A stretch of DNA of 64,000 bases from Polytrichum commune (lineage: Eukaryota; Streptophyta; Polytrichopsida; Polytrichales; Polytrichaceae). The stretch spans positions 7,628,501 through 7,692,500 of the forward strand of contig OX485808.1 of the NCBI GenBank assembly GCA_950295325.1, in the 5' to 3' direction. Made by a program: the position numbers and the translations under genes. The notes beneath the pieces were generated by a model that saw only the letters and a list, made by a program, of their open reading frames with translations, was not told where the DNA came from and did not search any database. Below are positions 1-64,000 of the stretch, in pieces. Each line of letters begins with the position of its first letter. Positions within the stretch are counted from its first letter, which is position 1.

Positions 1-1130
1 AACACAAAAATCCTCAAAATCGATATCTTTTTCCTTTTGTAACCTATGCCGCTCTAACCAAAATAAGATTTGCCTACACCTGTGGAGAGGTCGTCTATCC
101 AATTGACGATTACTATTCTTGAAGGGATGATAGAAGCACGTTATGTGTAGATTGACTGCAAGACAATTATTGAGGGAATGATAACCAATGTGGGTCACAC
201 TAAATCGAATGTTTGTAGATCCCATCATTCAAATGAACATTGCATCCAACTTGTGTGAGTATCTCTCGCGAATTTCGCAACAAGCTAGAAAGCATTTCGC
301 CATCAAATTATCGGATTTTCCACCGAGTCATTCGAATGGAAGTATGATATGATAAGCATGCATTCCCACGAGTTCTTAACAATGAGTAACTTATTATCCC
401 CGTATTTGAGGCCGCCTTCGAGACCCATTTGCTCGATGAACTACCGAGCGGCCTTAATTTAGTCTCATTTTGATCATGCATGGTACGAGTGAAGGGATGT
501 GGTTCACCGCATCCCTCTCATGAGGCTTTGTACAACATCACTAGCTAGAAGCGGTTCTTTGGAATACTTGACAAAAGTCAAGTCAAATAGCCGATTGGAG
601 GGTGCCACGGATGCTTAATAAGACAGCCATATTGGCTCCTTTGTGGGTTCTTTATTGTAAAAAGTGGCCGTGCACATCAAATATCTAACGATTACATCAA
701 CTAATAAGTTATGTATGACTTTGGGCATGTCTTGTGACCACGGTGGCACATCGAGGCGATATTTTACTGTTATTTGTTCAGCCGAGTATTCAATATTAGG
801 TTTTCATTCATGAAGATCGCACCCATCATTAGCCGCAATGTCCACATCGGGTAAACACACATATTTAGTAGAGTGAATTGATAAAGCTGTAACATTTTTT
901 TTCTCTGCACAACGATTCTCATATATATATCTATATATATATGTGTGTGTACTTAAAAATCAATAGTACACATTTGAGAGCGTCAAATATATAACAAGGG
1001 TACATGTTATTTAGAAAGTCTTGTGACCACGGCAACACATTAGATTAATATTCGACTGAGTATTCAGAATTAGGTTTTCGTTAATGGAGTTCAAGCGAGA
1101 GCCTATTAGCCACAATATCTAATATTACAC
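1..1130. other. AT-rich region without a recognisable gene; imperfect direct repeat
   Basis: I see no coding region. A stretch of about 75 bp around 733-810 (from TTGTGACCACGG to TTAGGTTTTCATT) recurs imperfectly at 1020-1082, so part of this region is a direct repeat. A short TA/TG microsatellite lies at about 919-950. Confidence 0.5.
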
Positions 1131-1462
1131 TACACTAAATATGATATTTAGTGTTTGATTATATTTAGTGTTGTTACCACCATATCTTGTTCAACACTAA
1201 TTTTCAATTCTTTGATAATTAGTGTTAGACATAAATGCGCCACCACTTTCCCTACCGTCACCTCTCTTCTTTTTTTATCATTGTTAATTTTTTTCATATC
1301 TTTATTAACACTAAATTGATGCATGTAACTTCCACATATTACCATAGTTGATATTTAGTGTCTGAGTTTACATTTGATGTTACTTACTTTCATAGGGTTA
1401 GTGATATTTAGTGTATGCGTTCGTATCTAGTGTATCAAACACTAAATATCATATTTAGTGTA
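1131..1462. mobile_element. MITE, family F1 (CACTAAAT type), copy A
   Basis: Both ends carry the near-palindrome CACTAAATATGATATTTAGT next to a TA dinucleotide. The interior has further inverted TTTAGTGT boxes. A second copy in opposite orientation lies at 11732-12032 and shares the whole interior in reverse complement, including the ATTAGTGTT and CATAGGGTTAGTGATATTTA segments. There is no coding capacity. TA flanks plus terminal inverted repeats suggest a Tc1/mariner-type non-autonomous element. The TA could instead be part of the repeat, so the superfamily is uncertain. Confidence 0.75.
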
Positions 1463-1559
1463 ATGGTGTGGCAAAAGACTCGTGTGATATCATTTAAACA
1501 GTGTATGTTGTGGTGCACATGTTAGTACACACATACATATATGTAATCAAAACCGACAC

Positions 1560-1815
1560 CAAACTTAAACCCAACATTATGTCTCACAAACCTACCCAAT
1601 TGAGGGTTTCAGTTGTATAACAAAAAAAACATGTTGTTTAAGATATGTGTAGCTTAAATCCAAAATTATGTTTCACAAACCTACACAATTAAGGGTTTAA
1701 GCTATACACCAAAGATACATGTTGTTTAAGATATGTGCATCACTGAACTTAAACCCAACATCAAGTCTCATTGACCTACAACATTTGAGGATTTCAAATG
1801 TACAAGATGTGTGTA
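1560..1815. repeat. Degenerate tandem repeat, about 90 bp period, 2.7 units
   Basis: Units start near 1562, 1651 and 1746. Each begins with a CTTAAACCCAACATTATG-like segment, followed by TCACAAACCTAC, a TTGAGGGTTT box and a CATGTTGTTTAAGATATGTG-like box. No coding potential is apparent. Confidence 0.6.
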
Positions 1816-2630
1816 GGTTTGGGGTACCATGCCTAGTACCTTACATATCATCTTTTTCATGCCCAATCGCTTGAATTCAAGAATACAAAAGTTACTAAGA
1901 ACTTGCCACAAAATTTCATGCAAAGGAACCACAATACCGACCACAATTTCTAAATTACGAACATTGACTAAATTATTTACGATTGATAACAAACTCAAAT
2001 AGGTAGACGACTCCCTGCTCCTGCGGCTCAACATCCACTCTCCTTGTGATGCTTATCTAGTCTAGAGTGGATTCCATATTATTTGGATTGTGAATTCCTT
2101 TAGTCATTAGCAACTTCTAGAAGCCTTGACCAACTTGCTTTTGATAGGTGGACAAGGGGATCTTTGCCTAAATTGACAATCCAAGATGTCATGTGTGAAA
2201 TCATCGTTGGAGATGGATGACACTTGTAGAGGTGCCAAAACAACAAAACTACTATATCATTGATCTTCTTGAATGAAAAGTGGATGAAATACGAGATGCT
2301 TGATCTGCTCCAAACAATCTCTTCATAATTCTTTGCAGACTTCCTCATGCTGCATGTAATAGAGGTGAGTATAATGTTTGAAATGCATTACACCGTTTAT
2401 GGTATTTAGTGTCACATACACTATTTGCAAAGGGCCTAGACTAGGTGCCTAGAGGTCTCAAAGTGTCACGTCTGCTAATTGCCAATATGATGTTATTCAT
2501 CAACATAAGTAACTTATTTAAGTGAAGAAGATATTTACACTATGATAGTTAGCGTAGCGCATTGGGATATTTGAGATCAAAGTTTTGCATTTTAGTATGC
2601 AAGGGGAAGGTGTTATTGAGCATACTACTA

Positions 2631-3296
2631 TAATCTCCCGCTTAAGTAAGCACCCGTTTAAGTACGCATCCCGGTTAAGTGCGCAATTTTTTTGACAAAA
2701 ATTAGGGTTCATACATTATTGTTTGAACATGTCATGCAGAGTCATTTGCCACATATGCATGAATTTTTTACCCTTGGCATTCAATGTTAGTTTGTAAATG
2801 TTTTGGTGAAACATCTCAAACAATCGTCGTAGTTCATCATACATATGTCCAGCTTCTGTTTGAACATCAGAGCAAAGCAATTGGTCTTTGATGTCAAGGA
2901 CAATGATGTGTAGGGCTTCAAAGCCTTTGAAGTCGGTAGCACTTTCAAATTCACCAAATGTCTTGATAGGCTGGATTTCTTCATTGATAGGTGGTTCTCC
3001 ATTAATTCACACCGTTTCCAGAATTTCATCAACATCCTCATCATAACAACACCATATTCTTCATTGTTTGCATCATCGAACGCTGCCCGCTTGCTCAACG
3101 CGTTCGGCTTCCTCAACTTTGCAATGATTTCACATTGTTGGGCTTCGATCAAGCGGGTTATCTTAGGTTTCATCCGTTTCTTGTCATGATTCATCGAATC
3201 AAAGGGTTTAGAAAATGATATGAGTAAAGTACGCACGTACCAACTCAATGCGCACCAACGGCTCCAGTTAAAAGCGCGTACTTAAGCGGGAGATTA
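2631..3296 (-). mobile_element. Internally deleted pogo/Tigger-like DNA transposon
   Basis: This 666 bp element has perfect ends TAATCTCCCGCTTAAGTA in inverted orientation at 2631 and 3296, followed on both sides by GTAC/GTAAGC subterminal boxes. TA flanks fit a Tc1/mariner/pogo-type duplication. On the minus strand it encodes two remnants of a transposase (separate entry). It sits inside F3 and is therefore the younger insertion. The superfamily call rests on the N-terminal helix-turn-helix resemblance and the TA flank and is moderately sure. Confidence 0.6.
2740..3200 (-). pseudogene. Pogo/Tigger-like transposase remnant lacking the DDE core
   Basis: Reading the minus strand from about 3200, the peptide LIEAQQCEIIAKLRKPNAL resembles the first helix-turn-helix of CENP-B/Tigger-type transposases (family knowledge: a 'QRCEIIAKL..PNA.SKR' pattern near the N terminus). 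After a change of frame near 3050, an acidic segment (DEDVDEILETV, then a TGA, then INGEPPINEEIQPIKTF) leads into a C-terminal tail with GFEALHIIVLDIKDQLLC. No DDE catalytic region lies between, so the N- and C-terminal parts have been brought together by an internal deletion. It cannot make an active enzyme; mobility would have depended on a full-length relative. The tail assignment is inference. Confidence 0.5.
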
Positions 3297-3606
3297 TTGT
3301 AATGGCAAGTGTCATATGTTTATATTTTAAGTATGCAAGAGGAAGACATGCTTGAGCATACTAATGCCAAGCGTCATTTGTGTACACTTTAGTCAACTTG
3401 CAGACCATTGTGTAACATAGGCAACATCTCATAATACTATTGAACATACCTTATGCAAAGATAGTAATGAGTGCACTTAAACGCCAAGTATCATGAGGTG
3501 ACACTTATGATGAAGTTGTTGGTCATTGATGTAATTTAACATACATCTCACAATAATGTAAGTGACACTATTATGCATGTGACTCTAAATACCATAAATG
3601 GTATAG

Positions 3607-4057
3607 TAAAACCAAAATAAGAGATAGGTAAACAATAAAGCCCTTTAAGTGCATGAACGTAATAACAAGCAACCTTGGTCACAACATGCTTTGTCTCATT
3701 GAAAAAGTTAGGCTAATTTAGATTCTTTCAACCTACCTCCGTTACCAACAATGCGTATGTTTGACAAATTTCATTTGACGTTCAACTTCAAATCCAAAAA
3801 GTCACATGATGTTTTCAAAAACAAAATTAAACATAAATTAATATCAATAATTTCTTCTAAAATGTCTCCTCATTGTCACATGCCTAGTGCTACGTGTCAT
3901 TTCATATTTTAACATGTTCATTTATGCGTGGTTTTTTGGTTCAAAAGTCACACTGCATGTCAAATTTAAGTCCTGCGTTTCAATTGATGTGCATTTTATT
4001 TTGGTGCAATTTTTTGCATGCTAAATGTCAATAACCAACAAAAACTTTGTCAAAAAC
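3607..4057. other. AT-rich spacer, nothing recognised
   Basis: I see no gene and no clear terminal repeats between the F3 and F2 MITEs. Confidence 0.5.
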
Positions 4058-4432
4058 TACACTGAACATGATTTTTAGTGTTGCCCATTTTATTTGTCTT
4101 GTTCAATACTAATTGTAAACTGTGGTGTAGTGTCACCAACACTAAATGTTAACCCCAACGTTATTTGTCATTCCTTGTAATTTTTTAGGGGGATTATAGA
4201 TTTTCAGTGTTGCAATTACTTTCACTTACCAAGTGATTTTTCATCAAATTTTCAGTTATCCATGACAATATTTCATCACTAGTTGTTGACAAGAGAAGGT
4301 AGGGTTTTGGCAAATGGATGAAGTCATCCATCATCCATGACAATATTTGTTCACTTCTTCAAAAGAAGTGTCATCTGAAAAGTTACCGTAGTGACATAAA
4401 ATACCATATGACACTAAATATCATATTTAGTG
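4058..4432 (+). mobile_element. MITE, family F2, copy 1
   Basis: This element of about 375 bp begins TACACTGAACATGATTTTTA and ends CACTAAATATCATATTTAGT. Three other copies in the window share its interior, with CACTTACCAAGTG, GTTGTTGACAAGAGAAGGT and TGAAAAGTTACC boxes: 14941-15323 (inverted), 15372-15755 (direct) and a diverged one at 59350-59610. It is non-coding. Confidence 0.7.
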
Positions 4433-4582
4433 GAGATGGAGCAAAATCTCTCCCATATGTATGTTTTGTAAGCCAAACTCTCATTAAAGACCCTCTTGTA
4501 TACCCACGTGCTACCGTATAGGCTACATAGAGTTCCCACCCTGAGGATTGAGTCAATATGAAATCAATGTTCATAAAAGGTG

Positions 4583-4935
4583 TGTGGTCACTCTTCTTGA
4601 TTGGACACCTTTATTTGAGTGGTGTATAGCAAGATTTGTTGTTAAGAATGAAAACCAATAAAGCACGTATCATGATGAGATTGGACTATGTGCTCGAACT
4701 ACATACACCCTAATTCTAGGTCCAAAAGTTGACACATTTGCGAGGATCTATGTGATCATTTAAAGGGAAAGAGAATCATCACTTTGACATCTTGTAACTT
4801 TTGTATCTCAACTTCGATGATGAAACTTGAAATGACAACTTCCATTTGTTGCAATGGCTAACATGATGAGACAACCCCTAAGCTATTTGATCTAATGGTC
4901 AAAATAGTTTGTGGAGTTGGAAGCACCCACAAAAA
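4583..4935 (+). repeat. Dispersed repeat R1, near full length
   Basis: It starts GTGTGGTCACTCTTCTTGAT and continues through TTGTTGTTAAGAATG, TGATGAGATTGGACTATGTG, AAAGGGAAAGAGAATC and GGAGTTGGAAGCACCCAC. The same ordered boxes recur at least ten times in the window in both orientations, for example at 12525, 13025, 14640 and 41625. No transposase is encoded. It behaves like an abundant MITE, but I could not define a target-site duplication. The short C tract just downstream (5015-5030) is 16 Cs. Confidence 0.65.
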
Positions 4936-5063
4936 GACCCACAAACATTTTAATCTAGGTAATGAATGCAAGGAACCCTACCACAATCTAACATATGTAG
5001 TAAGCAAACCACTTCCCCCCCCCCCCCCCCAATGAAGCATGACAATAATGAGGTAGACACTGG

Positions 5064-5600
5064 ATGCTTATTATAGCCAATGATAGAGAATATGTGTCCA
5101 TTATCTCATCAATTACAAGAGGTAATGTGCCTCTTGTGTGTTATTATGATAAGACACATTACCTTTCTAAAAGTGATGATTATCTTTGGCATGGACTGAC
5201 CACCACTTCTGATAATGGACACATCGGCAAAATTACTTGGCATGTCCAGTCGCCAGGGCTGGGACGAAACAACCCATACACTGGTTCCTTGGAGCCCAGG
5301 GTTTAGGCATCCAACAAGGAACGAGTGTATTAGTTGGTTTGCCCAAATCAGTCGCCACTATGGATCTGGAGGTTTGTGAATCTGCAGTTCCTTCGCTTCA
5401 CATTGGGAATGGAAGTAAGTCTCATGACTTTAGTAGATGGAACTCCTCGACACAAAAACCAAGCTAATTTTCAGTCAACCTCGAGCTTCGCTTTGCCTAT
5501 AGCCACCACATACATGTCCGTATGGAACTCTACCTAGCTACCTAAAGTGTCAGTAACCGAAAATGCCTATTGAGCTAGGCAAGGATAAGGCCTTTTAGCC
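5064..5600 (+). other. Region with short open frames, no recognised product
   Basis: Open frames of 60-80 codons occur in all three forward frames here. None shows a domain or motif I know, and they overlap one another. It directly precedes the tandem array and may be unique sequence or its degraded edge. Confidence 0.3.
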
Positions 5601-7090
5601 CTTGTACTTTCAACAGTGCTTTCTGCTAAAGCTTGGATAGACATGTTTTCTTTTGTTTAAATGTGACTTACGGAATCTGGAATTGGTGTGCACGAGGACA
5701 GGTCGCAGTTTGACTGCTTTTGATCGGTTACGTGGATGTTTAAGTTTCAAAGACAAAACTTCGTGCAGTTCCCTGTGGTACGATGACATTGTTCACTTGA
5801 ATGGATTGAAACCGAACTACACTCTTGAGAACTAATTGAGAAGAATTTGAAACTGTCCCATGTACGAATTGATCCTAGCTACTACTAGGATGTTTTGCTA
5901 ATTTTTTTTAAAAAAAAAACAATTCTTGAGCAGGAAGATATGTATACTGAAGTTTGTACTTTCGACTGTATCTTGATCTACCAGCTGGGACATCAATGCT
6001 TTTTAAGGTTTGCTACAAATGCGTTCAAAACACTGGTTGCAATCTGACTCGTTTGATCTTTGTTCATGTCATTTTGAAGAAGAAATCTGTGCAGTTAACC
6101 CTGTACGATGACATTGTTCACTTGAATGGATCAAAACAGATCTGAACCCACGAGAACTAATTGTGAAGAATTTGAACTTGGTCCACGTACGAATCGATCC
6201 TAGCTACTTCTAGGAGCCTGTCTTGCCACACGTAAAGAATTCTTGAGCAGGAAGATATATATACTGGAGTTTGCACTTTTGACTATCCTCAGTCAGCAGG
6301 GATATCGCCACTTTCAAAGTTTTGCTACAAATTTGATAAATGAGAAGGTAGTTGTAATTTGACAAGTTTGATTTTTGTTGATGTCATTGAATTTAATGAG
6401 TTGAAAATTGTACAGTTAACCCTCTTTGGTGAAATTGTTCACAGGAATGGATTGAAACTGAACTACACCCCTGAGAACTAAATGAGAAGAATTTGAAACT
6501 GGCCCATGTACGAATTGATCCTAGCTACTTCTAGGATGTTTTGCTACTTCAAAACAATTCTTGAGCAGGAAGATATGTATACTGAAGTTTGTACTTTCGA
6601 CTGTATCTTGATCTACCAGCTAGGACATCAATGCTTTTTAAGGTTTGCTACAAATGCGTTCAAAACACTGGTTGCAATCTGACTCGTTTGATCTTTGTTC
6701 ATGTCATTTTGAAGAAGAAATCTGTGCAGTTAACCCTGTACGATGACATTGTTCACTTGAATGGATCGAAAGAGATCTGAACCCACGAGAACTAATTGTG
6801 AAGAATTTGAACCTGGTCCACGTACGAATCGATCCTAGCTACTTCTAGGAGCCTGTTTTGCCACTAAAAAAATTCTTGAGCAGGAAGATATATATAGTGG
6901 AAGCTCGTACTTTTGACCGTATCCTCTGTCAGCGGGGATATCACCACTTTCAAAGTTTTGCTACGAATGTGATAAATGAGAGGGTAGTTGTAATTGGACG
7001 CGATTGATTTTTGTTGATGTCATTGAATTTGACGTGTTGAAAACTGTGCAGTTAACTCTCTTCGGTGAAATTGTCCACATGAATGGATGT
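5600..7090. repeat. Tandem array, about 317 bp units in alternating A-B order
   Basis: The anchor AATTCTTGAGCAGGAAGATA occurs at 5921, 6238, 6556 and 6871, giving periods of 317, 318 and 315 bp, with a partial unit before and after. The units at 5921 and 6556 (type A) are almost identical over their full length; those at 6238 and 6871 (type B) resemble each other more than they resemble A. The higher-order period is therefore about 633-635 bp. All units share GATGACATTGTTCACTTGAATGG-like and ACGAATYGATCCTAGCTACT boxes. The two A units contain the same 63-codon open frame with two substitutions, probably just a by-product of the repeat. Confidence 0.85.
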
Positions 7091-9458
7091 GGTAAGGAAG
7101 GGAGTGAGGCGAACTTGACTCAATTGGAGATGAATTGAGCTCACACTCAGCTCACAAGAACCAACGCGTAAAAATAATGATGCAAATCTGGTTCATTTAC
7201 AGAAGTGTGAATTCAAAATAATTTGCCTTACACTTCTTGGATAGACTACATGCTGGTCACCATGTTCTTGCATGTTGCCAGAGAGACAACACTCACAAAC
7301 ATCACCTGATAAATTTGTACATGTTTCCCTCTGTAATTAATATCATCTCTAATCAAGTGTCGTATAAGGTATGCGGCTCTATTATGAACACTTCCAACTC
7401 CATAGAAACTTTGAGTCATCGGGTCATACCTGGAATCGACTCATCCAGTTAGCAATTGTAGATCAAGCAGATTGTCATTTCAATTCTCAGAATCATTGGA
7501 GTCGAGATTCGAATTTGGTTATAAGAGGTCAAAGTGAAGGCTAAACAATCGCATCAGCCCTCCCAATTGCGTTAAATATTGAACCTAGAATGTTAACCAT
7601 ATTTTGAGCGCATAGTATAATCTTATTATAACACGTGTCATTTCAACTTGACTATAAGCCTTGGGACAAAAGTGTACACCCCAGAACACAAGGAGCTACA
7701 TGAGCAATATTCAGCCTACAGACACTAATTGCACCAACTTGACTCTTTATATCAAGCTCACAAGAATGACTTTTACATGGAATTTCGAATTTGTTTCATG
7801 TGCAAATCAATCCCATACCAGAGATTCTGCCACTTTCTGTATCCAGGCTACTCAATGTGTTTTCCTACATAGTGGGAAATTAGGTTAACCGTATTCAGAG
7901 TGTCCATCTCATATAAGAATTAAAGAGAGACGACTGGTTGTAGCATCATAAGTAATTTTTTTTATAATGGCAAGAGGTATGGTTGAATCAATCAGCTAGT
8001 GGATGAGCACCACATCTTAAGTCCTACTGTTCTGCATGAGTTTCACTTGAACAAGATTGACTCTGGAGCCCACAACATGGATTGTTTCAAATAGATTTTC
8101 AACCTGACACAAATTATTCAATCTGTACTTTTATCGGAGTACATGGTGCAACTAGTATGCTGTTTTGAAAAATATAATTCTGATCTTTCTGGGATGAAAT
8201 GATAGGCAAGTTTATAGCATGCACATAGTCACGATTTTATAGAAATTAAGCATAGATGACCGTCTTGAAGATAAAGGAAATGGCCTGCAGCATGGACGTG
8301 AATTCAAAAGAGGCACAGGGCAGAAATTCTCAGAGAATTTCTCTTTCAATTCACTGAAACTTTTGTTCTATCCAGAGATGAGTTGTAATCATGTAGCAAT
8401 TTGTCCGTTGTTGGGTTAAGCCAGTTAAGCTAATTCACTATTTTTCCATCTAAACAAAAAATTTAAAGTTGTCGAGACACAAAGTTTCTACAAAAGCAAG
8501 GTAATGGATTCTTATCCAATGTGCGAGGTTTACATCCATTTGCGCAGAGTGAAGGGTGAAATGAGGAGCGAGCATGTTGATTCAGTTACGTGTTCTGTAG
8601 GAGTTAGTATCCCCTTGCTAGTTTGTGGCTCGGAGGCCTCGATTTGATCAAACTCTAGAATATATAAAGAAGAAATAGTGAAGAATTGATAAACATACAG
8701 TCTATATCAAACCAGAATATCATAAATCAAGCTGAAATCAAGGTCACACATTGAGAGAAGTAGATTTAGATACATGTCCCGACTTGCAAATATAGACATG
8801 ATGCCAGATTACACATTTTTACTCATCCTTGCAATTACTGAAACCTCAAGAATCGATTTTTATTTCATGAGAATTTCTAAGGTTTCTTGCTTAAATTACT
8901 ACATTACGAGTTCATGCAAAAGTCGTATATAGTCCTCTATAGGTTTAACAAGTGTGCATGGATTTAACATTCAACACATACAATTGAGCTGGATATCTCT
9001 ACACATACTTTGCACTCACTTAACATTACCTTGCGTAGCCTTTTAAGGAACTTAGATTTGGATTTCTAACGATGCCTGTGTAAGTGGAATTAGGAAAGTG
9101 CAGAGTAGACTTACAGGTGGTCAGATATTGTAGAAGGCTTCCAAGGAAACCCCTCCGATTTAAGATTGGCGTTTGATGCTTTCACACTCAATCTGTATAT
9201 AAACTTGGAGCTCTCAATCATGATTCAAAATCTTATGTTTTGAAAATTTTCAGTACACTCAGTATAAAGTCTAGACATATTCCTCAGATATGGATGATAT
9301 AAAATTTTGATAGAAGCTTCTTGTGAGCTCAGCCTTGACAGGGAAGACGTCCCAAGATTTTCCTTTTCTTGATTCCCATGAAGTCATTGACGACACTAAC
9401 TGGAAATGTGGGTCGAACATGTAGACTCCAGAATGCATCTTTATCCAGTGTGATAGAC

Positions 9459-9513
<55 letters not shown>

Positions 9514-11119
9514 TATATATATAAAAGTATGTATAGTAATCTAAACCAATACATGGAACTGTGTACAGAAAACTCCAACAACAACACGGATAGCGGTCTT
9601 ACAAAGAGTTCAGGTCTCCAGATATTGGTAATGAATCCCCAGTAACACTGGAAGAATCAAATTCACTGAGTAGATTTATTTCGTGCACGTAGATTTACAG
9701 GTGCTAATCCATATATATAAATGGGGGAGATAGATTGAACAAATTCTGGGACTCTAAATACTTAATGAGGTCAAAAGTCTAATCATTCAAATCCTCTTTG
9801 ATGATTGTGATGAAACCAAGTTTCTGGAAATTAGATAGTTATATGTAAAATCTGTTCTTGCCCAATTAATATGTGAATGGTCAAGGGGATAGCTGAAGGG
9901 TTTCAAGGAAAAAAACCAAGAGAGAAGATATCTTAGAGGGCACTCTTTTTCACGGTTACTACACTAATTTTGGTCAACAGTGTGGGCAGATGTATGGGAG
10001 ATGTATAGTGTGACTTACCCTGGGCAGCCCTTTAGTGTGGCAGATAGTAAGTTAAGTTATACACCATCACACATGAAAATAATGTGATATACTAGTTACA
10101 CTTGTAATGCTCCCGTGAGATACCCACTTGCTTCCTCTAGGTTGGAAACTCGAGAGGCTGTCCAATGCACATGACTATTTGCAATTCAATGGAGATAGTT
10201 TAACCTATAATGCAGACCTCTGATGTGAAAGATTGGGGGTTAATAAATAGTGTGCACTCACATTATTATCCCTAATTTTCTTAGTGTAGAAATTAGCTCA
10301 ATACAGTAGTGTGACCCACAGTTTTGGTTAAAATCGATGTGGGAATGTAGGAATGCCTGTGGCAGAAATTGAGGGGAAGATAAACAATTTTTGGTTGGAA
10401 AAGGGAGCTCTCTACATTACCTGTTTGCCACTCATCTTATGTCTGCTTCAGTTCACGTAACTTAGCTATTCAGACAAAAACCGCTTTCTTCCACTCAATT
10501 TCGACCCTCCTAATTAATCTCGGTCACCCATATGGAAGCACAGTGGATAAAAGTCTCTTGAATTGTGCGCCTTTGCAGAATCATGCAATAAATTAAGTCG
10601 TGCATGGATGTCTTCATTCACCTTTCAAAAACTGCATATATGTACAAGCTGTTCCAGCACTTCATAAGCTAGGCTGAGGAGCGGAGTAGATTTCTATATG
10701 GAGCCTGGAAATTTATGGCCCTGGGTTCACTTGAAGACATACTTTCTGGTAATTTATGTGGACCTCTGTTGTGTGCTGGGGACAGGGGGGGCAGTGGATA
10801 TAATGAGAGGCACTGCTCTCACATGAATAGCCAGACAAATTAACTTATCAAGTACTGCGTCAAAAGTCGAAGGTTGATCATTGATGCAAGGTTTGGTCTG
10901 TAAGCTTTTTCTCTTGTTCAAGTTTCATGACATAAATATTTTGTCTCCTTAGAGTATTTTGATTCCTAGAGGTTTGTTGTTCATTACTTCCTGAGCCACG
11001 TGTAGACAATATTGAGTGTGGGTAACTAGTGCATAGAGATTTGTTGGTTAGCTATATTTTTGGAGTCCAGAGGTTTAAGTACGCAGCTGAGCACCTGATT
11101 CGGGAAGTTGGAAAATTTG
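7091..11119. other. AT-rich region without a recognisable gene
   Basis: I read both strands and found no conserved protein or RNA. An R1/R2-like fragment may lie near 7385-7450, where TCCAACTCCATAGAAACTTTG precedes a GTCATCGGGTCA-like segment. The only clear structure is the microsatellite at 9462-9522. Confidence 0.45.
9462..9522. repeat. Compound (CT)n/(AT)n microsatellite
   Basis: There are about 24 CT dinucleotides, followed by about six AT dinucleotides. Confidence 0.95.
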
Positions 11120-11365
11120 GTAGAACGATTCTACTGATGGGGGAATCTGACTGCTACTTACAGATGAGCCAGTTGAGTTTGAGAATTAACCGGTTCAAGT
11201 TGAAGACTGTAGGAAATTTCCAATCAGTTTAGAGAAATGTATAGAATATACACTAAATCTGTAGGGAAAGCCAAAAGACATCAACATGTAACTGGTTGGA
11301 CTTGGAATCACTTGGATGTCAACCGATTTTGCCTGAAATCTCTCCATTCACTGGAACAACTAAAA
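11120..11365 (+). repeat. Dispersed repeat R2
   Basis: The segment carries the R2 signature in order: a GGGGGAATCTGAC-like start, GAGAATTAACCGGTTCAAGT, TTTAGAGAAATGTATAGAAT, TCAACATGTAACTGGTTGGA and a GAAATCTCTCC end. Better copies lie at 51313-51540 and 52502-52718. It is non-coding. Confidence 0.6.
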
Positions 11366-11559
11366 GCAGATTTAAAGAAACAGCAGTATCAAGAATGAGC
11401 TTGCAGTGAATGTCCTAATTAGTGCAAAGGCAGTTCCAACATCCAACATATTCCTGCTCATCCCACCCATTCTTGTGTGGTATTATATTATTCAGCCTTA
11501 CAAGTTAGTCTAATCTCCAGCACTCCCATCAAATAACATCTACTAAATTTGCTACAATC

Positions 11560-12232
11560 AAAGTTGAGAAACAAAAGGTTTAAGAGCCTAATATGAAAAA
11601 TCTCTTACTCTAGGCACTCCCAATTGCGTAGGAATTTGGAATGGCGTTTATGTTATGAGGACATAAGCCAATCCCATCGTAACATGTTGCATTCATGTTT
11701 GTTCACTACAAGGATAACAGGTCGTTAGCACTACACTAAATATGATATTTAGTGTTAGATACACTAAATACGAACACTACACTAAATATCACTAACCCTA
11801 TGAAAGTAAGTAACATTAAATGTAAACTCAAACACTAAATATCATCTATGTTAATATGTGAAAGTTACATGCATGAATTTAGTGTATAGTAGGAAAGAGG
11901 TGGCAACAAGGAAGGCGGCGGCGGCGCATTTATGTCTAACACTAATTATCAAAGAATTGAAAATTAGTGTTGAGCAAAGTAGGGTGGTAAAACACTAAAT
12001 CTAATCAAACACTAAATATCATATTTAGTGTAGTTTTCGGCCACTCGAGGTTGAGTTTAGGTATCCATTTCTATTAGCCTAGTAGATTTGGATACCTAAA
12101 ATCTACCTCCAATGGTCAAAAAGCAGTACTATCAAATTGTGATCCTTGTAGTGGCTATGAACTACAAGCCTTGCCATATAGCACTCAAATATGGGCGCTC
12201 AATTAAGAAGAGTGACCACATAAGGCAAATGT
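11560..12232 (-). repeat. R1 repeat (minus), apparently split by an F1 MITE
   Basis: Minus-oriented R1 boxes lie at 11610-11700 (AAATCTCTTAC, CCAATTGCGTAGG, CCAATCCCATCGTAACATG) and again at 12145-12230 (AACTACAAGCCTTGCCATAT, CAATTAAGAAGAGTGACCAC). The F1 element at 11732-12032 lies between the two halves. The left junction is diverged, so the split is an inference. Confidence 0.45.
11732..12032. mobile_element. MITE, family F1, copy B
   Basis: It is about 300 bp, flanked by TA, with CACTAAATATGATATTTAGT at both ends in inverted orientation. It is the reverse complement of the copy at 1131-1462 apart from small gaps, including a GCGGCGGCGGCG expansion at about 11925. Confidence 0.75.
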
Positions 12233-12524
12233 ATCTTCATAGTAAACAAATTCGTAAGTTTGAGAATTGACATTCAAAATTTCAGAGTCTAGATATATCT
12301 CAAATCATCTTGGCACATACAAGTGTTGTTGGTACACAATGCCTGGAGCCAATAAATTGAAGACCTAATGTCATTCGGAATCCTCATTCCTAAGGATAAC
12401 TTATTTCCTCATAGTCACTCATTTTGAGGATAAATTATTGTTGGTTGGACTTTCTCCATCATATTGTGATTTTTTGGACTCAATTCTCGGGCACCAAAGT
12501 ATGCACATGGACCTTATGTGTTCA

Positions 12525-12810
12525 CTCAACTTCTTATTTCGACACTTGAGATCAAGTAGTATATGAAAAGGTTTGTAGTTAAGAATGGACACCAAAAAGA
12601 CATGTGTAATAATGAGATTGGATTATGTGCTCAATAATAAAGACACTATTATGGGCCCAATTGCTAACACAATTGGGAGAAGACTCTTAGGGCTAAACTT
12701 AATAACTTTTGCACATCATGCTAACGTGAATCTGAGAAAATTCCCACCCAACAGTCAAAACTGTGAATGGAGTCGGAAGCACCCACAACACGTACAGTGC
12801 CCACAAAAGA
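12525..12810 (+). repeat. R1 repeat (plus)
   Basis: It carries TTTGTAGTTAAGAATGGACA, AATGAGATTGGATTATGTGC and GGAGTCGGAAGCACCCACAA. It lacks the usual left end. Together with the minus copy at 13025 it forms a large inverted repeat around a spacer of about 215 bp. Confidence 0.6.
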
Positions 12811-12896
12811 GTGCTCACGTACTTTCGAGTCGAGTCTACACAAGGAACGGCTTCATACATCAGGTGCACTGACTATGCCATTTCATTCCTAAAATC

Positions 12897-13025
12897 CTAC
12901 AGATGACTTTCCATATCCAAAGGTGTCTGAGAGGTGTCACCCACCAGTTGCCCGAGGCTGACGTTGTATACACGGAACTCATGATGACAATAAGAGAACT
13001 TGACACTGGTTACATACATAGTGCA
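12897..13025 (-). other. Coding-like fragment between two inverted R1 copies
   Basis: On the minus strand an open frame runs from inside R1 into this spacer and reads ...TMYVTSVKFSYCHHEFRVYN..., ending at a stop at 12897. The composition looks more protein-like than the repeats on either side, but I do not recognise the protein. It may be a gene fragment caught between the two R1 copies, or chance. Confidence 0.2.
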
Positions 13026-13395
13026 GCTATCGTGGGCACTTCCAACACCACATGTAGTTCTGGCCGTTGGATCAGATGAGCAGTTGTCATAGGTCCCGTG
13101 AGTTATTGCGAATTGCCATTTCAAGTTTGAGAGTTCATCAAACTTATGATGCAATGTTATAAGAGCTCACAATGAAGATTCTCTTTCCCTTCAAACAATC
13201 ACTTCGACCTTCCCTCAATCCTCCTCATTGTGTTAACTCCCAAATCTAGAATGGTGTCTATATTACAAAGCACATGGCCGAATCTTATCATAACATGTGT
13301 CTTGAGTGTCAATTCTTGACTGCTAGCTTTCCTTATCCAATACTTTTCAAATATAGGTGTCCAATGAAGAAGTGTAACCACATAAGAAGGCTTGT
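13025..13395 (-). repeat. R1 repeat (minus), near full length
   Basis: Ordered R1 boxes in reverse complement: GCACTTCCAACACCACATGT, GGCCGTTGGATCAGATGAG, GATTCTCTTTCCCTTCAAAC, CTTATCATAACATGTGTCTT and GAAGAAGTGTAACCACATAA. Confidence 0.65.
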
Positions 13396-13612
13396 GATAT
13401 ATATCTTCATCAATTAGTCACACAAAAAAAAAAATTAGACAAAGGAAAGGAATGAATTAGGAACATTGTTGCGGTAGTGTAGTGAAAGGAATGAATATAT
13501 ATATGTTTCATGAGATCAAATTGCACCAAAATAAGTAAGGTGTTGACTCTTTCCCCTTTAGAACAAAAACTTTTTAAAAGGAGTAAAAAAACAACAAAGC
13601 GATGTGGTTTGA

Positions 13613-14210
13613 TTGGGTAGTGCCAACTCCGCATCAAATATCACGTACACAACCTATGTTGTCGCCAACAAATCAACCATGATAGCTCCACAACTCCAAT
13701 TTATTTCTTCAACAAACTACATCCTTGTTTGGATAATAGAAACAGACAACCAAATGACATTCTTTCGGTATGTGTTGGGGCAGGCAACATGCTGATAACT
13801 CATGAATCCACAAAAACAAAAAACAAAAGAAACCCTGGTGAAGGCCCAAGGGTGACGTTTGCATTTCTCAAGTTTCAGAATGATTCGTGGTCCCCTACCG
13901 TCAAAGTCATGTGCTGTGCACGTGAAACCAGAATGTGGGCAAATGTGTGCATCCTTCGAAGAAACCTGCAAACTGAAAGGTGTCAACACAAAATAAATGG
14001 TATCTGAGGCGAACCGTCCCACCGATCTGCTTTTGAGGAGAAGTTGCATCATAGAACTTGACTTTGAGCGCGACATTGGAATGGGTCTCACTGCCAGCTA
14101 CTCTGCCCATAGCCTGGCAAACTTGAAAGACAGGCAGCTAGCTAGGTAGACTGATAGTATATGGGCTTTTGACTGCCACAGGCAGACAGCTAAGTTAGGC
14201 TGGCTTTTCA
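13613..14210 (-). other. Coding-like segment, unidentified
   Basis: The sequence is richer in GC than its surroundings. Long open frames occur on both strands. The most protein-like reading is minus, starting near 14110 (MGRVAGSETHSNVALKVKFY, then DATSPQKQIGGTVRL), with no stop for 67 codons. I do not recognise a family. A captured exon or a degraded gene are both possible, and chance cannot be excluded. Confidence 0.2.
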
Positions 14211-14286
14211 TGTCCAACCGTCCATTAAGTACTACTCCACCTAAGCTTCCCACGCAAGGCCCATTTACCTTTCTTGTGGTGTATAT

Positions 14287-14945
14287 ATATATGTGGCCCT
14301 ATTGTTGGCACTCCCAACTTCATAAAAAAAATTTGGGTCATTGGGTCGGATCAGGAATTCTTGCATTATTTTTATTAGCACTTACGAATCACAAAGATAG
14401 TCATTTCAAGTTTTGAAATTGGAGTTGAGATGCAAAAGTTATTGATAGTCAACGTACCGATTCTCTTTCTCTTCAAGTGATTGCATCATCCGATTCGTGT
14501 TCACCATTAGAACCGAGACTGATGATATAAGGTTTTTGACTGGCACATACAAACAACAATTAAGTTAGCTTGGATTTCAATGTGTAGCCATCTACAAAAT
14601 ATCCACTTTCAATCCCACATAAGGTACATGTAGCTTACTATGTGAGGGATGTGGCCCTATTGTGTGTGCTTCCAACTGCACAAACAATTTTTGGTCGTTG
14701 GATCGAATCAGGAATTGGATTCTCATCATGTTAGTAATAATAAAAAAATTCAAGTTTTGGAATTGGACTTCAGATGCAGGAGTTATTAAAAATCAACTTA
14801 GAGATTCTCTTTCTCTCTTAGAAAAGTACGTCCTCCCAATCATATTCACTATTGAATCTAGAATGTTGTCTATCTTTTGAGCATGTAGGCCATTCTCATT
14901 GTAGCACATATCTTTTGGGTGTCCGTTCTCAAGAACTGAATACAA
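14287..14945 (-). repeat. Two R1 copies in minus orientation, adjacent
   Basis: The first (about 14300-14500) contains TTGGCACTCCCAACTTC, GGTCATTGGGTCGGATCAGG and GATTCTCTTTCTCTTCAAGT. The second (about 14640-14945) contains GTGCTTCCAACTGCAC, GGTCGTTGGATCGAATCAGG, GATTCTCTTTCTCTCTTAG and CACATATCTTTTGGGTGTCC. Both lack the GTGGTCACTCTTCTTAATTG end; the second runs directly into an F2 MITE. Confidence 0.55.
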
Positions 14946-15323
14946 TACAAAATGTTGTATTTAGTGTTATATGGTATTTTATGTCATCCTGGTAACTTTT
15001 CTAATGAAGTTGCTTATGCATAAGATTCAAGAACTATTATCCCAACTTACACTTAGGTCATCCACATTTAGTTTGGTGTATTATGCATCCTAACAATTAT
15101 GCAATGAAACATTGTCAAGGATGATTGAAATTTGGATGGAAAATCACTAAGTAAATGACATATATTGCAACAGTGTAATTCTATAATTCCCCCAAAAATC
15201 ACAAGAAATGACAAATAATGTGCGGTTCACATTTCGTGTTGGTGACACCCACGCAAGCGGTTTACAATCAGTATTTGAGCAAGACAAATAGTATTGGTGA
15301 TACTAAATACAATATTTAGCGTA
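14941..15323 (-). mobile_element. MITE, family F2, copy 2 (inverted)
   Basis: It reads as the reverse complement of the copy at 4058, with the boxes GGTAACTTTTCTAATGAAGT, AATGAAACATTGTCAAGGAT and GAGCAAGACAAATAGTATTG. The ends carry TTGTATTTAGTGTTATATGG and ACTAAATACAATATTTAGCG. Confidence 0.65.
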
Positions 15324-15371
15324 ATCCGCATACCGCGTGACCTGGTTCAATTCGAGTTTGAAGGTTGCAAC

Positions 15372-15755
15372 TACACACCACACTAAATATGATGTTTAGT
15401 GTCATCATTTCTAATTTTCTTGCTCAATACCAATTGTAAACTGCAGTATAGTGTCACCAACACTAAATGTCAACCCAACATTATTTGTCGTTCCTTGTAA
15501 TTTTTGGGGGGGATTATAGAATTACAGTGTTGCACGTACTATCACTTACCAAGTGGTTTTTCATCCAAATTTCAATCACCCACGACAACATTTCATCACA
15601 GGTTGTTGACAAGAGAAGGTAGGGTTTTGGCGAATGGGTGAACTCATGCATCATCCACAACAATACCTGTCCACTTATTCATAAGAAGCGTCATCTGAAA
15701 AGTTACCATAGTTACATAAAATACCATATGACACTAAATATCACATGTTGTGTAG
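15372..15755 (+). mobile_element. MITE, family F2, copy 3
   Basis: It starts CACCACACTAAATATGATGT and ends GACACTAAATATCACATGTT, and the interior matches 4058-4432 closely. It lies about 50 bp from the inverted copy 2, so the pair could fold into a long hairpin. Confidence 0.7.
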
Positions 15756-16304
15756 TTGGTTTTCTCGACAATTTATATCTGGATGATGCACTCTCAGAAA
15801 TTGGAGGTGGAAGGAGAGTGTTGGATTGTCGGATTGTCCTTTTGGGCATTCGAGAACTGGTCAGCACCCAGTCAAGCTAACTTAGCTGGAGGAGGACTGC
15901 AAGAAACCTTGCGTCACATGACGCCAAGGGCTACCGCCTGGAGCCATTAATGAAGGTCAGAAGCAGGAGTCCAAGGTGGTCGTGGGAACTTTTATCCCAC
16001 CTTTCAGCTGCAATCGATGCAGCAGAGCCTGTTGAAATCCCCTGCTCTAATTGTTAACCACCCCGCTTCAACCCTTATATATTATACCAAAGATTCGTCG
16101 ACACTGCACGGCTGCTGCGGGGAGTAGTACCAGCTACTTCTAGTCGTCACCAACTCCTAGCAAGCTAGCTAGGCTACCTGGGGATGCATCATTCCTCAGC
16201 TTGTTGAAAATTCGCGCCCCGCCCACCTTTTCATTCTCCCATGCTGCATGCCAGAGCGAGCCCCTCCAGTTTTTACATTGCCACCAGACTGTCATTTGAT
16301 GGAG

Positions 16305-16560
16305 CACCAGAACTATGTCCAGGGAGAACCGGCGGTTAGTTACAGATGAACCGGTTGGGTTTGAGAAATAACCACTTGGAGTTGGAGACTTCAGGAGGAT
16401 TACCGATCGTTTAAGAGGAATCTGTAGAAGAATATACCTCAAATGAATAAAGCAAAACCGGAAGATGTCAACATGTAACCGGCTGGATTTAGAATCACTA
16501 GGATCTTGACCGACTGTTATGTCCAAAAACTTCCTGGGCACTGCACCAGTACACATATCG
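16305..16560 (+). repeat. Dispersed repeat R2
   Basis: It carries CAGGGAGAACCGGCGGTTAG, AGATGAACCGGTTGGGTTTG, TCTGTAGAAGAATATACC, GGAAGATGTCAACATGTAAC and AAACTTCCTGGGCACTGCA. The 153-codon open frame running through it on the minus strand is not a gene, because it is assembled from R2 sequence. Confidence 0.65.
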
Positions 16561-16658
16561 TAAATCAGTGCAATGTTTGAAGGAGTTGGAGTTGTCTTCA
16601 TATCTTACAAGAGGTGGGTGCAAAGTTAAGGCTTTTTGTTTAAGAGTTTCTCATTTTA

Positions 16659-16999
16659 GGGCCACTTCACACACAAGCTTGAAGACCCGTGACTAGTTTT
16701 TTTTAGAATCTCTCAATGGTCAAAAAGGCCGAGACCGTCCAAGTTCACTTCACACTGGAAGGTGAAGGTCTACGGGTCCAAAGAAATTATCATGGATGAA
16801 AAGTCTACATGGATTCCTACGTGGTAGACTATGCATAATGTTTCATGGTTTGCCGGACTTTGTGTCAAGTCCACCTCCAAGAGGTAGCCTGGCTTGACGA
16901 AAATCTGACATACCATGTTAGTGGTATGGTCTTTGGATGAGAATCAAGGGTCCTTGCAATTACATGGTCACGGCCCTTGGCTCGTGTGTGAAGTGGCCT
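16659..16999. mobile_element. Tourist-like MITE, family H1
   Basis: The 341 bp element is flanked by TTA on both sides. The ends are inverted: GGGCCACTTCACACACAAGC on the left and, in reverse complement, AGGCCACTTCACACACGAGC on the right, followed by similar CCGTGAC boxes. TTA duplication with G/C-rich ends is typical of PIF/Harbinger-derived MITEs. Relatives lie at 56259-56870 and 57468-57960, sharing a CTACCTCCAAGAGGT box. It is non-coding. Confidence 0.65.
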
Positions 17000-17085
17000 T
17001 TAAGGAAGCGGTTTTATAATTGGCGTTTCCAACTCCACATGTCATTTAGTTTGTTGATTCACTTCCATAGTAATCTCATTGATTA

Positions 17086-17205
17086 GTATAGTCCTACCTC
17101 TTTAATATGACATGTTTGGGAACGGGAAAACCGTCATATTATCAAGGTGCCACATATTCAATAATATGACAAATTGGACCTCTTTGACATAATAACAAGA
17201 TACTT
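17086..17205. mobile_element. Pogo-like MITE end fragment
   Basis: CCTACCTCTTTAATATGACA followed by TGTTTGGGAA and two more ATATGAC/ATTATC boxes matches the left part of the element at 36921 (CTTTAGTATGACACATTTGG). I see only one end. Confidence 0.45.
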
Positions 17206-17469
17206 TATGAAAACACACATCAGATATTTTGCCACATATATATTCAAAATAAATATTCTTTCAAATGTCTTTACAAGTATGCAAATTTCTCTCATTAAAT
17301 CTACGTGGACTTGAAGGAGTCAATAGTCTGTTGTTATTGCCACTTCAAATTAGCAACATATATCTTATTGAGCTTCTCCAATATGGCTTACAATTTCATA
17401 ATGTATGTGGGTATAACCTCTAATGGGTTGTCCATAAAAAATGTAGCTAATAATTGAACATGATGTTGA

Positions 17470-19940
17470 GCATCTGCTAGTTTCACAACAGGTGAAGGTT
17501 TCTCATTGACATTTAAAGAGTCCAGATTGAATGGTCGCGATGTATGTGAAAAAGCATGGAGATACATATTTGCCATCTCAAAAATGACATTCTACAAATA
17601 CCGTTTAGAATTCAAGTGCGATATGCATCCACGCAACCATGGGAACATGCACATGAAACGGAATCGTATATCCACTCAGTAAGCTATTGCCACACTTTCG
17701 AGGATATTGGAAGATAAAGCAAATATGATGTCTCACAAGGCCCATACTTTGTCAAATGGTACACGCATTGTTAAAATGGTCTTGTCTCGTGGAACAAAAT
17801 GGAATTCTTTTTTGGTTACAGTCAACGAGATAAGCATAGGATATAATTGATTTATCCGCTTGGTATAAGTGTTGGTCAGCATACATAAAATGAATGGCTT
17901 ATTGTTATGGTACCAATCCGACTCTTGAATTGATGTTTGTAGGAGGTGTCATTAATGTTTTGCATCTTGCATATTTGTAGGTGAATAACAAATGCGGTTT
18001 GCTACCAATCTCTCTTTCAACTCTGAGCAGAATACAGAATAATTACTTTTAGCACTATATAAAGAAGAGGGTTGGTGACAATTTTGTTTGTTGTGGGAAA
18101 TATGTTTCGCTTGCCGCAATTATTCTTCAACATGTGAAAGGTTCAACTGCCCACACTGGTTTTCAAAACAGTTGGAGAAGCACCAAGCGCAGCAAGAAAC
18201 TGCTCACAATGCTTACCGTTGCATGAGGGCCCTTTCAATTGAACACCCCCGAAAGGTGTTGACTATCATTCATGACAAAATGGACCATGGCAAAATTGCC
18301 TCTCCTTGCTTTACTTCCAAGAACAAAGATACTGATATGTTTACAAAACTACCACTTTTTGTAACATGCATAATGGCTCATAGACATGGAGATGAGAGAT
18401 ATGCCCACTATGCATTGGACATGTACCCTAGAGATTGCAACCATACTGTAGGTTCATTCGCGAGACCCTTCCAAATATATATCACTCCCATGAAGAATAA
18501 CACGATAAAGAGGTGACCGCCCGGCACCGTGGAAAAAACAGTGAGATGATGACATTGGGGATTACGAGCTCCACCCACGGAGCTCATCCCAGCTATTCTT
18601 CTTCCACATGTTCTGCATGTTCGACTTGATAATTGCTGGAAGGACAACAAATGCAGGTTTGTAAAGATATTTTGGTTCATACTCATGGCGAAAGGAATAT
18701 TCATGAAGGTACATGTGTCTTACCTATAGGTTGGTCATACCCATGACGACATCAATGCATCATTTGGAAGATGGAGTATAGACCTGCATGAACACGATTA
18801 CCCCACTATCCCCCTCCTCATGAAATTGTACATGGATATGGAAAAAATTCCTATCATTCCACATATAATAGAGGAAATTTATGACTGGAGGGCCTTTGTT
18901 AGTGAGCACATTCCCAATGGTAAAGACAAACTCATTGGGCACATGAAGGCCCAACAATTCAAATTCTATGTCCGAGATGATGGTTGGCATGTTATGCAAT
19001 ACAAAGTGCTTAGCACGCACAAGGAGTGGTTGTCCAAAGAGGGTATATTGATGTGGAAATCCGATATAAAAGGGGAGCCATGTATTCCATCCGAGGACCC
19101 CTTTCCTACACCACCTCGAGGTATGGCCAAACTGGAAGATGTTCTTGTGGGTCTGCAAGGGTTTATTAAGTATTGGCAATCAATATGTGACCACAATACG
19201 ACTGGAACATATATGGGTTGACACAAGCATATTTTGCAATATTGAATAGGGATGAAGGAGGCATTAGAATCACCTCTCACAAATGTATACACTGTCAGAT
19301 TGCCACTCTCTGAGCGAGTATGGCCACAGAGTAGAATCAAGCAGATGCACATCCATTCTTGCATAATGAAGAGCTTCAGGAAGAGCACCAATTGGATGAC
19401 CAATACGTTGGTCCATCAAACCTTCGTCCCACACCTACTTTCCACATCGCTCATAATGCGCATGAGGGGCATTTCCTCATACTGCATCCCCAAGAACACA
19501 ATATAAGTAAACCCATTTGGGTTTGCCATGCTTTGTCTCCACCTAACTTGGTGGTCACGGGAGAGCATCCACGTCAAATGCTTGTACAGTGGTTCACTCC
19601 CACTTCAACAGTCGGAGACCTATCAAAGAAATGGAATGGATGGGACTCAAACCCCAATTTCAAGTGGAAACATGACTTGACATACTCCATTCTTGACGGG
19701 CAACCAATCAATTACATCTTGGCAGCTTGGCCACTGCCAGAACATAAAGATGTTGAGCCCCTAAAGGTTATTATTCCACTAGAGCAAATTGGATTTGCCA
19801 AAGATAATCTTCATTGTTGTTCAGCACAAGAGCATGGACGGAGGGTGGTTGAAGTGGACGTTTTAGACTCTAGTGCGCAACAAGAAGGCCATGGACATGC
19901 AACCGGTAGACGTCCAGCTTGTGGATGCCCTTCCCAGTGA
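17470..19940 (+). pseudogene. DUF7869-like mobile-element protein, decayed copy 1
   Basis: Several frames on the plus strand line up in order with the copy at 27575-30510. The first block (about 17472-17850) has GRDVCEKAWRYIFAISKMTF and a TAA after RNRIST. The second (18088-18516) has CFACRNYSSTCERFNCPHWF, a Cys-rich segment, then IIHDKMDHGKIASPCF and MAHRHGDERYAHYALDMYPR. The third (about 18595-19221) has VRLDNCWKDNKCRF, then a TAG just before VGHTHDDINASFGRWS, then KAQQFKFYVRDD. The last (19359-19940) is a C-terminal region with WNGWDSNPNFKWKHDLTY. From family knowledge, the 'LDNC..(E/D)NK.R...GHTH.DID' pattern is that of the DUF7869 domain found in repetitive, transposon-like proteins. A nuclease role for the Asp, Asn and His residues is inference. 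The gene is broken by stops and frameshifts. Confidence 0.6.
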
Positions 19941-21905
19941 TCAAAGACATGGAAATACATAAGGCATACGGAGTAAACGAAACAAACCTGCTCGTTGTTT
20001 TTTGTTAGGTGATAGGGTGGGCCAAAATTGACAAATGAATTTTTTTTGTTCAAACTCTAACACTTGCTTTACATGCACATTGCAACAAATGACATACCTC
20101 CATGTGTGGTGTATACACAACCTTAATGGAAGGTTTTTCAAAGATGTGTCATGCATTTGTCCACATATGTATTGTGTAATGTTATATATTAAACTAATAT
20201 TGAATATTATCATTATTGTATGTAAGATGTGTACATGATGCATGTTATGGAGGCCAACATGGATGTAAGTATTACCACAATTCCTTGTTCCCATGACTCA
20301 CCAACTGCACAGGTTCCTACAAGCACGTTCCCATGCACATTCCCATGTTTCCAAGCACGTACACCCAAGCATGTTCCCAAACACATTTCCATGTTCCCAT
20401 TAGGCAAAAGTATACCTTTTTTGCAATTTTGGGACTCCCAAAAGTCCCAAAATGTTTAATATAGTGTTCAAAGCTTTGCATTAAGGTCAAAACTAGGTGG
20501 CTTTATTCTCCATCCCAAGGCCATATCAATGAGCTATGACATGCAATATTTAGCTTCAATGATGTCTTCACCTTCCATTATCATATAATCTTCACATGTG
20601 CAAAAGTAGATCATTGTCTTGGAATCAACTTCTAAAACTCAAGCAACCTTCAAATGCTCATAACTTTGCCCATACAACTCAAAATTAAGCAAAACTACCA
20701 CCAAACGAAACGCAAATTCAATAGCTTAGGTGAGGAAGATCACATTAGAATGACCCTAGAATCTGCAAAAGTAGTTTGATGTCTAGAAAAAAACTACAGA
20801 AACTTTACCTACATTCAAATGCTCATAACTTTGTCAATACAACTTAGAATCGGACAAACCTACCACCAAAAGAAGTGAAATTTCAAGAGTTTTCCAACAA
20901 TATGCAAATTAAAAAAATCCGATATTTGTTGAGTTCAAAATGCTCAAAAACATACTATGCACCTTGGTTTAAGGCTTGGGTGAAAACTGCTGCGAAAGAA
21001 AGAGAAGCTAAGGAATCTCTTGATTAGGTTTTGAGATAAAGAACCTAGTTCCCTTTGTTCCCATGTTTGAACATCATTGTACATTGAAATCTCTTTTATT
21101 CACATTTCATATGTGAAAGTTACATGAGTTTAATAATATACATGTGTGGGACCCCATTATATATGCAATTATTACCTCTATTTTATGACATTTTAGGGGT
21201 CAAAGAGAGACATATTAACAATGTCAGTCATACTATAGAGGTAGATGTTAACTAGAAAGTTAGGCTTACTCTCACAAACCTCACAAATGCTCTCACAAAA
21301 CCTCTCACAAACTTTCCACAAACCTCTCATAAACCTATCCCTCTTTCTTGTTTGGCTCTCTCTCGTCCTCCTCTTCTTTTTTCTTCCTAGTGTAGCTTTG
21401 TTTGTTGTTCTCTGTCTCTCTCTCTCTCCACAAAACTTCACTATGGAGCAGCGCTTTGCAGAGGGAGAGAAAGAAGAGAATGAAGTTAGGGTTCAGGCTT
21501 TTGAATTGAAACTCCTTCCCCTATGCCTCCTCCTCACCGGAACAGGGGCCCGTGGAATTAGTTTATAGGCATGTCAGATTAGGTTATCGAGGGGCGGGAT
21601 TAGGTTATAGGAACTATGGTCTTAAGTGATTACTTTTTTTACTAGCTCCTTCACCTTTGGTAAGGTCACCATAAATAAAATGAGCTTACCATTCTAAGCT
21701 CAATAATTCACATAGTTGGGGAAACCTATATGACCATTTAATGAGGACACGAATCTTTGTTTTTATAATGAACAACTTGTGAGAAGTGGACAAGTTGAAC
21801 AAGTAGCCATTTAAGATCATTTATGTAGAACCCCGATGTGGGTGGTATTCGATTCCCTTTTCATGTTCTCGAAGTTCTATTGAATAGATTTACACAATAT
21901 TAGTA
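19941..21905. other. No gene; low-complexity and minisatellite-like tracts
   Basis: At 20285-20400 degenerate CATGTTCCCA/AAGCACGT repeats occur. At 20640-20910 two imperfect copies of an AAATGCTCATAACTTTG...CTACCACCAAA segment follow each other. At 21268-21340 there are repeated CTCTCACAAAC units, and at 21355-21430 a C/T-rich tract. The long minus open frame over 21193-21441 reflects this composition and has no recognisable domain. Confidence 0.5.
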
Positions 21906-22222
21906 CTCCCTCTGTTTCAAAATAAAACCGTGGTTTCTATTTCAGTGCGGGATTAAGAACAGTGACCAGCTTTGAACCACAATGTGTTTTTTAACCAAAA
22001 TTGGGAGCTGCCGAAAATTAGCAAGCTGGCACGGAGTATACAGTATTTACCGAGGCTACTGTAGCTTCTTAGATAAATATACCATATTTATTAGTAGGCC
22101 CAGCTGCACTGCCGTTGTTAGCCGTGAATGATAGGCATGAGTAGTGGTAATAACAAAACCATGGTTTTATTCTGGCACGGAGTTTATGCAGAAACCATGG
22201 TTTTATTGTGAAACAGAGGGAG
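21906..22222. mobile_element. Stowaway MITE
   Basis: The ends are CTCCCTCTGTTTCAAAATAA and its inverted counterpart, exactly flanked by TA on both sides (21904-21905 and 22223-22224). This is the classical Stowaway signature (family knowledge: TA duplication, CTCCCTCCGTTTC ends, Tc1/mariner group). The element is 317 bp and non-coding. Internally, an AACCATGGTTTTATT box plus TGGCACGGAGT occurs twice, so one end has been duplicated inward. Confidence 0.93.
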
Positions 22223-22224
22223 TA

Positions 22225-22700
22225 ACATTTAGTATCACATATGTAACAAAGTCATGTACCTATTGTGAGACGTATGCTATATACCTATACTATTGATCAA
22301 CAAATTCCCCATTAATACACTTACTAATATCTTTGCATGAATATGTTCAATAGTGTTATGAGGAGTGTTATGAGGTGTCTCCCTATGTTATTGACCTACA
22401 AGTTGACTAAAGTGTACATAAATGACACTTGACATTAGCGTGCTTGACATTATATCCTCCTTTGCATACTAAACGTAAAACTATCATCTCAAGTATCCCA
22501 CTGTGCTACACTAAATGTCAAAATGTAAATAATTTTCATATTAAAAAGTTTGTTAGTGGAGATGACACCTTAAGACCTCTAGGAATCTATTTTAAGCATT
22601 TTGCAAATAATGCATGTGACACTAAATACCCTAAGCAATGTAGTGAACTATTATATTTAGTGTCATATCATATTTTAAGTCATTATACTTCTTAAAATAT
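22225..22700 (-). mobile_element. MITE, family F3, second copy
   Basis: It carries F3 boxes in opposite orientation to 2391-3606: GTTGACTAAAGTGTACATAA, CTTTGCATACTAAA, CTCAAGTATCCCACTG and AAGACCTCTAGG, and it ends in GTGACACTAAATACCCTAAG. It has no nested insertion, so it shows roughly what the copy at 2391 looked like before the pogo-like element arrived. Confidence 0.5.
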
Positions 22701-23480
22701 GTTTATAAAATTTACCATCATCGATGATTAAAAGGTGAATGAAAATTGGCATGCCACATATGGGACCAAGGTTTGGTATATTCAACATCCTACCAATCTT
22801 GTTATGAAACACCTAGTGTCATGAATGATGGATATTTTGATGAAAATCACTTAGTAGATGACATTCATGGCAACATTGCAAATTTGTAATGCTCAAAGTT
22901 TTTTACAAGTAAGGACAAATTTTAGTGTTACCGACACAAGACATGCAACCTCACCCCCCAATGTCTAAGTACAAAAAAGAACCAATCCCACACCATGGTT
23001 AGACATTTCTTGCCAATGTTTTCCCATGCGTTAGTTATTGGCCAAGTGCGCCTTTGTCACGTCCGATTAGATTGAATTTAAGTCTATGTAAAGACCTTTG
23101 TCACACACTCCCATGCCAATTTGACATCCGAGTTCTATTAATAGGCGACCTAACTACCAATAAGGGCATGTCCTTAGTGAGTCAAGGCCTCGTGTTTGCA
23201 CCATAGCGCCCTCTCAGCGCTGCCAACTCACCCTAAAAATTCCACTTTGAGCCCACCCAACCACCACCCTAAACCTTGCCTCACAATGTCTAATTACAAA
23301 ATAAAACCAATCCCACACTATGGTGTGCCATTTCTTGCCAATGGGTTCACATGCTTATATTATAAAAATGAAAGAGGATTTTGTGAGAAGTATCCTTGAA
23401 GCAAACGCAAGGTACCATAACCCTATCCTTAAAGCATCCAATGAAGAAGCGGGGAATCCTCGGGGGTGTTAAACTCCTCA
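22701..23480. other. No gene; F2-like fragment
   Basis: A diverged F2-like segment lies at about 22790-22935 (GTTATGAAACACCTAGTGTC, AATCACTTAGTAGATGACAT). The pair CAACCTCACCCCCCAATGTC and CTTGCCTCACAATGTCTAAT with their following AACCAATCCCACAC...TATGG (22950 and 23275) form an imperfect direct repeat of about 60 bp. Confidence 0.45.
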
Positions 23481-23481
23481 G

Positions 23482-23617
23482 AGCAACATAAAGAGCTACC
23501 TCCCCAGAAAAATTGGTCCTTCATGTTCTTCTCCTCGTCGAGCTTTCGGAGCAACATAAAGAGCTACCTCCCCAGAAAAATTGGTCCTTTATGTTATTCT
23601 CCTCGTCAAGCTTTCAG
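23482..23617. repeat. Tandem duplication, 68 bp period
   Basis: AGCAACATAAAGAGCTACCT begins at 23482 and again at 23550. The two 68 bp units differ at only a few positions, and a partial third unit (AGCTTTCAGAGCG) follows. It creates two overlapping open frames of 104 and 148 codons that I do not regard as genes. Confidence 0.85.
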
Positions 23618-23819
23618 AGCGTCTTTTCAAGGGGAAGAATATACACAAGTGCATGTATACACCATGGTCACACCCTTGTATTCCACCATAATATATGGAG
23701 GGTTTCAGTCAACCAACCGAAACAACAAACCAAAAAACTTGGTATGCATGTTTCAGTCAGCCAACCTAAACAACCACTAATAATTTGTATCCAGGTTTGT
23801 TGCGTACCTCTCTATGAAA

Positions 23820-24778
23820 TCGAAGAGTGTTTGCAACACCATAGGCACAAGAGGGACCCGGGAGTGACACCCAGGATTTGTGGCACCATAGGTGAGAGGG
23901 CCCAAGTGATCCTAGTATGGGTGGGGCCCCCAAGCGTTGAGAATGCCTCCTACCCATGAATACTAGGAGTTACAAGGGTAAGGCCATGAGCATTGGGTAG
24001 CTTATGGTGTCTTGATTTTAGAATGCTTAAGAACTCCCCAATTGAAGGTGTGAGCTAGGAGGTTTGGCAATTTGAGTGGGACAATGCCTCGGGATAGTGT
24101 TGTGGTGGGACGGGAGTGACCTGGGAGTAGCGCCCAAGACTATCAAGGTTAGAAGAACCATAACTTCTGCAATACTTGCCTGAAAGGAGCAAGTGAGGAG
24201 TCCATCGGCATCTACACAAAGAAAAAATGTAGATGGATTGGTCGCTTGATAGAATTGGAGATTTGACAACAAAATTATGGAGGTTTCAAGCTGTTGGGGG
24301 GTTCCATCCCCAACATCTAAGGGAAAATGTTTACCTAGTCCCAACTCTTAGGAGAGAGACAAAGTTTTATTTGACAATGGGCAGGGACCTTGTCTAGAGT
24401 CCTAAAGGCTTATATGAGGAGGCGGTGTTGTCGACCAACCCCACCCGATGTAAAACAACACGGCATCTACATGCATTGGCCAACATGGGGGCATAGTTGC
24501 CAAGTATGCTTCAAGTTATTATAATGTTGCTCCAGCAATGCGATGATCAACTCAAGATCGGACTTTCATGAATGGAAGTCCGCACCTAACCATTGGCTAC
24601 CTACTACAGGGAGAGTGTCGCGACTCTTGCTAGTTTTTCTTAACTTAGCTTGATCGCTTTCCAACTCTAGCAAGTGCCACAAGCCCTAACCTGCACATTC
24701 CACGCACATGCATGATTAGCTCCTAATACCGCGGACCTCCAAGCTCATGTTTTGGTCACCAAACCCTCCTACACATGT
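23820..24778 (+). repeat. Roughly 0.95 kb repeat, blocks A then B
   Basis: Block A (about 23820-24610) contains AGGGACCCGGGAGTGACACC, ACAAGGGTAAGGCCATGAGC, GAAGGTGTGAGCTAGGAGG, GCAAGTGAGGAGTCCATCGG and CATTGGCTACCTACTAC. Block B (about 24615-24778) contains GCGACTCTTGCTAG, CAACTCTAGCAAGTGCCAC and GCATGATTAGCTCC. Both recur in inverted orientation at 26240-27150, in the order reverse(A), reverse(B) on the plus strand, which is permuted relative to a simple inverted repeat. I do not recognise a transposon family. The minus open frame at 24027-24344 lies inside it and is probably not a gene. Confidence 0.75.
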
Positions 24779-26239
24779 GTGAGGCCAAACCCACCACCCT
24801 TAAGCGTCCTAGTCCGGGTGATGGTGTTGAGAATCACATGTATTGTTTGTATCGAAAGAATGATCTCTTTGCATCCAAAGGCGTTCATGTCATTTTGAAT
24901 CACTTTGTTTATTAGTGGTAGCCTCTTGGCTTTGGGCCGCGTTGGCCTTCTCAAGGGTCCAACCGGCGGCCTTGGCAACACAAGCTCTCAAGGATATTCC
25001 CCTTTGGCCTTTGATTATCCTCTTCGTTACTTGAACCTTGCTAGAGTCTTCCACTTTCTCCATCGGCCTAACCTCCTTTGTCTCGCCAATGTGGATGTCC
25101 TCCGCTTTCTCCATTAATAATGCAAGTGATTGATTTTTACCAAAGAGGACGTAAGTGTTAAAAACACTACCTCAATGGTTACTCAAAAATACAATTGCCT
25201 TAAAGGCCACACGTGAATCTTAACTAGCTTAATGAGCCTAATTACTTATCTATCACTAATCACAACCTAATGTTGTTTCTGCCTTATGTGCCAATACCCA
25301 CTTTTCGGATTAGCTTGCTAATCACCTAGTCCACCCTTGGCCGATCGATTACCCGGTTTCGGTGCAGCTTGGTACCCGGTGGCCTGGCCAACTTCGGCTG
25401 CCCAACAGCTTAGCCTCCTTCGGCTCAGATTTAGACACAATCTAACCCGGACCTCCTAGCAAGGTCCTCAACCCACACTAATCAAGGGCATACTAACCAC
25501 ACCTTAAGTCACACTATAATGTGCACCCTTAACTACTAATCGGATGTTTGTTTCTAATTTCTTTTTGTGTTTTTTTGGCTACTCAACTAACATTACTCCC
25601 TAACCTTACTAAGACTAACTAATCCACACACGTGGCTTTCAAGCTCTAAGAGCTAGCCCCCTTTAGAACACTTGAGAGAGAGAGCTTAACTAATTAACTT
25701 CACTAAAAACTAATAACCCACACACGTGGCTCAAGCTCTTAAGAGCTTGCTCCCTTGAGAGCGCTTGATGGAGAGAGAGGTAAATGAGAGAAAAAAACAC
25801 CTTAAGTAACAAAGAGGGAGAGAGGGAGAGAGGGAGAGAGGGAGAGAGGGAGAGAGAGGTGAGGATAGGGTGAGAGGATTAGCACCTCCAATCACAATCC
25901 CTTAACCTTCTCCTCCAAAGTAGGGACTAATCCCCATCCACCAAGCTTCCTTCTTCCTAAACTAACAAGGTGGATCCAAAAGTGGGCATTTAACCCGTGG
26001 AGCTCACCTTGCCTCACCTTACCCTCTACTCACATAATCAAGGCATCCTCTTATTGAAATCAACCCTTGAAATAACCACTCAACACATTCTAATGCCTAA
26101 ACTTAAATCCACACCACACTTCACTATTTTTATGTTTTGTGAATAATCATAACCCTCAAAGTCAAACTAAAATTGGTTTCGAAGAGTTAATCACCACATG
26201 TGGGCACCATTTTGGGCTCACAACATGCATTCGGGATTT
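24779..26239. other. Unclassified sequence between the inverted repeat copies
   Basis: A minus open frame at 24890-25114 (rich in Glu, Lys and Val) and an overlapping plus frame show no motif I know. The sequence CACACACGTGGCT...CAAGCTCT occurs twice (25625-25650 and 25720-25745), each followed by an AGAGAGAGCTTA/GAGAGAG tract. The whole could be the interior of an element whose outer parts are the A/B blocks, but I see no reverse transcriptase, integrase or transposase. Confidence 0.35.
25812..25858. repeat. (GGGAGA)n microsatellite
   Basis: About seven GGGAGA-type hexamers lie in a row. Confidence 0.9.
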
Positions 26240-27150
26240 TCCCCTTAGTAGGTAGCCAATGGTTAATGTGGAATTCCATTCAAGAAAATCCCCTCTTGAG
26301 TTGATCATCATATTGCCAAAACAACACTACAACAATCTGGAGCAAATTGCCAAATATGCTCCAGGTAAGGTCGGTCGGCTAAGCTGCCTCACCCATATAA
26401 GCCTCTAGAACTTTGGGCAGGGCGCCTACCCCACCGTCAAGTATTATTTTATCTCTCTACAAGGGTTGGGGCCAAGTAGACATTTTCACTTAGTCGTTGG
26501 GGCTAGAAGCCCTCAGCAGCTTCAGACCACCATAACTTATACATATGATCTCTGATGCTATCAAGCGACCACTCTATCGACATCTACTCTTTGCATAGGT
26601 GCCGATGAACCCCTCACTTGCCCCTTATTGAAGCAAGTATTGAGGACATTATGGTTATTTAAACCTAGGCAGTCCCAGGTCACTGTTGTCCCAGGGCACT
26701 ATCCCGGGACATCGCCCCACTCAAATTGCCATATCTCCTAGCTCACACCTCTGATTGAGGTGTTCTTGAGCATTCTAAAATCCGCACGCCATAAGCTACT
26801 CATAGCCCATGGCCTTACCCTTGTGACTCCTAGTTTTCGTGGGTGGGAGACATTTCCAACGCCCGGGGCCCTCACCTACACTAGGATCACTTGGGCACTC
26901 TCATCAATGGCGTCACAAGTCCCGGGTGTCATTCCAGGGTCCCCCTTGTGTTCATGGTGTTTCGGACACTCCTCATGAAGGGTAAGCGATAAGGAGTCCT
27001 AAATGCATGTGTAGGAGGATTTGGAGGCTCGAAGTTGGAGGTTGGAGCTAATCATGCACGTGTGCGGGATGTGCAGGGTTAGCGCTCGTGACACTTGCTA
27101 GAGTTGTGAAACGGTGAAGATAAGTTAAGGGGAGCTAGCAAGAGTCGCAA
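26240..27150 (-). repeat. Second copy of the A/B repeat, inverted and permuted
   Basis: Reverse complement of block A lies at about 26240-26990 (TAGTAGGTAGCCAATGGTTA, GGTGCCGATGAACCCCTCAC, CTCCTAGCTCACACCTCTGA, GGCCTTACCCTTGTGACTCC). Reverse complement of block B lies at about 26995-27150 (GGAGCTAATCATGCACGTG, GACACTTGCTAGAGTTGTG, CTAGCAAGAGTCGCAAC). In its own orientation the order is B then A, whereas the copy at 23820 is A then B. Confidence 0.75.
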
Positions 27151-27159
27151 CAAGAATTC

Positions 27160-27560
27160 TGTTAGTCAGCCAAAATCCACACCCTCATATTTGATGTGGA
27201 GGTTTCAATCAATCGACTAAAACCTCCACACAAATACTTGTTGTACATGTTTAAGTCAATCGACCAAAATTTTAACCCTAATACTTCATGTGCACGTTTC
27301 AGTCGGTTGATTGAAACCGTTATTGTTTTGCAAGTCCTCATCGTTGCCAATTTATTATGTTGACCGACTGAAACATGCTACCCATCAACCAAAGCCTACT
27401 ATTTGGTTTGACCTAGTGTACTGACCTAGTGTACTGACCTACCTATGCATACAAAGAGTTTAGAGTCACTTGACTAGATATTCTTCTTTGTTTTGGTCAA
27501 TCATCTGAAACAATCGGTGTAAGGAGTTTGTTGTTTTAAATATTTCTTGCTAGTTTTATG
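27160..27560. repeat. TTTCAGTCGATTGA-type short repeats
   Basis: Degenerate copies of a GTTTCAGTCGRTTGATTGAAAC motif recur several times at 27200-27370, and related copies occur at 23700-23790, just outside the other A/B repeat. ACTGACCTAGTGT is duplicated in tandem at about 27411-27440. Confidence 0.55.
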
Positions 27561-27574
27561 CAATCATTCCATCC

Positions 27575-30510
27575 ATGGAGGAAGTCAATAAGAGCATGGA
27601 TTGGTCCTCAACGGAAATGTTGGACATGTTCTCTTGTTTTAATATGAAGTTGATAGTGTTGGGAAGGGAGAGATTGATGATGTTGAAGAGGAGCCGCATG
27701 TGGAGACTCCTTTGCCGTCTATACATGTGGAGCCCATTGGCAAGTGTTCCGAGATTTCTAAATTGAAATCGTTGAACTTGGAGGTGGTCCTCCTTAGCAA
27801 GAGTGGAATTCTTGTTGCAGAGGGTGTTTGTTGTTATATCTACCCACATGATTGTATTGACCAATACCCACTTGGCGATGAGGATGTTGGAGTTGTCACT
27901 CTAGAGTTACTCGTTCATTCCGAAGTGCATCCCACTTAAAGATTTTTGCTCCATAGGCGGCTCTTCCAAAATATTATGCTTGAGGGCATAAGCTTGCGTG
28001 ATCATGAGTGTTGCCATTAGCAGCTTCAAGAAGAACCCCAAGCCAACATGGGACGATGCAAAGGCCTACGGAAGTATGATTCATTATGTGTTCCCCACTC
28101 TGCAAATGAGTGTAAACGCCAAAAATTGCTCATAAAACAATTTATTAGAGCAGTGACCATGAAGGATTGTTGTATTCACCACTATTGCCAGTTGTTTCCA
28201 CATGAGAAAATGAAGGTTATTCGGGAAGAATTGTGGCTTGGAGATTTCCACCTTAGATCTTTAAATAATTTGATGTTCATAGGGAAATACATGTGAATGA
28301 GGTGGAATGCAAGGTGCTCACAATTGAAATCATAGATGTGTATTGTATGGCATGGTACATCATACATGGTGTGTTTAAAGAATTTTATAGACATGTAGCT
28401 TATGCCAAAGAAGGTTGCCGATCCCGTGACCATGGGAATTTGGGCTTAGAGAAACCTACGGAAGTAACACAATAAGTAGCCACCATCATTGTGCTTCTTG
28501 CTAACGTGATGCCACACAAAACGCGTACGCTCCCAATGGGGGAGAATGTTGTTGAAAAGGTTCTTCCCGAGGAAACAAAATGGAAAGACCTCTTGTTGGA
28601 TGTAAATGCGGTTGGTGAGAAGGCTAGTTTGGAGCCCATTTTGTTGTCCAAATTGAGCACACTTAAGAAAACAAACTTCAACGACTACATTCCAAAAAGA
28701 AGCGGTAACAATTTTGCTCGGTGTTCCAAATGCGAAACATTGAAGCACCTTCGGGATGCACATATGATTGGGACCGAGTCTTATGTTGTACATTAATTAA
28801 ATTATTTCAAGCATGTGAACATGCAAGAAGCGCATCGCAATGATTATTACACAAAAAATGTTATCCATTGCTAGGCCTTTAGAGGCTCTCATGGTCATCC
28901 ATAATAAAATAGACCATGCCAAAACAATCTCACCATGTTTTGCACACCGAATCAAGGCTATGAATGGACTCTTTTAGCTACATATTTTGGTTAGATCTAA
29001 TATGATTTTCTCCAATATCTCATAGCTAGTGAATCTTTGTTTTGTGGGGTTTCATAACTTTATTTATGTGTTACGGTACTTAGGAGCATAAACATAATTG
29101 ACTTGGATTGCTTATTCGATATCAAGTCTTCGAGTTGTTCTTGTAGGGATGATTGTGCATGGCCATGGTGATGTCAAGTTTGTCTGTTATGCCCTTAATG
29201 TGTATCCAACTAATTCAAACCACTCCATGGGGTCATTTGCACAGCCTTTGCATGATTTCGAGAAACTACATGCATACTCTTCAAGATCGTTCTTGAGATG
29301 TTGGATCGATACCACTATATGAGATGGTGTTGGATGGAAAAAGATGCATGTTGGAATTCATTGCGAAAACCCCTTGATGAGCCAACCTATGATTGCAGAA
29401 ATGTTGTCCCCCACTATGTGGGTCCAAATGGACAATTGCGCAAAGGACAATAAACATAGAGTTGTATTTGTCTATTGGTCTTTCTTGGTTGCGAAAGGCA
29501 TTTTCAAAGAGATGTTTGTATCATTTTAATTGGTGGGCCACACACACAATGATATTGATATATCTTTTGGGCGGTGGAGCATGAAGTTGCATGAGGAGAA
29601 TTTCCCAACAACACCACTCTTGATGAAATTTTACATGGTTTTGAATAGCGTTTTTGTCATCCCACAAATGATTGAGGAGGTGCTAGACTTCAAAGCATTT
29701 ATAAAACCATATCTTCAGAGTGAAGCTCATCATTTAATTGGACACACAAAGGCTCAACAATTTTGGTTATACTTGCGTAATGCCAATGTTGCGGCCATGT
29801 AGTACAAGCTATTGTGTATGACACAAGATTGGAACCCACCGGAGGAGCTTCTTGTTTGGCATGTTGACAAGGAGGATAGGACGATGTTACCGGATGGGAA
29901 GTCCAAACTTTGCAATTCAATACCCATGAAAATTGTGGAAGATATTATAAAGGACATATCGAGCTTCATACAATATTGGGAACGTCCGTGGGTAGCAGAT
30001 GTTGGTAGATCATTTCGCCACATATTTCCAACTTGGATAGGCTAATAGGCACGTACATGTTTGTTCTGCTTTGATAGAACTTCATTAAGATAGTTGCCTT
30101 ACTTTAAGGCATGGTTTTTTGCCACAAAACCGTGTGGATGATCATGCATTGGAGGCTAGGCTTTTTGGACAATGGGGAGGTTTGTGAGGAGTTTGGCGAA
30201 GACGACCATTACGTTGGGCCTGCTAATAATCATCTTCCACCCTATTTCCATGTTGCAATGGATTGTCATATTGCATCCTGGAGATGAGACATATGTTTGA
30301 GTGGCAAGAACTTTGTCTCAATTGTAATTTCTAGTCCTCATTTCCGCTAGATTTAGGTGGAGTACTACACTCCAACAACACACATAATGAATATGTTATC
30401 CCTCGTTACACATGTTGGGATAAAAATCATAATTTTTGTTGGAGGGTGGATTATGAGCCTGGTCCAAGTTGGATAGACACACATTCCATATTCATGGCAT
30501 GGAAACTATA
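27575..30510 (+). pseudogene. DUF7869-like mobile-element protein, decayed copy 2
   Basis: The reading spans about 2.9 kb on the plus strand in several frames. The N-terminal part (27690-27940) is unlike anything I know. About 28140-28795 reads almost continuously through one frameshift and one TAA: MAWYIIHGVFKEFYRHVAYA, then LEKPTEVTQ, then PKRSGNNFARCSKCETLKHL with a CxxC pair. About 28877-28970 gives VIHNKIDHAKTISPCFAHRI. Next comes a stretch of about 150 bp ending TTGTTCTTGTAG that copy 1 lacks and that looks like an intron. It is followed by MIVHGHGDVKFVCYALNVYP, VQMDNCAKDNKHRVVFVYWS, a TAA, and LVGHTHNDIDISFGRWSMKL (29420-29600), then KAQQFWLYLRNA and a C-terminal part to about 30510. 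The second Asp-Asn pair and the HTHxDI motif are those of the DUF7869 family. Copy 2 keeps more of the N terminus than copy 1. Both are inactivated by different mutations. Confidence 0.62.
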
Positions 30511-31097
30511 GAAGAATCATAATGGGTCACTATGCACCTCTCAAAATTCTATAACATTTGTAGAAGACAATTTTACTTGCCCCGCAGGTGAATCAAGCCA
30601 ATGAAAACTTGGTAGAAGTCAAGTTGTTTGGTTGTGGAATAACCACCAATAATATCCAACATTTTTGTACTTGATTTGGTATTATAAATTTAGTATGCTT
30701 AAAATTATAATAAACTACTAGTAAGTCTATGTGCATTGTGCATTCAATACAATTAGGCTAGACTTTGGGTCACTGACGAATCCTATTATGTTTGGGTTTG
30801 GATGAATATCCATATATAATATTCAATATATATATATATATTGGTTTGGGACAAAACTCCTATGTTGCAATCAATATGCATTTATTACACTCTAGTTTTG
30901 TAGGTTGAAGGATTTGGGGTTTACTCTATATTCAATATGCATGTGTTCCTTTGATTTTATGTTTGTAGTAGGTTTCAAGTGCTCTACCTAATGTGTTAAT
31001 GGTTGAAACCTACTACAAACATATTGTAATCCTATGTTTAGGACGACTTCATGTTGTTGTCATTCATACATTAATTTAAAACAATGAAAAGTCTCAA
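30511..31097. other. AT-rich spacer, nothing recognised
   Basis: There is no gene. A TA microsatellite lies at about 30818-30841. GGTTTCAAGTGCTCTACC (about 30970) and its surroundings include a short inverted match, GTAGTAGGTTT/AAACCTACTAC, which could form a hairpin of about 11 bp. Confidence 0.4.
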
Positions 31098-31720
31098 ATT
31101 ACCTAATATAGTGTTATAGCACATAGGCCAATCTCGTTGTTGCACGTGTCTTTAGGGGTGGTTTACACCATAGACCATGAACTTGTCCCATGGAAGATGC
31201 CCTATTCCGCGGTACGAGTTCATGGTCTACATTTCACGGTCCGGGTTCTTAAAGATTTGATTTACAAAGCCGTTGGGCCCCTCACTAGGTGTAAACCAAA
31301 TGTGGACCAAGAGGAATGACCATGTGGCAAGAAGTGGATGTGCTGATTTTTTTAATATAAGCCCAAAAAGGGCAGTTTTGGGAAAAAATGAAGTTTGACA
31401 ATTTTGTTGACTTCAATTTGCCTTCACTTGCCTACACATGCCTTCACTTACCTTGTCACTTAGTTTTTTCTTCTTTTCGCCTTAAAATTCAGCAAGTATG
31501 GTAGAAATGGAGGAGAGGAGGAGAAAGCTAGTCGTGCTAGCAGGATTGTACATATTTTTGTACATGCTTGTGAAGAATGTTGTGGGCATTTGAACACTGA
31601 TTTTGCAAGGAAAATGGGAAAAATTTGCAATTTTGAGAGTGATTTACGAAAGCATTGGACGTAGAGAGAGGAACATATGGAGTCAAGAGAGGATGTTAGG
31701 TTTTGTAGACTGGTTGCTAT

Positions 31721-33218
31721 CATGGGGAGGTCACTCAGTAGGATTTTTGTGTACCACGTGCGGCGGAGGGGTATTTATTTAGGGGTTATTTACCTCCAAG
31801 GCACGAATTAAAAGCTCCCTATAATTATATAATATTCTAAAATGGCCTATTTTTTTGTACCCTACCATTACTTATAATGCCCATGTCATTGAAATTTGTT
31901 GTAGTCTATATTCCTTTTAATTAAAAAAACTGAATTTAAGAATGTATGCAATGCAAAAGTGATGGGAAAATCATGGCAACAAAAAAATATAAAAATTACG
32001 TACCATTGCAAAAACCAAGTACAAAAACTTAAAGTGAAAATACAAAAAGAAGACTTAGGATGGAACACAACGTGATTGAGTGTGTGTTTACAAACACAAC
32101 AAGATTGTGTGTGTGTTCACAAACACAACACCCGCTCCATAAAAATCCTTTATTCAAAATCACTTTACATGATAGTAAAGACCAAAACCATATAGTGTGA
32201 AACACTTTAAGCTTGGTCATGAATCTTATATAGTTCGTTCTGTCACAAACTTGGACAGTTGCTCTGAATCATTCCTATCAAGAGTGTACACCTCATTTGT
32301 AGAATTGTAGCTCATGTTTACCGTAGATATAATGCAATCTACATCAATCCATTTGCTATCCGTGTGATCATACTTAAATTTGTTACGGCCTGGATATTTT
32401 CTATAATATTGCAACATTACTTCGATGTGGGGATTATTAGGATTTCTCCTCCCTGATTCCTCCGTTCGAGCAAGGAGGTCAACCGCTTGCCTAAGTACTC
32501 CAAATTGTTTTCCATTGCGCCGCCGCATAGCTTGCACCCTACCCACCCACCATGAACTGGAATCTACTCCGTTCAATATGTTAGTAGCATTTCCAGCTTT
32601 AACATCAGTCATTGAACGTCCCCTTTTTCATTTGGCAGCGGATTTTACAGTTGACAATAACATTGTTGTGCTCCGTTGGACAAAATGCACCCCACAATCA
32701 GATCCTATAGATAACAAACTTGATCCACATGAAGATCTTGCTTGGAGACAATTATCATGGTTGTTGAAATGAATACTATGTTTAATTCTTGCTAATCTAT
32801 CTTTGGATAGAGAAACATTACCATTGAGTTGCGAGACAAACGTTGATTTGTAAATTGAATGCCCATCAACTTCTACGGTTGGCAAAAATTTTCCGGTTCT
32901 CTGTACTGAGGCTTCCAATTTCATCCATTTTTGGGTGAATGATGAGTAATTTTTTATCCATCCCTCGTGAGGCATGCATACGAAATTGATTCTACTAAAC
33001 ATACATCCTAAGATCCTTATTTTCAGCCCCTATATTATTTTTACTAAAAAGGAATGGCCCATATTTTATACCTATCTATTTTACTTGTAATGGGCTTATG
33101 TACTTTTAATGGACCCTTCATTATTTGGAATTCTTTTATAATTTTTATGTCAAATGATTTTAATCCTCCCTATATTATACCGCACGTCGTTTTTAAAATG
33201 CACTAAGTGACCTCCCCG
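31721..33218. mobile_element. Mutator-like (Pack-MULE-type) element, copy 1
   Basis: The 1498 bp element is flanked by a perfect 10 bp duplication, TGGTTGCTAT (31711-31720 and 33219-33228). The inverted ends are CATGGGGAGGTCACTCAGTA on the left and, in reverse complement, CGGGGAGGTCACTTAGTGCA on the right. Weaker symmetry continues to an ACGTGCGG box about 40 bp in. Duplications of 9-11 bp are the mark of Mutator-like elements (family knowledge). Its outer 300-430 bp on each side match the element at 62078-63436, while the centre differs. No transposase is present. It carries a coding-like minus-strand segment (next entry). It sits inside the Harbinger transposase gene. Confidence 0.83.
32226..33002 (-). 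pseudogene. Coding-like cargo of the Mutator-like element, unidentified
   Basis: A single minus frame runs 258 codons from the ATG at 33000-33002 to the stop at 32226, broken only by one TGA at 32628-32630. The first 25-30 codons lie in the element's own subterminal sequence (MFSRINFVCMPHEGWI); the rest is cargo. The cargo has protein-like features: SLLSIGSDCGVHFVQRS, a basic WWVGRVQAMRRRNGKQFG stretch, then YYRKYPGRNKFKYDHTDSKW and a Val/Ile-rich end. I do not recognise the family. A host-gene fragment captured by the transposon is the natural reading, and the fusion with the element's own ATG is an inference from the overlap. Confidence 0.55.
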
Positions 33219-34312
33219 TGGTTGCTATTGGGTTTGTGGACGGAGAAAGAATTTAGAAAGCGAACGTGAGTGACATATACAACATTTAGGTTTTTGTGAG
33301 AGGTTGGGTCTGTATTTGAAGAAAGAATATACCCGTTTTAGGGTTACCGTGCCGGTGCAAGAGAAGATAGCAATGTCATTGCATCGGTTGGGTAGTGATG
33401 ATGGATTGCAAACCATAGGTGATTTGTATGGAGTACATAAAAACACATTGTCCATAATAGTGAGAGAATTTTGTAGAATCGTGACAAAATATCTTCAACC
33501 AGTTTTCGTGCAAACTCCAAATGAATCGCAATTTAGGGTTTTAGCTTCGAAGTTCGAGCAATTGTACAGAATACCTTACATCATAGGTGCGATAGATGGA
33601 TCACATATTCATGTTTTGGCTCCTATAATCGGCGGAGAAGATTATTATTGCAAGAAGTAATTTCATTTAGCGATTTTGCAGGGAATTGTTGGATCATATT
33701 GCATGTTTTGGAATTATGAGTTTGGATGGGCAGAATATCTTCACGATTGGACAGTATTTCAAATGACAAAAATTGGACGCGCTTGCATTGAGGGTAAATT
33801 CCAGCCATACAAGTTGATAGAAAATGCTGCATATCCGATAAGGCCTTAGATGTATTGTCCATTTAAGGGTGGAAAAACAACGCTATCCGGGAAAGATGAA
33901 AATTGGAATTTCATACAATCTTCGACGAGGATGTGCGTAGAGAGGGCATTCATGATTTTGAAAGGCAGGAGGAGGTTGATAATGAAACGATCTGAGATAC
34001 CTTTAAGGAATATACTTGATATTGTAGTAGCTTGTATAGTATTGCACAAGGAGAAAAAGCTGGAATTGCAGAAGTGCGAAGAAATATTCTAGCTAGGAAA
34101 GATGTGCCAATTGCAGATGAAAAAAATGATGCAGATACAGATTTATTTTTGTTGAGAGAAAATGAGAAGGCTAATGACCTTCTGCGGGAAGCTACAGCGA
34201 TGCACGAAACATTGGCAAAAAATTTGTGGCAATACAAACTACGCAAAAAATCTAGTATTATAGAAATTGATAGTGATAGTGATAGTGAGATTGATTTAAT
34301 GGATTAAAGATA

Positions 34313-35478
34313 GAATTTAGCTATAAGAGTAGCAAAATTCGTGTCCATATTTTTGAGGATAGCAGTAGATTCTTGGAATGATGCAAGAAATGTCTTTGAA
34401 TTTCCTACAACATGTTCTAGAAGAGTTTCAATCTTTTCTTGTGTTTTATTTTTCTTCTCTTGTGCTGGCGGTGCAGAAGTTGTTGCTTGAGACGGTGTAG
34501 GGGTAGAAAGAATAGCATCTTCTGTCCAAAATTTTGTGGCATTAGCAGGAATCTCATTGTAAACACTCGCCCTACTACCATGTCATTGATCCATCTCTTT
34601 AAACCACTTGCATTTTTGTTTTTTATTATTACCTGAAATTTCATTTGCTTTCTTATCAGTTCTATATTCATTTAAGACGGTTTTGTATTTTTTTTTTTCA
34701 TGATAATCAAGATCAATTGAATCCTTTGATTGCAACGACCATTTGAATTTGTAATTTAATCCAGGAGTTGGCACCTACATAAGCAACATAAAACACATTA
34801 AATTTGTGAAATAGAAGCTAAAAGATGTTAAAATTGACGATGTAAGAAAAAAATTAACATAGGAGAAGTATAGTATAAGGACATATGTTATTTATGAAGA
34901 CATTGAAAAAAAATTGACGTAGTGGTAAGGAGAAGCAACGAGAGAATGGTAGAAAGGAGGAGACGTGGGTTCCATTTTCGACATCGGCATATTTTTACTA
35001 AACATAGTAACAAACTCAAAGTCCTCGCGGTAGCGGCCACCGGTATATGGGGGGGAGGGGGGGCATAGGGGCTTACGGCTAAGGCGAAGGCCTTCTACGG
35101 CCAACATCAAAGGTCAACACATTTTACCAATTTTTTTTAAAAAAATTCTACAAAAATTCTACAAAATATTTTTTTAAAATTCAAAAAAACATTACACAAA
35201 ATATTGAAAAAATCCAAAAACAAATTACCTTGCTTGTTTGCTGTTTTTGTGAATTCTTCGTCCATCTCCCCACGAATTACTATCAGATGATGCACTTCGA
35301 AATCCTTCCATTTGATCCTGGTCATTTCTTCTTCTTCTTCCGATTCGCCAATTTCAATCGTATTCTTCTTATCGCCTTTCTTCATTTTCTTCGTTGTTTC
35401 TTTTGTGACACGCCCCCTCTTTCTTTTTGCTAGTTGGCTCTTCGTTGCTCCTTCGATTTCTTCTTTTTCTTCAAACAT
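34313..35478 (-). pseudogene. Myb/SANT-like accessory protein of the Harbinger element
   Basis: Exon 1 is 35478 down to about 35236. It starts MFEEKEEIEGATKSQLAKRK, has a Lys-rich nuclear-targeting stretch and an acidic ESEEEEE run, then TRIKWKDFEVHHLIVIRGEM, the start of the trihelix-like Myb/SANT domain found in these partner proteins. A GTAATT donor follows CAAG at about 35236. The last exon begins after a TATGTAG acceptor near 34784 (PTPGLNYKFKWSLQSKDS), includes WFKEMDQ, a TGA at about 34582-34587, then HGSRASVYNEIPANATKFW, and ends at the TAA near 34313. The remainder of the domain is expected between these two exons, where I see only fragments (35040-34900), so that part may be lost. 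In the family this protein brings the transposase to the nucleus and the element's ends. Confidence 0.72.
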
Positions 35479-36262
35479 TTATGCTCTAACATATGAATGA
35501 TGACTATCTAATTGTCCTCCTTGGCTGTAATTTGTCGTTGACAAAAGTGGAGGAAGATGAAATGCACTAAAAATATTGGGGAGCAAATTCGGACCTTACA
35601 ACATTTGAGAAATCAAATTTTGATTCTCTATAAAATTTGGAATTGACACTCGTTGCATCCACTCTTAATTTTGTGACCACTCTCCTTGTGACTCTCTACA
35701 TGGTTCCTCATCAACAAAATATCCTTTCATTTCTGCAAAAAAAATCTCACTCTATCACTCTATCAGAACTATGCTGCAAGAAAGAGAAATGACAAATCCT
35801 TCCTAAAACGGCCTTTTCACGATGCCCTGAAATTAAACCGTTAGTATGTTTTAACATTAACATGCAGCGGCTTCTACGAGGCAAATAAAAAAATATTATT
35901 TTTGGCATTTTTGGCATTTTTTTGCCATGGGCCCCTGGCTGTTTTTTCCATACCACCTCTTTTGCCCCCTCCCAACGGAAAAGCTGTTGGACCATGTTAG
36001 TGGATAGAACAGGGCTTAAATATTTTTTGGGGAGACCTCAATATCTATGGGCTCTCTGACATTTTTTGCTTGGTGTAAACCGAACTGCTCCCGGGACGAG
36101 TTCAACATCCAATCACAAGCTTCGGATGGCCGTGGGACAAGTTCATGGTCCATGATGTAAACCGCCCCTTAGTGTCCGCTCTTCAATACAAGCTTGGCTA
36201 TGTACTACTCGACTATAGATGTCCAATTAAGAAAAGTGACCACATGAGGTGCATATACCTTA

Positions 36263-36920
36263 ACCCTTAAAGGACATATGCTTTCCCGATACCACACCCA
36301 AAACGTCTTTTAAAATTCATTTTAAGCATGATTAACCAATTAATTTACATAGGCTCTATTCTAAAGAAGTATAGATCTTGCTAAGGTGCTCGATTTAGCA
36401 TTCTAAAAACCCCATTTGGTGCAATGGAGTAGAAGTTTTGAACAAGATTCTCCCAAAATAATACCAAGCCCGTGGGGCTTGCATTGTCGTTTAAGGGTTA
36501 AGTATCATCATTGTGGGAAAGCATGATTTCTTTTTATATATATATATATATATATAACTATAACTCATTGGATCAGAAATTCAATAAGAATTTTTGCTAG
36601 AAGCTCCTTCCTGGATGGCCACCATCATCATGGATGTCATTTGACTGACTTTCAAGATCATAATATTCATTAGGTCTCTAACAAACTTCGACTCGGTATG
36701 TGTTAGAACAAACAATAACATAAATAGAAGAGATATTGTTCTCAGATGGTCATGAGTAGAGTCCCTCGATGCATGTTCATTATCCGCCTTGAAGCAAGAT
36801 ATCAAAATCTCAATAAATAAAATAATTCTCTCACTTCTTTAAAACTCCAAGTTGTTTGAGCTTATGGGGATGGGTGCTCCAGGAGACAGTCTTGGATAGC
36901 ACGAACGTTCTTACCCAATA
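36263..36920. other. AT-rich spacer with (AT)n microsatellite
   Basis: No gene is visible. A TA repeat of about 12 units lies at 36533-36557. Confidence 0.5.
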
Positions 36921-37169
36921 CTGTTCTCCATCTTTAGTATGACACATTTGGGAAACACAAAAAAGGTTGTATTATCGAGGTGTCGTCTTCTCGTTAATAT
37001 GACAATGGCGTAAAGTTGTCGGATTATTGAGGGAATACGAAAACATAAGTAATATGAGCTTCTGAATATATACATCGAGTTTAAGCAATATGGATGGTAT
37101 GAAATAATAGCTTCAAACAAATATAAATATTCTCAAGAACTCTTGAAATAGGAGTCCAAAGATCTCGGG

Positions 37170-38303
37170 CAAGGCTGTTTTTTCACAAAGTTTTTACCCG
37201 TCCACGTCCCAAAACCTCGAATTGAAAGGCAAAAAAAATTGCAACCCGTCCCAAAACCGGTAATTTCAAAACCAACCCGTCCATGGAAAGGTTGAAGAAA
37301 AAACAACCCGTCCCAAAACCGGTAATTTCTAAACCAACCCGTCCATGAAAAGGTTAAAAGAAAAAACAAATCGATAAAGATAACCCGAAAGATGTCGGGA
37401 TGTGATTGGTGCACTTGCCACTTGGAAACAATATTATCTTACTATCTTCGTTCATTTCTGTTTTTTCTATTATAATTACCAATTTGCCAGCCTGCCACTG
37501 CCCCATTTTGTCTGTTTGTCCACAGATTAGTTCAGAGAAACTGTACTAGACTCAGTCACTCAAACTCAGTCACTCAAACTCAACCGGTTCATTTGAAACT
37601 AACTCGAATTCAAGAAGTTGGAGAGAGCCGCTGGAACAATCTCCTCCTACAATCTTGAACTTCAACAGGTGTTTTCTCAAACTCAACTGGTTCATTTGAA
37701 ACTAACTCGAATTCAAGAAGTTGAAGAGTGCCGCTAGAACAATCTTCTCCTGCAATCTTGAACTTCAACAGGTGTTTTCTCAAACTCAACCGGTTCATTT
37801 GACGACTGCAATCAAGTTATCTCTTACCGGTCTCTCAGTTGCTTTAGCTTTCAGTTGCATATGTTCGATTCATTAGCATCCTAAATCTTGAGAGTCTTAT
37901 TCCTCTCTTTTGTTGTGGGTTGAGTGCAGATTCCTCTTAATTCTTATTCAATTACTAAGTTTACCTTCAATTGTAATCTTTGACATTATGTTAAAAAGGT
38001 TCTAAATTTTGTGGTTGATGAATTAATGTATGCAGGTGAATCAAGCACTTCAAGATTGATAGTTTGATTGGGTATTAGTGGTTTGATTGCATTATGCTTA
38101 TATTCACATGTCATATATGACATAACGTAATTGATATTTGTACCATTTTTTTAATTTAAAAAAATGTTATTTTTAGAACCCGTCCAAAGTGAATTTGACA
38201 CGTCCCAAAACCGGTTCATTTTCTAAGAACCCGTCCACTGGAAATGTTTTTTTTTATGAACATGTCCCTAGACATGTTAGGGACCTTGTGAAAAAACACC
38301 CCT
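37170..38303. mobile_element. Mutator-like element with 9 bp duplication and repeat-rich ends
   Basis: The 1134 bp element is flanked by GATCTCGGG at 37161-37169 and 38304-38312. The ends are inverted: GGCTGTTTTTTCACAAAG and, in reverse complement, GGGGTGTTTTTTCACAAGG. A related locus at about 60140 carries the same flanking sequence with a single GATCTCTAG, i.e. the empty site. Subterminal direct repeats include AACCCGTCCCAAAACCGG at 37243 and 37305 (62 bp apart) and again near the right end. There is no open frame of note. The 9 bp duplication argues for Mutator-like; hAT (8 bp) is less likely. Confidence 0.82.
37575..37802. repeat. Tandem repeat, 103 bp period, made of R2 sequence
   Basis: CAAGAAGTTG occurs at 37611 and 37714, with the whole 103 bp between nearly identical; a partial third unit follows. 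The repeated boxes CTCAAACTCAACCGGTTCAT and AATCTTGAACTTCAAC belong to R2 in reverse orientation, so an R2 fragment has been tandemly duplicated within the Mutator-like element. Confidence 0.75.
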
Positions 38304-38825
38304 GATCTCGGGTGTTGCCTACCCAAGTTAGCAATTATCATCTTACCTAAATTTCCTACTGACTTTTGAAAACTAATAACTTTATTAACACCAAAATATA
38401 AAGATGTTTTTAAATAAAAGGAACTAGACAACAATGATGCATGACGTTTAGCATCAAGATACTGATGATATTATATCACCCGTTTACAAGGCAACATACT
38501 AGGCAAGAGGCCACTCTAACCCTAACCATGTCCATTCTACACTAGTAACCTAATTATCATTAAGTTCCCAATGATAAGTGAAGTTCCCAAGTAGTTCCCA
38601 AGTGAAAATGGATGTATTTTAGATGTACATAACAGAGATGAAAAGAATTTTAGCATTAACTACCTCTTTAATATGACAAAACAAAGATTCTGAATGTCGC
38701 ATTATCGAGTGTTGTAGTCGTATAAAAGAGGGAGTTTTGAACTAAAATTTTTGGTCTTGCAAAAATGTGTCGAAATCCTTAGGGTGTCGTATAAATGAGT
38801 GTCGTATTAACGAGGTTAGACTGTA

Positions 38826-41624
38826 CTAACAAAGTGCTCAGAATATTAAAGATCTTATTCATATTAAATTCTCCTGGTGCTCGCAGTCAATCCATTGGCA
38901 CCACCTTTTAGCTTTTAAGAGCATGCTCACACATTGTAAACCAATCACCGACACACAAAGGGGTGCTAAATTTGGTAACATTATTTCAAAGGGGAGTAGT
39001 CTGCTACATGTTTCATGTTCACTCTATGAGCACCATGATTAATTCTTAACTTTCCACACTTAATTTCCCTCAATTCTATCTAGAAAATGTGATCTCAACT
39101 TCAACAATTGTAGTCGAAGACCTAAAGCTTTTTTGACAAATCCAACCTTATAGACGTTTGCAAGTTAGAGGTGACTACTCACGGTCCAAATTTTAAATGT
39201 TGAAGTTCTATTATTTAGGTTATAATAGGAATGTCAATAATGGTCTTGAGGGGCGACAATTTAGAAATTAGGTTAGGGTTGGTTTTGTTATTGAACATCC
39301 ACTCATATCATCTCCAAATGACAAAATGTTACCTTCATTCAAAACAATGGGTAATATACCTACTCAAATCAGCTCACAAATCTTGAAACCATTATTTTGT
39401 GAATATTTGGGAAGCTTTGTAATTTGAGGCAGCAGTCCCACAACTGCACACCTTCCACATGGATTTACACCCACCAACATATGTCCAACTAGAAATTCCA
39501 ATAGTAGATGTTTAGGATATGTTGCGTTTGAGTGTCATGCAAATTTTCAGATCAATTGGGAATCATTTGCACATAGGGATCAACAAAAAAAACATGTTTA
39601 CGATATTTTGCCCCTAAACCGTGGAGGTGACAAATGTCAAGTTTTGGTTCGTGGACTGGTTTCACTAGAAACCAGTTGAGAGAACACTCCCATATTTGAA
39701 TTAATCCAAAAATAGAGAATTTTGTTGAATCAAAATTATCCGCATGGTAGAACATAGTAGACTTGAACATGAACTAGAGGAGTAGTTGAAATAGTCAAGA
39801 AACCATTTGAACTAGTGTCAAAGGGGTCAGAGCGAACTGCTCATGACCAGATTATGGTCACACATGACATTAGGGGTTAAAACTAACATTTTACAATTTA
39901 CAAAAGTCTTTGCAAAGAAGTTGTTGAAGTTTTTTTTTTGTCAAAGATGATGAATTATTGATAGTTGATTTCCTTATACAAAGAAGTTGATATTTACCTC
40001 TCTAAAAGTAGCATATTTGAGGGGTGGAAGGCTTTAGAGGAGAGCGAGCACTTCTACATTGATGATTATGAGAACGCATGGGAGCCCATTTTGTTAATGT
40101 TCACCTTTGAATTGGCAGTGCGGGTTTAAAGGTGTCCATGTTGATAACCCTTACTTTTCTCAAGGTACATTCCAATAAACTGGGAACTTTCACAACACCC
40201 TTGATGTGAAGGGCATTTGAGCCCACTACCACCACCAATTTTTATTTTTATTTTTATTTTTATGGGATTGGTTTGTATAAGAAAACTAATTCAATAATGA
40301 AGATGTGGAATGAAATACTTCTCCATTTCAACAAAATTTGAGAAGATCCAATGGCCGCAAAGTTGAGATTCTAAAGTTGAGGTAGTTGGTCAAGATTTTG
40401 TCATTTCTAACTCTAGATGGTAGGATGCACATTGGGCAATCTTGGAAAACAAATCAACAAAAAATTTGGTCACATAATTAGAACATGTGAATGTTAGATT
40501 TTGAATTTTCAAACTTGGCATTCATACACCTATTCTAGAAGGGGTCAATGGGATAATGGATGTCCCTCACATTGAAATCAAATGTCATCTTTAACCATGT
40601 TCAGGAGTGGGTTCATATTGAAAGCACTACATCCTCTAAGGTAGATGGTGCTAAAACCAACACCCTAAAATCTTGCACATAAGTACATAAACTGATCACG
40701 AAAATGTTTCACAACCTCAACAACATGCATGTGTGTTGATTTTGGGTCATCTACTTGAACCCTCATAACTTTTGCATATGATAATCAAAGAAGTCATACT
40801 TTGATGTGTTGAGACCCCTTGTCAATTACAATCTAAGAACAATATCTATGCACAGTGCTTAAAGTGATAGTTTTGATACCGATTTGGTCCCATGCCGGTT
40901 TTGGATTATGTCCATACAAAACTTTGAACCCTTGTAACTTTTGCACATGCAAATCGTATAAAACATACGTTGGTACGTTGGAATCTCTTATCTTTTGCCA
41001 ACAAAAACACAGTTAAGAGCTTTTGCAATCTAATAAAAAGCATGTACACTTGGTACTTAAAGTGACACATTTAGCACCATCTACCTTACCAAGACTTTTG
41101 TGAGAAGATAAAGCGCACCGGCCTCCAGGGGCAATGACAAAGGGTTCGCTAATTCCCAAGCCCATGCTGAACTGCGATTGGTCACGAGAGCGGTGGCATA
41201 GTTTTGAGAAGCCGAGTGTGATGAAATGTCCACTCTCCTCACGTGCCATGTGGAGGCGTCACCGTGATCTCCCAGTGTATGGGGAAGGAATCCCCCTGTT
41301 GCCTGGGCCTATGGGTCACCTGAACGAAGGAGCAGGGAAAAGGGCCTCAGGCCAACATAATATTCATTGTTGATTCTGATGCACCAGGCAACTGAAAGTT
41401 GTCTTACCAAGAAGGTGCAAACCAGAACGTAATCGGGTTCTGTGCTGCAAGTGCGTTCAAACTGAAAACTACGAACACCCTCGTTGCTGATGCACGGATT
41501 TCGTGTGGCGTTGGGTCCACTCAACGTTCTTGGTGATTTCCGAGCCGAGATAGTTGTTTGTTGTACGAGGTGGGGACCAACGTTTCGTGAAGTTTTTGCA
41601 AGGATCTGGTTGGGAAGTGAGGTT
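38826..41624. other. Non-coding AT-rich region
   Basis: I see no convincing gene over these 2.8 kb. A (TTTTTA)n tract lies at about 40232-40261. CTTTTGCAYATGMWAATC boxes recur at about 40770 and 40945 within a longer imperfect direct repeat (40660-41050) that also contains GCTTAAAGTGA/ACTTAAAGTGACAC. The stretch 41100-41640 is somewhat richer in GC, with overlapping open frames of up to 136 codons and no known motif. Confidence 0.45.
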
Positions 41625-41975
41625 ATGTGGTCACTCGTCCTCATCGGACACATATAATATTTGAGTGGTATGATATAATGGCAAGGCTTGTAGTTAAGAC
41701 TGGACACTAAAAATGACACATGTTATGATGAAATTGGACGATGCCCTCAAAATACAGACACCAACCCAAGTTCAATGGTCAGTTCAATTGGGAAGCTTAC
41801 CTGATCAGTTAAGGAGAAAGAAAACCTACACTTTGACCTACTATGACTCATGCATCTCTACTCTGAATCTGAAACTTGAAATGACAGTGTGTGCGATTCG
41901 CGATTGCTAACAGGATGAGACAAGTCCCGATTGGATCCAGCAGCCAAAGTGTATGTGGAGTTGGAATTGTGGACA
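41625..41975 (+). repeat. R1 repeat (plus), near full length
   Basis: Ordered boxes: GTGGTCACTCGTCCTCATCG, CAAGGCTTGTAGTTAAGACT, TTATGATGAAATTGGACGAT, AAGGAGAAAGAAAACC, GACAAGTCCCGATTGGATCC and GTGGAGTTGGAATTGTGG. Confidence 0.65.
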
Positions 41976-43689
41976 CAATAGGTCCGCATACTTTAATTCT
42001 CTGCAAGAGAGATTTGGGTGGGGACTTTTGCATACTATGATCTTGCACAAACAGAATGTTGAAGAGAAGTGAACCTTATCAGGACTTATACACTGAATGT
42101 TTAATCATATCAGGCACAAAAGCACAAACCTCAGTCACAATGTCAAACAACATTTGAACATTGAATCAAAGGCCTACCACTAACAGAGGCCGGTCGTGAT
42201 TTCAATCTTCTGTTTCTATAGTTGATACTAGTTGCAAGGCCCAAAATTGAGCTGAATGAATCACTAGCTAGATGTTGGATTAGCAGTCCTATAAGATACT
42301 AAACCGTGAAGGGTACATTGACAGAGACAACATTGACTCGAATATCAAAAGCTGGCCACTTGTATTTTGCGATGGAATACTGGAAGTATGACGAAATCTG
42401 ATTGGCTCTAGTGACACAGATATTCGACTGGAAGAATTGGAGATAGCTAGAAATGTGAGGCACAAACAGATATATACATTGTCTCACTTGAATCACCTCA
42501 TGCTGTGATTCAATGGTAAAGGTCCACCATGCACAGAAAGACACACGATACACCGATGTAGAATTACACATAATATATGTCAATTATATCTCAGTGGAAA
42601 CAACAAATGTGGTATCTAAAATATGATGATTATACTAATATCAGCTGATCAATTAAGCCCATTGCATCGGTAATATGTCTCGCTGCACATCCTGCGTGAT
42701 TACCTTAGCTTTACTAACTTGCCAACTTCCTACTAAGTTCCTGCTCAAAGCTGTGCCTTGATTTGAGGATTTAGACGAATTTTAATTGCACCCTCATAAT
42801 ATATGTAGCCCAGGAAGAAAGGTCTTCTGCTTCGTTGCTTACTCCAATATCTTAGTACACTTTCTGCAAATGGATCCAATGCTGCTCAACTCTTGGATAG
42901 AAGTAGCCTCGGGCACAACCAACCCAAGAAGTCGAAACAAACTTGGAGTCCACAGATGAATGCCAAGAAAATATGAAGAAAGCCCAGGAGAAGCTCATGG
43001 GCCAGTATTTGTACAAATTGATAGATTTACTGCTTTGGCTCATGCCACTACAATCCACCAGAGGAGCTCCTCAGTTTCTCTAAATATAGTTATCATAATT
43101 GCTAACTAGAGAGTCTCCAAGTTCTACTGTAATCTTACATTGTGCAGCTGCCTCCGAGCTATGAGAACAGACTGAGTCAATGCTTTCAAGCATGACATCC
43201 TCATTTTGATCGGCAGTGCTCATACATACAGCAATAATGTATAGCCTGGTATGAATTTAGGATGATGATACTGATGCTTGAAAAAAAAATGTGATGATGT
43301 AATTAATCTCCTTCCTCTTGTTGCGCCAACCAGATGATCCTTGTCGCCTGCGGTAGGGGTTAGGGTTTTAGGAGGCGATGAATGTGGTCCAAGTGGTGGG
43401 AGCAACAAGAGTCGTAATCCTACGTTCCTCCGACGACGATGGTTATGCATCATCAATTTGCTATGTATAGGTGCAGATCAATCATCGTGTTGCAACCGTC
43501 GCCGGGAGTGAAGTGACAAATGTAAGTAGGTATGATTCTTCTACTGCTTGTTGATCGAGTGTACAAACGTGTCGTGTATGTATGTCAATGCGGCAATCTG
43601 CAAATGGCTTACAGACAAGGCACGATCATGCAAAAACCGGCCAAAGTTAAGGTTCCCGGTGGAAATTCGATCAGCCGATCGACATCCGA
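41976..43689. other. 3' flank of the AP2/ERF gene, no second gene seen
   Basis: Mostly single-copy-looking sequence without MITEs. It may include the 3' untranslated region of the AP2/ERF gene on the minus strand just below 43690. Short open frames here carry no known motif. Confidence 0.4.
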
Positions 43690-45228
43690 TCATCCGTGGA
43701 AACTCCACAGGCAATCGTCGAGTTCCCAAACGTCAGGTTGACTGTTGGCAGGATTGATAGCACCGTCAATCGAAGCGGCCGACAACCCGGGCAGGTACAT
43801 GTCTTCCAATCCATGCAACAACGTGTGCACCTCGGACTCTTCCTGCTGGCACGCGAGCAAATGCCCCGCGCTCTCGACCTCCTCCATCTTCGCCTTCCCG
43901 AGGATGCTGGCTGAAGAAGTACCTGCTCGGTTTGCGTCGCTGCCGGATTCTGTAAATTCGTGTTTGGCATCTTCGTCGTCGGAGTCAGAGTCGCGGCAGA
44001 ATTTGTGGAAAATCTCGAGGTCGGGGCATTCGACGGTGAGGCTAACTTCCTCAGGGCCGGGCTCATTCTTTGCTTCAATTTCTCGTGCTGCCATTTGACA
44101 GTCCTTGCAATCTTCGATGGCCATGGTCCGACATTCGTTGCAATCTTCGAAGTTGTAAAGTACGGCGGCATTGGAGTCGATGCGTCCAGCTGATCCGAGC
44201 TCCCCTTCCTCCTCCATCTTTACTGTTGCATCCGAGCTTGATTCCGGCAGAAGTCGGCTGTTGTTCGTCGAGCTCGGGTTAACCTCACGATGACGAGGTG
44301 CGCATTCTCCTGCAATGGGACTGTCGCCGTCGAGTTCTCCAAGTTCTTCCTTGCAATCTTCGATGTTGTAAACGTTGGAAGAATCGAGCTCCTCCTCCTC
44401 CTCCTCCTCCTCCATCTTCACAGTTCCATCCAAGCTCGATTGCGGCAGAACCAGCTGCGGCGGTCCGTAGTTCTTCGTCGAGCTTGGGTTAGCCCCAGCA
44501 TCAGGAGGCACACATTCTTCTGCACTGAGTGACTGCAAGGATGACAGTTCACCAAGTCGTTTTTCTTCCTCGAATTCGGTCGAAGTCGACGGGTCGAATT
44601 CGGTCGAAGTCGACGGGTCGAGTTCGGGACTGGAGGGCGCATTCTGATGATGTTGATCAAGTTTTTGACGATCGGAGCTTTCGAGCTGTGCGCGGAGCGA
44701 GACGGCGATGGCGCCCGCATCCACGAGAGACGACGGTGTGGGACTCGCGGCCGCGGCTGCAGCTGCCGCGGCCGCTTGAATTTCGCGAGGCGACGGGCAG
44801 AGCGGGAGCTGCGATGGTGGCGAGTCTGGGAAATTCAATGTCGCTTTGGGTCCCCTCAGACACACCACCGCAGCATCGTAGGCCCTCGCGGCCATCTCTG
44901 GTGTGGGGAAAGAGCCCAGCCAGATGCGAGATCGTTTGTTAGGCTCGCGAATCTCTGAAACCCATTTGCCCCACGCGCGCATTCGCACGCCCCTGTACTT
45001 CGTTGGCAACATCGTCGTCACGACGGGAGCTTTCTTCTTCTTCTGCTGCTTGCTCCTCGATGTCGTCATGGGCAACGCCGTCGTCGTCGTCGTCGTCGAC
45101 GACGGCGAGGTGGAGGTTGACGTTGAGTTTTCCGACATGAGCAGCTGCTTCTTCTTGACGGGCTTGAGAAACTCGAAGCCGCGTCGAGACGCCGGCGAGG
45201 CGGCTTCTCGAGGCTTCTTGTCAACCAT
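43690..45228 (-). CDS. DREB-type AP2/ERF transcription factor
   Basis: A single uninterrupted frame of 512 codons runs from the ATG at 45226-45228 to TGA at 43690-43692. The AP2 domain spans residues 78-134: [38 protein letters not shown] and LNFP. Val at domain position 14 and Glu at 19 (GKWVSEIRE) mark the DREB branch rather than ERF proper. The following [16 protein letters not shown] (146-161) is typical of DREB A-4/A-5 groups. Before the domain are poly-Thr (45-50) and the basic KQQKKKKAP (60-68), a likely nuclear signal. The long acidic C terminus (eight consecutive Glu at 273-280, SDSDDED at 414-420, ending DDCLWSFHG) is likely activating, and I see no DLNxxP repression motif. Residues about 226-294 and 295-365 are an imperfect internal duplication. 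The protein is long for its group. It is expected to bind DRE/GCC-like promoter elements in the nucleus. Base composition is clearly richer in GC than the repeats around it. Confidence 0.93.
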
Positions 45229-46110
45229 GGCCTATGCTCATTGGCAATTCGAAACCACGAGCAATGGTTTCTCAAAATGTGGAGTTTCGAGCTGATGAGG
45301 AAGAGGGACGTGGAGATTAGAATCAACAGAGAGGAGATTCGGAATACCTCGAAGCCGCGCAATGTAATCCCGTCAACACTTGAAATGTGCAATTATGAGC
45401 TAACGAGAAGAGGGAGGAAGAAATTCAAAATTAAGAGAGTTGTGGATGAGGATGAGTTCGAGTTCTTGTTGACGGGCTTCGGAAAGAATTCTCATCAACT
45501 CTCAAAATGTGAATTCTGAGCTGACGAGAAGAGGAAAGAAGAAAAGAAATTTAAAACCAACAGAGATGAGAGTCGATTTCTTCTTGACGGGCCTCAGAAC
45601 TCGGAGATGCCGGCTAGGCTGCTACTGACCTCCTCTTGTCTGTGCTCATTGGCAAACTGAAACCATGATCAACATTTACTGAAGATGGGCAATTCAGAAA
45701 TAACGAGAAGAGAGGAAGGAGGAAATTAGAATAAATAGAGAGGAGACTTGGAAGAACTCGAAGAACTAACAGAGATGAGGGTGAGGATGAGGATGACTTC
45801 GTTCTTGAAGGAAAAGGCTTAAGAAACTCGGAGACGCCGGCGAGGGTGCTTCTCTCCTTTTTCTTGTCAACCATGTCCCATGCTCAATGGCAGTTCCGAA
45901 ACCACGAACAATTTTTTTTGAAAATGTGCAAGCAATTCCGAGCTAAGGAAGCAAATTCAATACCAACAGAGAGAAGACAGGGAAGAACTCAAAATCGAAG
46001 CCGATTATCTAGATTTCCCCTTCAACGCTCAAAATGTGGTAATCCGAGCTGATGAGAAGAGGAGATGGAGGAAGTTTAGGGTCAACAGCGATGCGACTCG
46101 GACGAACTCG
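45110..46110 (-). repeat. Tandemly repeated 5' region of the AP2/ERF gene, five or six units
   Basis: Unit 1 covers the real start codon (about 45110-45330). Diverged units follow at about 45340-45440, 45440-45560, 45560-45780, 45780-46000 and 46000-46110. Shared boxes on the plus strand are CTTCTTGACGGGCTT..GAAACTCG, TCTTGTCAACCATG, CTCAATGGCA, AACCACGA.CAAT, CTCAAAATGTG, GAGCTGATGAGAAGAGG and ATCAACAGAGA. Each unit thus holds about the first 20 codons plus the leader. Only unit 1 and the unit around 45874 keep the CAACCATG start context intact. Confidence 0.8.
45614..45874 (-). CDS. Putative upstream ORF encoding a relative of the AP2/ERF N terminus
   Basis: An 86-codon frame begins at an ATG in the same repeat-unit position as the AP2/ERF start. 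Its opening, MVDKKKERSTLAGVSEFLKP, parallels the factor's MVDKK...GFEFLKP, and a Ser-rich run follows, as in the factor. It then continues into unrelated hydrophobic sequence and stops at 45614, about 385 bp upstream of the main start. If the leader extends this far it would be an upstream ORF that could lower translation of the factor. Otherwise it is a by-product of the repeats. No splice link to the AP2 frame is evident. Confidence 0.4.
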   Translation of the reverse strand: MVDKKKERSTLAGVSEFLKPFPSRTKSSSSSPSSLLVLRVLPSLLSIYSNFLLPLFSLFLNCPSSVNVDHGFSLPMSTDKRRSVAA

Positions 46111-47420
46111 CAGTCGGGCAACGAATTCCCGGGATCATCAACAGTCAACTCAGTCGACAAGAAGGGCGAGGAAGACGATTCACAGCTCCAGCCGAGTGCA
46201 AATTGAAACGGACGAGAAGAAAAATAAATGGGATGGTGTTCGGGAGCTGCGTGATAATGCGGCATCGAGTCGGGAACAATTCCACGACGCCAGCAAACTT
46301 TGCTCTCTCTGCTCTGCTCTGCTGCTACCTATCTGTTGGCGAAATTTCAATGTCTGGCCGTTGAGCTTCTGTAACTAATGTTTTGCGACTGCGATGTTGT
46401 CTACCTGGTGCTCATCTAAACTCGAAGTCGGTGGTGACATGACCCTAGCCTTCCTTGAGTCGACCAAAACCTAAAACCTTGCTCTCTCGACGCGGAATGC
46501 ACCAACTTCTCCTCGATCAAAGGCGTAATGACACAAAGCTTGCGCCACAAGGCAAACACCAGGCAAGCAAAAATAAGTATGTCGATAACCAATTTCTGTA
46601 CTGGATTGAAAAAGCCTCGCATTCAAGCAGGTACTCTAATTGCCGCACTTGAAATCGTTCCCTCACACCGACCCGAACCTTTTTTCACACAATTTGATCC
46701 CCAAGTTTTCATCCGGTCGGAGTTTCCACTAATCCACGACCGAGTTTGCCATCAAGCGAAGAGCTCTCCACTCTCACTTCCTCCCGCAGCTTCCTGTACT
46801 CTCCTCCCAATCTCTCACCAATTCCACTCCACAACATTTTCTGCAACCGATCGATCCACGCGACTGAAAATCAAATCCTGTCAAGCTTCCAAACAAAAAT
46901 TTCCCCCTTCACTCAACCCTCCGTCACTCACTCACCCACTCACTCACTCAATCAATCACTCAATCACTCCAACACCCCCAAGCAGCTCACTTCACTTCAC
47001 TCAATTAATCAACAAACTCTCAGAGAAGGAAAACACCAAAACCCCTGATTCCGAAAATGCTCACAAACACCCTGAGTCACCGGACCACTAAACCTCCCCA
47101 AACGAATCCCACGAAATCGCCCAACTCACAATGCCAATTCAGCTCCTCCTCCAACTGCCACTCACCGAGGCAAGTCACGTCTTTGAGGGGCTAAGCCAAG
47201 CGCCAAATTAAGCCCAGTACCGAATCTACTTGATTTGGAGCAGCAAAAACGAGTGAGAGAGGAAGTGATCCACCCAAGTGGTGGAGACAGATTTCTAGCA
47301 GCAGCGGCAGCAGCAGCAACAGCAAGATGGACGAGTTAAAACAGATGAGATTTTGGTTTGCGTGGGAGTTGGAAGTGTTGTGGGGAGTGTTTTGGGATCG
47401 GATTGCTAGTGCATTGCATT
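46111..47420 (-). promoter_or_regulatory. Probable far 5' region of the AP2/ERF gene
   Basis: The sequence stays richer in C and G than the neighbouring repeats up to about 47400 and lacks MITEs. On the minus strand it holds T/C-rich leader-like sequence and a GCTGCTGCTGCC run (47300-47325). A (TCAC)n/(TCAA)n tract lies at 46918-46975. Open frames of 100 and 187 codons on the plus strand are Ser/Thr/Pro low-complexity, and I do not call them genes. I could not place a TATA box with confidence. Confidence 0.35.
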
Positions 47421-49800
47421 TCCGGGGGAGGTAGATACGACAGCCATGCCGCGTCCTTGGTAAGTTGGGTTCAAGGAACTGCCCTGCCTTTTACAGGTTA
47501 AGAGGAAGCCGGAGCCTTCCAGGCTAGTGGGGTCCACTGAAGGCTACTGAAGGCTCACAGGCTATTGTAGGGCGATTTCCCTTTCTCTTCTTCCTCCTTG
47601 GCTGCCTAATTTGTCCTTGGGTGCTTGGAACTTGGCACTCACCTTCTCTAGTGTTGGATATGTTCCACCCGAAGCTTCAAGGGGTTAATAAACTTATTGG
47701 TACATTTGGCGCCCAAGCCTTCGAGTGTCTCTTGCCTTTCACATTGCGGACTCGACCCGACCATGGGAGAACGGATTGGAAGGTGAGTGTGGCCCACCCT
47801 TCTTATGACTTTAATGGACGCGTAGCTATGTATTGTATTGTATTGTATATGGGAGTGGTATATGGCAAGGCTTGTAAGCTATTTGGTTCCTTTTTAATGT
47901 TTTCCAACTTCTATTGCTTAGATTTACACAACAAAAAACTCGTGTTGCATCAGCAAATGTAGGATGAAACATATGCAAAAACCGTATTGAAAATCAGACC
48001 TCTGTTGCTTTAGGTATGGCTATTAATTGGATACGTACGTCCTCCCAATTGTGTTCATTATTGAGTGTAGAGTACTTATTATATTTTGAAGACGTATTTT
48101 TAAACATGTGTCTTTATGATGTTTTCTCTTTGAACCTCACCGAACCACATACCAATCAAATCTAGGGGTCCGATTCATAAAAGTAATTGCATAAGACCCG
48201 CATACCTTAGTCCTTGTGGAATGCCATATGAGGGCTAGCGATGGTATTTGGGTAATTCCATACTTTCGGAGAGCCCAATGTCATGCATGCATCGTGTGAT
48301 AGCAAACAAAACCGTAGTGTGATAACAAGCACATAAATATATGGTCGTAAATGCATAATATAAAACCAATAGAAGCCACATATGACACACGACAACAAAG
48401 CTATGGGAAGAAGTCATGATGTTGAGGGGATTCAGAGGATGATGTCAAGCAGTAGTTTTGTCTAGATTGGCCAAAGTGTCTGGAACTCCCTACTACTACA
48501 TTTTTTTTTTTGTCTAATTAGCATGAGTTATCATTTGGAGTTATGCATTGCTATAACATTTTATTCAAAGTATCATGTTCTCCTGAATTACATAAGTAGT
48601 TACTATGCACACCAAGGAATATGATACAAATTAGTTTGTAAAAAACAATAATGTTGGTACAAACATTTATAACAACGCATAACTCCAAATGGTAACCCAC
48701 ACTAATAGGACAATGAAGTGTAGTTCTAGCCTTGTGGTTGAATACTTTCGACATCCAAAAAGACACGTGGTACGATGAGATTGGATTCTATGTTCAAAAT
48801 TTAGACATTGTTCTAGTAAGTCCACTAATGAACAAAATTGGGAGTTTATGTGGTTGTATGGAGAGAATGTGGAACCTTCACTTTGACCCTCTATAACTTC
48901 AAATGGCCTTATCAACTAAAATGAGCCAATTGGTCCACTCAATTTAATGTAGGGAACGTGATGGGAACGTAATGATTGCTAGTTGGTACGAGAGAATACC
49001 CGTTGAGGGTTCTTAAAATACAAATAATGGTTGCTTGGAGAAATTTATTCCTTACAAAACATATTTCCCAAGCACTCAAAGCCAAGCAATAGATAAGAAG
49101 ATGCATATATTTGGGAACCATAAATATTTTTCCAAATTTTTAGGTAATTTAAATTTAAATTGTACCTACTCATATTTACTTGCCTTGACGCCAAAACACC
49201 TCCTAAATGTCCAAATAAGTGTCCAAAAAAAATCCAAATATCACCTTGTTTTCAATAGGTAAAAAAATAGCAAACCATTATCACGCGATTCTACCAGAAG
49301 ATAAACCCTTGCAAGACCAACCCCATACTAGTTAGAAATCACTATTTGGCTTTGGGACAAAGTCTATGGACCAGATAAAAAATGTGCAAAAAGAAAAATA
49401 TGACCTTAAGGTCTTTTAGGGGTGAATTGGACACTTATGTTCGCGTGATGTATAACAAGACTTGTTGTTAAAATGGACATCATAAAACCACAATGGATAA
49501 AGAAATTGGAGTGTGTTCTTCAAGCGGTAGAATTGTCAAAAGGTTTTGTGAGATGTGAGCAATTCATGAGGCATAACAACTAATTGAAATTGCTAAAAAC
49601 ATGTTCATTTCATGGCTTAATCACATCTCTCATTGCTTGAGCCTTGACCCACTTTTGCAATGAATTCAAGGGGAAAATACTATGTATATGGTAGATGGGT
49701 CCTAAATGGTTTCCTATTAATATATATAAAATTAGCCCACTTCTAGGAAATGAAGCACATGATTAGTACGAGATTGGTTAACAAATCCAAATTGAGGTCG
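47421..49800. other. Repeat debris, R1 fragments, no gene
   Basis: R1 pieces are recognisable at about 47830-47880 (GAGTGGTATATGGCAAGGCTTGTAAG), 48035-48120, 48725-48900 (ACGATGAGATTGGATTCTATG) and 49435-49530 (TTGTTGTTAAAATGGACATC). Around 48535-48700 CATTTGGAGTTATGCATTG and its reverse complement (AACGCATAACTCCAAATGG) form an imperfect inverted repeat of about 150 bp. Confidence 0.45.
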
Positions 49801-49804
49801 TAAC

Positions 49805-50075
49805 TACTTTCCTATAAATTCATGGAGCTCATACAGCTGCTATATTCGTTATCAAAGTGAAGATTTTTGTGCTCATCAAATGGCCATATAGGTGGTCCCC
49901 CCCCCCCCAAATTATGTTGACTTAGTGATTCACTTAGAATAGTTGTCATATTTTGAGCATAAAGTCCAATCTCTCTTTTAAACACACGTCTTTTTGGTAT
50001 CCGTTCTTGGATTCCACCTAACCCCATACAACCCAAAAATAGGTGTCTAATCAAATTAAGTTACCAAATTAGGCA
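49805..50075 (-). repeat. R1 repeat (minus), partial
   Basis: Boxes: GAGCATAAAGTCCAATCTCT, AACACACGTCTTTTTGGTAT, CCGTTCTTGG and AGGTGTCTAATCAAATTAAG. A tract of 12 Cs lies at 49897-49908. Confidence 0.5.
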
Positions 50076-50629
50076 CATGTACATGAGATTAGGAAGGAAA
50101 TCGAGATGATCGCTACATCCTATGACCCAAAAAAATCTCACAAATTTGACAAGAAACCAACTTCTCTAGAACTTTGATGGCTCTACAAGCATACAAATCT
50201 TGGGCAATTGACATGCGCAATTGCGAAATTGCCTAACAACAATGAAAAACCTGCAAATCTGCCAATATTGTTTGCCTACAGACGAATGACGATTGCCTAT
50301 ATGTACCTTGATGAATGTGTATGATCTCATGCAAATGTTCTTGGTACTCCCATCTTTCGCTTGTTTCTATGCTCTACTAAATGCTTATATTCCTCACAAA
50401 AACCCCATGAAAGGTTGAGTTTGGAGTATGACGTGGGATGTGGAATATGACATCACTCAACAAAGGCCCACCTTTTCCCAGATCTTCGACTCCGCCTAAG
50501 CAGCTACATAGTGCTCTTTGATTCCTTCCAAGCTGAGTCCTGTCTTCATGGTGAGCATTTATACTACACTTTAACCTCCCTAAGATCACGCATGTGGCAG
50601 GCCAAAGTGCACGTGATATTTCAGGAGGT

Positions 50630-50655
50630 CTATTAACATGGATCCATGTTAATAG
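50630..50655. repeat. Perfect 26 bp palindrome
   Basis: CTATTAACATGGA and its exact reverse complement meet at a GGATCC centre with no spacer. Nothing else in the surroundings explains it. The 119-codon minus frame crossing it (50377-50736) has no known domain. Confidence 0.85.
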
Positions 50656-50914
50656 AGAATTAGTGTAGCGTGTGATATTTTGAAATAACTCAAGGCCAAC
50701 ATTGTAATAATGACAATAATGACAATATGACAACATGATGTGTGCACATGTGGCTTAAATTTCTCGGTAGATTATTTTAATGTCAAACACGTGATATATG
50801 AAAGAGAAATGAAACAACAAGGAGGAATATTTCAACTTAACACATCCGTTCCCTAGGGTCTCGGGATACAAGAGAGGGAGTAACAGTAAGGAGGTTAGGG
50901 TGTACATGAACTGC

Positions 50915-51600
50915 CGATCTGCTTGCAATCGATCAGTGACCCTAAAGCGGCTGCTGGATGCAAAACAATTGGTTGAATTTGAGAAATAACCGGTTGAAGT
51001 TCAAGGGTTCAGGGAAATTACCCATCATTTTAGAGGAATCTATAGAATAATACCCAACTTTGATAAAGAAAAACCAGGCGATGTCAGCAGTTGTACTTAA
51101 AAACACCTGGGTTTCAACCACTTTTGCCCAAAAATCTCCCTGGATGCTGCAACGAACAATGAACAGGGAGAGCCGACCACTAGTTGCAGATCAACCGGTT
51201 AAGTTGGAGAAATAACTAGTTGAGATTCAAGACTTCAGGAAACATCACCAGTCATTCTAGAGGAACTTAGAGAACACACCTTGATCGTATGAAGGGAAAA
51301 AACCAAACCAATGATCGGGGAGAACCGACAGTTAGTTACATATGAACCGGTCAAGTTTGAGAAATAACCGGCTCAAGCTCAAGACTGCAGGAAAACTACC
51401 GATCATTTTAAAGGGATTTTTATAGAATATACCCCAATTTAATAAAGGAAAACCGGAGGATGTCGTCAACATGATGTAACCGGTTGGACTTGCAAACACT
51501 AGGATCTCAACCGATTAACTTAGTGTGCCCAAAAATCTCCCCGACCATTGAACTGAACGTTGTCAACATGTAACCCGTTGGGCTTGGAAACAGAGTTTGG
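50915..51600 (+). repeat. Cluster of R2 repeats, about three copies in series
   Basis: Copies lie at about 50915-51155, 51165-51310 (truncated) and 51313-51540. The last is the clearest: TGATCGGGGAGAACCGACAG at its start, GAAATAACCGGCTCAAG, AATATACCCCAATTTAATAA, GAGGATGTCGTCAACATG, TAACCGGTTGGACTTGCAAA, and CAAAAATCTCCCCGA at its end. A part of another end (GTCAACATGTAACCCGTTG) lies at 51555-51590. Confidence 0.7.
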
Positions 51601-51849
51601 GAAGTTTTGGAAGCCTTAGTGGCTAATTGCCGGTAGTTGCTACGAAGGGTCGGATTTTTTCCAATTTACATCGGCACGAGCCGGTCTTTTGTAAAATCAA
51701 TCGGCCAATTGCCTATATTTTCATATTTTCATTGCCCAATATCCGATTAAATGGAATTCATATCGGCACTGATTGTTTAAAAAATGTATGAAAAGTTATC
51801 AAAAATCTTGAATAAGTGAAAAGGAAGGCATGTTCAAAACTTTAGAGTT

Positions 51850-51908
51850 AATATCCTTGGCAGGAATTGAACCTAGCAATGCCTTCACCGCTTGGAGGCC
51901 AAGGGTCC
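51850..51908 (-). other. tRNA-like promoter boxes, possible SINE remnant
   Basis: On the minus strand, TGGCCTCCAAGCGGTG resembles a polymerase III A box and GGTTCAATTCC, about 20 bp further on, is one base from a B box (GGTTCGANTCC). A full tRNA cloverleaf cannot be drawn and the A-B spacing is short, so this is at best a tRNA-derived remnant. Confidence 0.2.
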
Positions 51909-52501
51909 CCCAATTCTTCATAGAAGCAATTGGATTTGGTCATGGAAAGGTTGCATAAATCAAAAAGTGTAAGGTTTAGGGTACTTCCTCAAGTGCATCA
52001 TTAGATGCCCCGGACAAATAGCGCTCTGGATGCTTCCGGCTGAAACCCAGTAACTCACAAGAAGAATCGGCTACATTTCCGGGACATTTTCTGGTCCATC
52101 GGCTAATTGCCGGAGGATTGAAATTACAGTCAGATTGCCATCCGATGGTTGGAAATTTGGACCGGCCATGAGGGGAAATCCATCGGCTGATAATGAACTA
52201 GCCGTCGGTTTTCCCCAAACATAGCTTGGAAACACAAAGGATTTCGAACGATTAATGCTCCAAAATCTCCCTGGACACTGCAACCGATCCCCATCTCATC
52301 AGAAGACTCCAAAAACCTCCTTTATGGCCAACTTATCCTCTTTTTGGTTTGCCAGCGGCTCTTTTTGGTGTCGAGCCCGCATGCCTACCTGGCCACATCT
52401 CCACCCTCCATCAGGGCTCGTCCACCATCAACCGTCCACGGCTGATGTCATCACAAGCGCCTGGTCAACAGTGGCAACAAACAACATTCTCTCCCTCCCT
52501 A

Positions 52502-52718
52502 CGATCGGGGAGAACCGGCAGTTAGTTTCAAATGCACCGGTTGAAGTTGTTCAAGACTGTCAGGGAAATTACCGGTCCGTTTTAGAGGAATTTGTAGGAG
52601 AATATTCCCCAATTTAATAAAAGGAAGACCGGAGGATGTCGTCAACATGGAACCGGTTGGACTTGCAAACACTTGGATCTCAACTGATGAGTATGTCCAA
52701 AACTCTCCCCGATCGTTG
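52502..52718 (+). mobile_element. R2 element with clear terminal inverted repeats
   Basis: It starts ACGATCGGGGAGAACCGGCA and ends, in reverse complement, ACGATCGGGGAGAGTTTTGG, giving a perfect 13 bp inverted end and a length of 217 bp. It is the best copy for defining R2 as a MITE. No target duplication is evident. Confidence 0.65.
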
Positions 52719-53194
52719 TTCTTTCCATGCTTTTTGATTCTTTGGGTCTTAGGGTTTAGGGTTTATAACACCACATTCAGTGTTCAAGATTGAAATCCTC
52801 ATGTGAGTTTCATTTGGAAGGGCTCTCAAATTGCAGCCCTGCAGTGGAAGGGTTGGTTCAAATTGAAGACGTTAATTCAAGAATATAGAAATGAAATACA
52901 AAACTCATATTTGACTTGTGCATGAATTATATGGTACATGGTTCTAGTACAATGTGAAGAATTAAGAATCAAGCATCTAACTCCACTTCTTGTAGTGACA
53001 ATGCCCTTCGCTTGTTAGTTCTCGTAGCGGGCAGATTATATTGAGGACTTCAATTCATTTTCAATTTGGGGTTACGTTTTGAAGGGCTATTTTGAGAGAG
53101 GTAAGTTTTGAAGGGCCAAAATGTGTTTTAAGGGCATTGAAGATTTTGATCTTGAACATTGACTACGTCCCATGAGGGTTTTGGACATGATCGG

Positions 53195-53395
53195 CCGAAC
53201 TCCTTAATGTTTCCAAGTCCAACAGGTTACATGTTGACAACTTTTAGTGTTTCTTCATTAAATTTGAGGTATATTCTTTAAGTTCCTCTAAAATTATCGG
53301 TAATGTTCCTGAAGTCTTGAGCTTTGAATTGGTTGTTTCTCAAACTCAACCGGTCCATTCGTAACTAGTGGTCAGTTCTCCCTGTTCATTGTTAT
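53195..53395 (-). repeat. R2 repeat (minus)
   Basis: It reads in reverse orientation with AGTCCAACAGGTTACATGTT, TTCCTCTAAAATTATCGGTA, TTTCTCAAACTCAACCGGTC and GTCAGTTCTCCCTGTTCATT. Confidence 0.6.
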
Positions 53396-56258
53396 AACAT
53401 TACTAAACTCATTCCTTGCGGAGGTGAAAATGTAGTGAATTATATTATGTATAGCCTTGTAACGATTATTTTAGATTATTAAAATTTGGAAATAGCATCA
53501 AAGACCCCAAATTAGTCTAGTGGAGTCCAATTGAAATGAATTGACCCTCAACTTTGTAGGGTACTTGTTTTGCTAGATCCCCTTCATCCACAATGGATCA
53601 CATGCCCATGGCATCCCTCATGAAAAGGAGCTCAATTGGGTTAAGAAACCAGGTAATTACCACATTCAATCTTATAATGTTTTAGTGTTTTGATCACTAT
53701 TTAAAAATTTTCTTAATGGTTGAAGATGATCCACAATCAAATCCATTGTGTGAATATTGTAATTTTAGTGTTACACATATGCATGTGCGGGGAGGAATTT
53801 GAATCCACATCCACCCCTTCCAAAGTTCATAATGACCATACTAACCACCTATTGTTGAGGGGGACCATGGAATTCACCTTAAAAAACCACAAAAAATCAA
53901 GGTGGAAAAGAGTTTTTTTTTGTTTCCCACGATGTTCCCCTCTGTTGCAAGGTGCACCATAATAATCTCCCATCTTATTAAGTGATTGAGAACCATTAGG
54001 AACAAATGAGAACACAAAACACTAATACGGTGTAACACTATGGCAATGAAACATTGTCATTGTTATATTTACCAAATGATAACATTTTACCTAGGGTAAC
54101 ACCTTGTAGTATCCCCAAGGTGGCATGGGTATATTCTCACCTCTATTTCTAGATGGTTATGTCAATCATCAATCATGCAATAACCATCATGGGAAATTAT
54201 GATAGGGTTCACTGCATCCAAAATGCAATTAACAAAATGAGAGTTAAACTCACAGTCTTTGCAAACCGAAGTTGATGATTGACAACCTGCAATTTAATGA
54301 CAAGGTAGCATTATTACATACAAACATACCCCTCACTCATTCAAATAAACACCATGAAGTAGTATAGAACCCATAGCTTACATTTTCAGTTAATTTGACA
54401 TCAAAATTAGCTTTAGAGACCTCCAATTAATAGAGTAATCATACACATGTTAAATGAACCAACCACATACCTATGGGAGCGAGGGGAGGGGGGGTACACA
54501 TGAGTTGGTGAGAGGTACACTCATATGCAACAATTCTCTCTCACCATAATGTCTTGCTATTGATTTCACATTGTCAATGATCATTGTTGCCATAACATCA
54601 TGGAATGTGGGGAATATTTTGCAAAATACTGTCACTGTTATGGATTTGAATAATGTTATGGCTCAAGTGTTGTGGCAACATCATCAAGAAAGGTAAATTA
54701 TTTTCTTTTCTTTTCTATTCTAACAACCAATATGATGTTTGTTGAACTCCCATCATTATTAAAAATAAGTTGATGTAATAGTAAACTTTTCTTCACATAT
54801 CACATGTTCTTGCAAATTGAAGTGCGTGATAATTGATGCGTTTGGGTCAAATCAGATAGGTTTTTGCCCAAGGTAGATGGGGCTTAAGTGGCTTGTTTTC
54901 TTAATCGGACCCCATATTGATTAGTATGTGGGTTTAGTGAGGATCACAGAGCAAACATCATAAAGACACATTTAAAAGAGACTAGATTTCGTCTTCAAAT
55001 ATTAATAACTACTTTACACTCGATACTAAACACAATTGGGAGAATGTATGTATTTATTAGAGAAATCAACAAACATACACCTCCGATAACTGCAACTAAC
55101 TCGAGGAAGTCCGATTTCAATATGGTTTTGCGAATATTTCATCGTAGATTTTCTAATGCAACACGAAATTTGTTGTGTAAATCTAATCAGTAGAAGTTGG
55201 AGAACATGTAAAACGAATCAAATAACACCCACATACCTTAAGATTCAATTTCTTGAGACCTAGGTGATGTAGGCATCTGAGTTGGAGCATCGTGCACTAA
55301 AGCTCGTGTGGTCAATGTGGTGATCTTATCACCACATTCCGCTGCACAGATACATGTGCTTTTACTTAAGAAGAGTGACCACATAAGGTCCACATTCCCC
55401 AAATCTCACCTCACAAAGAAGAGAATGGTCAATGTCATATCCATACTACACATCCAAGCTGCATTATGAGCTTATAAGTCTTGCATTGTTGAGATTACTT
55501 ACAAATCTATCATAGTGGTAGATTTTTAGAATATTCATTGACGTAAGACAATTTTCACTGACAAAAGAGGGGTTGCTTAGAACTCGTATGCTTGTAGTGT
55601 TGATAACAACTATCTGCAATATTTGCTCAAAACTCAATCATGCAAGTCCTACACCCTAAAACGACATTGCCACATATATACTGATTTGAAACTAGCTTCT
55701 AAAAAAGAAGGAAAATTGAAATTTGAAATCCAGAAAAGAAAAATTGATGTTGGGGGAGCTTACCTTCTCTTTCCTTGGGAATAATACTACATGGTTAAGC
55801 TTTGAATTGAAATAAAAACTATAAAGTGCAAGATGCAAAATCTAGTTCACTTGAAGTGTGAACATGAAGTGGATGAAAGATTTACTAGGTCAAAAATGAG
55901 AAGAAGTTTCACAAGCTTGACCTTTCGAAAAGAATGAACCTTTTCATTGGCAAGGAACCTCGTTCATTCAATCCCACTTCACATTTGAGTTTTAAACTCA
56001 AGAGCTTGAAGTTTTCTACCATGCTTACAATGGTGGCCTTGATGGCCCCATATGGAACAACTACGACGTCTTGGTCGAAAACCCTAATATGTCTCCGTAA
56101 GGTCACTTGGGAATGTCAAGAGTTTGACCTCTTGTGTTGTGGATCCCAGCCAATGATTTTTCTTGAGCATACTTTGGTTTCATGATACCTTCTTTGTTTA
56201 GTATTACTCCCTCTTGATAGGTATCTCACTTTGAGCTGGCAACTTAACACTTGCTTTA
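53396..56258. other. No gene recognised
   Basis: There are short R1 traces near 54950-55050 and at 55360-55395 (AAGAAGAGTGACCACATAAG). Overlapping open frames on both strands at 55900-56190 show no known motif. The stretch GGCATGGGTATATTCTC...AATCATGCAATAACC (54120-54185) is unremarkable. Confidence 0.4.
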
Positions 56259-56870
56259 AGGGCCACTTCACACAATGGCCGAAGGTTGAGAGGCCCTCGG
56301 TTTCCATCAATCAGATTGCAAGAAACCAAGAATTTGGCCTCTCGACCCTTCACACTAGAGTCCAAAGGCCATCGCTCTTCAAAATGCCTACATGGCAGTA
56401 CTTTTTTACCAAGGCAACGGACTCTCGAAGAAAGTTTGGGTCGGACAGGAATGGAAACCCAAACTATGGTCCAAAGGTCGTCAAATTTTCTCATTAAAAT
56501 TTTTAAATTTTTAAATTTAAAACTAAAAACTGGCAAGATCTTGGCCATTGGATTAGAGGGGTTGTTTTGGACAAGAAATAAAATGGGATGCTCACCAGAC
56601 AAATGATATGGGTTTGGACTTTGGGCTCGGTCTTTGGAGGCTTCACACTATGACCGTCCAAATCAAGAGGCCATGGGAGTTCACGGCCAAAGGTTTGGAC
56701 TTTGGGCTTGGCCTTTGGAGGCTTCACATTATGCCCAATTGTAGGAATCGAAAGCTCCAATTCCTATAATTTATTGACAATTTTCTGCCAATTTCTTTGG
56801 ACTCTCACCAAAGTTTGGCCATTCAATCCCACGGCCTCTCGACTTGGACGGCCATAGTGTGAAGCGGCCG
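56259..56870. mobile_element. H1-family element, longer and complex
   Basis: The left end, GGGCCACTTCACACAATGGC then GAGAGGCC, is matched in reverse complement at the right by CGGCCGCTTCACACTATGGC then GAGAGGCC. Further CTTCACACTATG/CTTCACATTATG boxes lie at about 56640, 56720 and 56890, so several ends may be nested. The left flank is TTA. It is non-coding. Confidence 0.5.
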
Positions 56871-57467
56871 TAGTGAAGTCGGTCAAGCTTCACACTATGG
56901 CCAAGTGTGAGGTCGGTCGAGCTTTCAATAATTTGAGCTTTGGATGAAATCTCGTCTTCTCAAGGTTCTAACTCCCAAAACTGGCAAGTTCAAGATCTCA
57001 ACTAGAGCTCTAACTTGCTGTAAATGGGGCCTAATGGATGCACAATGAATCTATGAATCACACACCAATACCTTCTTGGGGCGCAACCATTTGAACAGTA
57101 AGGGACACTTTCTCTAAGTAGAAACTAGAGCTATGGTGATCTTATAATTATGCTGCCTAAACTTGGATATTGTATCAGAGATTCCAGGTGCAGTGTAATT
57201 AGATTTCAGCCGTCAGATCTCATCGAATTGGACTGCACAGATTAGTCCACATCTGCTTTACTGTGTCGAAGCCCAATCCTCTTGATTTAGACTGCGGTTG
57301 GCAGTTTTATTTTATTTCTTATTTTTTCCCTGAGTAAAATGACACATTGTGAATTGAAAACCGTCCCCTATCATTGTACCAAAACACCGACTGAATCTGC
57401 AGCTTTCCGACAAGAAATTTTGTTTCATAACACCTAACAAGGGGGACTACACTGGTTATTCCAATGA

Positions 57468-57960
57468 GGGCCATTTCACACACGAGCCAAAGAGCCGTGA
57501 CCATGAAATTGTGAGAGACCAAAAGAAAGTGTCCAAAGGCCGTCCCAGCACACCTCCAAAATCATGTAGTGTGGTCACGGATCCTCAAGTGTAGTGCGAA
57601 GCCGTATGTGACCAGGCCCTCAACCAATTGCTATTTCAATGAATTTTTATTCATACGGGTCCTCACACATGATAAAATAGAATAAATCAACGGTTGTGAG
57701 CATTTGGAGTGCCATGGTCTCCTAGTTTTGTGTTAGGCCTACCTCCAAGAGGTGGTTTTTGAAAATAATCCAAGTGGCCATGAAACATGATCCATTTGAT
57801 GTCATGTAGGAATTTATGTGGACTTTACATCCATCTTGCATTCACACACTCTCATTGGTCCCATGAGAAGCGAATTTGGACTAGCTCTGCCTTTTTCCAC
57901 CAGTGAGAGTGCTTGAAATGTAATGGTCATGGGCTCTCAGTCTCTTGTGTGAAGTGGCCA
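57468..57960. mobile_element. H1-family element
   Basis: The ends are GGGCCATTTCACACACGAGC and, in reverse complement, GGCCACTTCACACAAGAGAC, each followed by a CCGTGACCAT/CCATGACCAT box. The interior shares CTACCTCCAAGAGGTGG with 16659-16999. Its flanks are too diverged to show a duplication. Confidence 0.55.
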
Positions 57961-58543
57961 TGTGTGCGTGTTACTATTTGGAGTTGTGTAGATCAATAAT
58001 GTCTTACTTAGGAGTTCAATTTTTATTTACTAAAGTTCAATAGGTTGTTCGGACATTATAGAACATAAATGACTTTGCTTGGTGAAATATTACATTCGCA
58101 TTAAATAATTATATTGTTGTATAATTTTGAGTAGTAGCACACACAAATTGGGATAATCAATGTAGTAAAAATATGTTCCAATATGTTTGTTGTTAATTTG
58201 TCCAACTTGTGTACACTAGACTCACTTGGGGTTTCTAATCCCAATTTAGAGGCTAATCTTGCTATAAATTAGCAATCCTCGGGCTCTACATTTGTAATCA
58301 ATGTTTGCATTCTCCCTTCCCCCAATTCACCATTAGCTCATCGTACATTGGAGCCTATTTTGAAAGTTGGGTGAAATTTTTGGGACCTCTTCTTTTCATC
58401 TTTGAAACTTTGGAAAAATAAAAATAAAAATAAGATCTAAAATAGGGTATGTGCATGGGACCCATGCAAGGCTCGTTTGGCCCACCCATCCTAGTAGGGC
58501 AAGCTAGAAAGCCGATTTTTAATAACCCATCACCACTCTTTAT

Positions 58544-59149
58544 CTATGGTAATTTAAGCATTAAGAAAACTTGGGATGACTTTGTGTTGATTCTCACAAA
58601 GTCAAGGCTTTGAACTAAACCCAGTGGTTTCATCTCATTTACTTTACAAATAACTCTAACACTTACATAATTCCACCTTGGAATGTTAAATTCGGTGTTT
58701 CCAATACTACTTGCAATGGTCCACTTTCCACTCATGCATTGGTAAGGTAATTGTGTAGCCTCCCTTTCCTTGACATGCACCCATTTGGCTAGTCCTCCAA
58801 GCTTTTCCATCACCCGCCCGCGGAATGGGCGGTTGGTTGCTTTGAACTTACTTGGAAACTTGGGAGTGGTCAACCAACGGATACCAAACTCCAAAGTCCA
58901 CAAGTCATGAATGTGAAGTTAGATAATAAAAGAATACATCACTCCTAGGTTACACAATATGGTCTCCCTTCCCACCACGGACAAGGCACACATGCTTGTC
59001 AAATTGACACGACCAATCCACGAAGGGTCTAGATTCGACATGTCAATTTTTTCAAAAGAGTTGTTGCCTTGACCACATTCAACTTGTGGGCCAGGGTCTT
59101 TCATGAGTTGAGCCCACCTTGCTATTATCCAAGGAGAAAACGTAGTCAA
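58544..59149 (-). pseudogene. Coding-like fragment, 202 codons with one stop, unidentified
   Basis: One minus frame runs from 59149 to a stop at 58544, broken only by a TAA at 58919. Parts look like real protein sequence: FEKIDMSNLDPSWIGRVNLT, SVVGRETILCNLG, then WTLEFGIRWLTTPKFPSKFK and GKWTIASSIGNTEFNIPRWN. I do not recognise the family. Start and end are arbitrary, since the frame may be one exon or a captured gene piece. The frame being open for so long in AT-rich sequence is the main evidence. Confidence 0.35.
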
Positions 59150-59349
59150 TTATTGTATGGCATGTACGTTGTTTTTAAGGCCGATTTGACCTCGGAAATG
59201 GCATCAAAATTTGATGATTCAGTTCTAACATGACTATTTTTTGGGATGAGCTCACCGCATATCTATGAAAATCATATATTCACTAAACTCCCTTTACACC
59301 TCGGTAATAATGATGGGGTCCCAACTCAAAGAGAAGGGTATCAACAGTA

Positions 59350-59610
59350 AATATTGTATCTACTGCCATATAATATAGATGTGTCAATATGGTAACTTTT
59401 CTAACGACACTTCTTATGAAATAAGTTTGCAAATAATCCCATCCCAACTTACTTTTAGTTCATCTACTTTCTGGCATATTTTGCATCGTATCATTCGGTA
59501 ATGAAACATTGTCATGGAATTTAGTGCCACAAATTCTATTTGTCTTGTGCAAGAGTATTGAGCAAGACAAATAGAATTTGTGGCACTAAATTCAATAATT
59601 TAGTGTAGTC
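59350..59610 (-). mobile_element. Diverged F2 MITE, rearranged
   Basis: F2 boxes in reverse orientation (GGTAACTTTTCTAACGACAC, TAATGAAACATTGTCATGGA) run into the perfect hairpin at 59517-59593 and end AATAATTTAGTGTAGTCCGG. Its middle part is missing compared with 14941-15323. Confidence 0.5.
59517..59593. repeat. Perfect 31 bp inverted repeat with 15 nt loop
   Basis: The arms 59517-59547 and 59563-59593 are exact reverse complements. Each contains TGCCACAAATTCTATTTGTC or its complement. The loop is 59548-59562. The arm sequence derives from the F2 box GACAAATAG, so the hairpin arose within the MITE. Confidence 0.9.
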
Positions 59611-59662
59611 CGGGGCCCAACTGGTGAGGGACCAAGTTTATTTAGTACTGGCTAGTGTTCTA

Positions 59663-60391
59663 CTGTCTAACCTCGTTAACACGACACTTGTTTATATGAC
59701 ACCTTCGATATTACGACACATTTTTGCGCGACCAAACTTCTTAGTTCAAAACTCCCTTTTATATACAACTATGACACTCAATAATGCAACATTTAGAATC
59801 TCCGTTTTGTCATAGTAAAGAGGTAGTTAATGTTAAAATTCTTTTCATCTATGTTATGTACATCTAAAATACATCCATTTTCACTTGGGAACTACTTGGA
59901 AACTTCATTTACCATTGGAAACTTAATGAGAATTAGGGTTACTAGTGTAGAATGGACATGGTTAGGGTTAGAGTGGCCTCCTACCTAGCATGTTGCTAAA
60001 CGTCATGCATCATTGTTGTTTAGTTTCTTATTAGAGACCCTCTTTACATTTTGATGTTAATGAAATTATTAGTTTTCAAAATTTGGTAGGGAATTTAGAT
60101 AATATGACAGTTGCTTACTTGGGTGGGCAACACTAGAGATCTTTGGACTCTTATTTCAAGAGTTCTTGAAAATATTTGTATTTGTTTGGAGTTATAAGTT
60201 ATTATTTCATACCATCTATATTGCTTAAACTTTTTGTATATATATTTTAAGCTCATGTTGCTTATGTTTTCATATTCCCTCGATAATATGACAATTTTAT
60301 GCCATTTGTCATATTAATGAGAAGACGACACCTCGATAATACGACTTCTTTTGCGTTTCTTAAACATGTCATACTAAAGAGGGAGAACAAG
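59663..60391 (+). mobile_element. Pogo-like non-autonomous element, uninterrupted copy
   Basis: It is flanked by TA at 59661-59662 and 60392-60393. It starts CTGTCTAACCTCGTTAACAC and ends, in reverse complement, CTTGTTCTCCCTCTTTAGTA. It is the inverted relative of 36921-38823 and, at about 60140, keeps the site (GATCTCTAG once) where that copy received its insertion. The length is 729 bp, with no transposase. Confidence 0.8.
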
Positions 60392-60393
60392 TA

Positions 60394-61840
60394 TGTAGTA
60401 ATTGAAAAAAAGAAGTTGCAAGGAATGGATGCATGCGGGGCCCATTCCGTCTGTAATCCGGTTCCGGTCATCCGAGGTTTTATGCCGTAGTAGCCAATGG
60501 GAAGAGAGGTGGGCCAAAAGAGCCTTCATTCATTAAGTTATTTAAGGATGGGCCAATCCGAAGGCTTGGCATTATAATCCTTATTTAAAAACTCAACTTC
60601 CGGGGCCCATGTGGCGCAAGTTGGTAGTAGTCGGTGGCGTGGCCTTGATATTCGAGAATTGTTAATGTTGGGTGGTTTCACATGCCAAATTTGAATGTCA
60701 AACGACCATGTTCCTAATTGGCTCCATTCGGTTCGGTGCACAATGATCAACGTTAAGTTTTTAGATCCATGTGGAAATATAAGGTCGTGTGTCTATACCT
60801 AGTAGAATAAAAAGTAGAAGCACCTATCGTGGACACTTCAAGCACTATGGTCCCTTACCGCACTCATACCAAATATACAATCACTTCTTCAAGAATTTTA
60901 ACTAAAAAGAAATCTATATTGAGCACAACAACATTGGGATGCCATGAATTAGAACATATATACTTTTACATAAAATTTCATTTGACCGTTCCTAAGTCAC
61001 GTGGTCCCCTCACCTCCCAAGTGGACAATGTTGATCATTGACATTTTGTCTCCTTCGGTGGAAGAGATGTGTTTCTATTCCTTAGAATAATGAAACCATT
61101 GTTCATGTTGAAGTACTGTAGTTGCCCATTTTGAGAGAAATAGTTGGATATATGAGTATTAAAATATTCCATGAATTGGCACGAGTTCATGTGATTGCAC
61201 ACATTGTTAATATAAGCACGTGCAATCTTATAAAATGTTGATGTTATATCATCAGCACAATCAATCAAGCCTTGTTTACGTACACAATCAAGGGTTGTGA
61301 GACAAAATGTTATAAAGGATCGTGATCCTTGATTTGGAGCTATGATAAAGAGATATCCGCATCACTTGGTAAACACCTTGGTCATGAGGCTTAATGAGAA
61401 GAAGACTTAGACCGAATTAGAAGGGGGTGTTTTTACATGTCTAAAATGGAGAAAAAATAATGAACTAAAAAGACCCAACTGAAATATTCATTCATCCTAT
61501 GAAGTTACTAACTGATCCATCACATAAAAAAATATGAAAACTTGATGTCAAATTTTCCGGTTTTGTAAAATCTAGCCATGTTTTGTCAAATGCACATTCT
61601 CAATTTGTTTTTATTTATTTATTTATTAAATGAGCTTGAATCACAATGCTCATATGCAACTATGTCCTACCTACTTATGTGTTGACAAAATTCATATCCA
61701 CTTTCAGTATAGTTTTCTGGCATCTTGTGGTTGTCCAATGCAGTTTTGGGGGTAAGGGCACCAAATGCCAACTTGTTGGTGGTGTAGTCAACCTTGCACA
61801 AATACATGAATACATAATACAAATGTTAGCATGAAAACCA
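60394..61840. other. No gene recognised
   Basis: I see only AT-rich sequence and a (TTTA)n tract at about 61608-61627. Short open frames lack motifs. Confidence 0.4.
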
Positions 61841-62077
61841 TTGGCCCCTCTTCCCCACTGTCATTGATGATATTTTTGCAAAGTCAAGGCAAGTGCATTG
61901 TGGGTTATATGCAATGAACATGAAGCAAGTCCTCTCCTCCTTGGAGACTATGATTGTAATACAATTGAATACAAGGTAAGGGGTGGTAGTCACTCCCACC
62001 ACATAATACTCATCCATTTTGTAATGTGCTCTTTCTATGCTCCAGCAATGTTGCTGCCATATTATGATGAACTGCCT
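61841..62077 (+). other. Coding-like sequence upstream of the second Mutator-like element
   Basis: A plus frame reading ICNEHEASPLLLGDYDCN ... MLLPYYDELP runs up to the insertion point. After the element, the frame resumes in the same codon phase with LPWKTW, a TGA, and AFEFARTQNLIEGWEVG. This suggests the element landed in an old exon. I do not recognise the protein. Confidence 0.25.
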
Positions 62078-63436
62078 CGGGTAGGTCACACTATAGGATT
62101 TTTGTGCACCATGTGCGGCGGAGGGTTATTTGTTTAAGGGCTATTTACCTCCAAAGCATGAACTAAATGCTCCCTATAATTACTTAATTCTCTAAAATGG
62201 TTTTTTTTTTTGCACCCTACCAGTACTTATATTGCCCATGTCATTGTAACTTTTTGTAGTTTATTTTTCTTTTTTATTAAAAGTGTATGCAATGCAAAAG
62301 TGGTGGGTGTTCATGCAAATTTGCAAGTTTTACAAAAGTGAGTGTGTGTTCATATACACAACACCTACTCCATAAAAATTTGTCCCAAACACGCACAAAA
62401 ACCACAACCATTGTAGCTATGTAAAAGTCATGTGGTTCCCTACAAGTCCGTGCAGGTGGGTTTAGGGTATGCAAAACCTATGTAACCCTATCCCAAAACA
62501 AGCAATTTTCAACAAAGAAAAACATACAAATGTCAAGATCTAAGAGTAGGGGTTACATTGTCAACCAAACCATCACAATGACGGACAAAGTATTTTTGCG
62601 GCCAACCTGACTCGAGGTGTAGACGGATTGCATAGAGGTCCATTATGTTGAGGTGTGCAAAAGAGCTCATGCGAAGGTGGTCGGACATCGAGTTATTCAA
62701 AACCCACGACTTATGCAGTAGCTCCAATGTGGGCGTTGAAGTTGTCGACGATTGCCAACCCTCGAAATGCACGCCAACGTGGAGGAAACGCAACAAAATC
62801 AATCACAAGTGGAACAATCAATCACAAGCTGCGCCCATGAACTCTAAACTCTAAACCGCCTCCAAAACAACCGTAAGACCTTCAACCAAGAAAAGCGAGA
62901 CTCTATATGGAACTTCATGGATGCCCATGATCATAAAGCAACTACAAGGGAGACTCTACAAAGGAGATCCTAAACCAAATACAACAAAACATACTTGCTA
63001 GACTTTGTTACCATAAGCTTCAACAAGGAGGAGCTTCAACAAAAAGTTGCCCAAAACATAATTGAAGAAACAAAACCCTAGCTCTTTTTATTACATATAG
63101 TAGTGCATGAAGACGACCAGTAATGGGAGCTGCAATTTTCATTCATTTTTGGGCAAATGATGAGCCATTTTTCATCTATCCCTCATGAGGCATGCATAAA
63201 AAATTGATCCCACTAAAAATAAATCGTAGGATCCTTATTTCCGGCCCTTATGTTATTTTAACAAAAGAAGAATGGCCCACATTTTACACCTATTTACCTT
63301 GTAATGGGATTGTCTATTTTTAATGAACCCTTCATTATTTGGAATTTTTTTATAAATTTTATGTCAAACAAATTTGATCCTCCGTATATTATGCCACACG
63401 TCATTTTTGATATGCACTAAGTGAACTACCCGGGCA
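62078..63436. mobile_element. Mutator-like (Pack-MULE-type) element, copy 2
   Basis: It is flanked by AACTGCCT (62070-62077 and 63437-63444), with one more position nearly matching. The inverted ends are CGGGTAGGTCACACTATAGG and, in reverse complement, CCCGGGTAGTTCACTTAGTG. The left 300 bp and the right 300 bp match the element at 31721-33218 (GATTTTTGTGCACCATGTGC, TTATTTACCTCCAAAGCATG, CATGAGGCATGCAT, CTTCATTATTTGGAATTTTT), while the centre (about 62400-63110) is unrelated to that of copy 1. No transposase is present. Confidence 0.75.
62533..62802 (-). pseudogene. Coding-like cargo of Mutator-like copy 2, unidentified
   Basis: The open minus frame of 89 codons lies wholly in the part not shared with copy 1. 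It reads FLHVGVHFEGWQS ... SSFAHLNIMDLYAIRLHLES, then CDGLVDNVTPTLRS and a stop. Base composition is richer in GC than the element's ends. I cannot name the source gene. Upstream on the same strand (to about 63000) there are further short open pieces that could be other exons. Confidence 0.35.
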
Positions 63437-63444
63437 AACTGCCT

Positions 63445-64000
63445 TGGAAAACTTGGTGAGCATTTGAATTTGCTAGAACACAAAATTTGATTGAAGGATG
63501 GGAAGTTGGGCATTGTACCCAAACGACAACGTGATGACATGGCTTCCCACTTTGCAATTGAAAATCAACAACCTCCAACGCAAAAATCTCCTCCCGTGAA
63601 AGGTTTATTCCAACCTTCACCGGCCACACAGTTGGAAAATTCGGCCAATCAAGTAGCCATTTCTTTATGCTTCCCTTCACGCAATGGTTGATGTCATCTA
63701 TGCAACACCAAATTGTTTAGCTATGTGGTTGTTGGAACAAAATTCCTTCTTTAAACCTCTGTAAATTGGCGTGGATGTGCCATGTTTATTCTTCCCCACT
63801 TTGACCTTGCATGGATACATATGTTGGCATGCAACACTTGGCACTCTTCCTTCAATAGATAAGGCAATCTAGAAATTTGCCACTCGTATTCCATACACTC
63901 TAACTCCAACATGCTAGTGTGAGGGATTCCTCAATACGTGCCCTAGTGGATCTTGTGTTTGGCACGGGGGGGGGGGGGGGAGAGAATGGAATAGTTCGCT
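63445..64000. other. Right flank of the element; G tract
   Basis: Overlapping open frames on both strands at 63426-63691 show no motif I know. A run of 15 Gs lies at 63966-63980. Confidence 0.4.

Follow-up and report, generated by a model that had tools for sequence, protein, structure and literature searches.

Two transposon copies that have the same ends and different interiors raise the question whether each has taken up its own fragment of a host gene, or whether each interior is common to a whole family of elements. The two copies considered here lie in one window (the whole stretch of 64,000 nucleotides that was analysed, C6:7628501-7692500 of the host genome, G000), and two copies per window cannot separate a private capture from a family-wide centre, which a genome search can. 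Each copy was used as a query against the host genome, which comprises 407.8 Mb in 64 contigs, seven of them accounting for about 406 Mb.

The resemblance of the two copies, as described in the initial annotation, was confirmed: the left outer regions match over 204 nt (84%, E 1.5e-52) and the right ones over 304 nt (83%, E 1e-73), and the centres gave no match to each other. Both ends of copy 1 have GGGGAGGTCACT exactly, and either end of copy 2 has it with 2 mismatches; a scan for it returned 7 near-matches against a chance mean of 3.0, a number reached in 4 of 100 shuffles. Since this is only mildly above chance, the weight rests on the homology and on the duplications. The true edges run out to CAC...GTG (CAT...GTG in copy 1), so that the bounds first proposed, 31721-33218 and 62078-63436, become 31721-33220 and 62076-63434. 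The duplications, first given as 8-10 bp, are of 8 bp: the exact edge of copy 1 gives the target-site duplication GTTGCTAT, and the 10 bp seen earlier were due to a chance extension of it. The duplication of copy 2 is decayed, TGAACTGC/CAAACTGC, with 6/8 positions identical; if its ends are placed asymmetrically, an exact 8-bp AACTGCCT is available. The features of the two copies, in window positions, are the following.

31713..31720, no strand: left 8-bp target-site duplication of copy 1, GTTGCTAT
31721..31735, plus strand: CATGGGGAGGTCACT, the left-hand terminal inverted repeat of copy 1; most other copies read CACGGGG
31724..32031, plus strand: left outer region, found in both families (consensus positions 4-311; the two consensuses are 91% alike here); further, shorter pieces in common extend to about 32147
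32148..32910, minus strand: centre of family 1 (cargo 1), unmatched in family 2, consensus positions 428-1190
32229..33029, minus strand: 267-codon frame of family 1, with its ATG (33002) inside the right end that the families share; interrupted by one TGA in copy 1
32911..33218, plus strand: right outer region common to both families, 91% between consensuses
33206..33220, minus strand: AGTGACCTCCCCGTG, the right-hand terminal inverted repeat of copy 1
33221..33228, no strand: right target-site duplication of copy 1, GTTGCTAT
33592..34047, plus strand: DDE_Tnp_4 domain, PIF/Harbinger type (PF13359, E 2.1e-13, stops read as X)
62068..62075, no strand: decayed left target-site duplication of copy 2, 6/8 identical with the right one
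62076..63434, plus strand: copy 2, an internally deleted family 2 member of 1359 bp (family consensus 2048 bp)
62079..62307, plus strand: left outer region of copy 2, most of which is shared with family 1
62536..62800, minus strand: family 2 protein-like remnant in copy 2, consensus peptide residues 110-201, in two frames
63133..63432, plus strand: right outer region of copy 2, common to family 1
63435..63442, no strand: decayed right target-site duplication of copy 2

The DDE_Tnp_4 domain starts about 370 bp downstream of copy 1, which is likely an insertion into the adjoining putative PIF/Harbinger-type element; when the flanks of copy 1 were joined with one duplication, no frame of more than 55 codons ran across the junction.

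For the query with copy 1, the best 40 of 1696 first-look candidates were scored, and for copy 2 the best 40 of 1414, namely copy 2 itself and 39 others. Being the top matches to a whole copy, the 40 loci per query are a biased sample: a query with a whole element tends to bring up copies that have the query's centre, and would miss older copies as well as elements in which these ends flank another centre. Such a miss is illustrated by copy 2, which is absent from the 40 loci scored for copy 1.

The copy 1 query returned 44 matches, 40 of which (one per scored locus) cover the centre, the other 4 being end pieces. An 8-bp direct duplication was present at 37 of the 40 fetched loci, exact in 36 and with one mismatch in 1; the three loci without it (L036, L039 and L040) are truncated or interrupted, and were left out of the family 1 alignment. 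The 37 aligned copies are full-length and lie 0.7-2.9% from a 1500-bp consensus, against which copy 1 has no gaps. Their pairwise difference averages 2.6%, and 272 of the 453 minor variants are private, a pattern of divergence that resembles a burst from few sources. The 15-bp termini, CACGGGGAGGTCACT...AGTGACCTCCCCGTG, are exact at both ends in 28 of the 37 copies, and the other 9, copy 1 included, carry one or two substitutions in them. The duplications have a weak preference, with T at position 3 in 17/37 and A at position 7 in 18/37. One full-length copy (L005, C6:7598098-7599596) lies about 61 kb from copy 1, in the opposite orientation, with the 267-codon frame intact. At L036 (C5:23995981-23998900), a family 1 copy without its first 52 bases and a divergent relative have the same orientation, with 2 bp between the copy and the relative's right end; closely spaced related elements are the substrate proposed for Pack-TYPE capture in PMC13317346.

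Copy 2 belongs to a second, older family. The 39 other scored places are 78-85% alike to the right half of copy 2, and in every case the match extends for 160 bp or more into the centre. Twenty of them were fetched as whole elements and 19 had both ends (L069, which is without a right end, was dropped from the end analysis). The members lie 8.7-12.3% from the 2048-bp consensus and have, over a common centre, various internal deletions and an internal duplication; because the subtypes differ in their deletions, this consensus is mixed in places. Their termini vary, but most read CTCGGGTAGG or CTTGGGTAGG...CTACCCGGG, and the duplications have 0-2 mismatches in 14 of the 19 elements (6 with none) and at least 4 in the remaining 5. 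In one 2281-bp element (L057), element positions 883-1370 are a 488-bp stretch that matched none of the other family 2 elements with which it was compared. It was considered as a private centre and rejected: it has 16-bp inverted ends, starting with CAGTAGCCTCCCGCCT and ending in the reverse complement, and lies between TA dinucleotides, from which it is read as a nested insertion, probably of another transposon.

When the two family consensuses were compared, they were 91% identical over 309 columns on the left and 308 on the right, with two short left pieces besides, and their centres gave no match at E 1. The same ends with different interiors, as looked for in Pack-MULEs and Pack-TYPE elements, are thus found between two families. 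Since each centre recurs in dozens of loci, neither is a private capture, and families 1 and 2 are amplified sister families of non-autonomous transposons, with common ends and different centres. The initial annotation had expected captured interiors not to be shared by all other copies of the family: both centres do recur, which goes partly against that expectation, in a sample that favours same-centre copies and does not represent all elements.

As for the content of the centres, the coding appearance on the minus strand that had been ascribed to both held for family 1 only. The family 1 consensus has, on that strand, an open frame of 267 codons, a length reached in 0 of 2000 dinucleotide shuffles, whereas the frames of two family 2 subtype consensuses have 129 codons, which is not above chance (382/2000 and 217/2000 shuffles reach it). 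The ATG supplied by the element itself, proposed to be in frame with the cargo of copy 1, was found at 33002 in the shared right end, where the minus strand encodes the first 30 codons, and it holds in the family 1 consensus. The version of the frame in copy 1 is interrupted by the internal TGA, and the frame is intact in 8 of the 37 copies. Compared with Pfam and PDB, the centres had only insignificant matches (E 0.1, 0.18, 0.34) or none, and no transposase domain was detectable in either by Pfam-type domain searches. A single-sequence structure prediction of cargo 1 reached a mean pLDDT of only 30, and six short peptide patterns from it had no match in viral contigs. Among the sequences of this analysis, the family 2 consensus peptide has one relative, 33% identical over 70 aa (E 1.5e-9), at L018:170-379; this segment, in sequence flanking a family 1 copy, belongs to neither family, contains one stop, and may be a piece of a further gene or of another repeat family.

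On balance, and at about even odds, we favour a Pack-TYPE-like capture by a transposon with 8-bp duplications, followed by amplification of each chimera. The two sister families would be non-autonomous cut-and-paste elements with a 15-bp terminal inverted repeat and about 310 bp of shared outer sequence per side; one transposase, supplied from elsewhere, presumably moves both in trans. Foreign coding-like DNA, originating in other genes and not in the element, would at one time have taken the place of an element's centre. The route might be, for instance, the aberrant excision of two neighbouring elements, as has been proposed for Pack-TYPE capture in PMC13317346. In family 1 the replacement would have given rise to the chimeric frame, with its first 30 codons of element sequence, and each chimera would then have been amplified as a unit, the cargo being carried along and decaying.

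The strongest competing explanation, which we regard as less probable and still a serious contender, involves no capture: the two centres could be different retained gene parts of one autonomous element, now lost or not found, of which both families are deletion derivatives. The recurrence of both centres in dozens of loci, the internal deletions and duplication in which family 2 is rich, the start of the family 1 frame in the element's own end, and the lack of an outside parent for the centres among Pfam and PDB relatives would all agree with this. The absence of a match between the centres speaks against it, but not strongly, as parts of one long element would also differ; the undetectable transposase domain in both centres and the weak similarity of cargo 2 to a segment that belongs to neither family likewise argue against it without much force.

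It is improbable that these are true Pack-MULEs, that is, Mutator-superfamily elements each with its own captured host gene fragment, as the two copies of the window, with their same ends and different centres, had first been read. Mutator elements have target-site duplications of 9-11 bp. The 8 bp present at 37 of the 40 family 1 loci disfavour that label, and two private captures are contradicted for both centres, as centre 1 recurs in 40 loci and part of centre 2 in 39 other places. The likeness to Pack-MULEs therefore lies in the common ends and in the centres that differ between families; the elements depart from them in the 8-bp duplication, as against 9-11 bp, and in centres that are not private to single copies.

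To evaluate whether the 267-codon frame has been maintained, its 258 distinct changes in the 37 copies were classified: 61 are synonymous, 178 nonsynonymous and 19 stops, against a neutral expectation, from the spectrum outside the frame, of 24.3% synonymous changes and 15.1 stops. The frame ratio was 1.04 (p 0.88), and 0.99 for singletons; for family 2 it was 1.05, a value that counts for little as the consensus mixes subtypes with different deletions. In the sampled copies the family 1 cargo is unmaintained since amplification. Hence, of the fusion transcript once thought conceivable, the in-frame junction stands in the family 1 consensus, and a useful fusion protein from the sampled copies is unlikely, given the neutral change of the frame; a copy outside the sample might still be a selected master. 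That the family 1 centre encodes a protein kept for the benefit of the element or the host is the least probable explanation, and very improbable, because the long open frame of the consensus, still open in 8/37 copies, has accumulated synonymous, nonsynonymous and stop changes in neutral proportions, which contradicts a selected cargo protein.

Three further features of the window were observed. A tandem array at 5784-7088 is made of four copies of a unit of about 315-325 bp. An open frame on the minus strand at 43690-45228 (512 aa) has an AP2 domain (Pfam E 5.8e-14), and its product is probably an AP2/ERF transcription factor; this domain and a match to a transposase of plant type indicate that the DNA comes from a plant. 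Inverted-repeat pairs at 38285-38825 (277 nt, 88%) and 59661-60160 (133 nt, 77%) probably mark another dispersed repeat family.

If the centres were captured, the two families would record a gene capture, then the amplification of the chimera, then a measurable neutral decay of the cargo; if not, they would be an ordinary pair of non-autonomous transposon families. A broader proposal, which we put forward as a speculation and consider rather unlikely, is that a lineage of unassigned superfamily, with 8-bp duplications and CAC...GTG ends, repeatedly swaps in foreign coding DNA, fuses it to its own ATG and amplifies the product. If true, this would be Pack-TYPE behaviour beyond the superfamilies and species described so far.

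With regard to known systems, a duplication of 8 bp argues against Mutator; it is consistent with hAT, Zisupton and P elements. YARNG-type termini are characteristic of hAT elements; here, the third base is not a purine, as the majority of family 1 copies begin with CACGG, and many family 2 elements with CTCGG or CTTGG. YARNG-type termini are also described for P elements in PMC2820524. Duplications of 8 nt, reported for hAT in PMC8903248, were found in both families. Within the KDZ group (Kyakuja-Dileera-Zisupton), PMC12730594 gives 8-bp duplications for Zisupton and CA...TG termini for Kyakuja, and our elements are alike in both respects; they are unlike two Kyakuja families, which have 7-bp duplications and are without inverted repeats (PMC12730594). 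A search of the genome for the KDZ transposase (PF18758) gave no match, and none in its own controls either. The main text of PMC8903248 has no mention of moss, bryophyte or Physcomitrium, and no report of Pack-type elements from outside the flowering plants, mosses included, was found by title, which is no proof of absence. The elements differ from the Pack-TYPE elements of rice and maize in that they have no assigned parent gene and their ends are unmatched to a named hAT family. They are similar to them, in the features given in PMC8903248, in being non-autonomous, with inverted ends and coding-like DNA between shared ends, in the 8-nt duplication of the hAT-type members, and in the occurrence of close same-orientation pairs, of which the one at L036 is an example here.
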